Positions 1 to 64,000 of a DNA stretch of 64,000 bases are shown one piece after another. Position 1 is the first letter of the stretch. Every line of letters starts with the position of its first letter. Origin of the DNA: Ectocarpus siliculosus (Eukaryota; Sar; Phaeophyceae; Ectocarpales; Ectocarpaceae); NCBI GenBank assembly GCA_000310025.1, contig FN648440.1, forward strand, positions 26,144-90,143. Direction: 5' to 3'. A program made the translations under genes and the position numbers. The notes under the pieces are model-generated. The model was given only the letters and a program-made list of their open reading frames with translations. It had not been told where the DNA came from and did no database searches.

Positions 1-1
1 G

Positions 2-850
2 GGCTCGGCAGTATGGGCGGCGACTCTGTTCGAAGACGGGGACGTGTGCAACGTCGCTGGGACCTGGACGGATCGTGTGGCGTCAGGACATCTCCGACCC
101 GACGAAGAAACTTTGTCTAGGGCTTACGAGACGTACTACGGATGCGGGAGGGGAGAGCCGTGCGAGAACCTACGATGTCCCTCGTGCTGGGACGATGGTC
201 ATGCCTCAGCACTCGAAGTCAACCAGATCGCGTGTTCTACATATTTACGCGTCCCCCTCGTGGCCAGTTGCGGACAGGGTCGCTTGAAGGGCGGCGATGC
301 CAAAACCGCGGACAGACCCGGGCCGCGCGATGACTGGGCCTTGGGGGGCGGAGGTGGTGATAATGTTGAGGTATACAACGGGCCACCGCCACCACCTGGC
401 GTTGGAACTGTTGCAACGGACCAATTGACATTGGTCAAGATCCTCTACTTCTTCCTGCACGAGGGGAACCCTCGTTCCCTGAGCGGGGAGCCGCCTCCGC
501 TTACCTGGTGGGTGCTCGGGTACGAGTATGTGGGGGTTGGTGAAGGAAACGAACGTGTGCCCGATTCCATCACGGGGCACCCAACCTTGCTCCTGCGTGG
601 TCGGGGGTTTCCGTTGGTCTTCCCTGTGGACGCCATCCGACGCCAAGTGCACATCTATCACCAATGCCCTAGGCGAGGAGATGTCGATCCGGGAGAGGCT
701 TTTGTTTGCGAACAAACCCAAGGGGAGGGTCGCACCACGCGCGCTTGGCACCACAGATCCAGGCTGGCACATCCGGGCTCTCACAACGGCTACGATAGGT
801 ACCTTTTGAACGAGGTTCACCACAGCGTCAACCAGGACACTTTCGTTTGA
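2..850 (+). CDS. 3' end of an uncharacterised gene, cut by the window edge
   Basis: The frame is open from the first bases of the window to a TGA at 848-850, about 282 codons, so the start lies outside. The middle holds a Cys cluster (CGRGEPCENLRCPSC, at about residues 47-61) and a Gly/Pro-rich linker. The last 150 residues look like a compact domain: TWWVLGYEYV, then PDSITGHPTLLLRGRG, FPVDAIRRQVHIYHQCP, and finally YDRYLLNEVHHSVNQDTFV. The hydrophobic/charged rhythm and His-rich end resemble the C-terminal domains of algal transposon proteins, but I cannot name the family. It lies 1.1 kb outside the left end of the giant element and is read toward it. The open frame and protein-like composition support real coding sequence; the function is unknown. 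Confidence 0.5.
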   Translation, partial: GSAVWAATLFEDGDVCNVAGTWTDRVASGHLRPDEETLSRAYETYYGCGRGEPCENLRCPSCWDDGHASALEVNQIACSTYLRVPLVASCGQGRLKGGDAKTADRPGPRDDWALGGGGGDNVEVYNGPPPPPGVGTVATDQLTLVKILYFFLHEGNPRSLSGEPPPLTWWVLGYEYVGVGEGNERVPDSITGHPTLLLRGRGFPLVFPVDAIRRQVHIYHQCPRRGDVDPGEAFVCEQTQGEGRTTRAWHHRSRLAHPGSHNGYDRYLLNEVHHSVNQDTFV

Positions 851-1456
851 GGTGGGAATGGATCTATATGCTTCTCAACATTCGGATGTTGGGCCGGGAC
901 GCGGCCAAATAAGGCCCTCATTGTACGAGCCACGCATTAATTTTTCGTCGACGTAGAAATTGTACGGGCCCTGAATTCACTGTATACTTGCACGAGTACA
1001 CGTCGCCACCGCAGAGCTTGTAGATGTTGTTTTGTCGTCTTCCTTTTTGACAACGACTCGTTTCGTCCTGTATGCATTGACGTCACAGGATCGACGGTTC
1101 TGATGGACCCGACGTGGCGGAGACAAACCCCGAGGGAGACAAACCCCGAGGGAAAGGGTAAATAGTGCCCTCGGCCTCATGCTCATCATCGACAAAGTAG
1201 CACCACATGTTTGGGTTGTATGTTGTATATTCGCGCGTTGTACGGACCGTTGTTTTAGTTTGCGCCAAGTGTCGTTCATCGAAGTTTTTTGCGTATCCTT
1301 GCGTGCTGCACACTTTGTATTTAGCAGATTAAACCGCGGTAACCGTGTGACATCTGAACTACTATACCTCTTGTTGGGGAATTTCATTGGTGTCCGTGTT
1401 GGTGTCTGTTCAAAATGTTTTCCTTTTTTTTTGGTGGATATATTGCATAAATGGAA

Positions 1457-1600
1457 CGACACCTTTCGGAAAGCTCTTGACGAGACGGCTTCTTCAACAC
1501 CGCCGGTTTCGGCGCTGCCACTAATTCTGTTTTGCGGAGAAAAATCGAGCTCTGAAAAGCGGTTCAGGGGACGTGGTATCTGGTGTCACCTCCGGTACGT
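1457..1600 (+). repeat. Diverged copy of a segment of the giant element's TIR
   Basis: This stretch matches 2865-3000 in the left TIR in the same orientation with many substitutions. Shared landmarks in order are AAAGCTCT.GAC..GACGGCT, CCGCCGGTT.CGGC, AAATCGAGCT and GTGGTATCT.GTGTCACC. It lies outside the boundary of the inverted repeat, so it is either an older fragment of the same repeat family or a remnant of an earlier insertion. Confidence 0.6.
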
Positions 1601-1775
1601 GCTGCGGATATTTTTCTTTTTTTTCCGTACTCGTAGACTACCTCTGGAAATCAAAACACATCGTACTCCGGAGTATGCATATTCTGATACCATATTTAGT
1701 ATAATACGAACACATATCGTCGGGTGAGGACTCTTCAATGGTGGTGCCTCTTTTGGCACTCTAAATACATGCCAG

Positions 1776-1925
1776 GTGGCACAGGGTATAGGCAATGCAC
1801 CCCTGACCAGGGTGGTCTCTCCACAAGGTCTCCGGTACGGCGACCTTGTAGAACAACAGTCCCCGGCAGGGTCTCGACAGGGTCTGGACAGGGTGTGTAC
1901 AGGGTGTTGGTCCCGCAGGGTACGC
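1776..1925 (+). repeat. Cluster of CAGGGT motifs next to the left end of the giant element
   Basis: Seven CAGGGT hexamers occur within about 150 bases, several as ACAGGGT or GCAGGGT, ending about 30 bases before the TIR start. The facing flank on the right (35341 onward) has no equivalent cluster. This may be a small satellite or the subterminal repeat of another element. Confidence 0.45.
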
Positions 1926-3065
1926 AAAAGGCGGAGCAAAGTGGCTACGTGTGCACAGGCTTATAGTGTCCCTGCCACACTTTTACAGCTTCGTGTCACA
2001 CGCATACGTTATGCGCGGTGCCACAGACAGGTCTAGTTGCAGCTGCTGCGTCCCCTCTCTCCTGTTTTTCCCCTTCCTTCTTGATGGCAAACGTGGTCCC
2101 CGGCAACGAACTCCCACCACAGCAACAACCTGCGCGTACGTCCCACGAGAGCGCGACAGAGAGAGGTAGACGAGCGTTGTGAGGCCCCATGGACCTATGA
2201 TACCCCTGCTGCCCTTGTACAGCAGTGGGTCTCACATGCCTAGGGTATTCTCGGTGCCGCAGCAACCCACCCTGGCAGCTACATAGATAGCTGCTGCCGA
2301 GTCCTGTCCGTTTGTGTGTGTGTGTGTTTTTTTGTTGCCAAGATGACGTGGCGCCCCTCCAACAACCACAAAGAAGTACAACAACAGCGCAAGCAAGAAG
2401 ACAGAGGGCAGCCAAACTCCGTGTATGTCTTTGGCCTGGTCTGCTTGGACTGTTTCCCTTGCTATCTCTGTTCTCGGCGTAGTTGTGTGGCCGCAACAAT
2501 GGGAGCAAAAATTGTTGATGTTGAGTCGAAGACCCACCTACCTCCCTCACCTGCTTCCACAGCGCACATATGTGCATACATCTTCAGGAAAGGAGCAGTA
2601 GCCTACGGGTCATGAGTAGCACTTCTAACGGCAGGAAGCCAGCGCTGCCGCTACCTGAACTCATTCCAGCGTTGAAGTAACGTCATCCCCATGAGGCTAT
2701 CGATAAACTCGCGCACACCGACGACTCTGTACTGCGACTACACAAGCTACAAAATAGCTAGGTGTTCCACCTCTACGCAAATGACACATGATACCACCCA
2801 CCCCACCGACCGATTGTCAAATGTCGACAACGCCACGGGACGGAGAAGACGATGTCGAAATTAAATGGTGGAAAGCTCTCGACAGGACGGCTAGAACGCC
2901 GCCGGTTGCGGCACCGCCACACCTTCTTCTGTGTCTTGAGAAATCGAGCTTTCTTGCTGAAAATCTTTGCAGGGTGTGTGTGGTATCTTGTGTCACCAAC
3001 GGTGCATGTTGTTGTGCACACAAATACCTGCCTCTTTCTCGGCAAGCAAGACAGCACTCCATAAT

Positions 3066-3085
3066 CTACATGCAGCTGCATGTAG
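3066..3085. repeat. Perfect 20-base palindrome in the left TIR
   Basis: CTACATGCAGCTGCATGTAG is its own reverse complement. An identical copy lies at 34204-34223 in the right arm. Confidence 0.8.
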
Positions 3086-4264
3086 CCACCACAGCCGTGT
3101 AGGGCCTGGTGTTTTCAGATACCAATGCAGCAGTAGTAATATAAAAAGTAGTGTGTTCGAGTGTACACTAGACGTACGTGCTTCCGTAACCCGTAACAGC
3201 CCCGGGTTGGGTCTGGTACGCACGTTCATCAGTTACGTACGGTGTAGGCACCCAGCAGTAGTAGCACAGCGGCAGCAGTTTTTTGCGCCTATTCTAAAGG
3301 AAAATATGTTATCTGCCACGGCGTTTGTTTGTTGTCTCGACGGCAGATGAGACTGGCTCGCGCGATGGTATCTCGGTGGCGAAACTTCAAGCGAGGGCAT
3401 TCGGCGGGTTGGCTTGGTGGATGACAATGGCGAAGCAGAGTGTTCGCTGGCCGTGAGGTCGTTCCAACACGCGCAAGCAAGGTGAACGGCCAAGAAAGAT
3501 CAGCAGGGTTGGTTGTGGACTCTAGCCAGTCCTACTTGTATGTAGCTACGAGAAGAAGCTTATTGCTTTGGTTTTGAAGGCGGTCGTGCATAATGACGGC
3601 TGTTCGCATGTTTTGTCGGCGGCTTGCAAGAGGTTCCCTGCAATCCGACCGTGCATCTAACCGACCGAGCGGGGTGTTCAAAACGTACGACATCATGCTT
3701 GCGCGAAACCCCTTTTCCCCAGGGCATCTTGAGAGAAGTTGTCGCGGGATCGTGTGTGCCACAGAAAAAAAAAAATGTTCCCAGAGAACCAACTAACTGA
3801 TGAAATGTGAGAACGCTAAGCCCGCACTGCGGACAGGCGCACGGCCCCGCTACTACTGCCTATCGAGCTCGATAAAAATCCCCATTATTCAGTACTCGCC
3901 ATCTACTGCTGTAGGACCTCGCATTTCGTTGTCTTACACCACAAACATGAAGGCTCAAGCGTGCCTATCCCGTCGACGACGAGATGAAGCTTCAGCGTTA
4001 CGGTAGTGGGCCGGGTGCCTTCGACACACACAGTTTCGGCGCGAAACGGGCGGTTCAAAACGTCTTGGTTTCGGGCCGGCCCGGGATAGCATTTACGCTC
4101 CAAGAACTGAAGGGTGTTGCTTCCACACGCGCGGCATTTTTTTTTTTTGACAGGTACAACCACGCACAGACCGGGCGGACTCTTTGGAGAAGCGAAACTT
4201 GGGGTGCCGTGACTGCCTCTCGGACGAGCCGTTCGCTCGAAGCTATTTACTGTCGTTTGGGAGG

Positions 4265-4730
4265 ATGGCTAAAGCGTCGGTTCCAGACTGCTCCTTGGGA
4301 GGATGGATGTACATAAAGACGAAGGCCGTCGTGGCCGCGTTTATTATGTAGGTGTGTGTGGTGCCCTTATTTTTAGGCATGTAGAAAGGTGTTGTTGGGG
4401 AGGATTACTTACTTCTCAACCGCCGTTTCAGGCTCCTGTTGGGATGGTGGATATGCATAAAGACGGAGGCCGTCGTCGCTGCATTTTTTCTTGGGGGGGG
4501 AATGCTGCCCCTTTTTTTTGAGGAATACAGTTGGTGGGGAGGATGACCCAACCGTCGTTTCAGGCTGCTGCTTGGGAGGACGTAGATGCATGCATAAGAA
4601 TGGGGGCCGTCATTGCTGCGTATTATTGTTTATATTAGGTGCGTATGCTGACCTTCTCCTTTGAAGCATGTATACACTTGTTAATGGGGAGGATGACTTA
4701 CAACTCAACCGCCGTTTCAGGCTGCTAGTA
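4265..4730 (+). repeat. Subterminal tandem array in the left TIR
   Basis: Four imperfect units start near 4273, 4422, 4554 and 4713, with a period of about 130-157 bases. Each has a CCGTTTCAGGCTSCT core; the first three are followed by a CATAAAGACGGAGGCCGTCG-like block, and GGGGAGGATKACTTAC separates units. Repeats of this kind near element ends are often transposase-binding sites. Here that is inference. Confidence 0.7.
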
Positions 4731-6060
4731 TATCTGGGAAGAGGGAAACACCAAAACTGAAAGCCGGAAAGTAGGTGCTGCTTCCTTTCGTCTAACGTGT
4801 GTATAGTCTATGCTTCCTTCTTTTTTTACAGCAAGTAAGAGGGCAAACGTTCGTTGCCAAACTGCCTTCAATAGAGTCGGTGTACGTGCTGACATGGCTT
4901 ATTCGTCGACGTATGTCGGCTGCTAGGTTTAGCGGTGTGTAAGCTGGAAGTTCGAGGTACTGACAGCTTCTTCGCGGCGGGTGATTGCTCGAAACCTCGT
5001 GAATTGATACGCCAGCATGGAGGACAGTTAATTTGATCTACTTCGTTTTTTTGCATACCTTTACGGCGTGGTGGTGCGAGAGGACTCCTTGCCGAGCTGG
5101 AAGTTGTAATTGGGTGTTGACGTACCCATGAAATCGAAAACAGTGCTTGAAAATCCCAGATCGACTGCTGGTTGCTGCGCTTTCGAAAACGCAAGGAAAA
5201 AAGGCATTGGACGAAACAGAGCAAATTATCTGCTGATTGAATCCTTCTTTCTCTCCTGCTTCACTTAAAACTACAGTTAGCAACCAGGCAACATCCAGGC
5301 AAACCGCCGGGTGACCGTTCGAGAAAAAAAAAAAGTCCAGTGTCTACGTATCTCCTCGGGAGCGACCCGGTTGGTGTACACTGGCTCCTACAACAATAAA
5401 TACATGGGAAGATACACAACACTACACAAAAATACCAATCAATGTACAATACTTACTGCCATCCCTGACCACCCAGTTTTGCTGCCTCTTGTCAGTCATG
5501 CACGGAAGAAAATTGTCAGTGTTAAACTCCCGCACGAAAAACGGGAGGAGGCCTACCATCACACGACCGATATGCAGTGTTACCTTCCTTAGAATCAGCC
5601 GACATCGAGGAAAGAAATTATACATGTCGAGTTCTATCGCTACACCCTACGTACACCGCTCGCTGTTAACCAATACTTCCACAGGGCAAAGAACGGCAGT
5701 CAGTTTATCCAGCTACGAGCATACATACCTCCTCGAACTGTTGCTGACGAAGCTTTCAGAAGCAACGCGTCGACGGCAAACGCCCAGTCCATACTGGCCA
5801 GTCCGTCTGTTTTTGTTGAGTCTTCACGCCCACTACTTCCAACGTGATGTACACGCACCCAGAATAATTCACCGTACCTACAATTTACCCACATGATATT
5901 TTACATTATCATCAACGACGGTGGCTCCACGTCCTGCTCCCCGACGCAAGTCTGGCCCCTATGTTAGACCGTACACCGATGGTGGAATCCTACAGTCGTC
6001 TCAACCCCATGTTAATGTTCTACTCGCTCCGTGCTTCCAGCTGCACCTCTACAGTATCGT

Positions 6061-6723
6061 CTATGTCCCACCACTGGCACCCCCGCGCGTGGTGTTGCCA
6101 CTCGAACTTGTTCTAATCGCTGAATACAGGTTCCTCCTCTCCACCACTGGCATCATCATTGTCAATGGCAGAAAGTCGTTTAGCGTTGCCACCGGAGTCA
6201 TCGCTTCATAATAATCGTCCTTGTCCAGAGGACCACCGTCGTCGCCGTCGATGTCGCTGGTGCTGTTTTCACCGTCGTGGAGGTAGACGGCACTGCCTCC
6301 GGGCCTGACGAGGACCGGCTGGGCTTCAGAAGTGTTAGTCACCCCTTTGTAGATTCTGAGCTTGATGGGAGTCTTGGGGTTATCCTCAGCATCAAACCAC
6401 AGGGCATGAGTGTCAGACTTCTTCTTGTCTCGTGGAACTTCGGACAAAATCTCGTGGTGGGTGAAGGGATCGCTAGATTCCCATCGCGCGTAATAGGCGG
6501 GGCATGTTTTCGCGACGCGCATGTAAAGCGTGGCCCCTGGCGCGACGAACTCCTTGCCTGGAACGAGCATTTGTTTTAGCTGTGCGCTGTCGGCGACGCG
6601 GATAAGCCGAACAGCCCCGTCTACCCGGTCGGCGCGGAGTGACTCCCTCGCTTCCGCTGGTGAGAGGTGGATCTCCATGTCCCCCCAGATAGGAATCTCC
6701 GGGCCGTTCATTGCGTACTTCAT
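6061..6723 (-). CDS. 220-residue uncharacterised protein of the giant element
   Basis: This is an uninterrupted minus-strand frame ending in TAG at 6061-6063, only 108 bases from the inner end of the left TIR. Met at 6723 gives 220 residues; the frame also stays open upstream to a possible CAG acceptor at 6749-6751. The protein is mixed alpha/beta in appearance, with an acidic stretch (HDGENSTSDIDGDDGGPLDKDD) near residues 150-172, a Met/Pro run and a Ser/Gly-rich tail. I recognise no catalytic motif. It is the last gene of the leftward block, downstream of the methyltransferase-like gene. Confidence 0.55.
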   Translation of the reverse strand: MKYAMNGPEIPIWGDMEIHLSPAEARESLRADRVDGAVRLIRVADSAQLKQMLVPGKEFVAPGATLYMRVAKTCPAYYARWESSDPFTHHEILSEVPRDKKKSDTHALWFDAEDNPKTPIKLRIYKGVTNTSEAQPVLVRPGGSAVYLHDGENSTSDIDGDDGGPLDKDDYYEAMTPVATLNDFLPLTMMMPVVERRNLYSAIRTSSSGNTTRGGASGGT

Positions 6724-6752
6724 CTTCGGAATTGTGTAAAGGGCGTAGCTGC

Positions 6753-7234
6753 TGTCGTATCCATCCTAAACGTTTTCGTTGTTCAAAATACAAAGTGTTA
6801 GACAGAATAAACAAAGAAAGGAAGAAAGAAGCGCCGCCGCTAACAATGATACGGACGTTTGTCAGACAGATTCGTGTAGGTCTTTGGGGTAGTTTGGCGT
6901 AACGAAAAAAATGTATAGGAAGGACGAAAGCTGCCTAGGAGAGCATGAAACGACGCAACACTTAACATCTACCTCCCTAGAGTCAACATGGGAGGAATAA
7001 CACCAACGCACAAATGCATCAATCCGTGACTCCATGATCAAAACGGCCCAAGCAAGAAGAGGATGTACGTTTTTCCCCTGGAATCACCACATTGCTGTGG
7101 TTGACTACTAGATTACCCCGCGCTCGCAAACGGAGCAGCGGATACTAAATAACCTTCTGGGATTGGACACTAGTACCACCGTCGAAAATATCACCCCACG
7201 CTCTGACAAGGACAGCGTTCACCTGCACCAAAGC
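6753..7234. other. Spacer between the 220-residue gene and the methyltransferase-like gene
   Basis: I see no supportable coding sequence. The stretch probably holds the 5' region of the small gene and the 3' region of its upstream neighbour. Confidence 0.4.
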
Positions 7235-9296
7235 CTAGCCGACAGTGGAAGAAAGCTTGGAAGCAACCAAAGTCAAGACCTTGTCAGATGGCTCGTCACC
7301 AGTCTCGCCCGCTTCTGCCATCATGTCTTGGACGACGGTAGGGACGCTAGCTGGCGCGGAAGAACGAGGAACAGCATCCGGCAGATTCCCCGGACTTATC
7401 GTTCTCAAACCACCGGCGGGGTCCGGCTCCCGCTGCACAAAGAAAGGTTATCGCACATGATTTGGGTCAGCATAGGTAGGAGTACAAAGTCAGGAAATAA
7501 ATTGGTTAGGGTCAATAGAAAGAGTTGTATCAACAACCAGCCGCATCCTCGATCGCAGGAAGCTATAAGAAGGTACATACGACGTCGGACTCTGGGACGC
7601 AGCAGTAACTGAAAAACGGTGTGGTTGTATTCGAACTAACACTACTGTCCGTTGTCCTTGGCATGAAGGGGTCAGTATTGACGAGGGCAACATGAGTTGC
7701 CGCGGCGTGGCCAAGTTGAATCCACACGAGCCCGACACGCCCATGAAAGGTCCATTGAACACTAGCAGGAAGACTAGCCCAGAAACCCACTCCAGATTCA
7801 AGGTTGACTTAGGTGCACTTAAGGGCGAAAACATTGAGCTTGGGCCGCGGCCTCGTTCTGTACCAAATCCCTCACCTTGAACACGCCGTCTGCCCACGCG
7901 ATGTCGAAGGCGTCCTTCACGCGTTCTCGCATCTCGTCTACGTTTCTATCGTCGACTGGAAACACCTCCACCTTCCTACCGAGGGAGAGCGCAGTCTCGA
8001 TCGTCTTGTCTCGGTCGCCGCAGGTAGACACGACTGTGTCTTGCAGGTTAGTGAACCTGTTTTGTACATGACCGACACGACGATTGTGATTGGTAATTCG
8101 TCATGCCCAAGCAAGCGCTGAGAGCACAGGGGGAGCTTTTGGCGGAAAGGTTCGAAACAACCAGAACGAAAATCGGCTGGGGATCACGCACACACATTTA
8201 ATGATACCATACCAGCAACGTTTACGTCAAGTACAAGGTGGCAAGGTATGACGTGCATAAACATCGGCTATTTCGAGGAAAACGGGAAAAGTGTTCTGCA
8301 CTAATACCCTCAGTTCCATACTTTGACAGACCCACAGCTCACATTGATTCACAAAAAGCCAAGAGTCAAGTGACAGCATCACGCCCACGAACCTGTTGAT
8401 ACACATGGTCAGGAGGCGAGGGGGGAACGGTGATAGTGCATTCTCGAACGGCACCGCCTTCATGAGATTAAGACAGGGACCCGACGAAGATTCAGCACCG
8501 TGGACGTCATCGGCGGTCACGGTTTGGTTGCACGTGAACCTGACGCTAGGGATGCTATCGCCCGTCGTGGCTTGGTGAGCCACGAGAAACTGGTGAACCC
8601 TTCCGGTAAGGTGACGACGGTCCGATTTGTGTCCTGGGCGCCCGCCTCCCCGGGACTCGAACTCTACCAGCATAGGATGGTCCTCAACCTCCAGTGCCGT
8701 TCCCGCTTGCTTGAAAGCACCTGTGCAACAGGCAACAGACATCCATTCAATAAGTCGCTCACTCCAAAATCCAAAATGGCAGCGATACACGGCCGAAAAT
8801 CACTGCAGATAAAACCATAACCAATCAAATTAGGTCACGCTAGCTTAATGTGGCACGCCCAAGCGCCCCTGCACAGCACCACGCCCTCACGATGACGTTG
8901 ACAAATACATACGTCTGTTGTGAGTATACTGCCTAACTGCTGGAACTATCCATTCGTGAAGACTCTCCAAACACAGAAAGAAAACTCACCAGCCCAGCGG
9001 TGCGCGTGTTCGTAGACCGGCGTGGGAAGATCACAGACGACAGTACCGGACGCGTGAAGGCTACCGGACGCGACCAGCGCACGGGTAAGGTCGCGGATGC
9101 GGGCGAGAGTGGTCGCGTTGTCGGGTAAGAGGGTCTTGTCGGCACCGGGGTTGAGAAACAACAGCTTCGCAGGCTCCTTCGTCCCCACGTGCGTCAACAG
9201 GTCGTCGACGCCGACGCTGTGGCTGTAGTACACCCTCTCGTGGACGTGAGTGTTTTGGTCCGTGATTATCATCAGGGGACAAGTAGCAAAATACAA
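7235..9296 (-). CDS. Probable DNA methyltransferase-like protein (beta-class, N4/N6-like)
   Basis: Exons read by eye are 9296-8990, about 8790-8393, 8056-7876 and 7432-7235. The last three join in phase: ...LLTMCINR/FTNLQDTVVSTCGDRDK..., then ...GVFK/REPDP..., with TAG at 7235. The joined core has the layout of the C-terminal half of beta-class amino-methyltransferases. A charged GHKSDRRHLTGRVHQF stretch and a lysine/proline segment come first, then a motif-I-like strand-loop (TVVSTCGDRDKTIETALSLGRKVEVFPVDD), where the usual D.F.GSGTT is replaced by STCGDRDKT. The DPPY-type motif IV expected earlier is not clear; LLFLNPG in exon 1 is the nearest candidate. The junction between exons 1 and 2 is unresolved. 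It could be a degenerate or repurposed enzyme. The neighbouring ParB-like gene strengthens the reading, because ParB-like domains and DNA methylases are often paired in prokaryotic mobile DNA. Confidence 0.45.
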
Positions 9297-9781
9297 TCAG
9301 CCAGGATCGTACAACGACCGAAAGTGTTTAAAGCAACGTAGGGCCAACAGCGCGGCCCCGTAATGTCCTAGCACACAACCTAATCGTTTCACTGGACACA
9401 AGAAAATACAAGCAATACGACCGATATGTAGTGTGTCATAAAATGGCAGTACAGCATCACATGCTCACTTCAGAAAGCTTTTCATGTCGGCGTCGGACTG
9501 GTCTTCCTCGGGGAATGCGGCGACCTTGTCGAACACATCGTGCATCTTCCGCCTTTTCTTCTTTTCCCCGCCACTTCCACCCTTCCCGTCCTTCTCGGGA
9601 CAAGTCTTGCACTGCATTTTCGGCAGTCTCACGCCCTCGTCTGAGTAAGCATTTTCCACCAACGGGCAAAACATTCTGTGGTGCATGTTGCACTTATGGC
9701 AGGACCACCTGATCGAGTCGGCGTTGTGGGAGGAAGAATGTGGTTGCAGTTACTGTTGGGCGCACCGACAAAACGAGCTCC

Positions 9782-9866
9782 ACCGAAACGAGCAGCAAGA
9801 AAAACTATCTGAATCGCGGATACCGAAACGAGCATCAAGAATACCATCTGAATCGCGGATCCCATA
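9782..9866 (+). repeat. Two-unit 42-base tandem repeat in an intron
   Basis: CCGAAACGAGCAKCAAGAA...ATCTGAATCGCGGAT occurs twice in succession within the intron between the last two exons of the ParB-like gene. Confidence 0.7.
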
Positions 9867-12587
9867 ATCCAATGTATACCTTACCTGTTGTCCGGCTCCG
9901 GTTTACACGTGCCGCATCGGATGAGCGGCGACTCGTTGTTGTCCTTCCTCCTCCCTTTCCCCTTCCGCTTCCCGTCGTCGTTGTTCTCATCGTCCTCGTC
10001 CTCCTTCTCCTCCTCCTCCTCCACCACCACCACCACCACCTCCTCCTCCTCCTCCCCCCCCCCTTGGGTTTTGCTCTTCCTTGCAGTTCGTCTCCGTCCT
10101 TTCGCCCCTCTACTCCCTCTCCCTGCTCCCCCCCACGACTTCCCTTTCCTCTTGCGCTCGGAAGGGCGTTTCATGGGTTTCGCCAGCTGCAGCTTCTTCC
10201 TCGTAACCGCATTCTTCGCCTCCTTGAGCCTCTCCATAAAATCCTCGTACGATGGCCGTAGAGAGGCGTCGGACTCCAGAATCTTCACTCAAGATACGAG
10301 AACAAAAAATGGCAAACAGCACAGAAAAAATCGCGTAGCAGCGCAAGGTAGTTATACATCTCAACATTCCATTGAACACAAGTGTCATCGCGACCATCTG
10401 GGCACGACTTGAGCGGGACGCAGCCGTTACAGAAGTGGCAGAGATCGTGTGTTGATAGGGCCAGACGATCAGTCAGACTAATGTATCTGCATGGACAATG
10501 TTATGCCCGCGATGCTTATTGGGCCTTAAGCTTGCGCTCACTAGCACATCACGGCACATTACTTCAAGGACTATGGGGGAGTGGGGTGGCCAACGAGAGT
10601 TATTGACCGATACTGTAGGGAAACGACCTTTTTGATCCTGCTGGGCTGCTGCGAGCGAAGGGTCTGGACGATCCATTCCTCAAGCTTGGGGACGCTATTA
10701 CTGCCGTGCTGTGGGAGACCTTTGCTGAGCTTCAAAACCTCATCCTCGAGACCGTCGAGGAAGGCTTTCTGGAACGACTACAAAGCAGGCTTCGCGTAGG
10801 CCATATTTTCGAACTCGCTGTTGGATAGATTTAACGAGGGGGCGACGACGGGACGAATGGCAAGAATTGCGAGGGGCACAATCATGGGTACCTAGGTGTC
10901 AACTGCATCGATCAGACATGCGAGGTACCCGTTCCTGGACAGGAGTTTGTCAGAGGGCTGAGACGTTCCTTGCGCTGCCTAAGAAAAAAAACGTGGGTAC
11001 CTACCTTTTAAGCTCCTGCGACCAATCCTGGTAAGGCACGATGCCACAAAGGGCGAAGTACCATTGTGCCACGTCCTTGGCCTGCGCAATGATCGGGGGG
11101 GTGTCGACGTCCGCCTTGAATGCTCTTCCTTGCTGGAACTTCTTCCACCTGACACGTTACAAGTACATCGTGGATTTGGGTTCGATGATGGGGGAAGAAC
11201 GTGAAGTTGGGATCATGGTCCATAGATCATGGTCGAGAGAGTGGATTCCGCGGGAACGAAGAAATAACGGTCCGTCGGAGACAGGTACTGCCAACGGTAA
11301 GCTGACCTTCGTTGCTGCTGTAACAGTCGCGTACGTCTATCTAGCCCAACATTACCTGGCCAGGATCTGCAGATTGAAGCCCTGCTCCTCAGCTGAAAGC
11401 GCCATGAAGTCATCCTTGCTGATGTAAGCTAGGGTGACGAGGTTGAGGTCGATGGACTTATCTTCGGACTCGACCAGGTCCTTTAGGGCGGTGAGTGCTT
11501 CTTCTTTGATGCCCCTCACGGCCTTCAGCCAGCTGCGAAGCGTGGAGTCGCTGGGGACCGCCTGCTTTGCCTGAAGAAGCGAAAGCGACAACCAGATAGT
11601 TACTGATGCTGCTGCTGATACACAAACCATTGAGCGGGGGTATTGTGCAATTAGTATGTACTACTACCGCATGAGCTACGGCAAGTACACAGAGTATTCC
11701 ACACAACAAAACGATACCACTGCTACGTCGATCGGTGAAGAACATCCGTTCGATATAGGGTTGTTGTTGACTTTTCATGATCATCTTCTGACCAAACACG
11801 TGCTTACCTTCGCGTAGCATTCCTTGATGTCCTTGGGGTTCACTTGCCTACTACGGGACCGCGACGTTTCCAGGGAAGCCTGTGCTCCCTTGTAGAGGGA
11901 GCTGAAGAAGTACAGCCGATCGTAGATAGTGCGTTCGGCGAACGTCGAGGTGGCATCATTGCACGCTGAGGAGTAGTAAAGAACAAACAGGAAAAAAGGT
12001 CAGAGCACTTGAATGTTGAGTGAGATAATGGTGTATTAGAGGGAATCCACGTGTTGTTGAAATGACGTGAAATATTGACATTTCAGGAAGTTTTGACGTG
12101 ACGAGGTTACGCCGCGTTTTTGGAGGCAAACTCTGACGGCGAAATTTTTGTGAAAAAGCGTCAAAACTTAAACCGACGCGAAAAGATTGACACTTCAAAT
12201 ATCGCCAGACTGTGGCTCACACACTCTTGCTCTGTGCTCTGTTACCATCACCAAATCACGAAAGGAGCGCGGTCAGCAGCGAACACATTGGCCATGCCTA
12301 CTGATTGCTCCTAGCGGTCCTGCACATACACGTCTCGGCAGTTCTCACGGCGGCCCAGTGGCCGGACTCGCGTGTTCGGCGCGCGCGTTCGGTAGATGAG
12401 CCATCGCGATTGATTTCGCACGGGCTTTCAGCAGCAAAAAGCGGCATAGGCAGTACTCGGGGGAGTCCCGCCCTCGGAGGGAGCACATATAGAGGATTAC
12501 GGGAGGGTACACGGACTTGGCCAGTCAGTAGGTGCATTTCGCCCGCCCCCTCACGGGGTTCGGTGCTCTGCTGCCGCAGTGACATCG

Positions 12588-12630
12588 GTACACAGCAGTA
12601 CACAGCAGTACACAGCAGTACAGCGAGCAG
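12588..12630 (+). repeat. (TACACAGCAG)n simple repeat
   Basis: Four near-perfect 10-base units, in the long presumed intron of the ParB-like gene. Confidence 0.8.
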
Positions 12631-13754
12631 CTGCCTCACTCATCAGCAACGAACGGCAGTTTGACGCCTGGGAAGTCGCCGCGGCGAAAGAGAGAAGGTC
12701 GGCGGGATGCGGCGGAGGGGTACACCTAGTCTCCTGGGAGCCTGGGAGTGTGAGTCTTTGCTTCAGCATGTCGACCCTGGGTGGCAGCCCGAACCAACCC
12801 GGGGTCGTGAACATGACTGGCGTTAACGCGTCAACTCTACTCCATCCACCATTTTTTTTTTCCTCCCACGTGCCAACGGGCACACGCGGTGCGAATTGTT
12901 TCCCGTCAAAACCCTCAACCGTTACTTGATGTTGGCGTCAATCCTCAAAGGTCAAAATTCCGCGTCAATCCATAGTGGATACCCTATATTGTTCCAAGTA
13001 TATGTGTGTGTGGACATCGTCAAACATCGACCCCCTAGTTGTTTTCGGATACGTCAATACGAACGATTCAGCAGCAGCAAGAAAGCCGTAGGACTCGTAA
13101 GATACCGTGGTATGTATGCATACTACTGCGCCAACACTACAAACATCATGTTTAGTCTAGCAACAGCCATGAACTCCCACTCTGCCACTATCCTCTTCAC
13201 GTTTGCGTCCTTGATATCCGAGTAGCATTGGCACGGGACCAGAAAATCACCAGGCTTGACGGCCTTGAGGGCTACTAAACGATGGTTCCCGTCCAAGACG
13301 CTGGCGGGCCCGGCTTTGTCGGCATCCTCTTGTGTGAAAGGCGCTTGATGAACCCCTTTGAGTATCACAGAAAGCGGCTGGTTCTCCATGAAGTCCTGGG
13401 ACTCGATCGATTGTTGAAGGAGCTTCACGCTCTTTTGGCTAATCTGCCGAGCGTGGCTCGTGTTGATCAGCCTTTCCAGTGCGATGTAGTCCATCCCGAG
13501 GCTACGCTCCTTCAGGATACCTCCCGCACCCGCTCCATCGTGAAGATGGACAGAAGAAGATGCACGCCGACCGCTTCCTCCTGTTTCCTGCTGGTATGAT
13601 GCTCGTCGTTCTCCTCCCCTGCCGCTACTGCTGCTGACCTCGTCGAAGATGCTCGTACTGGTGCTGAGGCTGGCGCTGGTGATGCCGATGCCGGTGCCGA
13701 TGCCGGTGCCGATGCTGGTGGTGGCGCCGATGGTCCGCCAGCCTCAGCGGACGC

Positions 13755-13870
13755 AGCCGCGGTGGCAGCGGAAGCATCGGAGGCAGCGGACGCAGCCGCG
13801 GTGGCAGCGGAAGCATCGGAGGCAGCGGACGCAGCCGCGGTCTCAGCAGCAGCAGCAGCAGACGCTGCTG
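13755..13870 (+). repeat. 39-base coding minisatellite in the ParB-like gene
   Basis: A GCAGCCGCGGTGGCAGCGGA-type unit repeats two to three times. On the minus strand it encodes Ala/Ser-rich repeats (SAASDASAATAA), the low-complexity N-terminus. Confidence 0.75.
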
Positions 13871-13913
13871 CCGAAGCAGCGCGAGTCCCGCGTGAACGGC
13901 CGGCGTGACTCAT

Positions 13914-14671
13914 CGTGGTGTACGCCGTTCTAGCTGATCAAGGACAACAGGCTGTGCTAGCGAGACGGCTGCTCGGGGCAATGGTGGACATAGGTAGGGT
14001 TTCGCGGGAGGGAGCGGCACACAGATACGGTGACGTATGAGGTGGTGTCCCGACACCTGTCCTCGAACTCTAGAAGGGCTTGTGTAGACAGCAGTTGAAT
14101 TCCCAAGCTGAAATATATCGCAGTCTACATGTTGGTTGTCGGAGGCATCCAAATCAAAGCTTCCTCGTAATAAGCACGATTGGATTTCACCGCACAGCGC
14201 TGTGGCTTTGAATTAAAATACATCATCCGGAGGACGTTAACATTTTAAAAACGTTTCGTGAGCAGGAAACGCTCAAGTTTAATTTAATAGAATCATCTTC
14301 GTCTCGAAAAGGGGTGAAAAAGATTCACACAGAGCTCGAATCAAGAAGGGTTTGTTACGCCGACAGTTGATTTTTAAAATATCCAAATGCGGATGTAACA
14401 CCCGCAGAACCAAAAAAAGAACACTTTGCGGGCTTCGACGCCACGATTGAATTTCAACGCACAGCGCTGTGGGTAGAAATTCAGACGGGCCGATTACTGC
14501 TTCCCTATGATTTAGGCTACATGTTGCCGGCAACACCAACAGTTCACAGGATTCAAATTTGAAAACCATTGCACACGATCCGAGAACACAACACACACCA
14601 ACGGTCCGTCGACGGCAGTCATCTCAGCCCCTCGCTGCCGCCGTGCTGGTTGTTGGCTGGGACAAAATCCA
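13914..14671. promoter_or_regulatory. Divergent intergenic region with duplicated palindromic motif
   Basis: This 0.75-kb region separates the leftward block (start at 13913) from the rightward gene (start near 14672) and should hold both promoters. A 31-base motif occurs twice in the same orientation (14175-14205 and 14442-14472) with two differences; each copy ends in the 12-base palindrome CACAGCGCTGTG (14193-14204 and 14460-14471). An imperfect inverted pair CGTTTC/GAAACG lies at 14252-14271. The surroundings are AT-richer than the genes. Regulatory use is inference. Confidence 0.45.
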
Positions 14672-15233
14672 ATGCTCTTGGAAGGAGCAGCATGGCTCTT
14701 CAAAGCTCTACCGTCGAACCGGAAGCGCACTGCTACGACAACAGCACGGGATGAAGCTAGCAGCAGCAGCAGCAGCAGCTGTGGTAGCGAGGATGCGATC
14801 CCCTCTACCCCCAAACGATCAAAGCGGAAATGGCGAGATCCCCGCCCTTCTGTACAGCTGTACAAGGACCTGCTGCTGTCAACAAACGGTAAGCGAACCT
14901 GTTGCGCAAGGATGCGCTGTGTAGAGTGCTTTGCAACGGGAAAGTACGATGACGGCCTGCTTATTGCCGAGCAAAAGAGGATGGCGGACTGCAACATGGA
15001 GGGGGAAAGGAAGGCCTTCGTCCTGGAGCACGTTCCCCTCCGACCATTGCACCACGGTGCAATGATCGCTGCTTGCGAACCGGTGTGCAGCAATGCGTTC
15101 ATGTGGTTGTTCGGTGTATCGAGTGACCTCCTGCGCGCCGTCAAAGGCACGCCAGGAGCGCGGGCGTCAAGCACCGTGGACAGGCAAGGAACGAACGTAC
15201 GATATACTTGTCTTGCTAACCTATCAATTATGG

Positions 15234-16483
15234 GTAAGTCTACGTACATACATAGCTTTGGTTGGCGTGCAAATCTAACGGACAAAATTTGAATCCACAG
15301 GACAGACACTGCTGTAGACTGGTATGCTGGTATACATCATGTATCCACCTACATGTATATACACGACGTGCTGTTCGTTGCATGGACTCAGGACGAGACT
15401 CAGGACGCTGTGCGTCGTAGTGTAGTTGTTTACGGTAGGCACCGGAAGGAGGAGTGTTTCGAGACAACCTCAGGAGTTAGTGGCAGCAGCAGCAGCAGCA
15501 GCAGCAGCGGTACAGCATTGGTACAGCAGTTAGTTCGGCAGCGACACACAACACCACCGCCGACAACAACACAACAACAATAACAACAACCAAACAATTC
15601 AAACATGATTTGCAGAGAGAGTAAACAAACGGGTTGCCGCCTCTCCACTAGGCTGTAGCTGTACTGCTTTGTGTTGGTAGTGTGGTTCACCATTAATTAT
15701 TCCCACACTCCACCACACCCATGCGGGATGGGAGTACGAGTCTCGACTACAACGGGCGTTGCCCCCCCCCCCGAAAACTCTGACAAGTTGTTATTGCCGT
15801 AATCGTGCACGAAAACTCTGTTAAGTTGTTGCCGAAATCGTGCGAGTCCACATTGCACCCCGCCACATGATACCATACATATGCACCACTCACTCTGCTG
15901 TAGCTCTTTTGTAGCTCATTGGTCCACAATGAAGAAGGAAGAGGACTTCGCGATTCAGGCCGGTATATTTAGTTCTACAGATTCATTGTATGTATGTATG
16001 TGTAGTCTGTCCACAACCAACCTCCGGTTTCGTCCTTGAGTGGTGCGCGCACGATAAATAAAGCCATGCACCATTCATTATGAGGAGGGGTGAGGTCGCT
16101 CGCACGACAAATATGCACGGCATAGACTAGTCGAATATGTAGTTCAAATTTCAGCCCTCAAGTTATGTCTTTCTGTGGACGGTGGGTGGGCAAAAGAAGG
16201 ACGCACTGGCTATTGAACTCGGAACTGCTGATGACGTGGCGGACGTAGCGAACCCGTGTAATCACGCACAGAGGATTGTGAAGAAAAGTGAATCGCCCCG
16301 CAGCCAGCCGGTCGGGTTCCGGTTACCCCAAAAAGACTGAAGTATCGATAAAAGGGGGGGGGGTAATGTGGAGACCACCTTCATAAAGGTACAATCTACC
16401 CGACGTCTGTCGAGGACGATTCCCTCTTTTCACATTCCCTCCTGATCAATTCCAAATGAATACACGCACGTGCTCTTCACGCA
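15234..16483. other. Intron 1 of the DUF7869-like gene
   Basis: The stretch follows a GTAAGT donor at 15234. It contains CAG/ACA triplet runs (about 15483-15585) and homopolymers (C10 near 15763, G9 near 16358) but no supportable coding segment, although a missed small exon is possible because the flanking phases do not match. Confidence 0.45.
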
Positions 16484-17283
16484 GGACTCCGATTTCTGCA
16501 CCACGTTCACGATTGAAGGGCGACAAGATCGTGGCCTTCATGCAGAGTTGGGTGGAGACGTACGGGCAGAACATGCCCAACAACGACAACATTTTCCTCT
16601 ACGCGACAAACAAAGAGGTACCCAACGATTACTCACTCGTATTCTTCGAGTGGTACATCATGTGTGCGTACATTCTGCGCTTCCAAGCGGGCCCTTGCCC
16701 TGGATGGTGAAACTAAAGTGAGATTACGTACATGTATTGTTGTAGTTAAGACCTTGCTAGCTACTTGAAGACCTCGTTTAACGAAAGTTATTTATTTGTT
16801 TTGAATACACCGTTACATTTAGCCTTCGCCTCGTACTACAAGGGTGCTTTCTGAACTGGACCCTGTGTGTCTCTTAATTATGTTAACCCCGCCCTCAACA
16901 ACAAAGGAAATATACGGCTACTACTGCGACGAGCAGCGCCGGTTGCACAAGGATGATCCTTCCAGCTTGCGTGAGGCTCTCGTCAGTCCCACCTACTTTA
17001 ACAAGGTCTGGGCAGCTCACCTACCTAAAGTCAAGATAAAGGTTCGGGGCGACTTCATGTTGTGTGAGACGTGCACTAGGCTGAAAGGATTGCTTCATGG
17101 TGAACCTGGACAGCGCCCAGTTCAAGACAAAGCTGCACGGCAACCCTATCAGTCGGAGTACGACCAACACATCAAGGTTTGTTTGTTTGTGGTGTTATTT
17201 GTGGCGGAAACCCGCCACGATGTCAAATGAGATCCTGCCGCAGATGCTAGCTGGAGCTGCGCGGGTATCATGTTTTTATCGTC

Positions 17284-17322
17284 ATACATACATACATACA
17301 TACACACATACATACATACAAC
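17284..17322 (+). repeat. (CATA)n microsatellite
   Basis: About nine CATA/CACA units in the intron after 17176. Confidence 0.85.
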
Positions 17323-18289
17323 CATAATAGACTATATGATACAGACCGCATTTACTATGTTGCCTGTATAGAATGCAACCAAACGTGCCACGCGTGATTT
17401 AGATCGCACCCTCATGTGGCATACACCCTCTGCCGCCCGTCCTGTGCATGGTGACTTTTCACAAGACAAGCAATGTATGTGTGAAGGCATTATTGAATAT
17501 ACTTCGAAGTATATAATAGTCTAGTACGTGTGTTTGTTATTTTGGCCGGAGCTCACCGCTGACCGTGAGGTTATTGCGAGAATGGAGAGACGCGCGCAGA
17601 CAGCAAAAGCTGACGGCAGACCCGCTCAGTTTACGTACAACAGCATGGATGCCGCCGCTCAGGTTAAGTTTTCTGTCCCTGCCTTGTCCGTCATGACCCA
17701 TGGGACCGACAGGTGAGTGAAAAGAACTGGGCCGCTGCGCGACGTATACGTTGTAGCAGCGTTCGTTCCGCACCAACGAGAAGAAGGCGTAAAATAGTTT
17801 GAGACGTCGGGGCGAGAAATGGACGAACAAAGAGCCCGTCGGTCAGCACTCTTCAGTCGGCGGGCTCGACCACGGAAAATATTGGTCCGGCTTTCTTTTG
17901 TCGTTCACCGCCTTTTTTGATTGAGCGGCATACACATTTCCAAACTCCTCCTTAGTCACGGCTAACCTATTGCGCCATATGGGCACCCCTCGTGCGCGCT
18001 GTTTCTGTCGTTTGTACAGAGGCTGGCCCGAGAGACAAAAAATTTACGCTGTCCTGACGGAGGGGCACTCTGTTAGTGTGTCGTTCGTTCCTCAGATCCT
18101 GGGCACAGGTGGGCTGGATAGATAGACGGTATCTTCCTCGCATTTTCCTCTTGTCGATGTGCTACTTTGCGCTGCTATGTCGATGTAACTACATACATGG
18201 TCTCACTTCTTTCCCCGGCAGTCCACAAAAACGAAGTATTTATTTCCTGCGCTAACGAATCGGCATGTATCATGTTATATATATACTTA

Positions 18290-19460
18290 CAGGATGGTCG
18301 TCGTGACGTGACACATTTCTTGTTATTAGTATGGAAAAAAAAAAAAAAATGGCTGTGATAATTTTTTTCGTACAGCGGTATGGACCAGACGCCGACTGTA
18401 CATAGAAGTTGGCGAGTGTCGACTGAGTTGTGTTGTGACGGCATCTTCCACGCACTTCTGCCAGCGCTGCTTTGTTGTTTGGAGTCTTGTAGGTCGAGAT
18501 ACAGCAGTGGGATTCTCGAGTTGTGGAGGCAAAAGTATGCCTGCAGCCACAGCAAAAAATTGCATGCATAGCTCGACTACCGTGCTGCTATGTTTTTACT
18601 ACAGACCAACTGGATGGGATACTTCCTGCCACGGCTAACCATACTACAACGCGATGTAAACATCCGTTCTTGTGTCGTGCGGCTGCTTCGTGTATCGACG
18701 ACAGATACACACGCAGGGCTCTCGCGACGTTGTCGTTATTGCGCGGGAGGACCCCCCCGAGATCTTCCACATATATGGTGCTCCGACGACGGCAGTACAA
18801 CTGTGCATAGATGTTGTAGGAGAGTGGAGTTGTGCTGTCACGGCATCTTTCCCGCACTCTCCTACCGGTGCTTGCGTCATGCAGTCTTCTACGCCGGAAG
18901 ACGAGAGTGGTTTGGGTTCCCGTGTTGGTTGTGCAGCAAACGTGCCTGCAACAACAGAGGATACGGTGTTCTATTTATTATTATCCCGCTCACCTTTTTT
19001 TTTTTTTTTTGCGACATGATGCAAATTTTGTTTTTCTGAATATGACACAACGAATCCATCTCTGTCATAGGTAAGAGTCAGAGTCAGATTAGCAATGAAT
19101 TCATAGCGTCAGAAAAAGCTACCTGTATGTCTACGATTTCCCAGACAGCATATAGGGACATGTATGTCCCCTGTGGCATTTTTCCATTGTCCTTTGGCAC
19201 TGCCAAGAAGACCGCCGTATCTTTACGCAGTCCAACTTTTGCTTTTATAATTTACATCGAACGACGGGGGACGGGTCGCGACCTTCATCATGCCCACCTG
19301 CGACTATCGTATCGACGAGACGCCGACTGATCATGGTCGTAAGAGTGTGGAGTTAGCTGTGTTGTGACGGTATTTTCTACGCCCTACCCCGTCCGATACA
19401 TACAGCGGCGACTATGCAAGCAAGTGTCCGTGCAACAACGACAAAAAAAAAACGCGTCCA
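18290..19460 (+). repeat. Three diverged, spaced repeat units, also found inverted at 37030-37290
   Basis: Units begin near 18372, 18769 and 19297. Each has GACGCCGACTGT-like sequence, a TGTGTTGTGACGGCATYTTC core and a CGCACT block, followed by CGTGCAACAACA in two of them. The first unit and its flank match the reverse complement of 37030-37290 (for example TAGGTCGAGATACAGCAGTG and the CATTTCTTGTTATTAGTAT flank). This is a dispersed repeat family. Confidence 0.6.
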
Positions 19461-21133
19461 TGCATGTGTATGTAGATAAGGGTGTGTCTTATCAGGCCGC
19501 AAAAATACGTAACTTTTTTCACCGAATAGTAACTTTTTTCACGGAACCGTAACTAGGGTTTCCAGTGGTTCTTATCGGCAGAAGGCGCGAAGGCGCGCAT
19601 TTTTTCAAAAATTACGGAAAGCGCCACGGCTCGACGTACATACACCGGTCCCGACCAGGCGAGAGACCCGAGGACTCCCACAACAGACGTGATACACCCA
19701 CACCATGAACAACAACGCCGTAGCAGTGGCAGACCGGCCATCAAGAACGAAAACGGTGCCTCTGCGACTGCAGGGTGGAGGTGAAAGTGGTGCAGCTGCT
19801 GGGCATGGTGTTGCCCAGATCACGGTGAAGGAAATGTTTGGCGACGAATAACACCCATATGCACTCCCGGAAAAGTGTTACCGTGCAATCGTCGAATTTT
19901 ATGCATGCGTGACGGGGGCGGGGGCGGGTAGTTTCATTTTTATCGTTGGGCATGATTGAGTCAACGACTTCGTCTTTTCGTAGCATCATTTTTTTTAGGA
20001 TACGCGCGCCTCCGCAGAGACGTGTGGGTTGTTTGGTTGGCAACAACACTTTGAGAGGATGCCTTGAGGCAACAAAGGAGTATCAAGGATAATATGGTTG
20101 AAGAACGCCGAAGACATCGCTGTCTTGCGGGTAACCTGCCGTGCCGCCAATCTGCGGACATGCATATCGTTTGGTGTTTTCCTATTTGCAAGACTTGTTC
20201 TTGCAACCCAATACTACGTTGGGTGTTGGCGGGAACTCTGAGGCACGCTTTGGTTCCGCAATTTTGGAGCCTTGCAATTTTTCCCGTCTCCGCGCATGCT
20301 CACTTGAAGCGCAGGAATGTGTTCGCGATGGGATTCGACAAGACCCCAATTTTTAGCGTGTGTGTGGGTCTCCTTCAGGTCTGCAACCTGGAGCAATGTT
20401 TCACCCACGCGACGAATATTTAATACAGGGATGCAGAGACATCATTAAAAGTTGTATCAACGACAACAACGTTTTCGATTCACACCCTCCTATCAATTAG
20501 GAAAAAAAGTCGAACATGCCCACACTTTTAATGCCCTAGGCAAAACAAGCACCCTCCAAGACCCACAGGACCCCGCTTTCATCCGCACACGATGCATGTT
20601 AACCATAAAGTGTTGCCGGCACGAACACACACATTACGAACCAAGTGTAGTGTGACACATCTGGTCAGAACGCTCCACACCGACACCCACAAAACATGTC
20701 AGCGAGAATCAACATGTCACACATCACACACCCCACCTCTCCCCGGGATGCGCCGACACCCTACCACCAACACCCAAAACATGTTCTTCCAGCGCCCTCC
20801 GCCCTCTACACTGAGGTACCTCCCTCCCGCGCCTCTCCCTCCCGCGCCGCTATCCTCCCTTTCACGCGTCTCGTCATACCGTGGAAGCTAGCGTACTTCT
20901 GCCGCCATCCGCTCATGTGGCCCCTAACCGCAACCCGCCCATTTAGTGTACCCGCCACGGGAAGAATCGCATCCCCGCGCGCCCCACCCCCACCCCCCTT
21001 GCCCCCCGCCGCGCCTCTCGCCCGCTTGTAGTAGCGACAAAACCCCCATCCGCCCCCATCCGCCCCTATGTAGACCCGTCCCCACTTCCCGCTTGTGCGC
21101 GCGCGACGCGATGCCGCCGGGCTGGATACGTGC

Positions 21134-23685
21134 TCACGAATTCCTCTGGCGGTTGTAGTCCGGCCTCCACTGCTTCTTCAACTCCAGGGCCGTGCGGATA
21201 GCTGCTCGGGCCGGGGTCTCACCGCTCCTCGAAGGAGCCGGCTGCTCCGTTTGCCAGTCATCCGGCAAGGTGCGCTGCGTAGCACAGAGGGCCGGCCGGT
21301 TGCGTCCGCTGCGCGAGTCCTCCTCTGCAAGCTGGATCGGCGATACCTTCTCGTCTTGCAGAAAGTTGTGCAGATGGAAAAGAGCCGTGATGAGATCCGC
21401 GCGTCCTGCGAACTGCACGCGGAGAGGTCTCCACAGAATGCCCCAAGTCGAAACCAGGATGCCGAAGCTCTGCTCGATCTTGACACGAAGCTGGCTCAGG
21501 TGGAAGTTGAACGAGTCCTCCCCCGCCGGCAGCAGCCTCCCAGGGTACGGAGTCAGAAGCTTTTCTCCAATGGGGTAGGCGGCGTCACCAATGATGTGAA
21601 ATCCGGTGGGCAAGCGGGCGACGGCCTTGGCGAGGGAAGATCGATTCCATGCTACCCAGTCGTTCGTAGAGCCTGGTGAGATCGCCGACATCGCGCAAAA
21701 CCGGTAGTTGGCGGTGCACATCGCTTGTACGTTGATGCCGTACGCGGACTTGCTGCCAGAGTAGTACGCGAGGACGTTGGCGGTGTCTTTCGCATACGGA
21801 GCCTTGGCCTTGATGAACAGACCATCCACGGCGGCGACGACCCAGGAGAAAATGCCATCGGTGCTCTTCTCCTGCATTTGTAGACGGCAGACACGAGGGC
21901 GGGAAAGTAGCAGTGTCGGGAAGGGATATAAAATAAGTCGAGAGATACGTTGACAAAAATTGGTAACAGTGTTCAGCTGTACGTTGTGTGGGTTGATGTC
22001 ATCGGCGACGGCGCCATCGCCAGCAACGGCGGGCATACCATGTAAACTGAGAGTTGGGCCGTTTGATAATCCTAATCATAATCATGCGTCACGTACAGCG
22101 GTACAAAGGTATCAGGGCATTTTAGAGCCACGGAGGTGACTGCATTGATTCCACACTCTTGTATCGCTAAAAGCTGTTGCCGGGCCACTGCTGTTGCGGG
22201 GCCGAACCAACGTGGCCAGCATACACAAAGGATGACAACAACATTTATTTGTAAAGGACACCGAAAGCTGGCGAACCACCCGGGACCCGGGGGATATTTT
22301 TCGGTTCGAACAATGCTGACCACGATGACAACCCGAACTCGTACCCGCCGGCGACAACACTTTTGTTTCTCTCTTATCAACGAGGGCTGCGTATAGATAG
22401 TCCTCCCTACGCTAAAACGGCTGGAAACAGCAGACGTGAAAAAATACACGATATCCCGCGGTTGGTCGAAAGAATGCCGCCAAGAATAACCGTAGTTGCA
22501 GTACTGACCACCGTTAGGTCTCACCTTGAATCTATTGGCGTTTCGCATGCAGCCTTCCTCGGTCAGGGGGAAGTCAAATGCCCCAATCGCAGGCGTCTCG
22601 TTGATGGCATCGATCACTTGCCACAAGATGTCGAACGTGACCGCCCTCGACAAGCCAAACATGAGGGCAACATCCCAGTAACTGCCGCCAGCCAGGATCC
22701 TCAACGCCGCGGCAACGCGGACTTCCACAGCTATGGCGCCGTTGGTTGGCGATCGCAGTGCTGTGGGGTTTCCGAGCGACGCGCAGATAACGTTTGCAGG
22801 ATGAGCGTGAGTCGTTCAGGACAGAAGTACGAGTGTCAAAGGGGGCATGTTTGCAATCGCCAGCACCTAGTTTAGCAACCTACGACGGGGGGCGCATGTT
22901 CTCCGCAAACTCGTCAGATTGCCGGCCCAATCCACCTACCTATGTACTACGGTACGGAGACGGCTCTGTGTTCATCACCTACGTACGCATTTTGCACATG
23001 ATGAGCACGTGTCGACAGCTGTTGTGTCATTGCGGGATACGACAATTTGTATCGGCTCCCGACGAGGCTGTACTTGTTTAGTGGGGCCGGCGTGTACTGT
23101 ACGCCCTGTGAATACTGCTGCACAGTAGTGAGCGTCACGAATAGTACCTCCGCCTTTAACCCATACAATGACCGCTGCTGTACAAGTATGTGTCTTGTAA
23201 CAGTAGATCGTACAATACTGCTGCTGCGCTGTACGTACCCTGCTGCCGCATGTTCGACGAGCGAGTTGCTTTTTTAAAAAAGGCAGCAGGAACATAGACT
23301 ACAGCAGTAGTCTATGTACAGCACATGTTTTAGACTTGTGCTCTTCCCCGTTGCTTTCTACATATACACCCAGAAGAACCCTCATCACGCATACCTGCCG
23401 TGGGCGGCTGCATCTACACATCAACACTCACCGCCGAACTGCTGCGTTGACTTCCAGCGAAGGGCGGAGTAGCTCGACAAGCTTGTGGAAACTGCCTTTC
23501 TCCATGCGGTACGACCGCCGCCACCCGTGCCGTTTATCGAGGTCCGCCTCGTGTTGAGCCCACGGAAGACGCTTGGGCTCGTAGATGGGCTCCCGTTCCT
23601 GAGGGCAGTGGGCACGATGAGCCTCTCCTGCTGCCACGACGCCCGCCGCCACTACTACGACCCAAGACTGTGAATCTCTTGTCAT
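21134..23685 (-). CDS. PIF/Harbinger transposase (DDE_Tnp_4 type)
   Basis: Exons by eye are 23685-23432, about 22740-22525 and 21871-21134. Exon 1 gives REPIYEPKRLPWAQHEAD and RMEKGSFHKLVELLRPSL. Exon 2 gives the helix-turn-helix-like ALRILAGGSYWDVALMFGLS, ending before a GTGAGA donor. Exon 3 is the catalytic domain, with the first Asp in VVAAVDGLFIKAKAP, the second in GFHIIGDAAYPIGEKLL and the Glu in LRVKIEQSFGILVSTWGILWRPL, so the DDE triad is present. It ends in ...PDYNRQRNS and a stop at 21134-21136. The 22525/21871 intron is plausible, but the phase at the first junction is unresolved. I do not see a separate Myb/SANT-like gene, the usual partner, inside the element; it could be non-autonomous in that respect. 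Confidence 0.8.
23280..23318. repeat. Hairpin-forming inverted repeat inside the Harbinger
   Basis: ACATAGACTACAG and its near reverse complement (CAGTAGTCTATGT) are adjacent, in the first intron region of the transposase gene. Confidence 0.5.
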
Positions 23686-25040
23686 GGGCTACATCCTCCT
23701 CGTCGATAGCTCGCCGACGGCGCTTCTCCCGGCGTTGCGCTGCGATCCCCCTGGGATCTTGACGCTTCCCACGCTCAGGCATGGTAGTGGAGTTGCCTTG
23801 GGAAGCACTTTGAGGTGCTGTTGGTGCTGTCTAGGTGTGGTGTGATGAAGACAGCACGCGTGACCGGTGTCTGCTCCGGTAGCCGAAAAAAAGCGGGAAA
23901 TTTTTCACCGAACAGTAAAAGGAGCAAGCCCCCAAAAAATACGCCTTGCTCTTTTTACGGAAACGTAGAGGAACGCCTCCATATATTTCAAGAAAATACG
24001 GTTTCGTAACCAAATACGTATTTTTTCGGCCTGATAAGACACAACCTAAGTCGATATATATATTATATGTGTTTTTGCTTCACAGCAGGACAACTTCAGG
24101 TTGACATTTTTGTTTGACACCACCGGAGGCCGGTGGATCTTTACGAAGTCCATGTTCCGTTTTATTTTTTTTAACGATTTTACCCCGGAGACGCAGGAAA
24201 GGATAAAATGAATGGCAACATGTACCACTTCGTGACGTCACATAGATAGGATGACAAAAGAAAAGTTGGAAAAGAAGAATACGGTAACCTGTAGTCTATT
24301 TCACATTAAATTTGTTAGTACACGCCGGACTTCTTCCACACATCTGGGTTAGAATCCAAACACCAAACTGGAAATACCCTAATATTATCGATCGCCCTCG
24401 ACAATTTGGGACGTTTGCCACCAGTTCGTCGTGCTCCGGCGTCCGACCCATTGAATATACCTCCTGGAGTGAGTACGCGAACAACTCATCACAACACTAC
24501 ACCGTAGTTCTCCACCAGAAGACCCAAAAACGTGTCGCAGGCGCTGCCAATTGAAATGGCTTTCTTCTTTGATGTACCCGCGAAGATTTGCATCTTTTGG
24601 GGACGGCTGCAGTGGTTATTCAATCAACTGCCATCACACTATTATAGACACCCCGTGAGGATGATGCGTACTGCGGAATTACAGGAAAGACCGAGTACGT
24701 GTTGGAGTCCATGCCAACTGCAAAGGGCAACAAAAACCATGATCGTGCGCCTGAGTGTCCCAAACATGTAATACTATCAGGTTGAAACAGCCGGACGCCA
24801 AGTGTGGAAAAGGCTCGTATGACCCGACTTTCGGTGCACATCAGCATCAACTGATGAAGTAAGCAGTATGACACCGACACAGCAATCGGGAAAATTTGAA
24901 TATTTTTATTGGGCCTTCCTAAAGATTCCGAAAGACGACACGCACGTCGTTCACACGTCCAGCCCCACCAATAGGTTTCTAGCGCTCAACCTTACCACAC
25001 AGCAACCCAGTGATTTACCACGCACTGTACACCCCAACTC

Positions 25041-27590
25041 ATGACCGATCCAAGAGATCGCGGCAACAACCGCCGTCGAGACGACACAAACACAAGGAAC
25101 CGCCGGTACCGAGTTGTCAACGCCACCGACATAAACACGCGTCGAGGGGCTCAGCGTGCTGCCTCCGCCGATGCTCTCAACGCCCATCGTAGAGCACAAT
25201 ATTCCGCGTCGGCAGAGGCCATCAACAGCCGTCGTAGAACTCGCCATGCCGACAGAGCACAACAGCTCAACGCCGCACGTCGACGGCGTAGAGCGACCGT
25301 CATCAACAACAAAAGGGGGTTGCCCTTCAACGACATCTTTCACGCCGAGGACGACTCCACCTCACTACGAGCCATTGTTGGAGACCGCCAGCGAGCCTTG
25401 GAGGAGGCGCGACGAGACCAGGGCATCACAGCGCAGACCGGAGATCCTTGCCGGCATTGTGGCGCCAAACTGTTCGCTAAAGAGTCCAAGGGCATTTGTT
25501 GCAAGAATGGGAAGTACATCCTCCCGCGACTGCCGCCACTACCCCCTTCATTGAAAGAATTGTACGATTCTCCGGAGCCATCAGCGCAGAGGTTCAGGAA
25601 GGAATCGAGGATGTATAACTGCCGATGCAACTTCGCCTCGCTCAACGTGGAGGATGGTGAACTCAAAAAAATGTTCGGTGACCATCTCGTGTCTGTCCAA
25701 GGGAGGTGAGATCGATTGACATGTGCAACGATATATGCTACAATTGTATAATGAGGTATAGATTCATTCGTGTGGTCTTTCATTTCTATTTTCCTTGGTG
25801 GTTTAATACACGTTTGATTCGTTCGATAGCATATAATTGAGTGTAGATTAGTTCGTGTGATCTTTCGTATATATCTTTATTCGTGTTACAAAATACAATA
25901 CATCCATATAAAAGCGTATTTTCGTCTTTTCTTCTGTACGACGCAATACCCGAACACCTTCCGATACAAAAAACAATGTCACTAACATCAACAATAATTT
26001 CCCTCCTCCGTTCATATTCCATTCACACACCGCATCACAAGTTCGTACATCCTGCGCTCTCCCCCATGTACACCGTTCCTGCCCATCTCTTTGGCCAGAA
26101 CTTACCATTCTGTTCGAGACGGCGGCCATTCCAACGTTCAATGGCTCCTACATGACCTCAACTTCGTCTCTAGCCACCTCGACAAAGGGACCATGACGAC
26201 GATACTGCGCGAGTTGCGATCCACATCACCCTATGTCGGACGCCTCAAAGCCGCCATGAGCACTCGGTGGGTGCCTACCGTCACGACCTATACTTAAAGT
26301 TAGACTACAGCAAAATATTCGAGTATCATTTGGCTCTGTTAGACATGTCGAACGTGCTTCCTGCTGCCAACATCCCCACATACCACTTCGTATCCATATT
26401 GTGCATATGTTTCTATGATATGTTGGGAAGGTGCAGAACGGGAGTTTTGTTTGATCCATCCGTTCTACTTCTCACGTATCTGGTGCGAATCATTCTACAT
26501 CATTTCCACTTCCACCGTTCCTTTTCCAGGACTGAATCGGCTGCTATTTCGAGCACCTTGGCATTCTCCGCGCCTGGTGCACCGTCGTCAGAAATGATAG
26601 CTGTGGACACCCGCAGCAGGGGGGTCATGCCTACAGACAAGACCACCATGACGAGGACGCTCACAGGGGAAATAAACACCATCAGTTACCTCAATCGTAA
26701 CTATTTCCCTTTGACATACGTCCTGCTGTTTCCGCACGGTGGGGAATCCGGATGGCACCCCGACCTGAAGAGCACGACCGGTCGAAAAATCACGTTAGCA
26801 CAATGGGTAACCCAGTTGTTGTTCAGGGAACCACGATTCGAGAAACTGGGGCCATTGGTCAACGAATTTCTCATCGACGTTTTCAGTTGCATCGAAGATC
26901 AACGACTCTCGTTCCACGCACATAACCAAGACAAGTACCGGACGTCGATGCACCACGCGTCTGCAGTTGCGCAACGTTACCGGCAACCGCAGCCCCACCA
27001 CGATCCCGTCGATGCCATCATCGTCCCATCGAGTTTTAGCGGGGGATTCGCCGACCAAGCGAAGAAGCTGACGGAGTCCATGGCGATTCTACGCCACTTC
27101 GGGCGGCCATCATACTTCCTCACCGTCACGTGCAACACAGTGAGTCCTTACGGTACGAACACGTGTACGACACAAGTATACCGACAGACAAAACCTTCCT
27201 GTTTGTATTCACTAAACATCCACATATCTATCTCATCCTTCGCACTCCGCAGGAATGGCCGGAGATACAAGAACGATTACATCCGGGACAGACGGCTTTC
27301 GATCGCGCCCAACTTTGCGCCAGAGTGTTCAAACAGAAACTCGATGCCCTGCTCAAGGTGATTACATGTTTTCCTTGCGTTCGGCCCCATCGATTATTCG
27401 TGTCACGACTCATACGACGTCCATAGACACTCCGCCTATCGATTCCACATCGTGTACATGTCGCATATCTCCTGGCGGAAACATTTTCACTCACAGATCA
27501 TTCCTACCCCCCCGAACTTCGACCCCACAGATTTACCTCAAGTCTTCGGCAGAATCATCTTCAGGATCGCGGTCATTGAATTTCAGGTGA
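25041..27590 (+). pseudogene. Truncated Helitron Rep-helicase gene
   Basis: Exon 25041-25707 has an Arg-rich N-terminus with an 18-residue-like repeat (NARRR..., SADALNAHRRAQYSASAEAI) and then the Helitron zinc motif CRHCGAKLFAKESKGICCKNGKYILPRLPPLPPSL. Later exons (about 26090-26270, 26530-27140, 27250-27360, 27520-27585) carry the Helitron_like_N landmarks: VDTRSRGVMPT, LNRNYFPLTYVLLFPHGGESGWHP, IEDQRLSFHAHNQDKYR, IIVPSSFSGGF, MAILRHFGRPSYFLTVTCN, EWPEIQERLHPGQTAFDRAQL and FRIAVIEFQ. The frame ends there at a CAG/GTGAAT donor. The next conserved block (KRGLPHAH, holding the HUH histidines), the catalytic tyrosines and the helicase are all missing. Clear ends (5' TC, 3' hairpin plus CTRR) were not found. 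Confidence 0.75.
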
Positions 27591-27649
27591 ATTCCTCTGC
27601 TACCAAGGTCTGTCTACGTCATTTTGGGAGCGGCTTTCAAACTTTTCGT

Positions 27650-28905
27650 TGATAAGTCTCCGTGTGTCCTTTTCCGCACATGAGTAATATGCGGTTATTA
27701 CCTTTTCTTTCGCTTCCACGATGGGTCTTTTATCACCCCGTCTTGCATTTCTGCGGACCTGCGTTATCAAGAAGGATTGGGTTCAAGTCCGACTTGTTTC
27801 CCCCCTTCGCTGCCTTTCTCTATCTTTCATTACGTACTGCATGTGTGCCGTTTCATCGGCGTCGGACTCCTCGATACTGGTGGATTACCTGTTGCAGATA
27901 AAGGGAGTTCCTTTATTCCGAGAGAGCCATACGTCGGCATCCGGCCTTTACATGTTTTTTATGCATTCTTCTCCTGATGAGTCTCCGTGTCACTTTTTCT
28001 GCGCTTGAGTCACATGCAGTTATGACCTGCGCTTTGACTTTCACGATGGGTATTTCACCCCGTCTTGCATTGGTGAGTACGTGTGTTATATAGAGGAGCG
28101 TTCAAGTCCTACTTTTCCCCCCTTGCGTTTCCTTCCCCTATCCTTCTTTGCGTGTCGCAACTGGGTGAGTCCTCGTCGTCGGCCTCCTCGATACTTGTGC
28201 ATTACTTGTTGGAAATTGTGGGAATCCCTTCCCTTCATTCCGAGAGAGCCATAGGTCGGCATCCGACCTTTTCATTTCAATTTGCATAGTTCCCCTCGTC
28301 ATGTTTGCCGTTACGATTACCATCGATGCTTAAGCGCGTATGTCTTCAATCTTCTTAGCCGGCCTTCCGACTCCTCCCTGATAAGTCGCCGTGTCAGCTT
28401 CTCCGCGCGTGAATCATGTCCAGTTATGACCTTCGCTTTGACTTTCACAATGGGTATTTTACCTCCGGGTCTTGCATTTCTACTGTAGTGTAGGTACCTG
28501 CGTTTTGAGGAAGGACTGCGTTCAAGTATCATTTTTTTCCCCTTGCGTTTCCTTCCCCTGTACCTCTTCGCGTACCACATGTGTGTCCTTCATCGTCGTC
28601 GGCTCCATACTTGTGGATTGCCTCTTGGAAATTCTGGGAATCCCTCCATTCCAAGACAGCCATAAGTCGGCATCCGGCATTTTCTTTTTTTGTATGCATT
28701 TTTCTTCTTGTGCACTTTTTCCGTTGCGCTTGCCATCGTCGCTTAATTACATGTTTGTGTCTTCAAACTTTCGCAGCCGGCCTTGAAACTTCTTCTTCAT
28801 GAGCCTCCGTGGTAACTTCTCCGCGCACGGGTTATATGTAGTTATGTCCTGCGCTTCGACCTTCATGATGGGTATTTTACCTCCCCGTCTTGCATTCGTG
28901 AATAC
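27650..28905 (+). repeat. Tandem repeat of about 400 bases, four units
   Basis: The block TGATRAGTCTCCGTGTC...CCGCGC recurs near 27650, 27976, 28380 and 28798, with spacings of about 325, 404 and 418. It is followed each time by CTTYSACGATGGGTATTT..CC.CGTCTTGCATT and, in complete units, GCGTTCAAGT, CCTTGCGTTTCCTTCCCC and AGCCATAGGTCGGCATCCG. Units differ by many substitutions. The array directly follows the last Helitron exon. Confidence 0.7.
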
Positions 28906-29646
28906 CTGCGTCATACAGAAGGTCGTTCCACGACGCAAACATCGACGTCTCTTTTTTCTTTTCTTCCCTTCGCACTCCTTCCTTCCGGCACTTCTCACAC
29001 CAACTTCAAACGTGGGGTGCAATTTGCTCTCTTCGTACCTTTCTTGTCGGCAATCTCCATCATAATGTGCATAATGTGTACTTCGGTTTTTCGGCTTTAC
29101 AATTTCCGATAGACCAGACTATGGACTCACACGTCTCTTCCCCCTCCGCAGGACCGCGCGCTCGTCGAGGGCCGAAAATTCTTCACAAATTCCTTACCTC
29201 TCCACTTCTTCCCCCTACAAATCCTCTACCCTTCTTCTTCTTCTTTGCTTCCCCACGGACACTCACTACCATCGGGCCGGGATGTTGGCCCCCAGGCCCA
29301 TTGGGGGGCGGGGGGCCAATCCTTAACCCTAGTGTATGTTTACCATGGAAACAATCAATTAACACGTTGTCCGAAACATATTCTCCCACATTGCGTGCTT
29401 CATGAAGGGAGCAACCTAGTGTGCACGGCGTTGTACCTGCAACTCATGAAGCTCGTCGAGGACTACGGCGAAACCCTTGAGGACGTTGTCTTTCAGGTGG
29501 ACAACACGGTGGCGGAGAATAAAAACAACTACTTGCTAGGGTGCTTGGGGCTGCTGGTCGCGAGGGGTGTGGTGAAGACGGCAACGCTGATGTTCATGCA
29601 GGTCGGCCACACGCACATCATGATCGACCAGATCTTCTCGAGGTGA

Positions 29647-29860
29647 GTATCGGAGAAGGAAGAAGAGACGGACGACACTTTTCTAGGTAACATATTAGAG
29701 TATAGTGGAGTATAGTGATTTACGCAGCCCTGTCGTTTGTTGCTGTTTGTTGTTTATGCTGTTTAGTCTGCCCTATCCTTACTGCAACCGAGTAGGCCAG
29801 TCCCTGAACGCATATTACCTTTTCGCATCTGTTCGTTTCCTTTTAACCGTCGCCACGAAG
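29647..29860. other. Intron of the DUF7869-like gene
   Basis: Bounded by GAG/GTGAGT at 29642 and an AAG acceptor at 29860; T-rich, with an ATAGTGGAGTATAGTG duplication near 29700. Confidence 0.6.
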
Positions 29861-32540
29861 ATTCGGTACAGCTGTTAAGGGGCGCAACATCTTCACGAGA
29901 AGTCATCTAGCTGTCGCTCTCCGAAACGCCTACGACACCCTGCCGGTACACGTGACGACGCTCGAGAATCTGGGGAACTTCAAGGAGCTGCTACTAGGAG
30001 CGACCAGCAGGGTCCCCCGCATCACGGCCTGGCGGGCCTTTCGGGTTCAGATGCAGGGTGGTGCTTGCGTCGTCGAGGTCAAGCGGGCCATGCACCATGA
30101 GCGTTGGTTAGGATTCAGCGCAAACGGGAAGGAGGTGGGGACGGGAGACGGATTTTCTCCGCATAGGCTGTTCTTCCAAGGCTCTGTGCGCATCGAAAGC
30201 TTACCTTCATACAAGCTCAAGACGGTGGACCCCCATACGATTCACATGATCAAGCAGCGGTTCGAGGCGTCTCATTCGAGGATGGCGGCGGCGTTCCCGG
30301 GCGGTGAGTACACATATGAAAATGGCTGCTGTTACTGTTAAATTGGCTACCATCTGGGTCCCCTCGGGGCTACCTTCTGATGTCCTCTACGGCGATTTTC
30401 TGTTTATTTTTTTATACAATGCTAGAGATACTCAACGTTACTGACTGCCAGCAATAGTAGGTACACGTTTTAGTCGTGGTGTTGTCAATTCGACAAACTC
30501 GTGTGCCACTTCCCTTGACGTATTCATTTGTTCCGGTTCTCTCCTCAGATCCAGCCCGAGTCCAGGCGCTCAAACAAGAGCAAAGGCGGCAACTTCTTCT
30601 CCTTGAGAGGAAGGGCCATCTTCTGCCTGATCTCCCCGTGGATTGGCTACCCGATATCATACGGGAGGGATGCGACGACTCCGACGAAGGCCTGCACGTT
30701 GGAGGAAATGACGACGGCGCCAGCGACACAGACGAAATCCAATCTGACCACGACAGTTCTGAAGACTAAGACGAACACGGCCACTGTGCTGCGGCCGGGA
30801 GAGTGCAGGGGCGGTTGCCGGTGAAGGGAACCGATGGCAACCAAGGTCGTCATCATGCCACCATTGGCAGCTTCGGGTTTTTGTTGGCGGATGAGGCACC
30901 CTTCCTTGTTGGAAAGATTGATCGGGAAAGGACTGGTGAAGGAGGCGAGCGCGAGGTTTGTCTGCACTGGTTCACTCCCAGTGCCCGCTTAGTGAGTCAG
31001 GCGTCGTCGGTGGAATTCGAAAAGTACGGCCGGGCCGTCTTCAGCCAAACGTTCATCAGTCTTCCGGTTGAGGCAGTAGCAGGGCAACGCCAAAAAAAAC
31101 AGTATGTCCCGGACGAGGGGTGGGAGCCGGAGTCTGGTATTGTGACGACCTGCCGTTTGTTGAGGAGGTCGAAATACGTTCCTGCGACTGTGCTCAAGGT
31201 GTTGCGTGCTGCGAAAATGGCCTCCCAAGGATAGAAGACGTGAGCAAGAGGTCTATTTGTACTCCAGTAAAAGCACTGCTTGTGTTGTAAGCGTCTACAC
31301 GCGAGACTTGCGTCGGGCAGCAGGACGTGGAGCCACCGTCGTTGATGATAATGTAAAATATTTTTGTAGAGAGCCATGTAGGTAAATTGTAGGTAAGGTG
31401 AATTATTCTGGGTGCGTGTACATCACGTTGGAAGTAGTGGGCGTGAAGACTCAACAAAAACAGACGGACTGGCCAGTATGGACTGGGCGTTTGCCGTCGA
31501 CGCGTTGCTTCTGAAAGCTTCGTCAGCAACAGTTCGAGGAGGTATGTATGCTCGTAGCTGGATAAACTGACTGCCGTTCTTTGCCCTGTGGAAGTATTTG
31601 TTAACAGCGAGCGGTGTACGTAGGGTGTAGCGATGGAACTCGACATGTATAATTTCTTTCGTCGATGTCGGCTGATTCTAAGGAAGGTAACACTGCATAT
31701 CGGTCGTGTGATGGTAGGCCTCCTCCCGTTTTTCGTGCGGGAGTTTAACACTGACAATTTTCTTCCGTGCATGACTGACAAGAGGCAGCAAAACTGGGTG
31801 GTCAGGGATGGCAGTAAGTATTGTACATTGATTAGTATTTTTGTGTAGTGTTGTGTATCTTCCCATGTATTTTATTATTGTAGGAGCCAGTGTACACCAA
31901 CCGGGTCGCTCCCGAGGAGATACGTAGACACTGGACTTTTTTTTTTTCTCGAACGGTCACCCGGCGGTTTGCCTGGATGTTGCCTGGTTGCTAACTGTAG
32001 TTTTAAGTGAAGCAGGAGAGAAAGAAGGATTCAATCAGCAGATAATTCGCTCTGTTTCGTCCAATGCCTTTTTTCCTTGCGTTTTCGAAAGCGCAGCAAC
32101 CAGCAGTCGATCTGGGATTTTCAAGCACTGTTTTCGATTTCATGGGTACATCAACACCCAATTACAACTTCCAGCTCGGCAAGGAGTCCTCTCGCACCAC
32201 CACGCCGTAAAGGTATGCAAAAAAACGAAGTAGATCAAATTAACTGTCCTCCATGATGGCGTATCAATTCACGAGGTTTCGAGCAATCACCCGCCGCGAA
32301 GAAGCTGTCAGTACCTCGAACTTCCAGCTTACACACCGCTAAACCTAGCAGCCGACATACGTCGACGAATAAGCCATGTCAGCACGTACACCGACTCTAT
32401 TGAAGGCAGTTTGGCAACGAACGTTTGCCCTCTTACTTGCTGTAAAAAAAAGAAGGAAGCATAGACTATACACACGTTAAACGAAAGGAAGCAGCACCTA
32501 CTTTCCGGCTTTCAGTTTTGGTGTTTCCCTCTTCCCAGAT

Positions 32541-33000
32541 ATACTAGCAGCCTGAAACGGCGGTTGAGTTGTAAGTCATCCTCCCCATTAACAAGTGTAT
32601 ACATACATGCTTCAAAGGAGAAGGTCAGCATACGCACCTAATAATACGCAGCAATGACGGCCCCCATTCTTATGCATGCATCTACGTCCTGCCAAGCAGC
32701 AGCCTGAAACGACGGTTGGTTCATCCTTCCCATCAACTCTATTCCTCAAAAAAACGGGGCAGCATACCCCCCCCAAGAAAAAATGCAGCGACGACGGCCT
32801 CCGTCTTTATGCATATCCACCATCCCAAGCAGGAGCCTGAAACGGCGGTTGAGAAGTAAGTAATCCTCCCCAACAACACCTTTCTACATGCCTAGAAATA
32901 AGGGCATCACACACACCTACATAATAACCGCGGCCACGACGGCCTTCGTCTTTATGTACATCCATCCTCCCAAGGAGCAGTCTGGAACCGACGCATTATT
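32541..33000 (-). repeat. Subterminal tandem array in the right TIR
   Basis: Counterpart of 4265-4730; cores (AGCCTGAAACGRCGGTTG) near 32549, 32702, 32834 and a diverged one near 32980. Confidence 0.7.
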
Positions 33001-34203
33001 AGCCATCCTCCCAAACTACAGTAAATAGCTTCGAGCGAACGGCTCGTCCGAGAGGCAGTCACGGCACCCCAAGTTTCGCTTCTCCAAAGAGTCCGCCCGG
33101 TCTGTGCGTGGTTGTACCTGTCAAAAAAAAAAAATGCCGCGCGTGTGGAAGCAACACCCTTCAGTTCTTGGAGCGTAAATGCTATCCCGGGCCGGCCCGA
33201 AACCAAGACGTTTTGAACCGCCCGTTTCCGCCGAAACTGTGTGTGTCGAAGGCACCCGGCCCACTACCGCAACGCTGAAGCTTCATCTCGTCGTCGACGG
33301 GGGAACTGAACAACTATCCCCTAGGCACGCTTGAGCCTTCATGTTTGTGGTGTAAGACAACGAAATGCGAGGTCCTACAGCAGTAGATGGCGAGTACTGA
33401 ATAATGCGGATTTTTATCGAGCTCGATAGGCAGTAGTAGCGGGGCCGTGCGCCTGTCCGCAGTGCGGGCTTAGCGTTCTCACATTTCATCAGTTAGTTGG
33501 TTCTCTGGGAACATTTTTTTTTTTCTGTGGCACACACGATCCCGCGACAACTTCTCTCAAGATGCCCTGGGGAAAAGGGGTTTCGCGCAAGCATGATGTC
33601 GTACGTTTTGAACACCCCGCTCGGTCGGTTAGATGCACGGTCGGATTGCAGGGAACCTCTTGCAAGCCGCCGACAAAACATGCGAACAGCCGTCATTATG
33701 CACGACTGCCTTCAAAACCAAAGCAATAAGCTTCTTCTCGTAGCTACATACAAGTAGGACTGGCTAGAGTCCACAACCAACCCTGCTGATCTTTCTTGGC
33801 CGTTCACCTTGCTTGCGCGTGTTGGAACGACCTCACGGCCAGCGAACACTCTGCTTCGCCATTGTCATCCACCAAGCCAACCCCCCGAATGCCCTCGCTT
33901 GAAGTTTCGCCACCGAGATACCATCGCGCGAGCCAATCTCACCTGCCGTCGAGACAACAAACAAACGCCGTGGCAGATAACATATTTTCCTTTAGAATAG
34001 GCGCAATAAACTGCTGATGCTGTGCTACTACTGCTGGGTGCCTACACCGTACGTAACTGATGAACGTGCGTACCAGACCCAACCCGGAGCTGTTACGTGT
34101 TACGGAAGCACGTACGTCTAGTGTACACTCGAACACACTACTTTTTATATTACTACTGCTGCATTGGTATCTGAAACCACCAGGCCCTACACGGCTGTGG
34201 TGG

Positions 34204-34223
34204 CTACATGCAGCTGCATGTAG
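34204..34223. repeat. 20-base palindrome in the right TIR
   Basis: Identical to the palindrome at 3066-3085. Confidence 0.8.
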
Positions 34224-35340
34224 ACTATGGAGTGCTGTCTTGCTTGCCGAGAAAGAGGCAGGTATTTGTGTGCACAACAACATGCACCGTTGGTGACACA
34301 AGATACCACGCACACCCTGCAAAGATTTTCAGCAAGAAAGCTCGATTTCTCAAGACACAGAAGAAGGTGTGGCGGTGCCGCAACCGGCGGCGTTCTAGCC
34401 GTCCTGTCGAGAGCTTTCCACCATTTAATTTCGACATCTTCTTCTCCGTCCCGTGGCGTTGTCGACATTTGACAATCGGTCGGTGGGGTGGGTGGTATCA
34501 TGTGTCATTTGCGTAGAGGTGGAACACCTAGCTATTTTGTAGCTTGTGTAGTCGCAGTACAGAGTCGTCGGTATGCGCGAGTTTATCGATAGCCTCATGG
34601 GGATGACGTTACTTCAACGCTGGAATGAGTTCAGGTAGCGGCAGCGCTGGCTTCCTGCCGTTAGAAGTGCTACTCATGACCCGTAGGCTACTGCCCCTTT
34701 CCTGAAGATGTATGCACATATGTGCGCTGTGGAAGCAGGTGAGGGAGGTAGGTGGGTCTTCGACTCAACATCAACAATTTTTGCTCCCATTGTTGCGGCC
34801 ACACAACTACGCCGAGAACAGAGATAGCAAGGGAAACAGTCCAAGCAGACCAGGCCAAAGACATACACGGAGTTTGGCTGCCCTCTGTCTTCTTGCTTGC
34901 GCTGTTGTTGTACTTCTTTGTGGTTGTTGGAGGGGAGCCACGTCATCTTGGCAACAAAAAAACACACACACACACAAACGGACAGGACTCGGCAGCAGCT
35001 AGACTATCTATGTAGCTGCCAGGGTGGGTTGCTGCGGCACCGAGAATACCCTAGGCATGTGAGACCCACTGCTGTGCAAGGGCAGCAGGGGTATCATAGG
35101 TCCATGGGGCCTCACAACGCTCGTCTACCTCTCTCTGTCACGCTCTCGTGGGACGTACGCGCAGGTTGTTGCTGTGGTGGGAGTTCGTTGCCGGGGACCA
35201 CGTTTGCCATCAAGAAGGAAGGGGAAAAACAGGAAAGAGGGGACGCAGCAGCTGCAACTAGACCTGTCTGTGGCACCGCGCATAACGTATGCGTGTGACA
35301 CGAAGCTGTAAAAGTGTCGCAGGGACGCTATAAGCCTGTG

Positions 35341-35697
35341 GCGCCCCACTGCACCCGCCTGATCCCATACATGCCCTGTCCCAGCTGCCGCGGTTGCTTG
35401 AAACTCGGTTGTGCCGCCTTTTTTTCTAACCGGTGAGGGGTGCCAACCTGTGTCACCCACGTGGTGCCTCCATGGCCGAATGACGCACGGATTTGAGGGC
35501 ACCTGGTCTGGGGACACTCTCTCTAGGGCGTACGGGCTTACCTGGAGCATGCTGGTGAAGCTCTCGACAAGGCGTTTGGGCCGGGCTGCTATTGATTTGG
35601 CCTCCAGGGTGGACCAGTGGAATTTCGTTTTCAGAATTCTAAGCGGGTCGTGCGGCGAAATCGCCGCCGATTTGATAGGTAAGAAAACAGTGATAGG
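35341..35697. other. Right flank of the giant element
   Basis: No supportable gene. The boundary with the TIR is sharp at 35340/35341. Confidence 0.45.
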
Positions 35698-35700
35698 TAA

Positions 35701-36964
35701 GACCCATGTTTATGGTCGCCAAATCTTTGCGAAAATGTTTATATTTTCAAACAGTTGCGGACAAAGATTTTGTTTCACTGTTTATGGGAGAAAATCTTCG
35801 CCAGAAATATTCTCAAACATTTTCAAATGGGGCAAAAGTCGCTCGTTTGACAAAATATTCTCAAACATTTTGAAATGGGGCAGGTCGCGAAAATGTTTCC
35901 CAAGAGCGGCGGGATTAGTAGACGATCGCCCCTTCCGTCCTAAACACCAACCACTGCGTAGCGCACACTCAACGTAGCAAGCTCATAGAGGGATCCGGAC
36001 CACCCTAGAGTCACCGTGTCAATGTTTTGGCGGCTGATACATGGCGGGAGCTCGTCAAGCGTGCACAAAAAAACAAACAGACAGGGGTGGTTTGGAGGGC
36101 ACGGAGAAAGCGTGGTTTGTGTCTCCAAACGGCAAAAAGTCGGCTGCTTGAGAGGAGAGGTGAGTACAAAACTATCCAGCTCTCGTCCTCTAGACCATCG
36201 ATTCATGTTTTGTCTTCTTGGGTGTCTTCTCCATCAACGGCTCTCATCCGGGTGTGCGTGGTTCAGCAGTGGACTTACTCAACAGGCAGGGAGGCGCGTC
36301 GCTGTGAACTCGATGTGTTGAAAAAGTCTTTTTTGGGACGGAGGAACAAGGACTCTATATTCAAGTGAAAAAATAGACAGAAAAAAACGTTGTGTCCACA
36401 ACTTTGCGCGCATAACGATGTGCCTCCCTGCCGGCTGAGCGCGGCCACTGCCAACCCACGCACAACCGGATGAGAGTTGTTGATGGAGAAGACACCCAAG
36501 AAGACAAAACATGAATCGATGGTCTAGAGGACGAGAGCTGGATAGTTTTGTACTCACGTGTCCTCTCAAGCGGCCGACTTTTTGCCGTTGGGAAGCGCTG
36601 ACGCACGTTTTGGTCTCTTTTTGACACCGAGAACATTTTTTCTCGCACGCCCGGAGCGCTATCGCCACATATTGGCGGGCACAGCATCAGCTCAGTGCAT
36701 CAAGGGTTGTGGGGAGCCCTTGGCGAGCTCGTTACATTCAGTTTCCATGACGCATTTGTGGTTTGTCTGTCACAAATCGTTTGGTAGCAGTAGACCACGA
36801 TTCCCGCCGCAGGTGCGATGCATTTCGAGAAACCACACGATAAAGATTTTTTTGCCCATAAAAACGGTACTCAAATGTTCCTCTGGCAGATATTCGCGCG
36901 CAAATGTTTGATAACATTTATTTGAAGATTTTTTTCAAAGATTTGGCGACCATAAACATGGGTC
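35701..36964. mobile_element. 1.26-kb fold-back element with TAA target-site duplication
   Basis: The left end GACCCATGTTTATGGTCGCC continues with AAATCTTTG, and the exact reverse complement ends at 36964 (29 bases). TAA flanks both sides (35698-35700 and 36965-36967). Inside, about 36030-36335 is matched by the reverse complement of about 36365-36680, so most of the interior folds on itself. There is no transposase. The TAA duplication suggests mobilisation by a PIF/Harbinger-type enzyme, but the termini differ from those of the 19480-24046 element. Confidence 0.8.
36030..36680. repeat. Inner inverted repeat of the fold-back element
   Basis: Arms of about 300 bases face each other across a short A-rich spacer near 36350. 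Each contains AGCTCTCGTCCTCTAGACCA and TGTTTTGTCTTCTTGGGTGT in opposite orientation. Confidence 0.75.
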
Positions 36965-37029
36965 TAAGTTAGAGAATTCCTTGTTTGTTGCAAAAACACT
37001 GCAGTAATCGAGCTATGCAGGAAATGTTT

Positions 37030-37290
37030 TGCTCTGGTTCACTTTTGCCTCCACAACCCCAGAATCCCACTGCTGTATCTCGACCTACAAGACTCCAATC
37101 AACAAACCAGCACAGGCAGAAGTGCGTGGAAGATGTTGTGACAGCACAACTAAGTCGACACTCGTACGACTTCTATGTACAGTCGTCGTCTGGTCCATAC
37201 TGCTGTAGAAAAAAAAAATAGAGCCATATATACTTTTTTCATACTAATAACAAGAAATGTATCACGTCACGACGACCATCCTGTGAGTAT
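37030..37290 (-). repeat. Dispersed repeat copy (inverted relative to 18290-18560)
   Basis: Shares CACTGCTGTATCTCGACCTA, TGTCGACTTAG-type and TACTAATAACAAGAAATGT blocks with the units inside the giant element. Confidence 0.65.
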
Positions 37291-37449
37291 AGACTTAACT
37301 ATTTACCATTATGTCGGAGGCCTGAGACGCAAGAGTTCAACCATTGTTGCACTCTAAAAGCAAGACGTTTGTTTTCGGTGCATCAGTTCGCGGCCGCCTT
37401 GAGATTTTTTTTTCGCCGGCTGTTGCCCGCTGCAGCGGGCCAGTCTCTG

Positions 37450-37516
37450 GATCACAGCGCCCCTGTCGCGAGCTCAAACCTCCAGAGGCGAGTAGAGTTA
37501 CAGCACGGTGAATGCA
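37450..37516 (+). repeat. Direct repeat flanking the TTA element (left copy)
   Basis: GATCACAGCGCCCCTGTCGC followed by GAGCTC and a GAGTTACAGCAC block recurs at 39688-39753, just beyond the other end of the element. Confidence 0.6.
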
Positions 37517-37530
37517 CACAACCACTATTA

Positions 37531-39570
37531 ACAACATATTGGTGAGATGGAGTCTCGATTATGAGAAAGGAGTCTCAATATAATATTACTTGGCGGGTGA
37601 ACAAAGTCAGACCAATTGTTTCAAGTTGCAGCGGTGGTGCGCGTCTGATACACAGCCGCATCTGTCCTGCCCATCACCGTGGTGTCCTTACGCAATGGTG
37701 CAGGCAACACATGATGACTCTACACCACATGTGTTGCCCTCAAGGCAGCAGAGACACACCAGGCGGCAGGTGGTGAAGCGATTTTCTTGTTTCGGAGATT
37801 ATTTTTTATGCAAGCTGCGACAGCACACACACACGTGAGCACTTACTTATGCATATCACAGCACACAACAACGCCTTTCAGCGTCCGAGCGTCAAAGGAT
37901 GCCATTATACGGACTCGGGCTGTCGAGGACGGCATGTACGGGGCTCACACGGTGGTGGTGCTGTCACCAAGGGCATCTGTGGCCGTCAGAGAGGTTCCGT
38001 ACCTGGTGGTGCACACGGCAAAAACTTTATAGTTGAACAAACGTTTCGCAGAAAACACAGGCGTTCGGTGGTAGGATCGGTGCTGCTATGTGTGAGACGT
38101 GCATCTGGCCTTCCTTGTTGTACCCTGTGTTTAGAGGGCTGCACGTGGTGGGTGTTCAATGCATAGATTCGGAAGATCGAAAGGATGAAGATGGCGGATG
38201 TCCGTTTCACCGGCAATCAAAGGCCGGTATTCAAAGAAGGCTGATTGCTGCCATTTCGAATCGATGGTGAAAGCCTTTCACTCGTTGCACAGAATTGCCA
38301 ACAGTGTGCGTGGAGATCTTCCGTTTGCACGAGTTAATGCGAAACGGGTCATTTACAAGTACGCTGGTTGTGAATGGGAAGAATATATCACAAGTCAAGT
38401 TGGTGTTCCGAGATTCGAGGGAATTACATCTGTGCAGATTTCTTGAGATGAAATTTTCTGACAAATCTGTGACAGGTCTGACAGGGTGGATAAGTTTATA
38501 TCGGACAAACATTTCAGCTCTTAATTGTTGCACATGTACACACCACATCCGCGGCAGAGACCGCGCCAAACGCGACTCTCGTGCATGACACTGCGCCACC
38601 ATGACTGCCGTAGCCTCACCCTACCTAGCAAGAAGGAGTGTGCCCAATGTCATGGCTTGATTGAGGGCGTGACAGCACGCCGTCGTCAAAGCACGAAAAG
38701 GTGTGTGGAAAGGTGTGGGGATGAGGTGCACGATATGACCGTCCGCACAAGTCTGCAGACTCTTTGTGCTGTGGTAGGCCGCAAAGTCGGAACTTGACAT
38801 CGTTCATCTACATCCAATACCAACCTGGCCGCCGTGCACGAGAGACCGGGCCGCCATGACTGACTGCCATAGCCTGGCCCTAGCAAGAAGGAGTGTGCCC
38901 AATCCTATGGCTTGCGTGCGTGAGAAACAACACGCCGTCGCAGCACGAAAGGAGTGTGGAAAGGTGTGGGAAGGTACGCGATATGACGTCTGTCTGTCGG
39001 CTCTTTCCTGTTGCTTGCCGCAGCGCCGAAACTCCACATACATCCGCATTTGTTCGAAACTATCTATGCATCCATCTCCTTATCGGACCACCTCAACGCT
39101 ATCCATGCCGTCGCAATCATGGCTTCGTTTGGTGCTATAGATTGATTGACCTTCCCTCCTTCCTCATAGGAAGGAGGAGTGGTCTTACAGCTGTGCGTAG
39201 CAGGCGCCCTGCATATCAGATCCTTTCAACTTGTTCGACCCCGAAAAAAGACTCTGAGTGCAAGCTGGGTGGCCTATATTGATGTTTGCAGGTCGAAAAC
39301 CAACGGACCATGACCCAACTTAACTCGTCTAGGTGACGCATTGTCCCTTTCTGTTTTACGGTGGCCCGGCAATGTATGTTTCATGGTGTGTAGCCTCTTT
39401 CCCTAGCCCAACGGGTGCGGCGGTGCAAGAGGTGGGTGATATTTCCATGTGCACAAGCCGTGATCCCTGGGCAACCACATCAATAATTGATCTGTCTTTG
39501 TTCGCCCGCCAAGTAATATTATTCTGAGACTCCTTCTCATAATCGAGACTCCATCTCACCAATATGTTGT
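37531..39570. mobile_element. 2.04-kb non-autonomous TIR element with TTA target-site duplication
   Basis: The left end ACAACATATTGGTGAGATGG continues AGTCTCGATTATGAGAA for at least 80 bases of similarity with the reverse complement of the right end (to 39570). TTA occurs directly outside both ends (37528-37530 and 39571-39573). No transposase was recognised inside. A three-base TTA duplication fits PIF/Harbinger. Confidence 0.75.
38595..39050 (+). repeat. Diverged tandem duplication, unit about 250 bases
   Basis: Units 38595-38815 and 38849-39050 share CTAGCAAGAAGGAGTGTGCC, AACACGCCGTCG-like and GTGTGGAAAGGTGTGGG blocks, inside the 2.04-kb TIR element. Confidence 0.7.
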
Positions 39571-39687
39571 TTATTTCAGTCATTGAGCTAGACGTTGCGG
39601 TGCGGTAAATCGGTTTCAATTGTTTTTAAATGGGGTTCGAACATATTTTTCGGCCGTCTTCGCCGACGTGGGCGTGCCACTCTCACG

Positions 39688-39753
39688 ATCACAGCGCCCC
39701 TGTCGCGAGCTCTAGACTCCAAGGGCGAGCCGAGTTACAGCACCGTGAAGTAC
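39688..39753 (+). repeat. Direct repeat flanking the TTA element (right copy)
   Basis: See the copy at 37450-37516; same orientation, diverged. Confidence 0.6.
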
Positions 39754-39836
39754 GGCTAAATCTCCTGCATCCGGGCGCGTCTACGCAAGGGACTTCAAGG
39801 GACTGTGATGTCTAAAGAATCACGCAGCTCATTGGA

Positions 39837-39936
39837 NNNNNNNNNNNNNNNNNNNNNNNNNNNNNNNNNNNNNNNNNNNNNNNNNNNNNNNNNNNNNNNN
39901 NNNNNNNNNNNNNNNNNNNNNNNNNNNNNNNNNNNN
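39837..39936. other. Assembly gap of exactly 100 N
   Basis: A run of exactly 100 N is a scaffolding convention for a gap of unknown size, so distances across it are not reliable. Confidence 0.95.
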
Positions 39937-41041
39937 GTAGCTTCACATTAGGTAGTCAGTTTGACTAGTTCAAATATTGTCAATGTCGCTATGTCATGTA
40001 GGTAAAATTCCGTATGGTCTGTCATACTCGGAATATGGAGACATGGTTGATGTTCTGTGTTTCATATCCAGAAATAATCTGCATAGCCTAGATTTCCAGA
40101 AATATGTCAAAGTGCAAGTAGCTCAGACTTGCGTGCTCGGAAATATGTATGCATCGGGTAGTTGTCGCAAGTGCCTCTGACTTGTGTGTATGAAAGAATA
40201 TGTACCGCCGCAAGTAACTCAGACTTGCGTGCTTGAATGAATGAATATTTGTCTGCGCTCAGCAGTCGAATTTGGAAAGTACATTATTAGTTCAATTGTT
40301 GAAGCTGTATTCTGTGGTTTGTCGTACGTCAGTGCAAGTAATCACTTGTGCGTGCAAGTACAATACTTGATGTGCATACGTGGCACAAGTTCGAGAGCAT
40401 GGTGTTGAAGTCATCTTTCCAGAAACGTATCGTAGCTTACCAGTACCGTATTCTGAACACGTGTGATTGGTCGACGTTGTCGGATAGGTGTGATTCCATG
40501 ATTTCGAGAATGAGCGCGTACTCGCCCCATCCTCTCACTCTGCTTCTCTGGGGGTTCTCCAACCCCTCTGCTTCTTTGGGGTTTCTCAACCTCTCTACTT
40601 CTCCGGGGTTCACTACCCCTCTGTTTCTCTACATTCTTTCTGGTCTCCACTGATCAAGTAATTACATTTCCACCACACCATCTTCTTCTCCTTCGGACCT
40701 TCCTGCGTACTCAGAGCCAAGCCTCTCGTACTAAAGGGTCCAGCGGCACAACAAGTGAGTTGGCACGCCGCGCTGCAGCCGTACAGGACACGTACAGGCT
40801 TACACGCAGCACTTGAGTTTTTGCCTTTGACCTGTGACTATAAGATTGCACAATCGGGTGCTCTGCTTATGTACATCAGTGGTCATTGCTGCATACGCAC
40901 GTTCTACTTGCGCGACACACTGCGGAGAGAGCACGCACCAACTCAAGAGTAAATTAGGACTACCCTTTTTGACGACAAACAACAACACCTCTTCGAGAGC
41001 CGATACGGGTCGTCAACACCCACAAGCCTACATCCCCAAGA
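39937..41041. other. Gene-free repeat-rich stretch
   Basis: No supportable gene. A short tandem repeat (period about 29 bases, CTCTGCTTCTCTGGGGGTTC type, three and a half units) lies at 40536-40640, and AAGTAACTCAGACTTGCGTG-like motifs recur between 40110 and 40240. Confidence 0.5.
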
Positions 41042-41165
41042 GATTAGAGAGTGAGAGACATGCGGTAGGCAACACCATCGCCATGCAGCATGCCCATCAA
41101 CACATTTCATCCGCGTACCCCCCGGAGGCCCCGTAGACAGTATACTCTGCCGAGCACCCCAAACA
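41042..41165. repeat. 124-base direct repeat, left copy
   Basis: Pairs with 45219-45342; the match ends sharply on both sides. Confidence 0.85.
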
Positions 41166-42720
41166 GCCCCCCTGCTCGGTACGAGATACGATCTACGAAA
41201 TCCCCGTCACGACTATCATTGCCAGGTAAAACGGCGATAAATCAAACTACGCATCCAAACGGAAATCATCCACCATTCATTCCATTTCAAACAATTTCCC
41301 AATAAAACAATGTTCTACGAAATCTGTCGATCTCCCAATAAAACATGCTCTACGAAATCTTTCAAATCTTCTGATGATATCAAATAACTATCTCCTAAAA
41401 GGTCTGTCAATAAACAATTCACCCTCTTGAGAAAAATGCTTTACCAAATTCTCAAGAAGTCAAAACACAAACAAACAAATACCCTTGGAAAAATACCCAG
41501 CAAAGATACACATTACATCAGAATCACGTCAGAACGGGGACGGGTAACTCCGGGAAAACGTGTCCAACGTCCTGACTTAGTCAAAACAAATTCCTCAGGT
41601 AAACCTTCATGTTTCAACTCATTGACCAGCTCAAATAACCTTCGGAAGCACCAAGGCTTCAACCACGACTTACGAGAACATGCTAAATCCTTCCTCCAAT
41701 ACCCAATACCTTGACAAACATACCAGTCCAACAGCCCCCCTGCTGTAACATCCATCCCAAACACGAAGAAACCAAACAAACAAGTCCGAAACAAACATGA
41801 AGAAACCAACAAATCCAAAACAGACAATCAACAATCCCGCATCCCCCCTGCTGGGACATCTCATATAAACGCAACGAAAATCCCATTCAATATTCAATTC
41901 CATGTCACCTCCGCAGGTAAAACGCGGAAAACGATCCAGACATGAACTACCCAAATCCCATCAGCCAACATCAATTCCATATAAAATCCCCAGGGAAAAC
42001 ACGGAAAATCTCAACATGAACTACCACCCGATGTCAGAAACACTGCTTGTTGTGCTGCGGCGGACAGCATGGTATCACATTCCCCCTCCCATGATTTCCG
42101 ACAGCAGTGCAACAATCAGGCGTGATTCCGCAAAATCCAGCATGCCAATTCTGCATCCAACTTCATCAACTCCAACCCGAAACAAGAAAACAAAACATAT
42201 CAAGGAAAAGGCGTCACACGTCCAGCACATACCAGTCTGCCGTACAGGCCTACTTGGAAAGGAAAATTGGTACTCCGCAAGGATTGACTCGTCGGGTACG
42301 GTACATCGGAGGGACAGAGAAACGGTCCGTGCCCCCCAACGTCTCTACCCAGCACGTCGCACGCCAAGCCAACGCCTACGAATATCCAGCACCACCAGAA
42401 AAACATAGCGGTAACTACCATAGAGAATGTTATCCCAACAAAGAGGGAAAACCAAAGTGGAGCAAACCGTACGCAGAAATAATACTACCACCGCCATTTG
42501 AGATATTTTCCTGGCAAACAACAGCCCCCCGGCCGCAACATTCCATTTGCCTCCCAGAAGAACAACAATAATCAGCCATGGAAATTCCCTGCCATTTGGC
42601 CGTGGAAATTAGTGTCCCTGTCCCTGCAAGGTAAAACGCGGGTGGGCATCTCTACAGAACAAAACAAAAACAAATCCAAACCTGCAAATGTGCCAACGAT
42701 AGGAAAAATGATTTGCAGAC
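41166..42720. other. A-rich non-coding part of the gag-only element
   Basis: The plus strand is strongly A/C-rich. Short motifs recur: CAGCCCCCCTGCT (41163, 41729 and a variant at 41836), and GGTAAAACGCGG or variants (41224, 41916, 42632). No domain was recognised. Confidence 0.45.
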
Positions 42721-42873
42721 GGTGAAAAATGCAGCATTGTATCTATCTGAAGATCAAAACACAAGAACAACATCCTGCACAAAACAAATCTCAGAAAAAT
42801 GACAAGAATACGCAAACAAACGTCACGTGCCTTGGCGAGTTTAAGACCACAGCAGAAGTCGCGCTGCTTGCCG

Positions 42874-43132
42874 TCATTGTTGGACTCGCCCGGTCCTCCG
42901 AACTCCCTTCCCCGCTTCATGATCCTCCTGTCGTTGTTCCGGTCGCGAACACGGGCTCCCCGGCCGTTGCCCACGCGACATCTTTCCACGGTCGAACGGG
43001 GTGTCCATCCCCATCACCAGTCCCACTCTCCCAGCCTTCAGCCGGCACAGCTTCCCCGGGTCGAAGGGGCGTAGCAGGGCCCCAAACCAGGCCACATCCA
43101 TCCCCTCTGCCTCGTCGTTGCTACTGCTGCCG

Positions 43133-43164
<32 letters not shown>

Positions 43165-44904
43165 GCTACTGCTGCTGGAGCCATCGACCAGGTCGTCCAC
43201 CCCGGGATAGTTGGCGCCGCGCACCCCCGAACACACGGTGCCGGGATCGAAAGGGTGCGTGGAAGCCCCCCTCTCGCCACAGACGCTGTCATCCCAGCAG
43301 CCATCAACCTCACCTGCGCACCAACCGCCATCATCGCTGCCGTCGTCGATGCCGTTGACCACCGCTTCTCCGTTGCTGGCCGCCCCCCCAACCGATATGG
43401 TGGGGGAAACGTCACCGACGGTCGCCATCGTAGCGGCCGGTACCGTCGCCGCGGTCGCGGGTCGTGCCGTCACCGATGTCGCCACTCCAGCCGCCGATGC
43501 CGCCACTGTAGCCACCTGCTTGGGCTCTCAAGCCATTCTCCCCGCCGCCGCAGCGGGAGAAACAACACCGTCGGGTGCCGCCGCCGTCGCCGCTGGAACC
43601 GCCATCGATACCGACGCTCCAAGCACCAACGCGAGCGCTCCGGTCGTTCTCCCCGCCACCGTCGCGGAGATAACAGTGTCGCCGGGCACGGCCGCCGTTG
43701 CCGCCGGAGCTGCTGCCGATGCCGCCGCTCCAGCCGCCACCGCGGGGACCCCGGCCGTTCCCCCCGCCGCCGCCGCGGCGACAACACTGCCGCCAGAGGT
43801 CGCCGCCGTTGCCTCTGGAGCTGCTGCCGATGCCGCCGCTCCTGCCGCAACCGCGGGGACCCCGGCCGTTCCTCCCGACGCCGCCGCGGGGAAAACACTG
43901 CCGCCGGAGGTCGCCGCCGTCGCCGCTGGAGCTGCTGCCGATGCCGCCACTCCAGTCGCCAACGCAGGCGCTCCGGCCATTTCCCCCGCCCCAGCATCGG
44001 GGAAAACATCATCGCAGACACTGCCACCAGCGTGACCTATGTCCACAGAATCATTCCATCCAAACCATCCGTCATCATCACCGTCCACAGCACCGCCAGC
44101 GTGAACCATGTCGACGAAATCAGAGCGGTACTCGCTCTCTGCCATCACCTCGCCGCCAACGTGAACCAGGTCGACAAAATCAGAGCGGTACTCGCTCTCT
44201 ACCACCACCTGCTGCTGTACGACCGAGCTTCCACCGATGTCCATGCAGCTGCCGCCGCCATTGACGCCCATCCAGCAGCCACCGCGGACGATACGGCCGT
44301 CATCCTCGCCGCTGCTGCCATGAAGATGCACGGCGCAGTTCCGCCACATATGGCCGCACTGACCACAGGCGCCGCACGTACCCTCGAACCTGGGGGGTGC
44401 GGCGCATTCTTCGCCGTGGTGGCCGTTCCTGCCGCGCCGAGTGCAATGGTATACCGTACCAGGCGGAGGGGGTGATTCCTGCTGGAAATACACGGCGTTG
44501 CTCCCGCAGTCATATATCCCACCAACTCCGGTTGGCGGCGGCTGCTGTTGCTGCCGCGCCAACCGCTGGTGCTGCCGCGCCTGGTGGCTCTGAGTGAAAA
44601 CGCAGTGTTGGTTCTGCTGAGGGACAAAACCACCACGAGAGCACTGTACCTGCGATGGCTGCTGCTGCGATTGAGCACTCCATCGCTGCTGCTGTTGTTG
44701 TTGTTGTTGCTGCCGCCTAAGTCTCTCCTTCTCATACTCGGCAGCCTCCTCAGCTCTGAGCACCTTCACCAGCCTCTCCACCTCCGACTCGGCAGCTCGT
44801 AGCTTCTCTGCTGCGTTGCGCGACCTCTCCTCCATCTTGACGCGCACAACTGTAGTCTCCTCCCTTTGCGAATCTCTTCCTATTCCGCCGCTTCTCTCCG
44901 CCAT
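42874..44904 (-). pseudogene. Gag-like protein with zinc knuckle, split by one in-frame TGA
   Basis: A frame of about 677 codons is interrupted only by TGA at 43528-43530. The N-terminal part is a coiled coil (ERSRNAAEKLRAAESEVERLV...) and a Gln-run. Near residue 150 comes a degenerate first knuckle (CTRRGRNGHHGEEC, second Cys replaced by Arg) and then a canonical CX2CX4HX4C knuckle (CGACGQCGHMWRNC). Then come acidic repeats (VESEYRSDFVDLVHVGG, MAESEYRSDFVDMVHAGG) and at least four 37-residue Ala/Gly-rich repeats. After the stop there is a poly-Ser tract and a charged end. Retroviral-type gag of an LTR element is the best reading; a host CCHC protein is possible. Confidence 0.55.
43550..44000 (-). 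repeat. 111-base coding tandem repeat in the gag-like gene
   Basis: The block CCGGCCGTTC..CC.CC.GC recurs at 43751 and 43862 (111 bases apart), with more diverged units on both sides. It encodes the GTAGVPAVAAGAAASAAAP-type repeat of 37 residues. Confidence 0.75.
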
Positions 44905-45218
44905 AGTCTACACTTGAAAAATATCCCGTACCCTGCTGTCCCAGCCCTGAAGCGCTGTCCCAGCAATACACCCCCTGCTGTCCCGGTCTCCGATGGCCAC
45001 CGTCCCAGCTATACACTACCCGCTGCCGTGCTGTCCCGTCCCCGTTGGCCACGTCCCAGCTTAGCTATATATATCGTATTCGCCGCCCCATTGGCCCGGC
45101 ACATACAGCTCAGACGCCAATACCCACTACCAACACCATGCCACACAATATATTGTGTTTGGGTGCGGTAGCCCGTCAGAGGCCGAAAGAGAAAGAAGGT
45201 TGACTCAAGACCTTGGTT

Positions 45219-45342
45219 GATTAGAGAGTGAGAGACATGCGGAAGGCAAAACCATCGCCATGCAGCATGCCCATCAACACATTTCATCCGCGTACCCCCC
45301 GGAGGCCCCATAGGCAGTATACTCTGCCGAGCACCCCAAACA
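45219..45342. repeat. 124-base direct repeat, right copy
   Basis: See 41042-41165. Confidence 0.85.
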
Positions 45343-45814
45343 CACCTGTAGATAGATATCGACAGACTCTCCGTACTATGTGGTATGCGTTGTAGGTACA
45401 GTAGTGCATGCATGCATCCTGTCGCCTTCTCTAGCGGAAGCAACGCGAACTGGAGTATGTGCATCGTGTATTGTCACCGCACGGATGGTTACGTACTACG
45501 TATATGCCACATATTCTGCAGCTGTATGTAGCAAGGAAGATTTGACAAATGTAGATTGATCGTTGTTGTGGTACGCCACAACTTTAGACTTAACTTGCTT
45601 TGTTTTGAGCTTGAACATGCACGCAAATCTCACGGCATCATCATTTGCTGCAAGTGCTGCAAGGTTGTAGGCATATATATGTCTTCTGTAATACTGTGAA
45701 CACTGCTGCTGCTATTATTGTTGTACTGCTGTTGTTGTATTGAAGGTGCTGCTGTAGACTGCGCTATATCGTATATATACAGTTAGACAAGACAGATAAA
45801 CTTTTTATGGTACC
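45343..45814. other. Spacer without recognised genes
   Basis: AT-rich, with TATATA runs and CTG/TTG triplets; nothing else seen. Confidence 0.5.
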
Positions 45815-46205
45815 ACACCGTTTCATGGAATAATTGCTGGAAGTTAGTCAGAAGTTCGTCTGTGCACAGTGAACATTTTGGGTTGTGTGGAATAATTGTT
45901 GGAAGTTAGTCAGAAGTTAGAACAATTGTTGGAAGTTTAGTCAGAAGTTAGTCTGTTCTGGGATGTGTAAACCATTTCATGGAATAATTGCTGGAAGTTA
46001 GTCAGAAGTTAGAATATTTGCTGGGAGCAGAAGTTAGTCTGTGCAGAGTGAACGTTCTGGGTTGTGTAAAATTTCATGGAATAATTGCTGTAAGTTAGTC
46101 AGAAGTTAGAATATTTGCTGGAAGTTTGTCGGAATCTGTGCAGAGTGAATGAAAGAGTGCACATTTCGTCGAATGTTCCGTAGTTCCTCTCCAAGTTAGT
46201 CAGAA
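45815..46205 (+). repeat. Minisatellite, nested units
   Basis: GGAATAATTGCTGGAAGTTA followed by GTCAGAAGTTA recurs at about 45827, 45890, 45980 and 46078, with longer blocks beginning TTTCATGGAATAATTG at 45822, 45975 and 46071. CTGTGCAGAGTGAACGTTCTGGG separates some units. Confidence 0.75.
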
Positions 46206-46318
46206 TTGATTCTGTAAAGCGTGAAACCGTGCTCCAGCCCCACCGGCCCCACCCGGTCACTCTCATTTTCAACATCCTCCCCTCTCATCCCCGCATCGAC
46301 CTTCAGCTGCAACACAAC

Positions 46319-46540
46319 ATGAACGCCCTCTCCCGTAGCTCCCCAGCAAGGCGTAAGTCCACCCAGTCAGAGAGTCGTAGTGCAGAGTCCCGCCGCCCTG
46401 TTCAAAAGGGTGACCTCAACTGGCCTTGCCCCGGGCCCGACTGCGACGACCGCGGTCACCTTAAGCTCATTAACAAGCGCGAGGGTAAAGGCAAGTTTGC
46501 CCCTTGCGACCGTAACAACAACCGCGACGAGGACAGTTAG
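46319..46540 (+). CDS. Small uncharacterised ORF, possibly the 5' exon of the Helitron fragment
   Basis: Met at 46319 gives 73 residues: a Ser/Arg-rich start, then CPGPDCDDRGHLKL and CDRNNNRDED before the stop. A second Cys-containing open frame follows (CQLCLAPVG, about 46590-46680) up to a possible AAAG/GTAAAA donor. I do not recognise the family. It lies 0.7 kb upstream of the Helitron-like segment and could be its 5' part. Confidence 0.3.
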   Translation: MNALSRSSPARRKSTQSESRSAESRRPVQKGDLNWPCPGPDCDDRGHLKLINKREGKGKFAPCDRNNNRDEDS

Positions 46541-47219
46541 TTGTTGTAGCGTATCCTGCACCATCCTCACCCCGTCTATAACGTACCCCAAGCCGTGTCA
46601 GCTCTGCCTCGCCCCGGTGGGAGGTACTTCTTCGCTCGGGATCCCAACCGAACAGGTCAATAGCCGCGGCTACAAAGGTAAAAAAAAATTCTCTCTATGA
46701 TTATATCAAGTGATTTCCGCCTGATGTGTGCCCGAATGTTGTTCAGGTGTTGCATGAAGCCCTGACATGAAACTGCATCGCAACCGCAACCGCTAGATCT
46801 CTCCACAACAATGCCCTTTTCGTTTGCTGTTGTTGTCAAAGTGGAATAATATCCACGCGGTGTGGCGTCTTTACGCTGGTGCCAACTCTTCCGACGGCAA
46901 GAAGTTCAAGTCCGTCACCGTATGCGGATAACGCGCAACACGCAGAACTAGCAAGATCTCGCAGACGAAGACGTGTGCTGGAATCTTAACGGAACGTCGA
47001 CGTCGCAATGCAAACAATAACACACCACACGACTCAGACCCTGAACTCGATATGATACGTCAACATTTTTAGCCAAATGAGGAATCGTGCACCAAGGTTA
47101 CCGGCACCGAGTCTAGACAGCCATCGCGGTGATGCTAATAACTAAATACGCCTTGGAGTGCAAGACATTGACTCGCAATCATTCGACTTCCCTTCGGCAC
47201 CTTTCGAGCTAAAACACAC

Positions 47220-48200
47220 GGATTTGGATGATCCACAAAATATCACATGTTCTCACTGCCATGCTCGACTTTGGAAAGAAGAAAAAACATGAAACTGTCG
47301 TAACAAAGGCAAGTCGTATATCCATCCTCTCAAATATATCCCCCACCATCGCAGTTTGAAACTACTAAATTCATTTCTGTTAAAAGAAGGTACAACGGGC
47401 TTCGGCGCAGGTGGCATTTAAAAAAAGACATGGACGGAACCGTCAGCCCCTTCAATGCTCACCTTGCATGGACGACGTGCTTACCACCGCATATTCGACC
47501 TCCATCAACATTATGAGAACTATTCCGTGTCGAACAGCTCGAGGTTTTCTAAATACGATTCTGAATTCACACAGAACACTTCATCCCTTAAATTAGACGC
47601 AAACATCGCGACAACTTTACAAACGCATGTGCACAATAACATTCCGTGGGCACAACAACAACACCGATCTGCTGTAGATAACATTATTAATCAACCTAAC
47701 GCCCACCACGCTGAATCCGCGGACCCTGCGTACATTGAGTTCGCTGAAGAAAGCCGAACAAACGACGGACCCGTTGTAGGTGAAAAAGTTTCAGCACCGG
47801 AAATTGCAGCTTTAGTCTTCACATCAGGTCAGGAAACAGCGGATCACGTGCTGTAGTAACTTATCCACGTGATAGTCCGGACGACAAGCCTAGCTTCCTG
47901 CCCCTGTGGAGTGCAGCGCACGAAACTCTTCAGTTTCCGATGGTAATGCTCCACGGCTACGTTCTTACCGGCGCAAGAGTAGAGAGGCGACCGTAGCTTA
48001 CATATCTCTTTCGCCCGCACCGGGCGAAGCTAGACAAAACTTCACGTACACGCGACTATTTTGGCTTCATGTTACACCGGGAGCGGCACATTTCTCAAAT
48101 ACAACGCGAACATCTTCACACCGTTCATTCGATCACTCTGCGGTTTCATGCCCTTGGTATGTTGGGCACAGCCTTCACACATTCCCTTTAAGCCTACTAC
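47220..48200 (+). pseudogene. Decayed Helitron Rep fragment
   Basis: DDPQNITCSHCHARLWKEEK followed by a stop and NCRNKGKSYIHPLKYIP is the Helitron zinc motif in broken form. The frame 47455-47856 continues with GRRAYHRIFDL, NIATTLQTHVHNNIPW and EIAALVFTSG, the order seen in Helitron N-terminal regions. After another stop comes LWSAAHETLQFPMVMLHG, the counterpart of the YPLLFPHG block. Stops and frame changes show it is dead. Unlike the copy at 25 kb it is not nested in the giant element. Confidence 0.5.
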
Positions 48201-48806
48201 TGAGGACGAGGGCGCCTCTGTGCCCGAAGTCCGGAGCCCTTGTATATATAACATGATACATGTCTAAAAAATGTACAAATCAATAATACTGGTACTTCTA
48301 AAGCATTCGTGCTACATCGTGGAAGGTTGGCCGCATTGGTTTGAAGAACACGCACACCTGTCCCTTTCCCTCCTATTTTGTGGGCGTGGGTTGTCACCAT
48401 TTTTTCAACGTAGTTTCGAGCTACGGCGAACCTCTCTCTGTCTTCTGTCCGCTCGGTGAGGCAGAAAAAAAGTGCGTGAGCGAGAGAGAGCCGTGTGGCT
48501 TCAAGTTTGGTACAGCAAATGTAGAAAGGAAGATTGCATTGCGGCTCCCCCACTATACAGCTACAACTGCTGTAGCGATATTCTTGCGGGCAGAAATGGA
48601 GTCCAAAACTGTTGCTGACCAATCCAACCCCACCTCTATTCTGCAAGTACTCATTCAAGTATTGTCGACATAGATTTTGTGGTACGCGATTTTGTCCTTC
48701 CGTTAGCTCGTGATCCGTGTTCGACGTTCCTAGACTCGCACAACATGTGCTCGAATCTGATGTTCCAAAACCCACACGTACGTGTTCCAATTTGCAAATC
48801 ACGCAG

Positions 48807-50450
48807 GTCAATGCTCAGAAGGACACTCTCCAATCGCTTGGCAAGGATAAGGGGTTCGACAAAATTGCGGAGGTGCTGTTGCAGACGCCAGACTTTGCCC
48901 AGCAGGCCTCCCAGGGGGCGGTGATCACAGGCGAGAAGGCGCGCGGGAAGTACGACACGCTGTTAAAGAAAACAAAGGATGATAAAAAAAAAGCTCAGTT
49001 CGTGAGTGACGTCAGCGAGTCAGTTTGGTGGGCAGATTGTGCGGGCTCTGGACGAGCGAGGCGCTGGCGCAGGAGGATGACGCAGAGGAGGAACGGGCTC
49101 GCCTGAGGGCAGGCCAGAATGCTGAGCTTCAGCATAAGGAGCAACAAGGGGAGGAGGTGAGCCTCAACATACTTGACGTTTTTGTGTCGCTAAATGTAGC
49201 TGCGGCAGCCAGGAAGAGTAGACGTTTGTGTTTTCCTGTACATGTTTGTCATTGCTGTGCTTTAGTTCCATCTGTTGTGGGCGCCAATCTACGTCGTCGG
49301 CCTATGCGTGATGCTTTCGACGGGTGGCAGCGAGGTACACGAATATGCGCGCCGTGATCCAAAGTGCGAGTGTAGCACTCTTGCTTTGTTCTAACCCTCA
49401 CCCTAAGTGGGATGGGCGTGCGGCAAGAAAGTACATAGAGCAGCCCGTGCAAGCCACGTCATGGGGCGACAGGGTGGTTGAGGTTACCACGGCGTTGATT
49501 CTATCCAGGTAGGTTTACGGCGACACCTGTTCACGCGAGTGTAGCCACTTGGCGTTCTAAACGACCGCACGAGAAAAAGGCTGTAGCTCGTGTCGTGTCT
49601 CTTCTTCTGGAGCTTGAAAACCTCCCCGAAACACACGTGACCCTCATTCTTTCACCAAAACAGTCGTGTCCCTCCCAAATAACAAAAATGTAATGTAAGA
49701 GGGCGAAGGAGCCAATGGGAGTCTAAGGTAACATTGCGCGTAAATAACCGACATTGATACGTTGTTTCCGCTTACTCTCGGCTCCGGTAACAGGTTGCCA
49801 AACAGGCTCAGACGGGGAGGTCGTGTACGACACTGGCCGTCCGGCCGGAGCCGAAAGGCCCCGTCGGCAAGGTTGCTAGACCCAGAGGCCCTCTCCCGGC
49901 CCAGGAGGGAATAATAGACACGAAGGACGCATTGTCTGCCTACATGGCTAATAAAATGGAGATGGATGCACGGGACGGGGCTCGGCTTGACAAAACAACC
50001 AAGCTGGAGGAGGAAAAATTCCAGCACGATACGGACTTGGCGGTGGTGGCCAGAGCCGACGCGGAGGCGAGCTGGGGACTTGAGCGTGACCGCGACGACG
50101 AAAAGATGTCCTTGGAAGTAGCCCGCATGCAGGCTGAGTCTCAGCACAACGCAGACAAGCTGATGCTAGAAAAAGAAAGGCTCTAGACAGAAAAGGACTA
50201 CAACAACGCGAAGCTCGAGGCCGATACCAAGCGCCATGATGATGCTCACAAACTCGCCAAGCTCCAAGTGCAGAACCGGGCCAAGGAAGCCGCCCCGACG
50301 GCCAACGCAGCAGCTGCCCAAAATGCGATGATGATGAAGCTTATCAAGAACCTTGCTGCGAAGCACAAGGACAAGCAGGGTTTTATCTCGGCTTGTTTGT
50401 GCACGCTTCCAGGTCAAGGTGTGCCCGGCGATTTGGCACCTCGGTTGTGA
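48807..50450 (+). pseudogene. Coiled-coil protein gene, possibly a Myb/SANT-like Harbinger partner, with in-frame TAG
   Basis: Segments in order are 48807-49001 (KDTLQSLGKDKGFDKIAEVL...VITGEKARGKYDTLLKKTKDDKKKAQF), about 49016-49156 (ALAQEDDAEEERARLRAGQN), about 49336-49508 (NPHPKWDGRAARKYIEQP) and 49795-50450 (a long Glu/Lys/Ala-rich coiled coil). The first segment has the helical spacing of Myb/SANT-like DNA-binding domains (KYDTLLKK...), which is a weak resemblance. The link between segments 1 and 2 would need a 14-base intron, so a frameshift is more likely. A TAG at 50184-50186 interrupts the last frame, which then stays open for 88 codons. It converges on the transposase gene to its right. 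Confidence 0.4.
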
Positions 50451-52555
50451 TTTTCGCAGTTGTGGTTGAAGTCGAGAGAATGCTCGACAGGGGAGTCGAA
50501 AGTGTCCCACAACACTTCTTTGTGGGGCGAAAAAGTGTCAAGGTTGGAATTCGTGCTTCCCTCTGTTTGTTTTTCGACATCGTCTGCTGGTAGAGTATGA
50601 GGGGGGCTAACATTCGATGTTTTCATATATATATAGTATTTGCTGGATTTGTCGTCCTGCCGATCGCATGGGTCCGCTGTATCGCGGGGGGGCCGGTGCT
50701 GTCGAGAGGATGTTTTCACTCTCGTATGGTTGCCTTCCGTACTACAAGAGCAGGGCCGACGAGCTTGGCTATTTCCGTTGTCCTTGGTGGGTGTTTTTTT
50801 TTTTCTGGGGGTGGGCGTTGTGGATGTTGTTCGGCATGCGCTATTTACAAGCTGTAGTTAAATTGTTATCCTGGCGCCTGTGGAGGGATTTATTTTTTTG
50901 CTGTTGCAACCCTTCAAGGAGTTACCAAAGCGTTATTTAGTTACTTTGGTTTGATTAGCTCGCCAGTTCAAGTCGCGAGCGAAAAGCCCGTCTGTGGTCG
51001 GTGCTGACCGTTGAGTGCATTTTGTCCCGAGCTTCGCGCCTGTTGTTGATAATCGTCGCAGCACCACTTTGGCCTGTTTCAACTACTACTACTAGAACGT
51101 TCGTGTTCTGCCTGTGTCGTTCTATGAGCGCAGTGGTTGTATGTCACCTCAATGTGCCTTGTACACTGGTGGGCTCGAAGGGTTATCCTGTACCCGTTAC
51201 CTATCGTAGTCTATGGAGTTCGCGAAAATGGTCGGGTTCTACGTGTCGGGTGATGCGAAAATCAACTTGCAGGAGCCTCCTCACAAAAAAAGTGAACATG
51301 GTCCCCAAAATAAACATCGCTTGAAAGGCGGATTCATTATTTCTGCATGTGCATACACCTCAACCGGGTCACTGTGATAGGCGCTATCTCTGGTCGGGGT
51401 GTGACAAGTTGGATACACTGGTACGACTAAGTCGCGACTACAACAGAAAACCCACGTAACCAGCAACACCTTAGTACCCAAAAATCATGGAACATAGCGC
51501 GCGACTAAACACAACCGACCCAATATAGGCACGTCCGTCATCGCTGCTGCACGTTTGACGCGAATATTTCCCGCAAAAGCCAACTTATCCCATCCAACCC
51601 CGCGCGTTCTCTTAACACAAGGCCCAGCCGTCCCTACAAAATGTAAAACTTGGTCTCACTGACCGATCTGAGGTATTCCTTTCCCTCCCATTCCCTGCTA
51701 GTCGTGGTAACAGTCAACCCTAAAATACAGTCGGGAGCACGTCTCGACGACTACTGGGAAGCCTATTGTGTACCAGGTAATCCCAAGTAGGTGCTAACGA
51801 CTACCTGTGCATGAGAAAAAATACAAATCAAATGTAGGTTGGAACTTCACATCGCCCTTACGCAAAATATTCTTCGAGAGTGGGAAGCACCATGTCAAAG
51901 TACGCCCCCGTCTGAGACCCGCGTAGGCATGTGTGGGCGTTGGTCAGAACGCAGGCGTTGATGTAGTACCTCCCTACCGGCTGGAGGAAGAGCTTTTGGT
52001 TCTTGCGAAAGTCACAGAACGGTAACAGCTGAATCACTTTCCCGAAGCCCTGGTTGAGGAACACGAACGACGCGGGACGGAACAGTTGGAAGGTGTGAGC
52101 ATCGCGTACGTAGCCTGGATAATTGCTTGGTTTGATATGCTGAGGGTCATGCGCGGCGGCACACAATATAGCGAGAAGCCCTCTGATGGGGGGTCGGGGG
52201 TCAACAGGACGAAGACGCACGACGAGAAGGTTGGGGGAGGTTGGTCTGGGGTAGTACTTAAAACACAAACAAACTCCTTCATGTTCGCGAGGTGCTGTTG
52301 GACATTTTCATTAAGCTTATACCGAAACACACAAGCGCACCTCGGAACCATACCCTACACCCATGCGGTGTGCAATCTGACGATCATGCGGTGTGCAATC
52401 TGACGGACATGCGGCATCCCCGGGCGCAAACGCGGTGCACCGAAGATATGGTATGATGATCGATGTAGCAAGAAAATCACGGCAGGAGACCACAACTGCT
52501 CTTGGTTTACCGTAACTGCTGTGTACGGGGCAACAACCCTAATCCTATCTACTAC

Positions 52556-52660
52556 GTGGACGCAAGGGGGGAGTGGGGGGGGGGGGGGAGAGCAAGCCAA
52601 TAATATTGTCATGTGTTACTTGTTGACCGCGCAAGGAGGGGGAGGGGGGGGGTCGACCAC
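52556..52660 (+). repeat. G-run cluster
   Basis: Runs of up to 14 G at 52565-52590 and again at 52638-52653, inside an intron of the transposase gene; potential quadruplex sequence. Confidence 0.6.
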
Positions 52661-55600
52661 TCCTCGGTGCAGCATCAAGATTCTCCAAATGGGAAATGAC
52701 AGCGGGGAAGGGATGGTGACCTCAACTTGTCCGAAACCGCACGATCCGCACCCAGGTACAGTTTCTTCGTGCTGCGATATGCCCGAAACGACACCCCCAA
52801 AAAAGCGCATCTTGCGCGCGCAAGAATCCGACGCGTATGAAGATGTTTCATTCCTTGTCGTCACCATGGTGAGCGCAGTGGGAAGCCTAGGATAACGCCA
52901 TGATTTATGCACCACCCAAAACACGTAAGATGTTGTGCCATGTAGCCATTCTTACCCACTCAACGGAGATTCTCATCTTCGAGTTCGCCTGGTTGAAGGC
53001 CCGTTGCTCGTCCGTCAGATTAGCCCCCTTAAACTCCCGGCGCACGTGGCTAAGCAGCGGGTAGGAGCGTCTCCGTACACCTTCATTTGCGGTCCCTCCG
53101 GGTCCTGTACCGCCGCCAGCCGAGGGTTAAACTCGCTGACGCCCAAGAGGTAGGAATCATGTCTTCTCCCCGACACTGGCCCCCATGCATCCATGAGCAT
53201 GCCGTTGGGCGCCATCACGGCTTGGTATGCCAGCCCGTGGTCTCGGTGGTGCCCATCGTACACCTTTAACATGACAGAAGCGTGCAGCGCATACATACGT
53301 GGGCGACGGCACGAACATTGAGATGTCGTGAAATATACCAGACCGAAAGGCGCCCATTTGCTTCATGCTTATTGCATCGTCCTACCCTTGCATTCTTTGG
53401 TACCCCAAAACAACACGGTGCGAGACACCCGAAACGACGCAGCAGCTCGGGGAGTTAGCCCTGTTATCTTTGCCGCCGCCCCCCTCCCACCTTCGACTGG
53501 AAGTCAACAATATGTCGAGACAAACATGTTGACCTGGTGGCGTTGATGTTTAAATCGCCACATGGGATTGTTGTGTGAGAGAACAAGTGCCTATGCTCGT
53601 ATGTTGGCAACGAGCCCGTATGCTCGTCATCACTTAAAGCTCGTCCACACGGTTTACCTTGTAGCGATTCAAGCTTGAGTTGCGCACACATGTTCGCCGG
53701 GTACTCGTTAGTATTTGTATCACTTCTAATCCTGCTGTATTGTCGTCGCCAAAGCATCGCGAGAAAAGGGCTGTGGATGTTGTCGTCGCCAAAGCAACGC
53801 GAGAAATGGAATGTTGACATGAACCGAGACACGCACTACGGCCGCCGCATGCAGATGCACCTCGCGTTGGATGTCATCGTGCCCGCCGGGCTGGCGCCGG
53901 AGGGTCCCTTCGATGAACCCGCAGATGTCCTCGTATGTTAGTCCGAACGCCCGCCCTGCACGCGAAAGAGCCAGGACAGACAAACACCAGCATGTCAGCA
54001 AGTACGAACAACAGTGCTTTTTGCGGCCTGCTGAAAAGACGGTCACATGTCTCAGCTTCTCGGCGACTCCACCCGTACGCGATCGGGGAGGATTGTTGCG
54101 GGATGTGCTGAAACCCTACTAGGTGTGGGGGAACAAGCATTCCATTGTCTAACCCTATCCAAACTACTTGACAATTTCGGACCCAAAAAAAAGCTGAAAT
54201 AAGGAAATATATTTTGAGTTAAGCCATCGTTCTGAGGATCGTTCCTGACAGTCTCGCCAGAACCCAAGATCCGGAAAAAATAATCAGATTTAACAGCGGC
54301 GGGAGGCTCGTTTTGTGGAAAATTTTGCCAACTTTTCGATTTAGCAGCTTTCTTTGAAGTAAGACATCAGGCACCACCCACAACACATCATCAGGCACCA
54401 CCCACACGCACACACACAGTCTGCAAGGACATGTCCAGCGGCCGCCCAAATAAGACCCAGCGCCCAGCGCAAAGGCCCTGGAGTTGGCGCGCCACCAACA
54501 CAAAAAGGGGGAGGCTACAGGTCAGAAAACCAAGTTGGGGTTGGTTGTTGTGCGGCTTTAGGTCAGCAACACGCGCCCGTCACACACAGGTTGAAGCAAG
54601 GGGGAGAAAGAGCGCCGGAACGAACCGCGGCAACCGACGACGTAGAGGAGGTGGCAGCACCGCCAGCAAAGGGCAGAGAGGAAGAAGAGCACGCAGTTGC
54701 CTTCTGGTGACGCGCCGCAAGAGTATTCTCTGCTTCTTCTACTTGAGAGAGCGTGTTTGACTTCGATGTGCCCCCGCCCAAAGAACAACACCCTCTCCCC
54801 AACGCTTGAAATGCGATACACAGCACTTCGTACAGGGCTGCCGGGCAGGGCTGCCGGGCAGTATGTGTACTTCCTGTCGCTGTTCTGGTGCGAGTTCGTG
54901 TGCTGGGGTTGTAGGGGCAACACAGATTGATACGCACCCGCATGCATGCATGCACACTCAACAGCAGTGGGAGCGCTGTGATCGGGGTGCTGCAGCTGTC
55001 ACGCAGCGCACCACAGAAAACAGCAGTAGTACCTGCGAACAGGGGGAGTTCGTTGGGTGACTGTCGTCCCACAGCCAATCACATGAAGCCGCCTTAAATC
55101 GGAAAATATTCGCCTGCAGGAAGTTTCCAGGAAACTTTCTTATCTCAAAATCTGTTTCCTTATCTCAGCAAATTTGGAGCCCCAGCCCGAAACTGTGTAC
55201 TATAAGCAAATTGCCTGAGACAAAGATTTGATGTATCCGGTCGATGCATCCAGAAAACAGCTGACCGCGGATAAAAACCAAGGACAATTTAAGCGAGACC
55301 ACCCACACGTTCGTGGTCAGCATTTTACACACAAAATTTAGAACGGCTGCAGCAGTATGCATACCTGTAGCCTACATATCTACAACAAACACCAAAAACG
55401 ATGTGTAGAATGGAATCTTACCCATCGATCCGCACAACACCAGGATCTTTCAACCAAATAGCACCCTTGCAGGAGTATGTGTTTCGAGACCAAAGTCTGG
55501 AGTTTCCGCGGCACCCTAGACAAGACATACTGCCGAAGTGCACGGTCTTCGCGTGTCCCCACCTTTCCTGTACACAGCTCGGGCGAAGCTCCTGAGGTGT

Positions 55601-55923
55601 GGCCCCCAGAACGCCAGATTGTCCATCACGCGGTGGCTGTGCATTTCGAACAGGAAATCCGTGGCCCACCGAAAGAGACGGCTAAGCTGCGAGTACTCGC
55701 GGCCGAAGTATTTCTCGAGGTCCGACAAGCGACCCGGGTACCTTTTTTGTTGCGTACAGCGCCAGGGGGTAGAGGAGGGGTGAGGACTTCGTGAGACGTG
55801 GCTCGCGGTAGCAATTTCTAAGCCCTACCCAACCAACAAGAATCATCGCGGTCGTGTCAACCCAGACCTACAGCAGCTAGACGTGTTGACTGGATGTATG
55901 TTCATTTTTTTATGTTTTTAAAA

Positions 55924-56002
55924 TGGTGGAGGCTCGGACAGCTACACTTCAAATTAGACGAGAATAGTGGAGGCTGGGACAACTATACTTCAAATTAGAC
56001 GA
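55924..56002 (+). repeat. Two-unit tandem repeat of about 43 bases
   Basis: GTGGAGGCTSGGACARCTAYACTTCAAATTAGACGAG type unit twice in succession, in an intron of the second transposase gene. Confidence 0.75.
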
Positions 56003-57069
56003 GCACGTCGCGGTACACAAGAGTGCGGGCTGCTCTGCTATAGTGAGTGCTGTAAGTTGTGCTGTTCCTACCCAACGTTGCTTATTACGCCCCGATGCTG
56101 TATCCCGATACAAAGCGTCACGCCGGAATCGCGGATTGTAGACGAAGACGCCCAACCCATGTGCGTGGACTTGCTTTTTACATGCGTCGAAGAGCATGCC
56201 GTTAGCATATCACCTCCCACTTTTCGGAGACCACCGAACAAATGAGCACGCACAGCACGTAGCCACCGTAGTTATCCGTCAGCACAGCTGCTCCAACTAA
56301 CCTATCTGCTGCTACCACATTCCCACCAGCCGCGACACGCGTGCAGCACACGGGCTGGTGGCTGGTGTGCTTGAAGTGCCGCACTACAGTAATCAGATAA
56401 CAACAACAGAAATAACAGAACACACAGCAGTCATCACGGCATCTCACCTCATCCTCATGAGAAGAAGCAGGAATGCCTCCTCTCCGCTAAACGTCGATCC
56501 ATTCTCCAGCCTAACTTGCTCCGGGAAACGTAGCGCCGCCAGCAGCCGAACATGTCCTCCTTCAACACGCGGAAGTTGTGATACGCGTCGCAGTCGTCGA
56601 CGGGGTCGATAGTCTGCGCTAAACAAATCACGGGAGCACGGTCCACAGGGCGCACGCGCAGCAGCTCCTCACGCTCCCACGCCGCTTGAAGCATCCCCAA
56701 CTCCATCACCTCCGCCTCCACCTGTGCCGCACTCCTAAGATGTATGCTGCACCCCGCCCCGGCGTCATCCTCGTCACGTCGGCTTGGTGTGTCACTCATG
56801 AGCATGTAGAACGGGATGGCGCGGTTCACTTGACGCAGATGCACCATGTTCCCGGCATGCATTGCACCGGGTGTGGCGTGCAGTGACGTCTGTCGAACTG
56901 TCTTGCGGTACTGCAGTTGGTTCGCCATTGTTCCTTCAAAGACAAAACTGAGCAAGACAAAATCGGAGCTTTTCTCGGGTCTTTGGGGGCAATTCGCGAA
57001 AGCAAAAGACCGGATTCCTAAGGATCCATCGGACTTCGGCGCTCGGGGGGATAAAAAGGACCAAGACAA

Positions 57070-59300
57070 GACCAGACTCAGAAGTTCGCAAAAAACATAT
57101 TGAATGACATTGAGTATTCCAGCAGGAGCAACATGCAGACATGCTCACCAAGGCTCTTAGCAAGAGCAACCTGCGGTACCACCGGAAAAAGCTGATGAAT
57201 TTGCCGGAGTTACTGTAGGATTTTTTTGCGCTTGGGGAAGGTCATGTATACCATGCGGGGAAAGATGCATTACTGTCGCGGGCTGTGTACCAATGGCAGG
57301 AGTAGGAGGCTTGCCTCGCATTCTTGTCTTCGCCTTGGCCTTCCTGATAAGTGTGGCCGTTGTGATCCGCCGTGATAGCAATGGTTTGTGTTGGATGGGG
57401 TTTATTTTCGAGGGGTTTCGCCCGGGCGCCGGGTTTCCCCTCGACCACCGTATTGGCATTTTATTGATGTATCCGGGGTGTTTTTGCCCCACTGATGGTT
57501 AGTCACTTGCGTGAAGAACCAGGGAGGGTGTTCGTGGATCTACGGACATGGTTTGGATATGTTAGCCGTACGTACAAGTGTGACGCAGATGGTGTAGAAC
57601 CGTTTAGTTAGGTAGGGGTCAGTGATGATGCACCGGGACCCCCTTTTGTTGTGTGCAGCAGCCCTGCTGTCACTCCTCCTCTCTGAGCACGACAGCGCCC
57701 TGGGTACGGGCGTCGTCTCACCGTCTGAAGTAAATACACTACACAAACAATACCCGATAAGTACGCGGAGTACAGGCCTACAAACAGCCAACAAGAAACG
57801 GTGCTGTTCTCGCACCGTGCTACGTTGTCCGGTCCATAGCTTCACGAAGCAAGTGCTTCTTCTTTCTGTGTTCACACTAGTAAGCCCGAGCAGAAAGCGT
57901 GCACGGCCAGGTGCCCAGAATCTAACAACGAAATACGGCGTGGGCATTGCCAAGTTATAGTCGAACGCTGTGGTCGTACCCAGCCCCCAAATGCATGATG
58001 GTCTCTGTGGTTTGTGACTGCGTGCCGTGGATTTCAGGAATCGAACGCCTTGCGTAGCGAGGGGGAGGGTTGATCCCCAGCGAAAGGGAGGAAAGGCAGT
58101 CAGTTGTAGGATATTAGGGTAAACTTGGGGAACATTTCAGGCGTCGCTTGTTGCGTGTGGTAGTTCGAGACGCGGGTGTGTTTTTTGCGTGGGACGGGGA
58201 GTACCCGTCAAAACGCCATTTGGCATGGAAACACTGCCCTTCGATCGGGTAATGAGTCGTGCTCTCGCCACGGCACCGAGACTAGTATGCGTGTAGGTTG
58301 TTAATATCGACGTCAATTGGTAACCCTGCGTTGTTGCTTTAGCTCCTCGTGTACCCAGCCATCCAGCGGGAGGGTGGTGGGCGGGGGGGGGCTTATTTTC
58401 TTGTGTTCCAGTCTTTCGAGCAGCGCATGTACAGCATGCTTGCCGTGCAGCTATCACCAACAATGGTGGTGTTGTGCCATGGTGCTTTTAGCATGTTTAG
58501 CAGTACGAAATGTTTCGCATATTGCAGTGCCCCGGCGAAAGTGAGACACCGGGGTCGTATACACGGGTTCTATGTCGTCCGCATTCGGAAATGTATTGCG
58601 TTTTACGTAGGGAGGCGATAGGGTGCCAACGCATGTTGTTGCCTTTCCTGGGAATTCACAGCAGTGATGAGACCATGTGTGTGCCAGTGCCGCAACGTCT
58701 CTGCCTGTGGACGAACGTATTGGCGTTTGCTCCTCAGCAGAGGGTGGTTTGGCTTAGGTGTGGATGGATTAAGGATTTGGCATGTATTCCCAAAAGCCGT
58801 GTTGCCGTCATATTTGTAGCAGCACGACAGGTTTGCATGTTTCATGCCTCGTATGATGTTTGGCGCGGTAGTGAAATAGGCTGGATCTTTGCTCATCATC
58901 TTATTATGTGTCAGTCACATTCTTACGCCGGATTCGAAATAAAACCTACATACATACCTACATACGCAGGTGCTGGTTTTGTTCTTAGCACCAGCTCGCA
59001 TCACTGGTACAATTCTTCTTCAGTTGATGGACTCAAGAATAGCCCAGCATCGAGCCGGTTTCCCTAACCCAGTGAAAAGACTTCAGCACATATCCCTTTC
59101 GTGGTATTATCTCTAACGAAGTTGTTGTTGTAGTTGTTGTTGTCTTCACATTAAGAACCGTTCCGGTCTCCACTCAGTACCTTCTAATATCCGTACTGGT
59201 CCAACTGACGCGGACGTCTTCCGTGGTCACAAGTCAACTGCCCCCCATAAGGGGGGGGGAGTACACCTTGCCAAAAAACAAAGAAGACCAGAAAATTCCT
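57070..59300. other. Stretch without supportable genes
   Basis: Open frames of 110-185 codons occur on both strands (for example 57540-57953 minus, 58510-59067 plus), but none has recognisable domains or convincing exon structure. Confidence 0.4.
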
Positions 59301-59599
59301 CCAAGGCGCGATTTATTATCCACCCGAAACAAGATCAACAGTAAGGAAAACTATAATCGGGATAAAGACGATCGACGATCCCGGTCAAAGGGATGAAATA
59401 ACAAAAGGCAAAGAAAGAAAGAATATACAGAGAATAAGAAAAAACACAGAGAGGGAAGGACAACGAAACAAAAAACGGGAGATAGACTGGTCCCCTGCAA
59501 AGCTCCAGTCTACCGGAACAACAACGAAATATGCAACTACTAACGCGACACCAAACAGGTACATACCGACTTCCGACGACACATAATCCCTTCGGGGGC

Positions 59600-61810
59600 A
59601 CTGCGAGGGGGGGGGGGGTTAGCGACACGACGGAAAAATGTGGGGATACATCCAGCTGGTATTCCTGCTATCGTCTCCGTCATCATCATCATCCCGGGAC
59701 ACATCTCTCTTTCCGTTGAGCTATCTCCGTCCTGCTCTCTTCGGCTGCAGTCGTGTCTTCCGTCCTCCGACGTTTCCCCCCCCGTGTTCCCTTTCCCCCC
59801 TGCTCTGCCGTCCTTTTGGTCTTCTGTCCGGTGTTTTTCTTGTTCCGTTCCTCATCGCGGAGTATGCTTCGCTTCCCTTGCTGCTTGTGCCATTTGACCA
59901 TGAACTTCCCCGTTCCCTCCATCACCCCTTTGTACGACGGCACCCCTTTCTCCAGCTTCGCTGCGACAGGTCAGCAGCCGCGCGGTATCCCGAACGTCCG
60001 CAGATCGCCAGCCGTGGATTCGTCGTTGGCACCGAACTCTACGAAGTCGTCCTTCAAGCATAACCCAGTTCTTTTATGGACGCCAGCTGTCTGGGTCCTT
60101 CCCCCCTGCGAGGTCTCCAAACATCAGTCGCTTCGGGAGTCCTACGTCCCATTGTCTGGCCACTGCTCCAGCAAACAGTAGTCGCCGTTGTCGAACAATA
60201 GCCTCCACGCTTTGGGCGTACGAGAGCTTCCGATATTGGCCGTGCGTGCGGCGGTAGCCGATAACCCGTAGTGGAAGACGGTGATGGGTGGTCGTCAGGA
60301 TGTCGTAGTGCTTGCGGCATGAGGCCCACGTCATGCATCCATGCAGCAGGGCCGGGTCTTTAGTCCCCACGGTGCAGTCGGTCTGTCGAAGAGCTCCGGG
60401 GCGTACTTCCGGAGACAAGCCCACGCTGCTCTGCTCCCTTGGCTGTTCTCCTGCGTGAGTTCAGCATCTTCTCTTACCCGGCTACCCAGATATCGGAACT
60501 CCGCCGTCTGGGCGTACTTCTACCCCGCTGCTTCGATCACCAGCGGTGCCGTAGGTGGTGGGGGTGTCGGTGTCGGTGCTCCCTTCTTCGCTTTCTTCTC
60601 CGGCACCTTCATCAGGAGAGACCCTGTCTTCTTCTGCGACACTGTCAATCCAAATGCTCCAAACACTTCCACGATAAGGGTCATCATCCTCGCCAGGCCT
60701 TCGCCCGATCTCGATACGAACTCAGCGTCGTTGGCGTACAGCATACCCCACACCGCCTTCCGGACTCGTTCCAGTGGTGTCGTTGCCCTCATCCCAGCCT
60801 CCTCCTCGAGGTATACCAGGTCCCTAAGGATAACTCCGTCTTGGCTGAATCGTACCAGAACTATTTCGAGCGGTGCCGCGAAGAAGATGTGAAACAGCAG
60901 TGGGGACAGTACACATCGTTGCCGCAGTCCCTGGGTGACCTCGAACCACTCAGAGAGCTCTCCATCGTCCATGCGTACCCTCGCTTGCATGCCGTCGTGG
61001 AACTGGCGAATGACGGTGATCATTTCCCCCGGGGCCCCCCCTCGGGCCAGCACCTGCTATAGTAGTTCCCGGTCAACTGAGTCATAGGCCTTGTGGAGGT
61101 CGACGAAGCACATGTACAGCGGGATACCCCGTCTCCTTGCCAGCTCCTGCAGTCGTCGAGCGACGAACAGCATGTCGATGGTTGACCTGCCAGGTCGGAA
61201 GCCGCACTGCTCTTCCGGCAAGATGTCGCGTTCTCGCAGTAGTCGCTGAGACGGTTAGCGACATTTTTTAGGAGCACCTAACCCGCATGCGACAGAAGGG
61301 ATATCCTCCTGTAGTTGGTACAGTTGGATCGATCGGCCTTATTTTTGAGTACCTTGATGGTGGCATCTTTCCATTCCTGCGGGACCTCCCTCCTGCTCCA
61401 CACTTTGACGAGGATGGCGTGGTTTTCTTCGATCACGATGGGGTCGTCTACGTGGTCGATGTTGAGTAGTTCTACCGGCAGGGAATCACGACCAGGCGCT
61501 TTCCTGTTTTTCATCCCCCGTGCTGCCCTCCGGGTCTCCTCCAGGGTAGCCGCGAACCCCAGGTGTTGCGAGCCGTCAGCGGTCGGTACCTTCCGTCTTT
61601 GCTTTACCTCCTCGATGGATGGGTTCAACGTGGGAGATTTAGCGTTGAGTAGAGACACAGGTGGAGGTCGAACCCCCTTGTGGAGAAAATACCCCTCCCC
61701 CCCCCACCTTGCCAAGGTGGACGTGCCTCATTTTCCTGAATTTTGTACCTTGACAATCTCGGCCGTGCGGCAACCTTGGGAGTCACCACGCCAAGGGGTA
61801 AAACATCCAA
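59600..61810 (-). pseudogene. Dead non-LTR retrotransposon (LINE) reverse transcriptase
   Basis: Read on the minus strand. The thumb-side landmarks are [38 protein letters not shown] and [11 protein letters not shown], then TAG where Lys is usual, then [15 protein letters not shown]. After a frame change comes [42 protein letters not shown] and a second TAG. It continues with [33 protein letters not shown] and the catalytic box as [12 protein letters not shown] instead of YADD. The C-terminal region (LRVIGYRRTHGQYRKLSYAQ, IVRQRRLLFAGAVAR, LPKRLMFGDLAGG) matches the conserved post-RT segment of such elements; the frame then breaks near 60060. A (GAT)n-like tract near 59680 could be the 3' tail. 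No endonuclease was seen. Confidence 0.75.
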
Positions 61811-62225
61811 AGGTTATCACAATGCCGGCAACACGCTACCTTGGCAATCTCGGCCGTGCGGCAACCTTGGGAGTCACCACGCCAAGGGGTAAAACATCCA
61901 AAGGTCATCACAATGCCGGCAACACGCAACCTTGGCAATCTCGGCGGTGCGGCATCCTTGGGAGTAACATCGCCAAGGGGTAAAAAATACGAAGGTCATT
62001 GCAATGCCGGCAGCACGATACCTTGGCAATCTCGGCGGTGCGGCAACCTTGGGAGTCATCTCGCCAAGGGGAAAAAAATCCGAAAAAATCCAAAGGTCAT
62101 CGCAATACCGGCAACACGCAACCTTGGCAATCTCGGCGGTGCGGCAACCTTGGGAGTCATCTCGCCAAGGGGCAAAAAATCCAAGGGTCATATGCCGGAT
62201 ATAACACGCGACCTTGACAATCTCC
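61747..62225 (+). repeat. 90-base monomer array at the 5' side of the LINE
   Basis: Units begin near 61747, 61837, 61928, 62019, 62120 and 62209 with ACCTTGGCAATCTCGGCSGT, then GCGGCAACCTTGGGAGTCAY, CGCCAAGGGGTAAAA and AATGCCGGCAACACG. The last is partial. The array lies directly upstream of the LINE frame on its transcribed strand, the place where LINE promoter monomers are found. Confidence 0.85.
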
Positions 62226-63370
62226 TTGAGTGTACGGGAAAGAGGAGATCATTGATTGGTGGTGTAGATTATTTGTATACCGTTAACGGGTTTTTTGTTG
62301 TTAGGCCGCTCTCTCTGCTGCGCGCCTCACCCTGAGTCGTTTGCACAACATCCATCCACACCCTACAGAGCTGACCTGACTGACCTGTTCGACATCAAGA
62401 AGAAGCAGAGCACACATTCATAATCTTTGCGTGTGTGTGCACATCAGCGAGTCGTGTTGTGTGTCGTGTGCTATACAAAAGTTGATGGATGTTTTCCCGC
62501 GCGCACCGCGCACCACACTTACTTACTGCTGTTCGCGAGACACAGATACAAGTAGCAGACACCATCACCCGTATCACTACACAACCCGACAACAACACGT
62601 ACGTAGGATCCCTCTCTGTCTCTGTCTGTCTCTCTCTCGTTCTGGCTCTCTCTGTACATCAGCTTCCCAGTATACTCTAACTTGTACTCCTACTTTGCTG
62701 TGCCCTCCGCGCAGCAGGGGGCTCCGCAGACATACATACATACTACAACTGACACTACGTATCGCACACAACAGCAGTAGTTCTTGGTGATGGTCTGGCC
62801 TTTCCTTCCTTTTGCTTCTTGTACTCCGTGCGGGAGAGGTGATGGTGCTGTAATTTCCCGGCGGACCCAACGGCAGACACCCGCGACAAATACACCCATC
62901 GAACATCCACATCATTTTTTGAAATTGGGGGCACCGCAGTCTCACGCACAAAGGAACACCCCGCAACGGAACGACGTTCGTTACATAGCTATATTTTTGA
63001 GGGAGCACCTACTTACGTGTGTTGTGCGGGACATGGAAAGCAACACGCCCGCTCCCGCTGCATTTGCCTCTCTCTGTATATGTATAGTCAGTAGATCACA
63101 CAGATCAGTCTAGATATTGTGGCCTGCAGAAAGAAGTATTTCGATGTCTGCTAGGTATACTGCTGTGGTTACCTTCGTTGCCGTTTGTGTGTTGTATAAT
63201 CAATACCATAAACACCAAGCAAGTCAGTACGTACAGCTCGAAATAGTTAGTAACTGATGCTGCATAGACTGGTAGGTAGACAGACTTCACGAACAAGGAA
63301 GCGCGGGTGCATCTCTCGTGAGACCAGCATCGCCTCTCTCTCTCTCTCCCTACCTGGTCGCCCTATCTCG
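62226..63370. other. Gene-free stretch
   Basis: Only simple-sequence CT/TC runs (about 62610-62650 and 63330-63350) and CACACA/TACA-rich segments; no supportable gene. Confidence 0.45.
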
Positions 63371-63387
63371 TCGCTTTCCAAGTATCC

Positions 63388-63416
63388 AGGGGGGGGCGGG
63401 GGGGCGGGGGGGGGTG
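63388..63416 (+). repeat. G-run tract
   Basis: Four consecutive G runs of seven or more separated by single C or T; strong quadruplex potential. Confidence 0.7.
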
Positions 63417-63444
63417 TACTAATAGTCGTGCGTGCCGTAGTCGT

Positions 63445-63567
63445 TAGACCATTGACCTCGCATCCCTACAAAGCCGGGACGGAGCACGCCGGGTTCTCAC
63501 CGGACCAGGCTCTCACATCACCAAGCGCGAAGCGCCGTGAGGTATTCGGCGAGTCGCATGAAGGGTG
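63445..63567 (+). CDS. Possible single exon of an unidentified gene
   Basis: An open segment between a possible TAG acceptor (near 63442) and a good AAGG/GTGAGC donor (63566). It encodes a short charged peptide ending FGESHEG. There is no recognised domain; this is weak support. Confidence 0.2.
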
Positions 63568-63875
63568 AGCTGCATCCTGCTAAGGGTGTTCGGCATCTTG
63601 TGCTTACGTCCTTGGGTACGGGTAACAGCTGCGCATGACTTAACATTTTTTTTCTGGTGTTCTTCACTTCCAGAGCCAGTTATAAAGCACTGTGTAACGG
63701 CGTAGTAGACGGTGCTTGAACACATGTTGTTGGTGCGATCATCCCCTTTGCGGGGTGAGCGTTCTCGACCCCGCACAACACAATCTACCCTACCACCACT
63801 CACTATGGTTACCGCCAAACATAAAAACAAAGTCACAAAAAAATAAGCGGTAACCTAGTTGCCGAGCTCACAAAG

Positions 63876-64000
63876 TGACGGGCTTGTTTTACAAGGTCGT
63901 TGCTGAAAGACGAAAACCCAACCCCGACAAACACCGGGAGGGTGGCTTGTTTTACAACGTCGTTGCCAAGCGACGAAAACCCAACCCGGATGACAAACAC
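63876..64000 (+). repeat. Tandem repeat running off the right edge of the window
   Basis: Two units of about 63 bases: GGCTTGTTTTACAASGTCGT, then TGCYRARMGACGAAAACCCA and ACAAACAC. The second ends at the window edge, so the array may continue. Confidence 0.75.

Follow-up and report, generated by a model that had tools for sequence, protein, structure and literature searches.

A 2025 publication (PMC12477816) described giant DNA transposons of brown algae, a 21.5-kb Sola1 family among them. The nearest described system to the one considered here is a member of that set, Sola1-1_Ec32 of Ectocarpus sp. 7, which according to the available portion of that report is 21.5 kb long and carries a ParB/methyltransferase gene, encoding a protein of 1,104 aa, opposite a transposase gene. 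Nested insertions are described there as usual among the giant families of the Ectocarpus sp. 7 genome. The same source covers giant KDZ elements from Ectocarpus and Chlamydomonas, which resemble our element in reaching a large size (~30 kb at most), in carrying accessory genes and in hosting nested insertions, as well as EnSpm giant elements, which are likewise giant and algal and have CAC ends in common with a 12.9-kb transposon nested within our element. As far as the available part of a second report goes (PMC3627910), Sola2 elements share with our element a 4-bp target duplication and the carriage of extra genes, whereas their inverted repeats measure 12-13 or 21 bp, against 4.4 kb here, and their targets are AT-rich. 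A literature search returned nothing nearer than PMC12477816 in the accessible portions of the sources compared, PMC3627910 and PMC8226300 among them.

The window, by which we mean the whole 64,000-nucleotide stretch of Ectocarpus siliculosus DNA that was analyzed, contains part (1954-36985) of an element whose left end lies outside it, at C460:14829 (window position -11314). From there to window position 36985 the element spans 48,300 bp, or ~22.1 kb when four nested insertions are subtracted, and it is very probably a cut-and-paste-type giant DNA transposon with 4.4-kb inverted repeats, most likely of the same kind as Sola1-1_Ec32. Both come from brown algae, their sizes are close (21.5 kb versus ~22.1 kb net) and their two-gene layout is the same; the comparison is with the published description of Sola1-1_Ec32, and it sets 1,104 aa there against a ParB-like protein of ~1,200 aa here, a length estimated from two annotated pieces (593 and 621 aa), which may stem from different copies. 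Because Sola1-1_Ec32 has a ParB-like gene opposite a transposase gene, our element is most likely a relative of it and not a new class, and the undescribed class suggested in a preliminary description of this DNA is not supported, given the published brown-algal giants. The 4-bp target duplication of the element, TGTT, agrees with a feature of Sola elements. In Sola1, too, the target duplication is 4 bp.

KDZ, EnSpm, Harbinger and Helitron were rejected as the main element. No KDZ match was found in five relatives scanned, at E up to 1; EnSpm/CACTA is at odds with ends reading AACAAGG and with a 4-bp duplication, and no EnSpm transposase Pfam match occurred in the five relatives. The candidate signs of Harbinger and Helitron, a DDE_Tnp_4 ORF and a Helitron-like domain, both lie in a nested element (18265-29334), while the main element has inverted repeats and a target duplication, both lacking in Helitrons, and the duplication is of 4 bp, not the 3 bp of Harbinger. 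As for Maverick/Polinton, no protein-primed polymerase, capsid or integrase gene was seen among the 10 window ORFs scanned.

The genes belonging to the element itself are a divergent pair, both running outward: a ParB-like/methyltransferase-like gene on the minus strand (6116-13994, ~13 matched coding stretches) and a DUF7869 gene on the plus strand (14672-31234, the start being the first ATG of the first ORF). That their 3′ ends sit beside the arms had been noticed from the outset and is borne out, since the last matched coding stretch of the former ends at 6116, ~160 bp from the inner end of the left arm, and the last coding match of the latter ends at 31231, ~70 bp from that of the right arm. 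The DUF7869 gene was matched at 14807-15193, 16468-16614, about 16895-17191, 17549-17710, 18018-18110, 29395-29640, 29808-30308 and 30488-31228, with an 11-kb nested element sitting between two of these stretches. Its predicted product is probably the DDE-type transposase of the element; it shows the motifs D-x-AN-Q, QxDNTxxENKN and VGHTHxxxDxxFS, and its D, D and acidic motifs are conserved. DUF7869 carries no curated transposase label, and a profile search for a solved relative (profile A1) gave 0 matches up to E 10. An 850-aa relative (P0016, source name Undpi1, which we read as Undaria) matches at 52% and has DUF7869 as its only Pfam match; the domain was detected in four of the five relatives scanned and was absent from P0019.

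The partner gene is named from motifs and from the published parallel, so that ParB-like and methyltransferase-like should be read as likenesses. Profile searches with it yielded no significant Pfam or NCBIfam match, the weak ones near a DGNHR motif (Pfam DUF1015, E 0.041; NCBIfam DGQHR, E 0.17) coming from the C206 ORF only, and searches for solved relatives of the product gave four weak matches for P0028, none of them a ParB, and 0 for P0027. What we take to be the methyltransferase motifs look degenerate in this element. An in-frame stop lies inside the stretch 10622-10819 of the window copy, whereas on C141 the six stretches that could be set against it are free of stops. With this stop in its ParB-like gene, the window copy is probably no longer autonomous.

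The pairing of these genes recurs elsewhere in the assembly. On C206 a related pair is colinear with that of the window, its main stretches being 30-64% identical in amino acids, and adjacent divergent pairs are likewise present on C106, C296 and C94; neighbor, orientation and spacing (3.9-4.6 kb, with the 11-kb nested element left out when the window's pair was measured) are the same on five contigs. A search for the ends of the C206 family was unsuccessful, the 18.5 kb examined containing only a 24-27-bp inverted match. The constancy of the gene pair argues against regarding the ParB-like gene as passenger cargo that travels outside the transposition machinery, a possibility to which we give a minority share of belief. 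In favor of cargo, constraint between the two copies is weak (dN/dS 0.58, from 10 synonymous and 20 non-synonymous differences), the window copy bears the stop, and among the matches listed a partner is missing at 5 of the 11 ParB-like loci and for 6 of the 12 DUF7869 matches. Retention of the pair in a family of such low identity, and on four other contigs if C206 is counted, would instead favor a DUF7869 transposase group distinct from Sola1 in which the ParB-like protein is an obligatory second subunit, and no paper among those searched uses the word DUF7869; size, 4-bp duplication and gene layout nevertheless agree with the Sola features given in the available published descriptions, and we judge a separate group unlikely. 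Also doubtful, in our estimation, is a specific form of partnership in which DUF7869 and its ParB-like neighbor would be a two-gene transposition module of their own and a transposase group so far unnamed, the ParB-like protein spreading on or marking the kilobase-long inverted ends and bringing them into contact for the DUF7869 transposase.

The reading of the locus as a Sola1-1_Ec32-like giant transposon draws on its arms and ends as well as on its genes. The two nearly identical 4-kb inverted arms reported initially are real: 1954-5956 (plus strand) and 31301-35340 align with 3,944 matches, 49 substitutions (98.8%) and 57 gap columns in 10 gaps, a quality of match that is not due to chance. 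The left terminal inverted repeat consists of this inner 4.0 kb and an outer 380 bp (C460:14829-15208) beyond a nested 12.9-kb transposon. The right one, on the minus strand, occupies 31301-35699, after which a nested 1.27-kb element intervenes, and resumes for its outermost 20 bp at 36966-36985, which reads AACAAGGAATTCTCTAACTT inwards before the nested element is reached. The true ends begin AACAAGGAATTCTCTAACTT both at C460:14829 and at window position 36985. Without their insertions, the full arms measure 4,381 and 4,419 bp and show 4,320 matches, 51 substitutions and 58 gap columns.

The element is flanked by TGTT, the right copy at 36986-36989 and the left one immediately before C460:14829, and the DNA that it entered was itself a copy of another repeat. 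On C141 a related but empty site (45811-46169) has a single TGTT and is 91% identical over 361 bp; this empty target sequence belongs to a paralogous copy of that repeat and is not the same locus in another strain, where empty sites were first proposed to be sought. Four further copies of this repeat (L018, L027, L032 and L050) are also unoccupied and have TGTA at that position. Copies of the arm occur elsewhere, contrary to what would have refuted the first proposal: this assembly holds one complete element, a partial one on C141, which lacks window 5940-10038 and has no match past 14241, and an arm fragment on C30, with no more found. The terminus is present at the left and the right end on C460 and, a third time, on C141, with three different flanks, and a fourth, diverged terminus at C143:87338 has its first 48 bp in common at 85%; a partner end for it was looked for and not found. 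A candidate at C128:33692 was discarded as a 3-mismatch pattern match with no further similarity to the arm. That the locus is a giant DNA transposon, as first surmised, is supported by its duplication, empty site, further terminus copies and kilobase-long inverted ends. The single complete copy, in an assembly whose contigs are small and repeat-rich, might raise suspicion of an assembly artefact or of a segmental duplication in inverted orientation, but either is very improbable in view of a 4-bp duplication placed exactly where the arms end, the existence of an empty target sequence, 51 substitutions and different nested insertions between the two arms, and termini on C141 and, diverged, on C143.

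Nested insertions account for the first impression of this locus. The largest, 12,888 bp (C460:15209-28096, its right end at window 1-1953), lies in the left arm and has perfect 21-bp inverted ends, CACACGTAGCCACTTTGCTCC, and a CA duplication, while both C141 and the right arm preserve its uninterrupted site, GGGGCGCCACAGGC; the insertion may be called EnSpm-like by its CAC ends. A dispersed element of ~955 bp (12035-12991) is missing from the C141 copy. The 11-kb stretch at 18265-29334 (plus strand) holds the Helitron-like domain (26174-27361, plus) and the DDE_Tnp_4 ORF (21134-22075, minus), and both its end pieces recur together on 13 other contigs with order and strand kept; it reads as a separate nested element, and the single coherent gene set originally perceived is reduced by these Harbinger-type and Helitron-type genes. 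The fourth, of 1.27 kb (35700-36965), has 36-bp inverted ends (94%) and occurs at 42 other places among the matches listed. The 33.4-kb element with CACAGG termini at 1954 and 35340 that was first outlined, where the in-window arm similarity does end, is next to untenable: position 1954 marks where another transposon ends, because homology to the left-flank repeat ends at window 1948-1955 in all nine copies compared (more were listed) with different DNA after each; that transposon has its own perfect ends and an uninterrupted site; an inverted outer arm piece, 99% identical, lies on its far side at C460:14848-15210, and CACAGGCTTATAG is therefore internal arm sequence; and on the right, similarity to C141 continues ~360 bp past 35340 and, after the 1.27-kb insertion, for ~20 bp more.

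We propose that a ~22-kb element entered its target repeat with duplication of TGTT and that four later insertions would have swelled it to 48 kb. The DUF7869 transposase would cut at the AACAAGG ends, and the ParB-like/methyltransferase-like protein may bind or mark the element's own DNA and so assist transposition. The locus illustrates how nested insertions can give a giant element false ends, and for a giant algal transposon it provides exact ends together with a target duplication and an unoccupied target. It also places DUF7869, an uncharacterized domain, in a mobile element where a ParB-like gene is its recurrent partner, and the published suggestion that algal transposons carry proteins that bind and mark their own DNA becomes testable on defined ends.

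The element is very probably a real giant transposon, the ends of which had been misplaced at window positions 1954 and 35340 in the preliminary description. Outside AACAAGGAATTCTCTAACTT, resemblance ceases between the two arms and a second copy on contig C141, save for one extra A common to two of these three sequences. When the assembly (189.5 Mb, 492 contigs) was searched for this terminus with up to three mismatches, five places were found, and the reversed pattern, used as a control, matched none. C460:14829 (C460 being the contig that holds the window, at 26144-90143) and C141:18849 match perfectly; C460:63128 (window 36985) has two mismatches because a nested element begins after 20 bp; and C128 and C143 have three each. 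The C143 match is a related end with 85% identity over the first 48 bp, and the region around it is in part 82% identical to C120:488-671, a further relative of this end. The C128 match was rejected, as similarity is absent beyond the pattern itself. TGTT borders the element on the left and right, and an empty target sequence exists at C141:45811-46169, where another copy of the invaded repeat carries TGTT once and shares 91% identity with the joined flanks across 361 bp. Four more copies of the target repeat with matches spanning the site (L018, L027, L032 and L050) are also unoccupied and read TGTA there. The element spans 48,300 bp, or approximately 22,119 bp once four nested insertions are left out.

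Window 1-1953 is part of a dispersed repeat, the homology of which to the window ends at 1948-1955 in nine of nine copies examined, with different DNA beyond in each; another transposon therefore has its edge at position 1954. At the other end, the window still resembles C141 beyond 35340, as far as 35700, and does so again over about 20 bp past a 1.27-kb inserted element (35700-36965; found in at least 42 other places). A genome search with window 35300-35699 yielded four matches. Two are the window itself and a 41-bp piece of the left arm; the others are C141 (97%) and, inverted, C460:14848-15210 (99%), which is the left arm's missing outer part. Separating that part from 1954 is an element of 12,888 bp (C460:15209-28096), which has the perfect 21-bp terminal inverted repeats CACACGTAGCCACTTTGCTCC and is accompanied by a CA duplication. 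The site without this insertion, GGGGCGCCACAGGC, is found in the right arm and on C141.

The inverted arms themselves were correctly recognized: 1954-5956 and 31301-35340 align in inverted orientation at 3,944 matching positions, with 49 substitutions and 10 gaps that together make up 57 columns. With nested elements omitted, the full arms measure 4,381 and 4,419 bp and differ by 51 substitutions and 58 gap columns, against 4,320 matching positions. An artefactual origin of the arms is unlikely, because they differ in sequence and each contains a nested element missing from the other. Other arm copies occur as well, namely the partial element on C141, which lacks window 5940-10038 and has no match past 14241, and an isolated 1.28-kb fragment with different flanks at C30:322653-323930 (window 3245-4499, 96%). 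Within the C141 copy, two identical 297-bp direct repeats lie 8 kb apart (C141:3122-11411) and resemble LTR retrotransposon ends. The arm interior at 2781-3004 (~220 bp) shows approximately 70-72% identity to more than 30 dispersed genomic places among the matches listed.

The single gene set originally proposed does not hold as a whole: the DUF7869 and ParB-like genes are the element's own, and a DDE_Tnp_4 ORF and a Helitron-like domain, the latter named from its Pfam match, lie within an 11-kb nested element (18265-29334). We read this interval as one element because its left and right pieces recur together, in the same strand and order and 1.9 to 18 kb apart, on at least 13 other contigs (C1, C16, C24, C53, C71, C121, C131, C140, C166, C184, C214, C222 and C299); C472 is ambiguous, and further contigs have a single piece only among the matches listed. 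A nested element of ~955 bp (12035-12991) is absent from C141. Elsewhere in the window, ORFs on the minus strand resemble, by eye, a retrotransposon Gag with zinc knuckles (43528-44907) and a LINE-type reverse transcriptase (60520-61056).

The DUF7869 gene (14672-31234, plus strand) is delineated by window ORFs and by eight stretches, from 14807 to 31228, matching P0016, an 850-aa relative with the source name Undpi1, which we read as Undaria; a relative in Ectocarpus sp. CCAP 1310/34 is 79% identical. Coding stretches ending at 18110 and starting at 29395 enclose the 11-kb element, which is therefore intronic. The window ORFs are colinear with a related gene on C206, for which seven exons, picked by eye so as to maintain frame, and six GT-AG introns give a 656-aa reading. 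The alignment conserves D-x-AN-Q, QxDNTxxENKN and VGHTHxxxDxxFS, which we take to be a putative DDE/D catalytic core. The window copy shows an in-frame stop near 30767 that is either removed by splicing or genuine. Between coding stretches of this probable transposase gene, 16179-16435 (~256 bp) has more than 30 dispersed copies (76-89%) among the matches listed and may be an intronic short interspersed element. An isolated 450-bp fragment at C3:7294762-7295211 is 98% identical to 14273-14722, where the gene has its 5′ end.

The ParB-like/methyltransferase-like gene (13994-6116, minus strand) matches two annotated proteins of Ectocarpus sp. 12 AP-2014, P0028 in six stretches at 86-98% and a further, N-terminal one at 58%, P0027 (621 aa) in seven stretches at 87-100%. 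The P0027 match and the 79% identical DUF7869 relative make Ectocarpus, or an alga closely related to it, the probable host. The window copy is probably broken, because an in-frame stop lies inside its coding stretch 10622-10819 (minus strand); the C141 copy has no stops in the six stretches compared. Between these two copies, dN/dS is 0.58 (10 synonymous and 20 non-synonymous differences in 463 codons), which counts against strong recent constraint. The ParB-like label derives from a DGNHR motif, and the methyltransferase-like label from a published parallel and a presumed motif resemblance; by eye, the methyltransferase motifs seem degenerate in both the window and C206 families. The ParB-like products gave no significant matches in Pfam, NCBIfam or the Protein Data Bank, and the C206 ORF matched Pfam DUF1015 (E 0.041) and NCBIfam DGQHR (E 0.17) weakly at the DGNHR motif.

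The genome contains 13 matches to the ParB-like ORF, spread over 11 loci, and 12 matches to DUF7869; the two are divergent neighbours 3.9-4.5 kb apart on C106, C296, C206 and C94. The window pair is spaced 15.6 kb, or 4.6 kb with the nested element left out, and two more matches on C106 keep the same relative orientation with 25 kb between them. Among the matches listed, the ParB-like loci on C141, C246, C50, C413 and C378 have no DUF7869 partner, and the DUF7869 matches on C23, C2, C362, C365, C33 and C125 have no ParB-like partner. Retention of the pair at 30-64% identity, as seen in the main stretches shared by the window and C206, speaks for a joint role of the two genes.

The suggestion of an undescribed class is not supported, since the size, layout and host group fit the published Sola1-1_Ec32; the 4-bp duplication fits as well, Sola1 transposons duplicating 4 bp of their target. 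Dinatale et al. (2025, PMC12477816) describe giant KDZ, EnSpm and Sola-1 transposons in Ectocarpus, most with nested insertions, among them the 21.5-kb Sola1-1_Ec32, in which the transposase gene and a gene for a 1,104-aa ParB-like/methyltransferase protein lie on opposite strands. Among the papers searched, none uses the word DUF7869 and, besides PMC12477816, none joins ParB, DNA methyltransferase, transposon and Chlamydomonas. Compared by description, Sola1-1_Ec32 fits our element in size, gene layout and host group, and the 4-bp duplication reported for Sola2 (PMC3627910) is of the same length as TGTT. The element is thus most likely a relative of Sola1-1_Ec32. To the passages of PMC12477816 consulted, our analysis adds exact ends, an empty target sequence, the arm length of 4.4 kb, the insertions nested in the element and the pairing of DUF7869 with the ParB-like gene.
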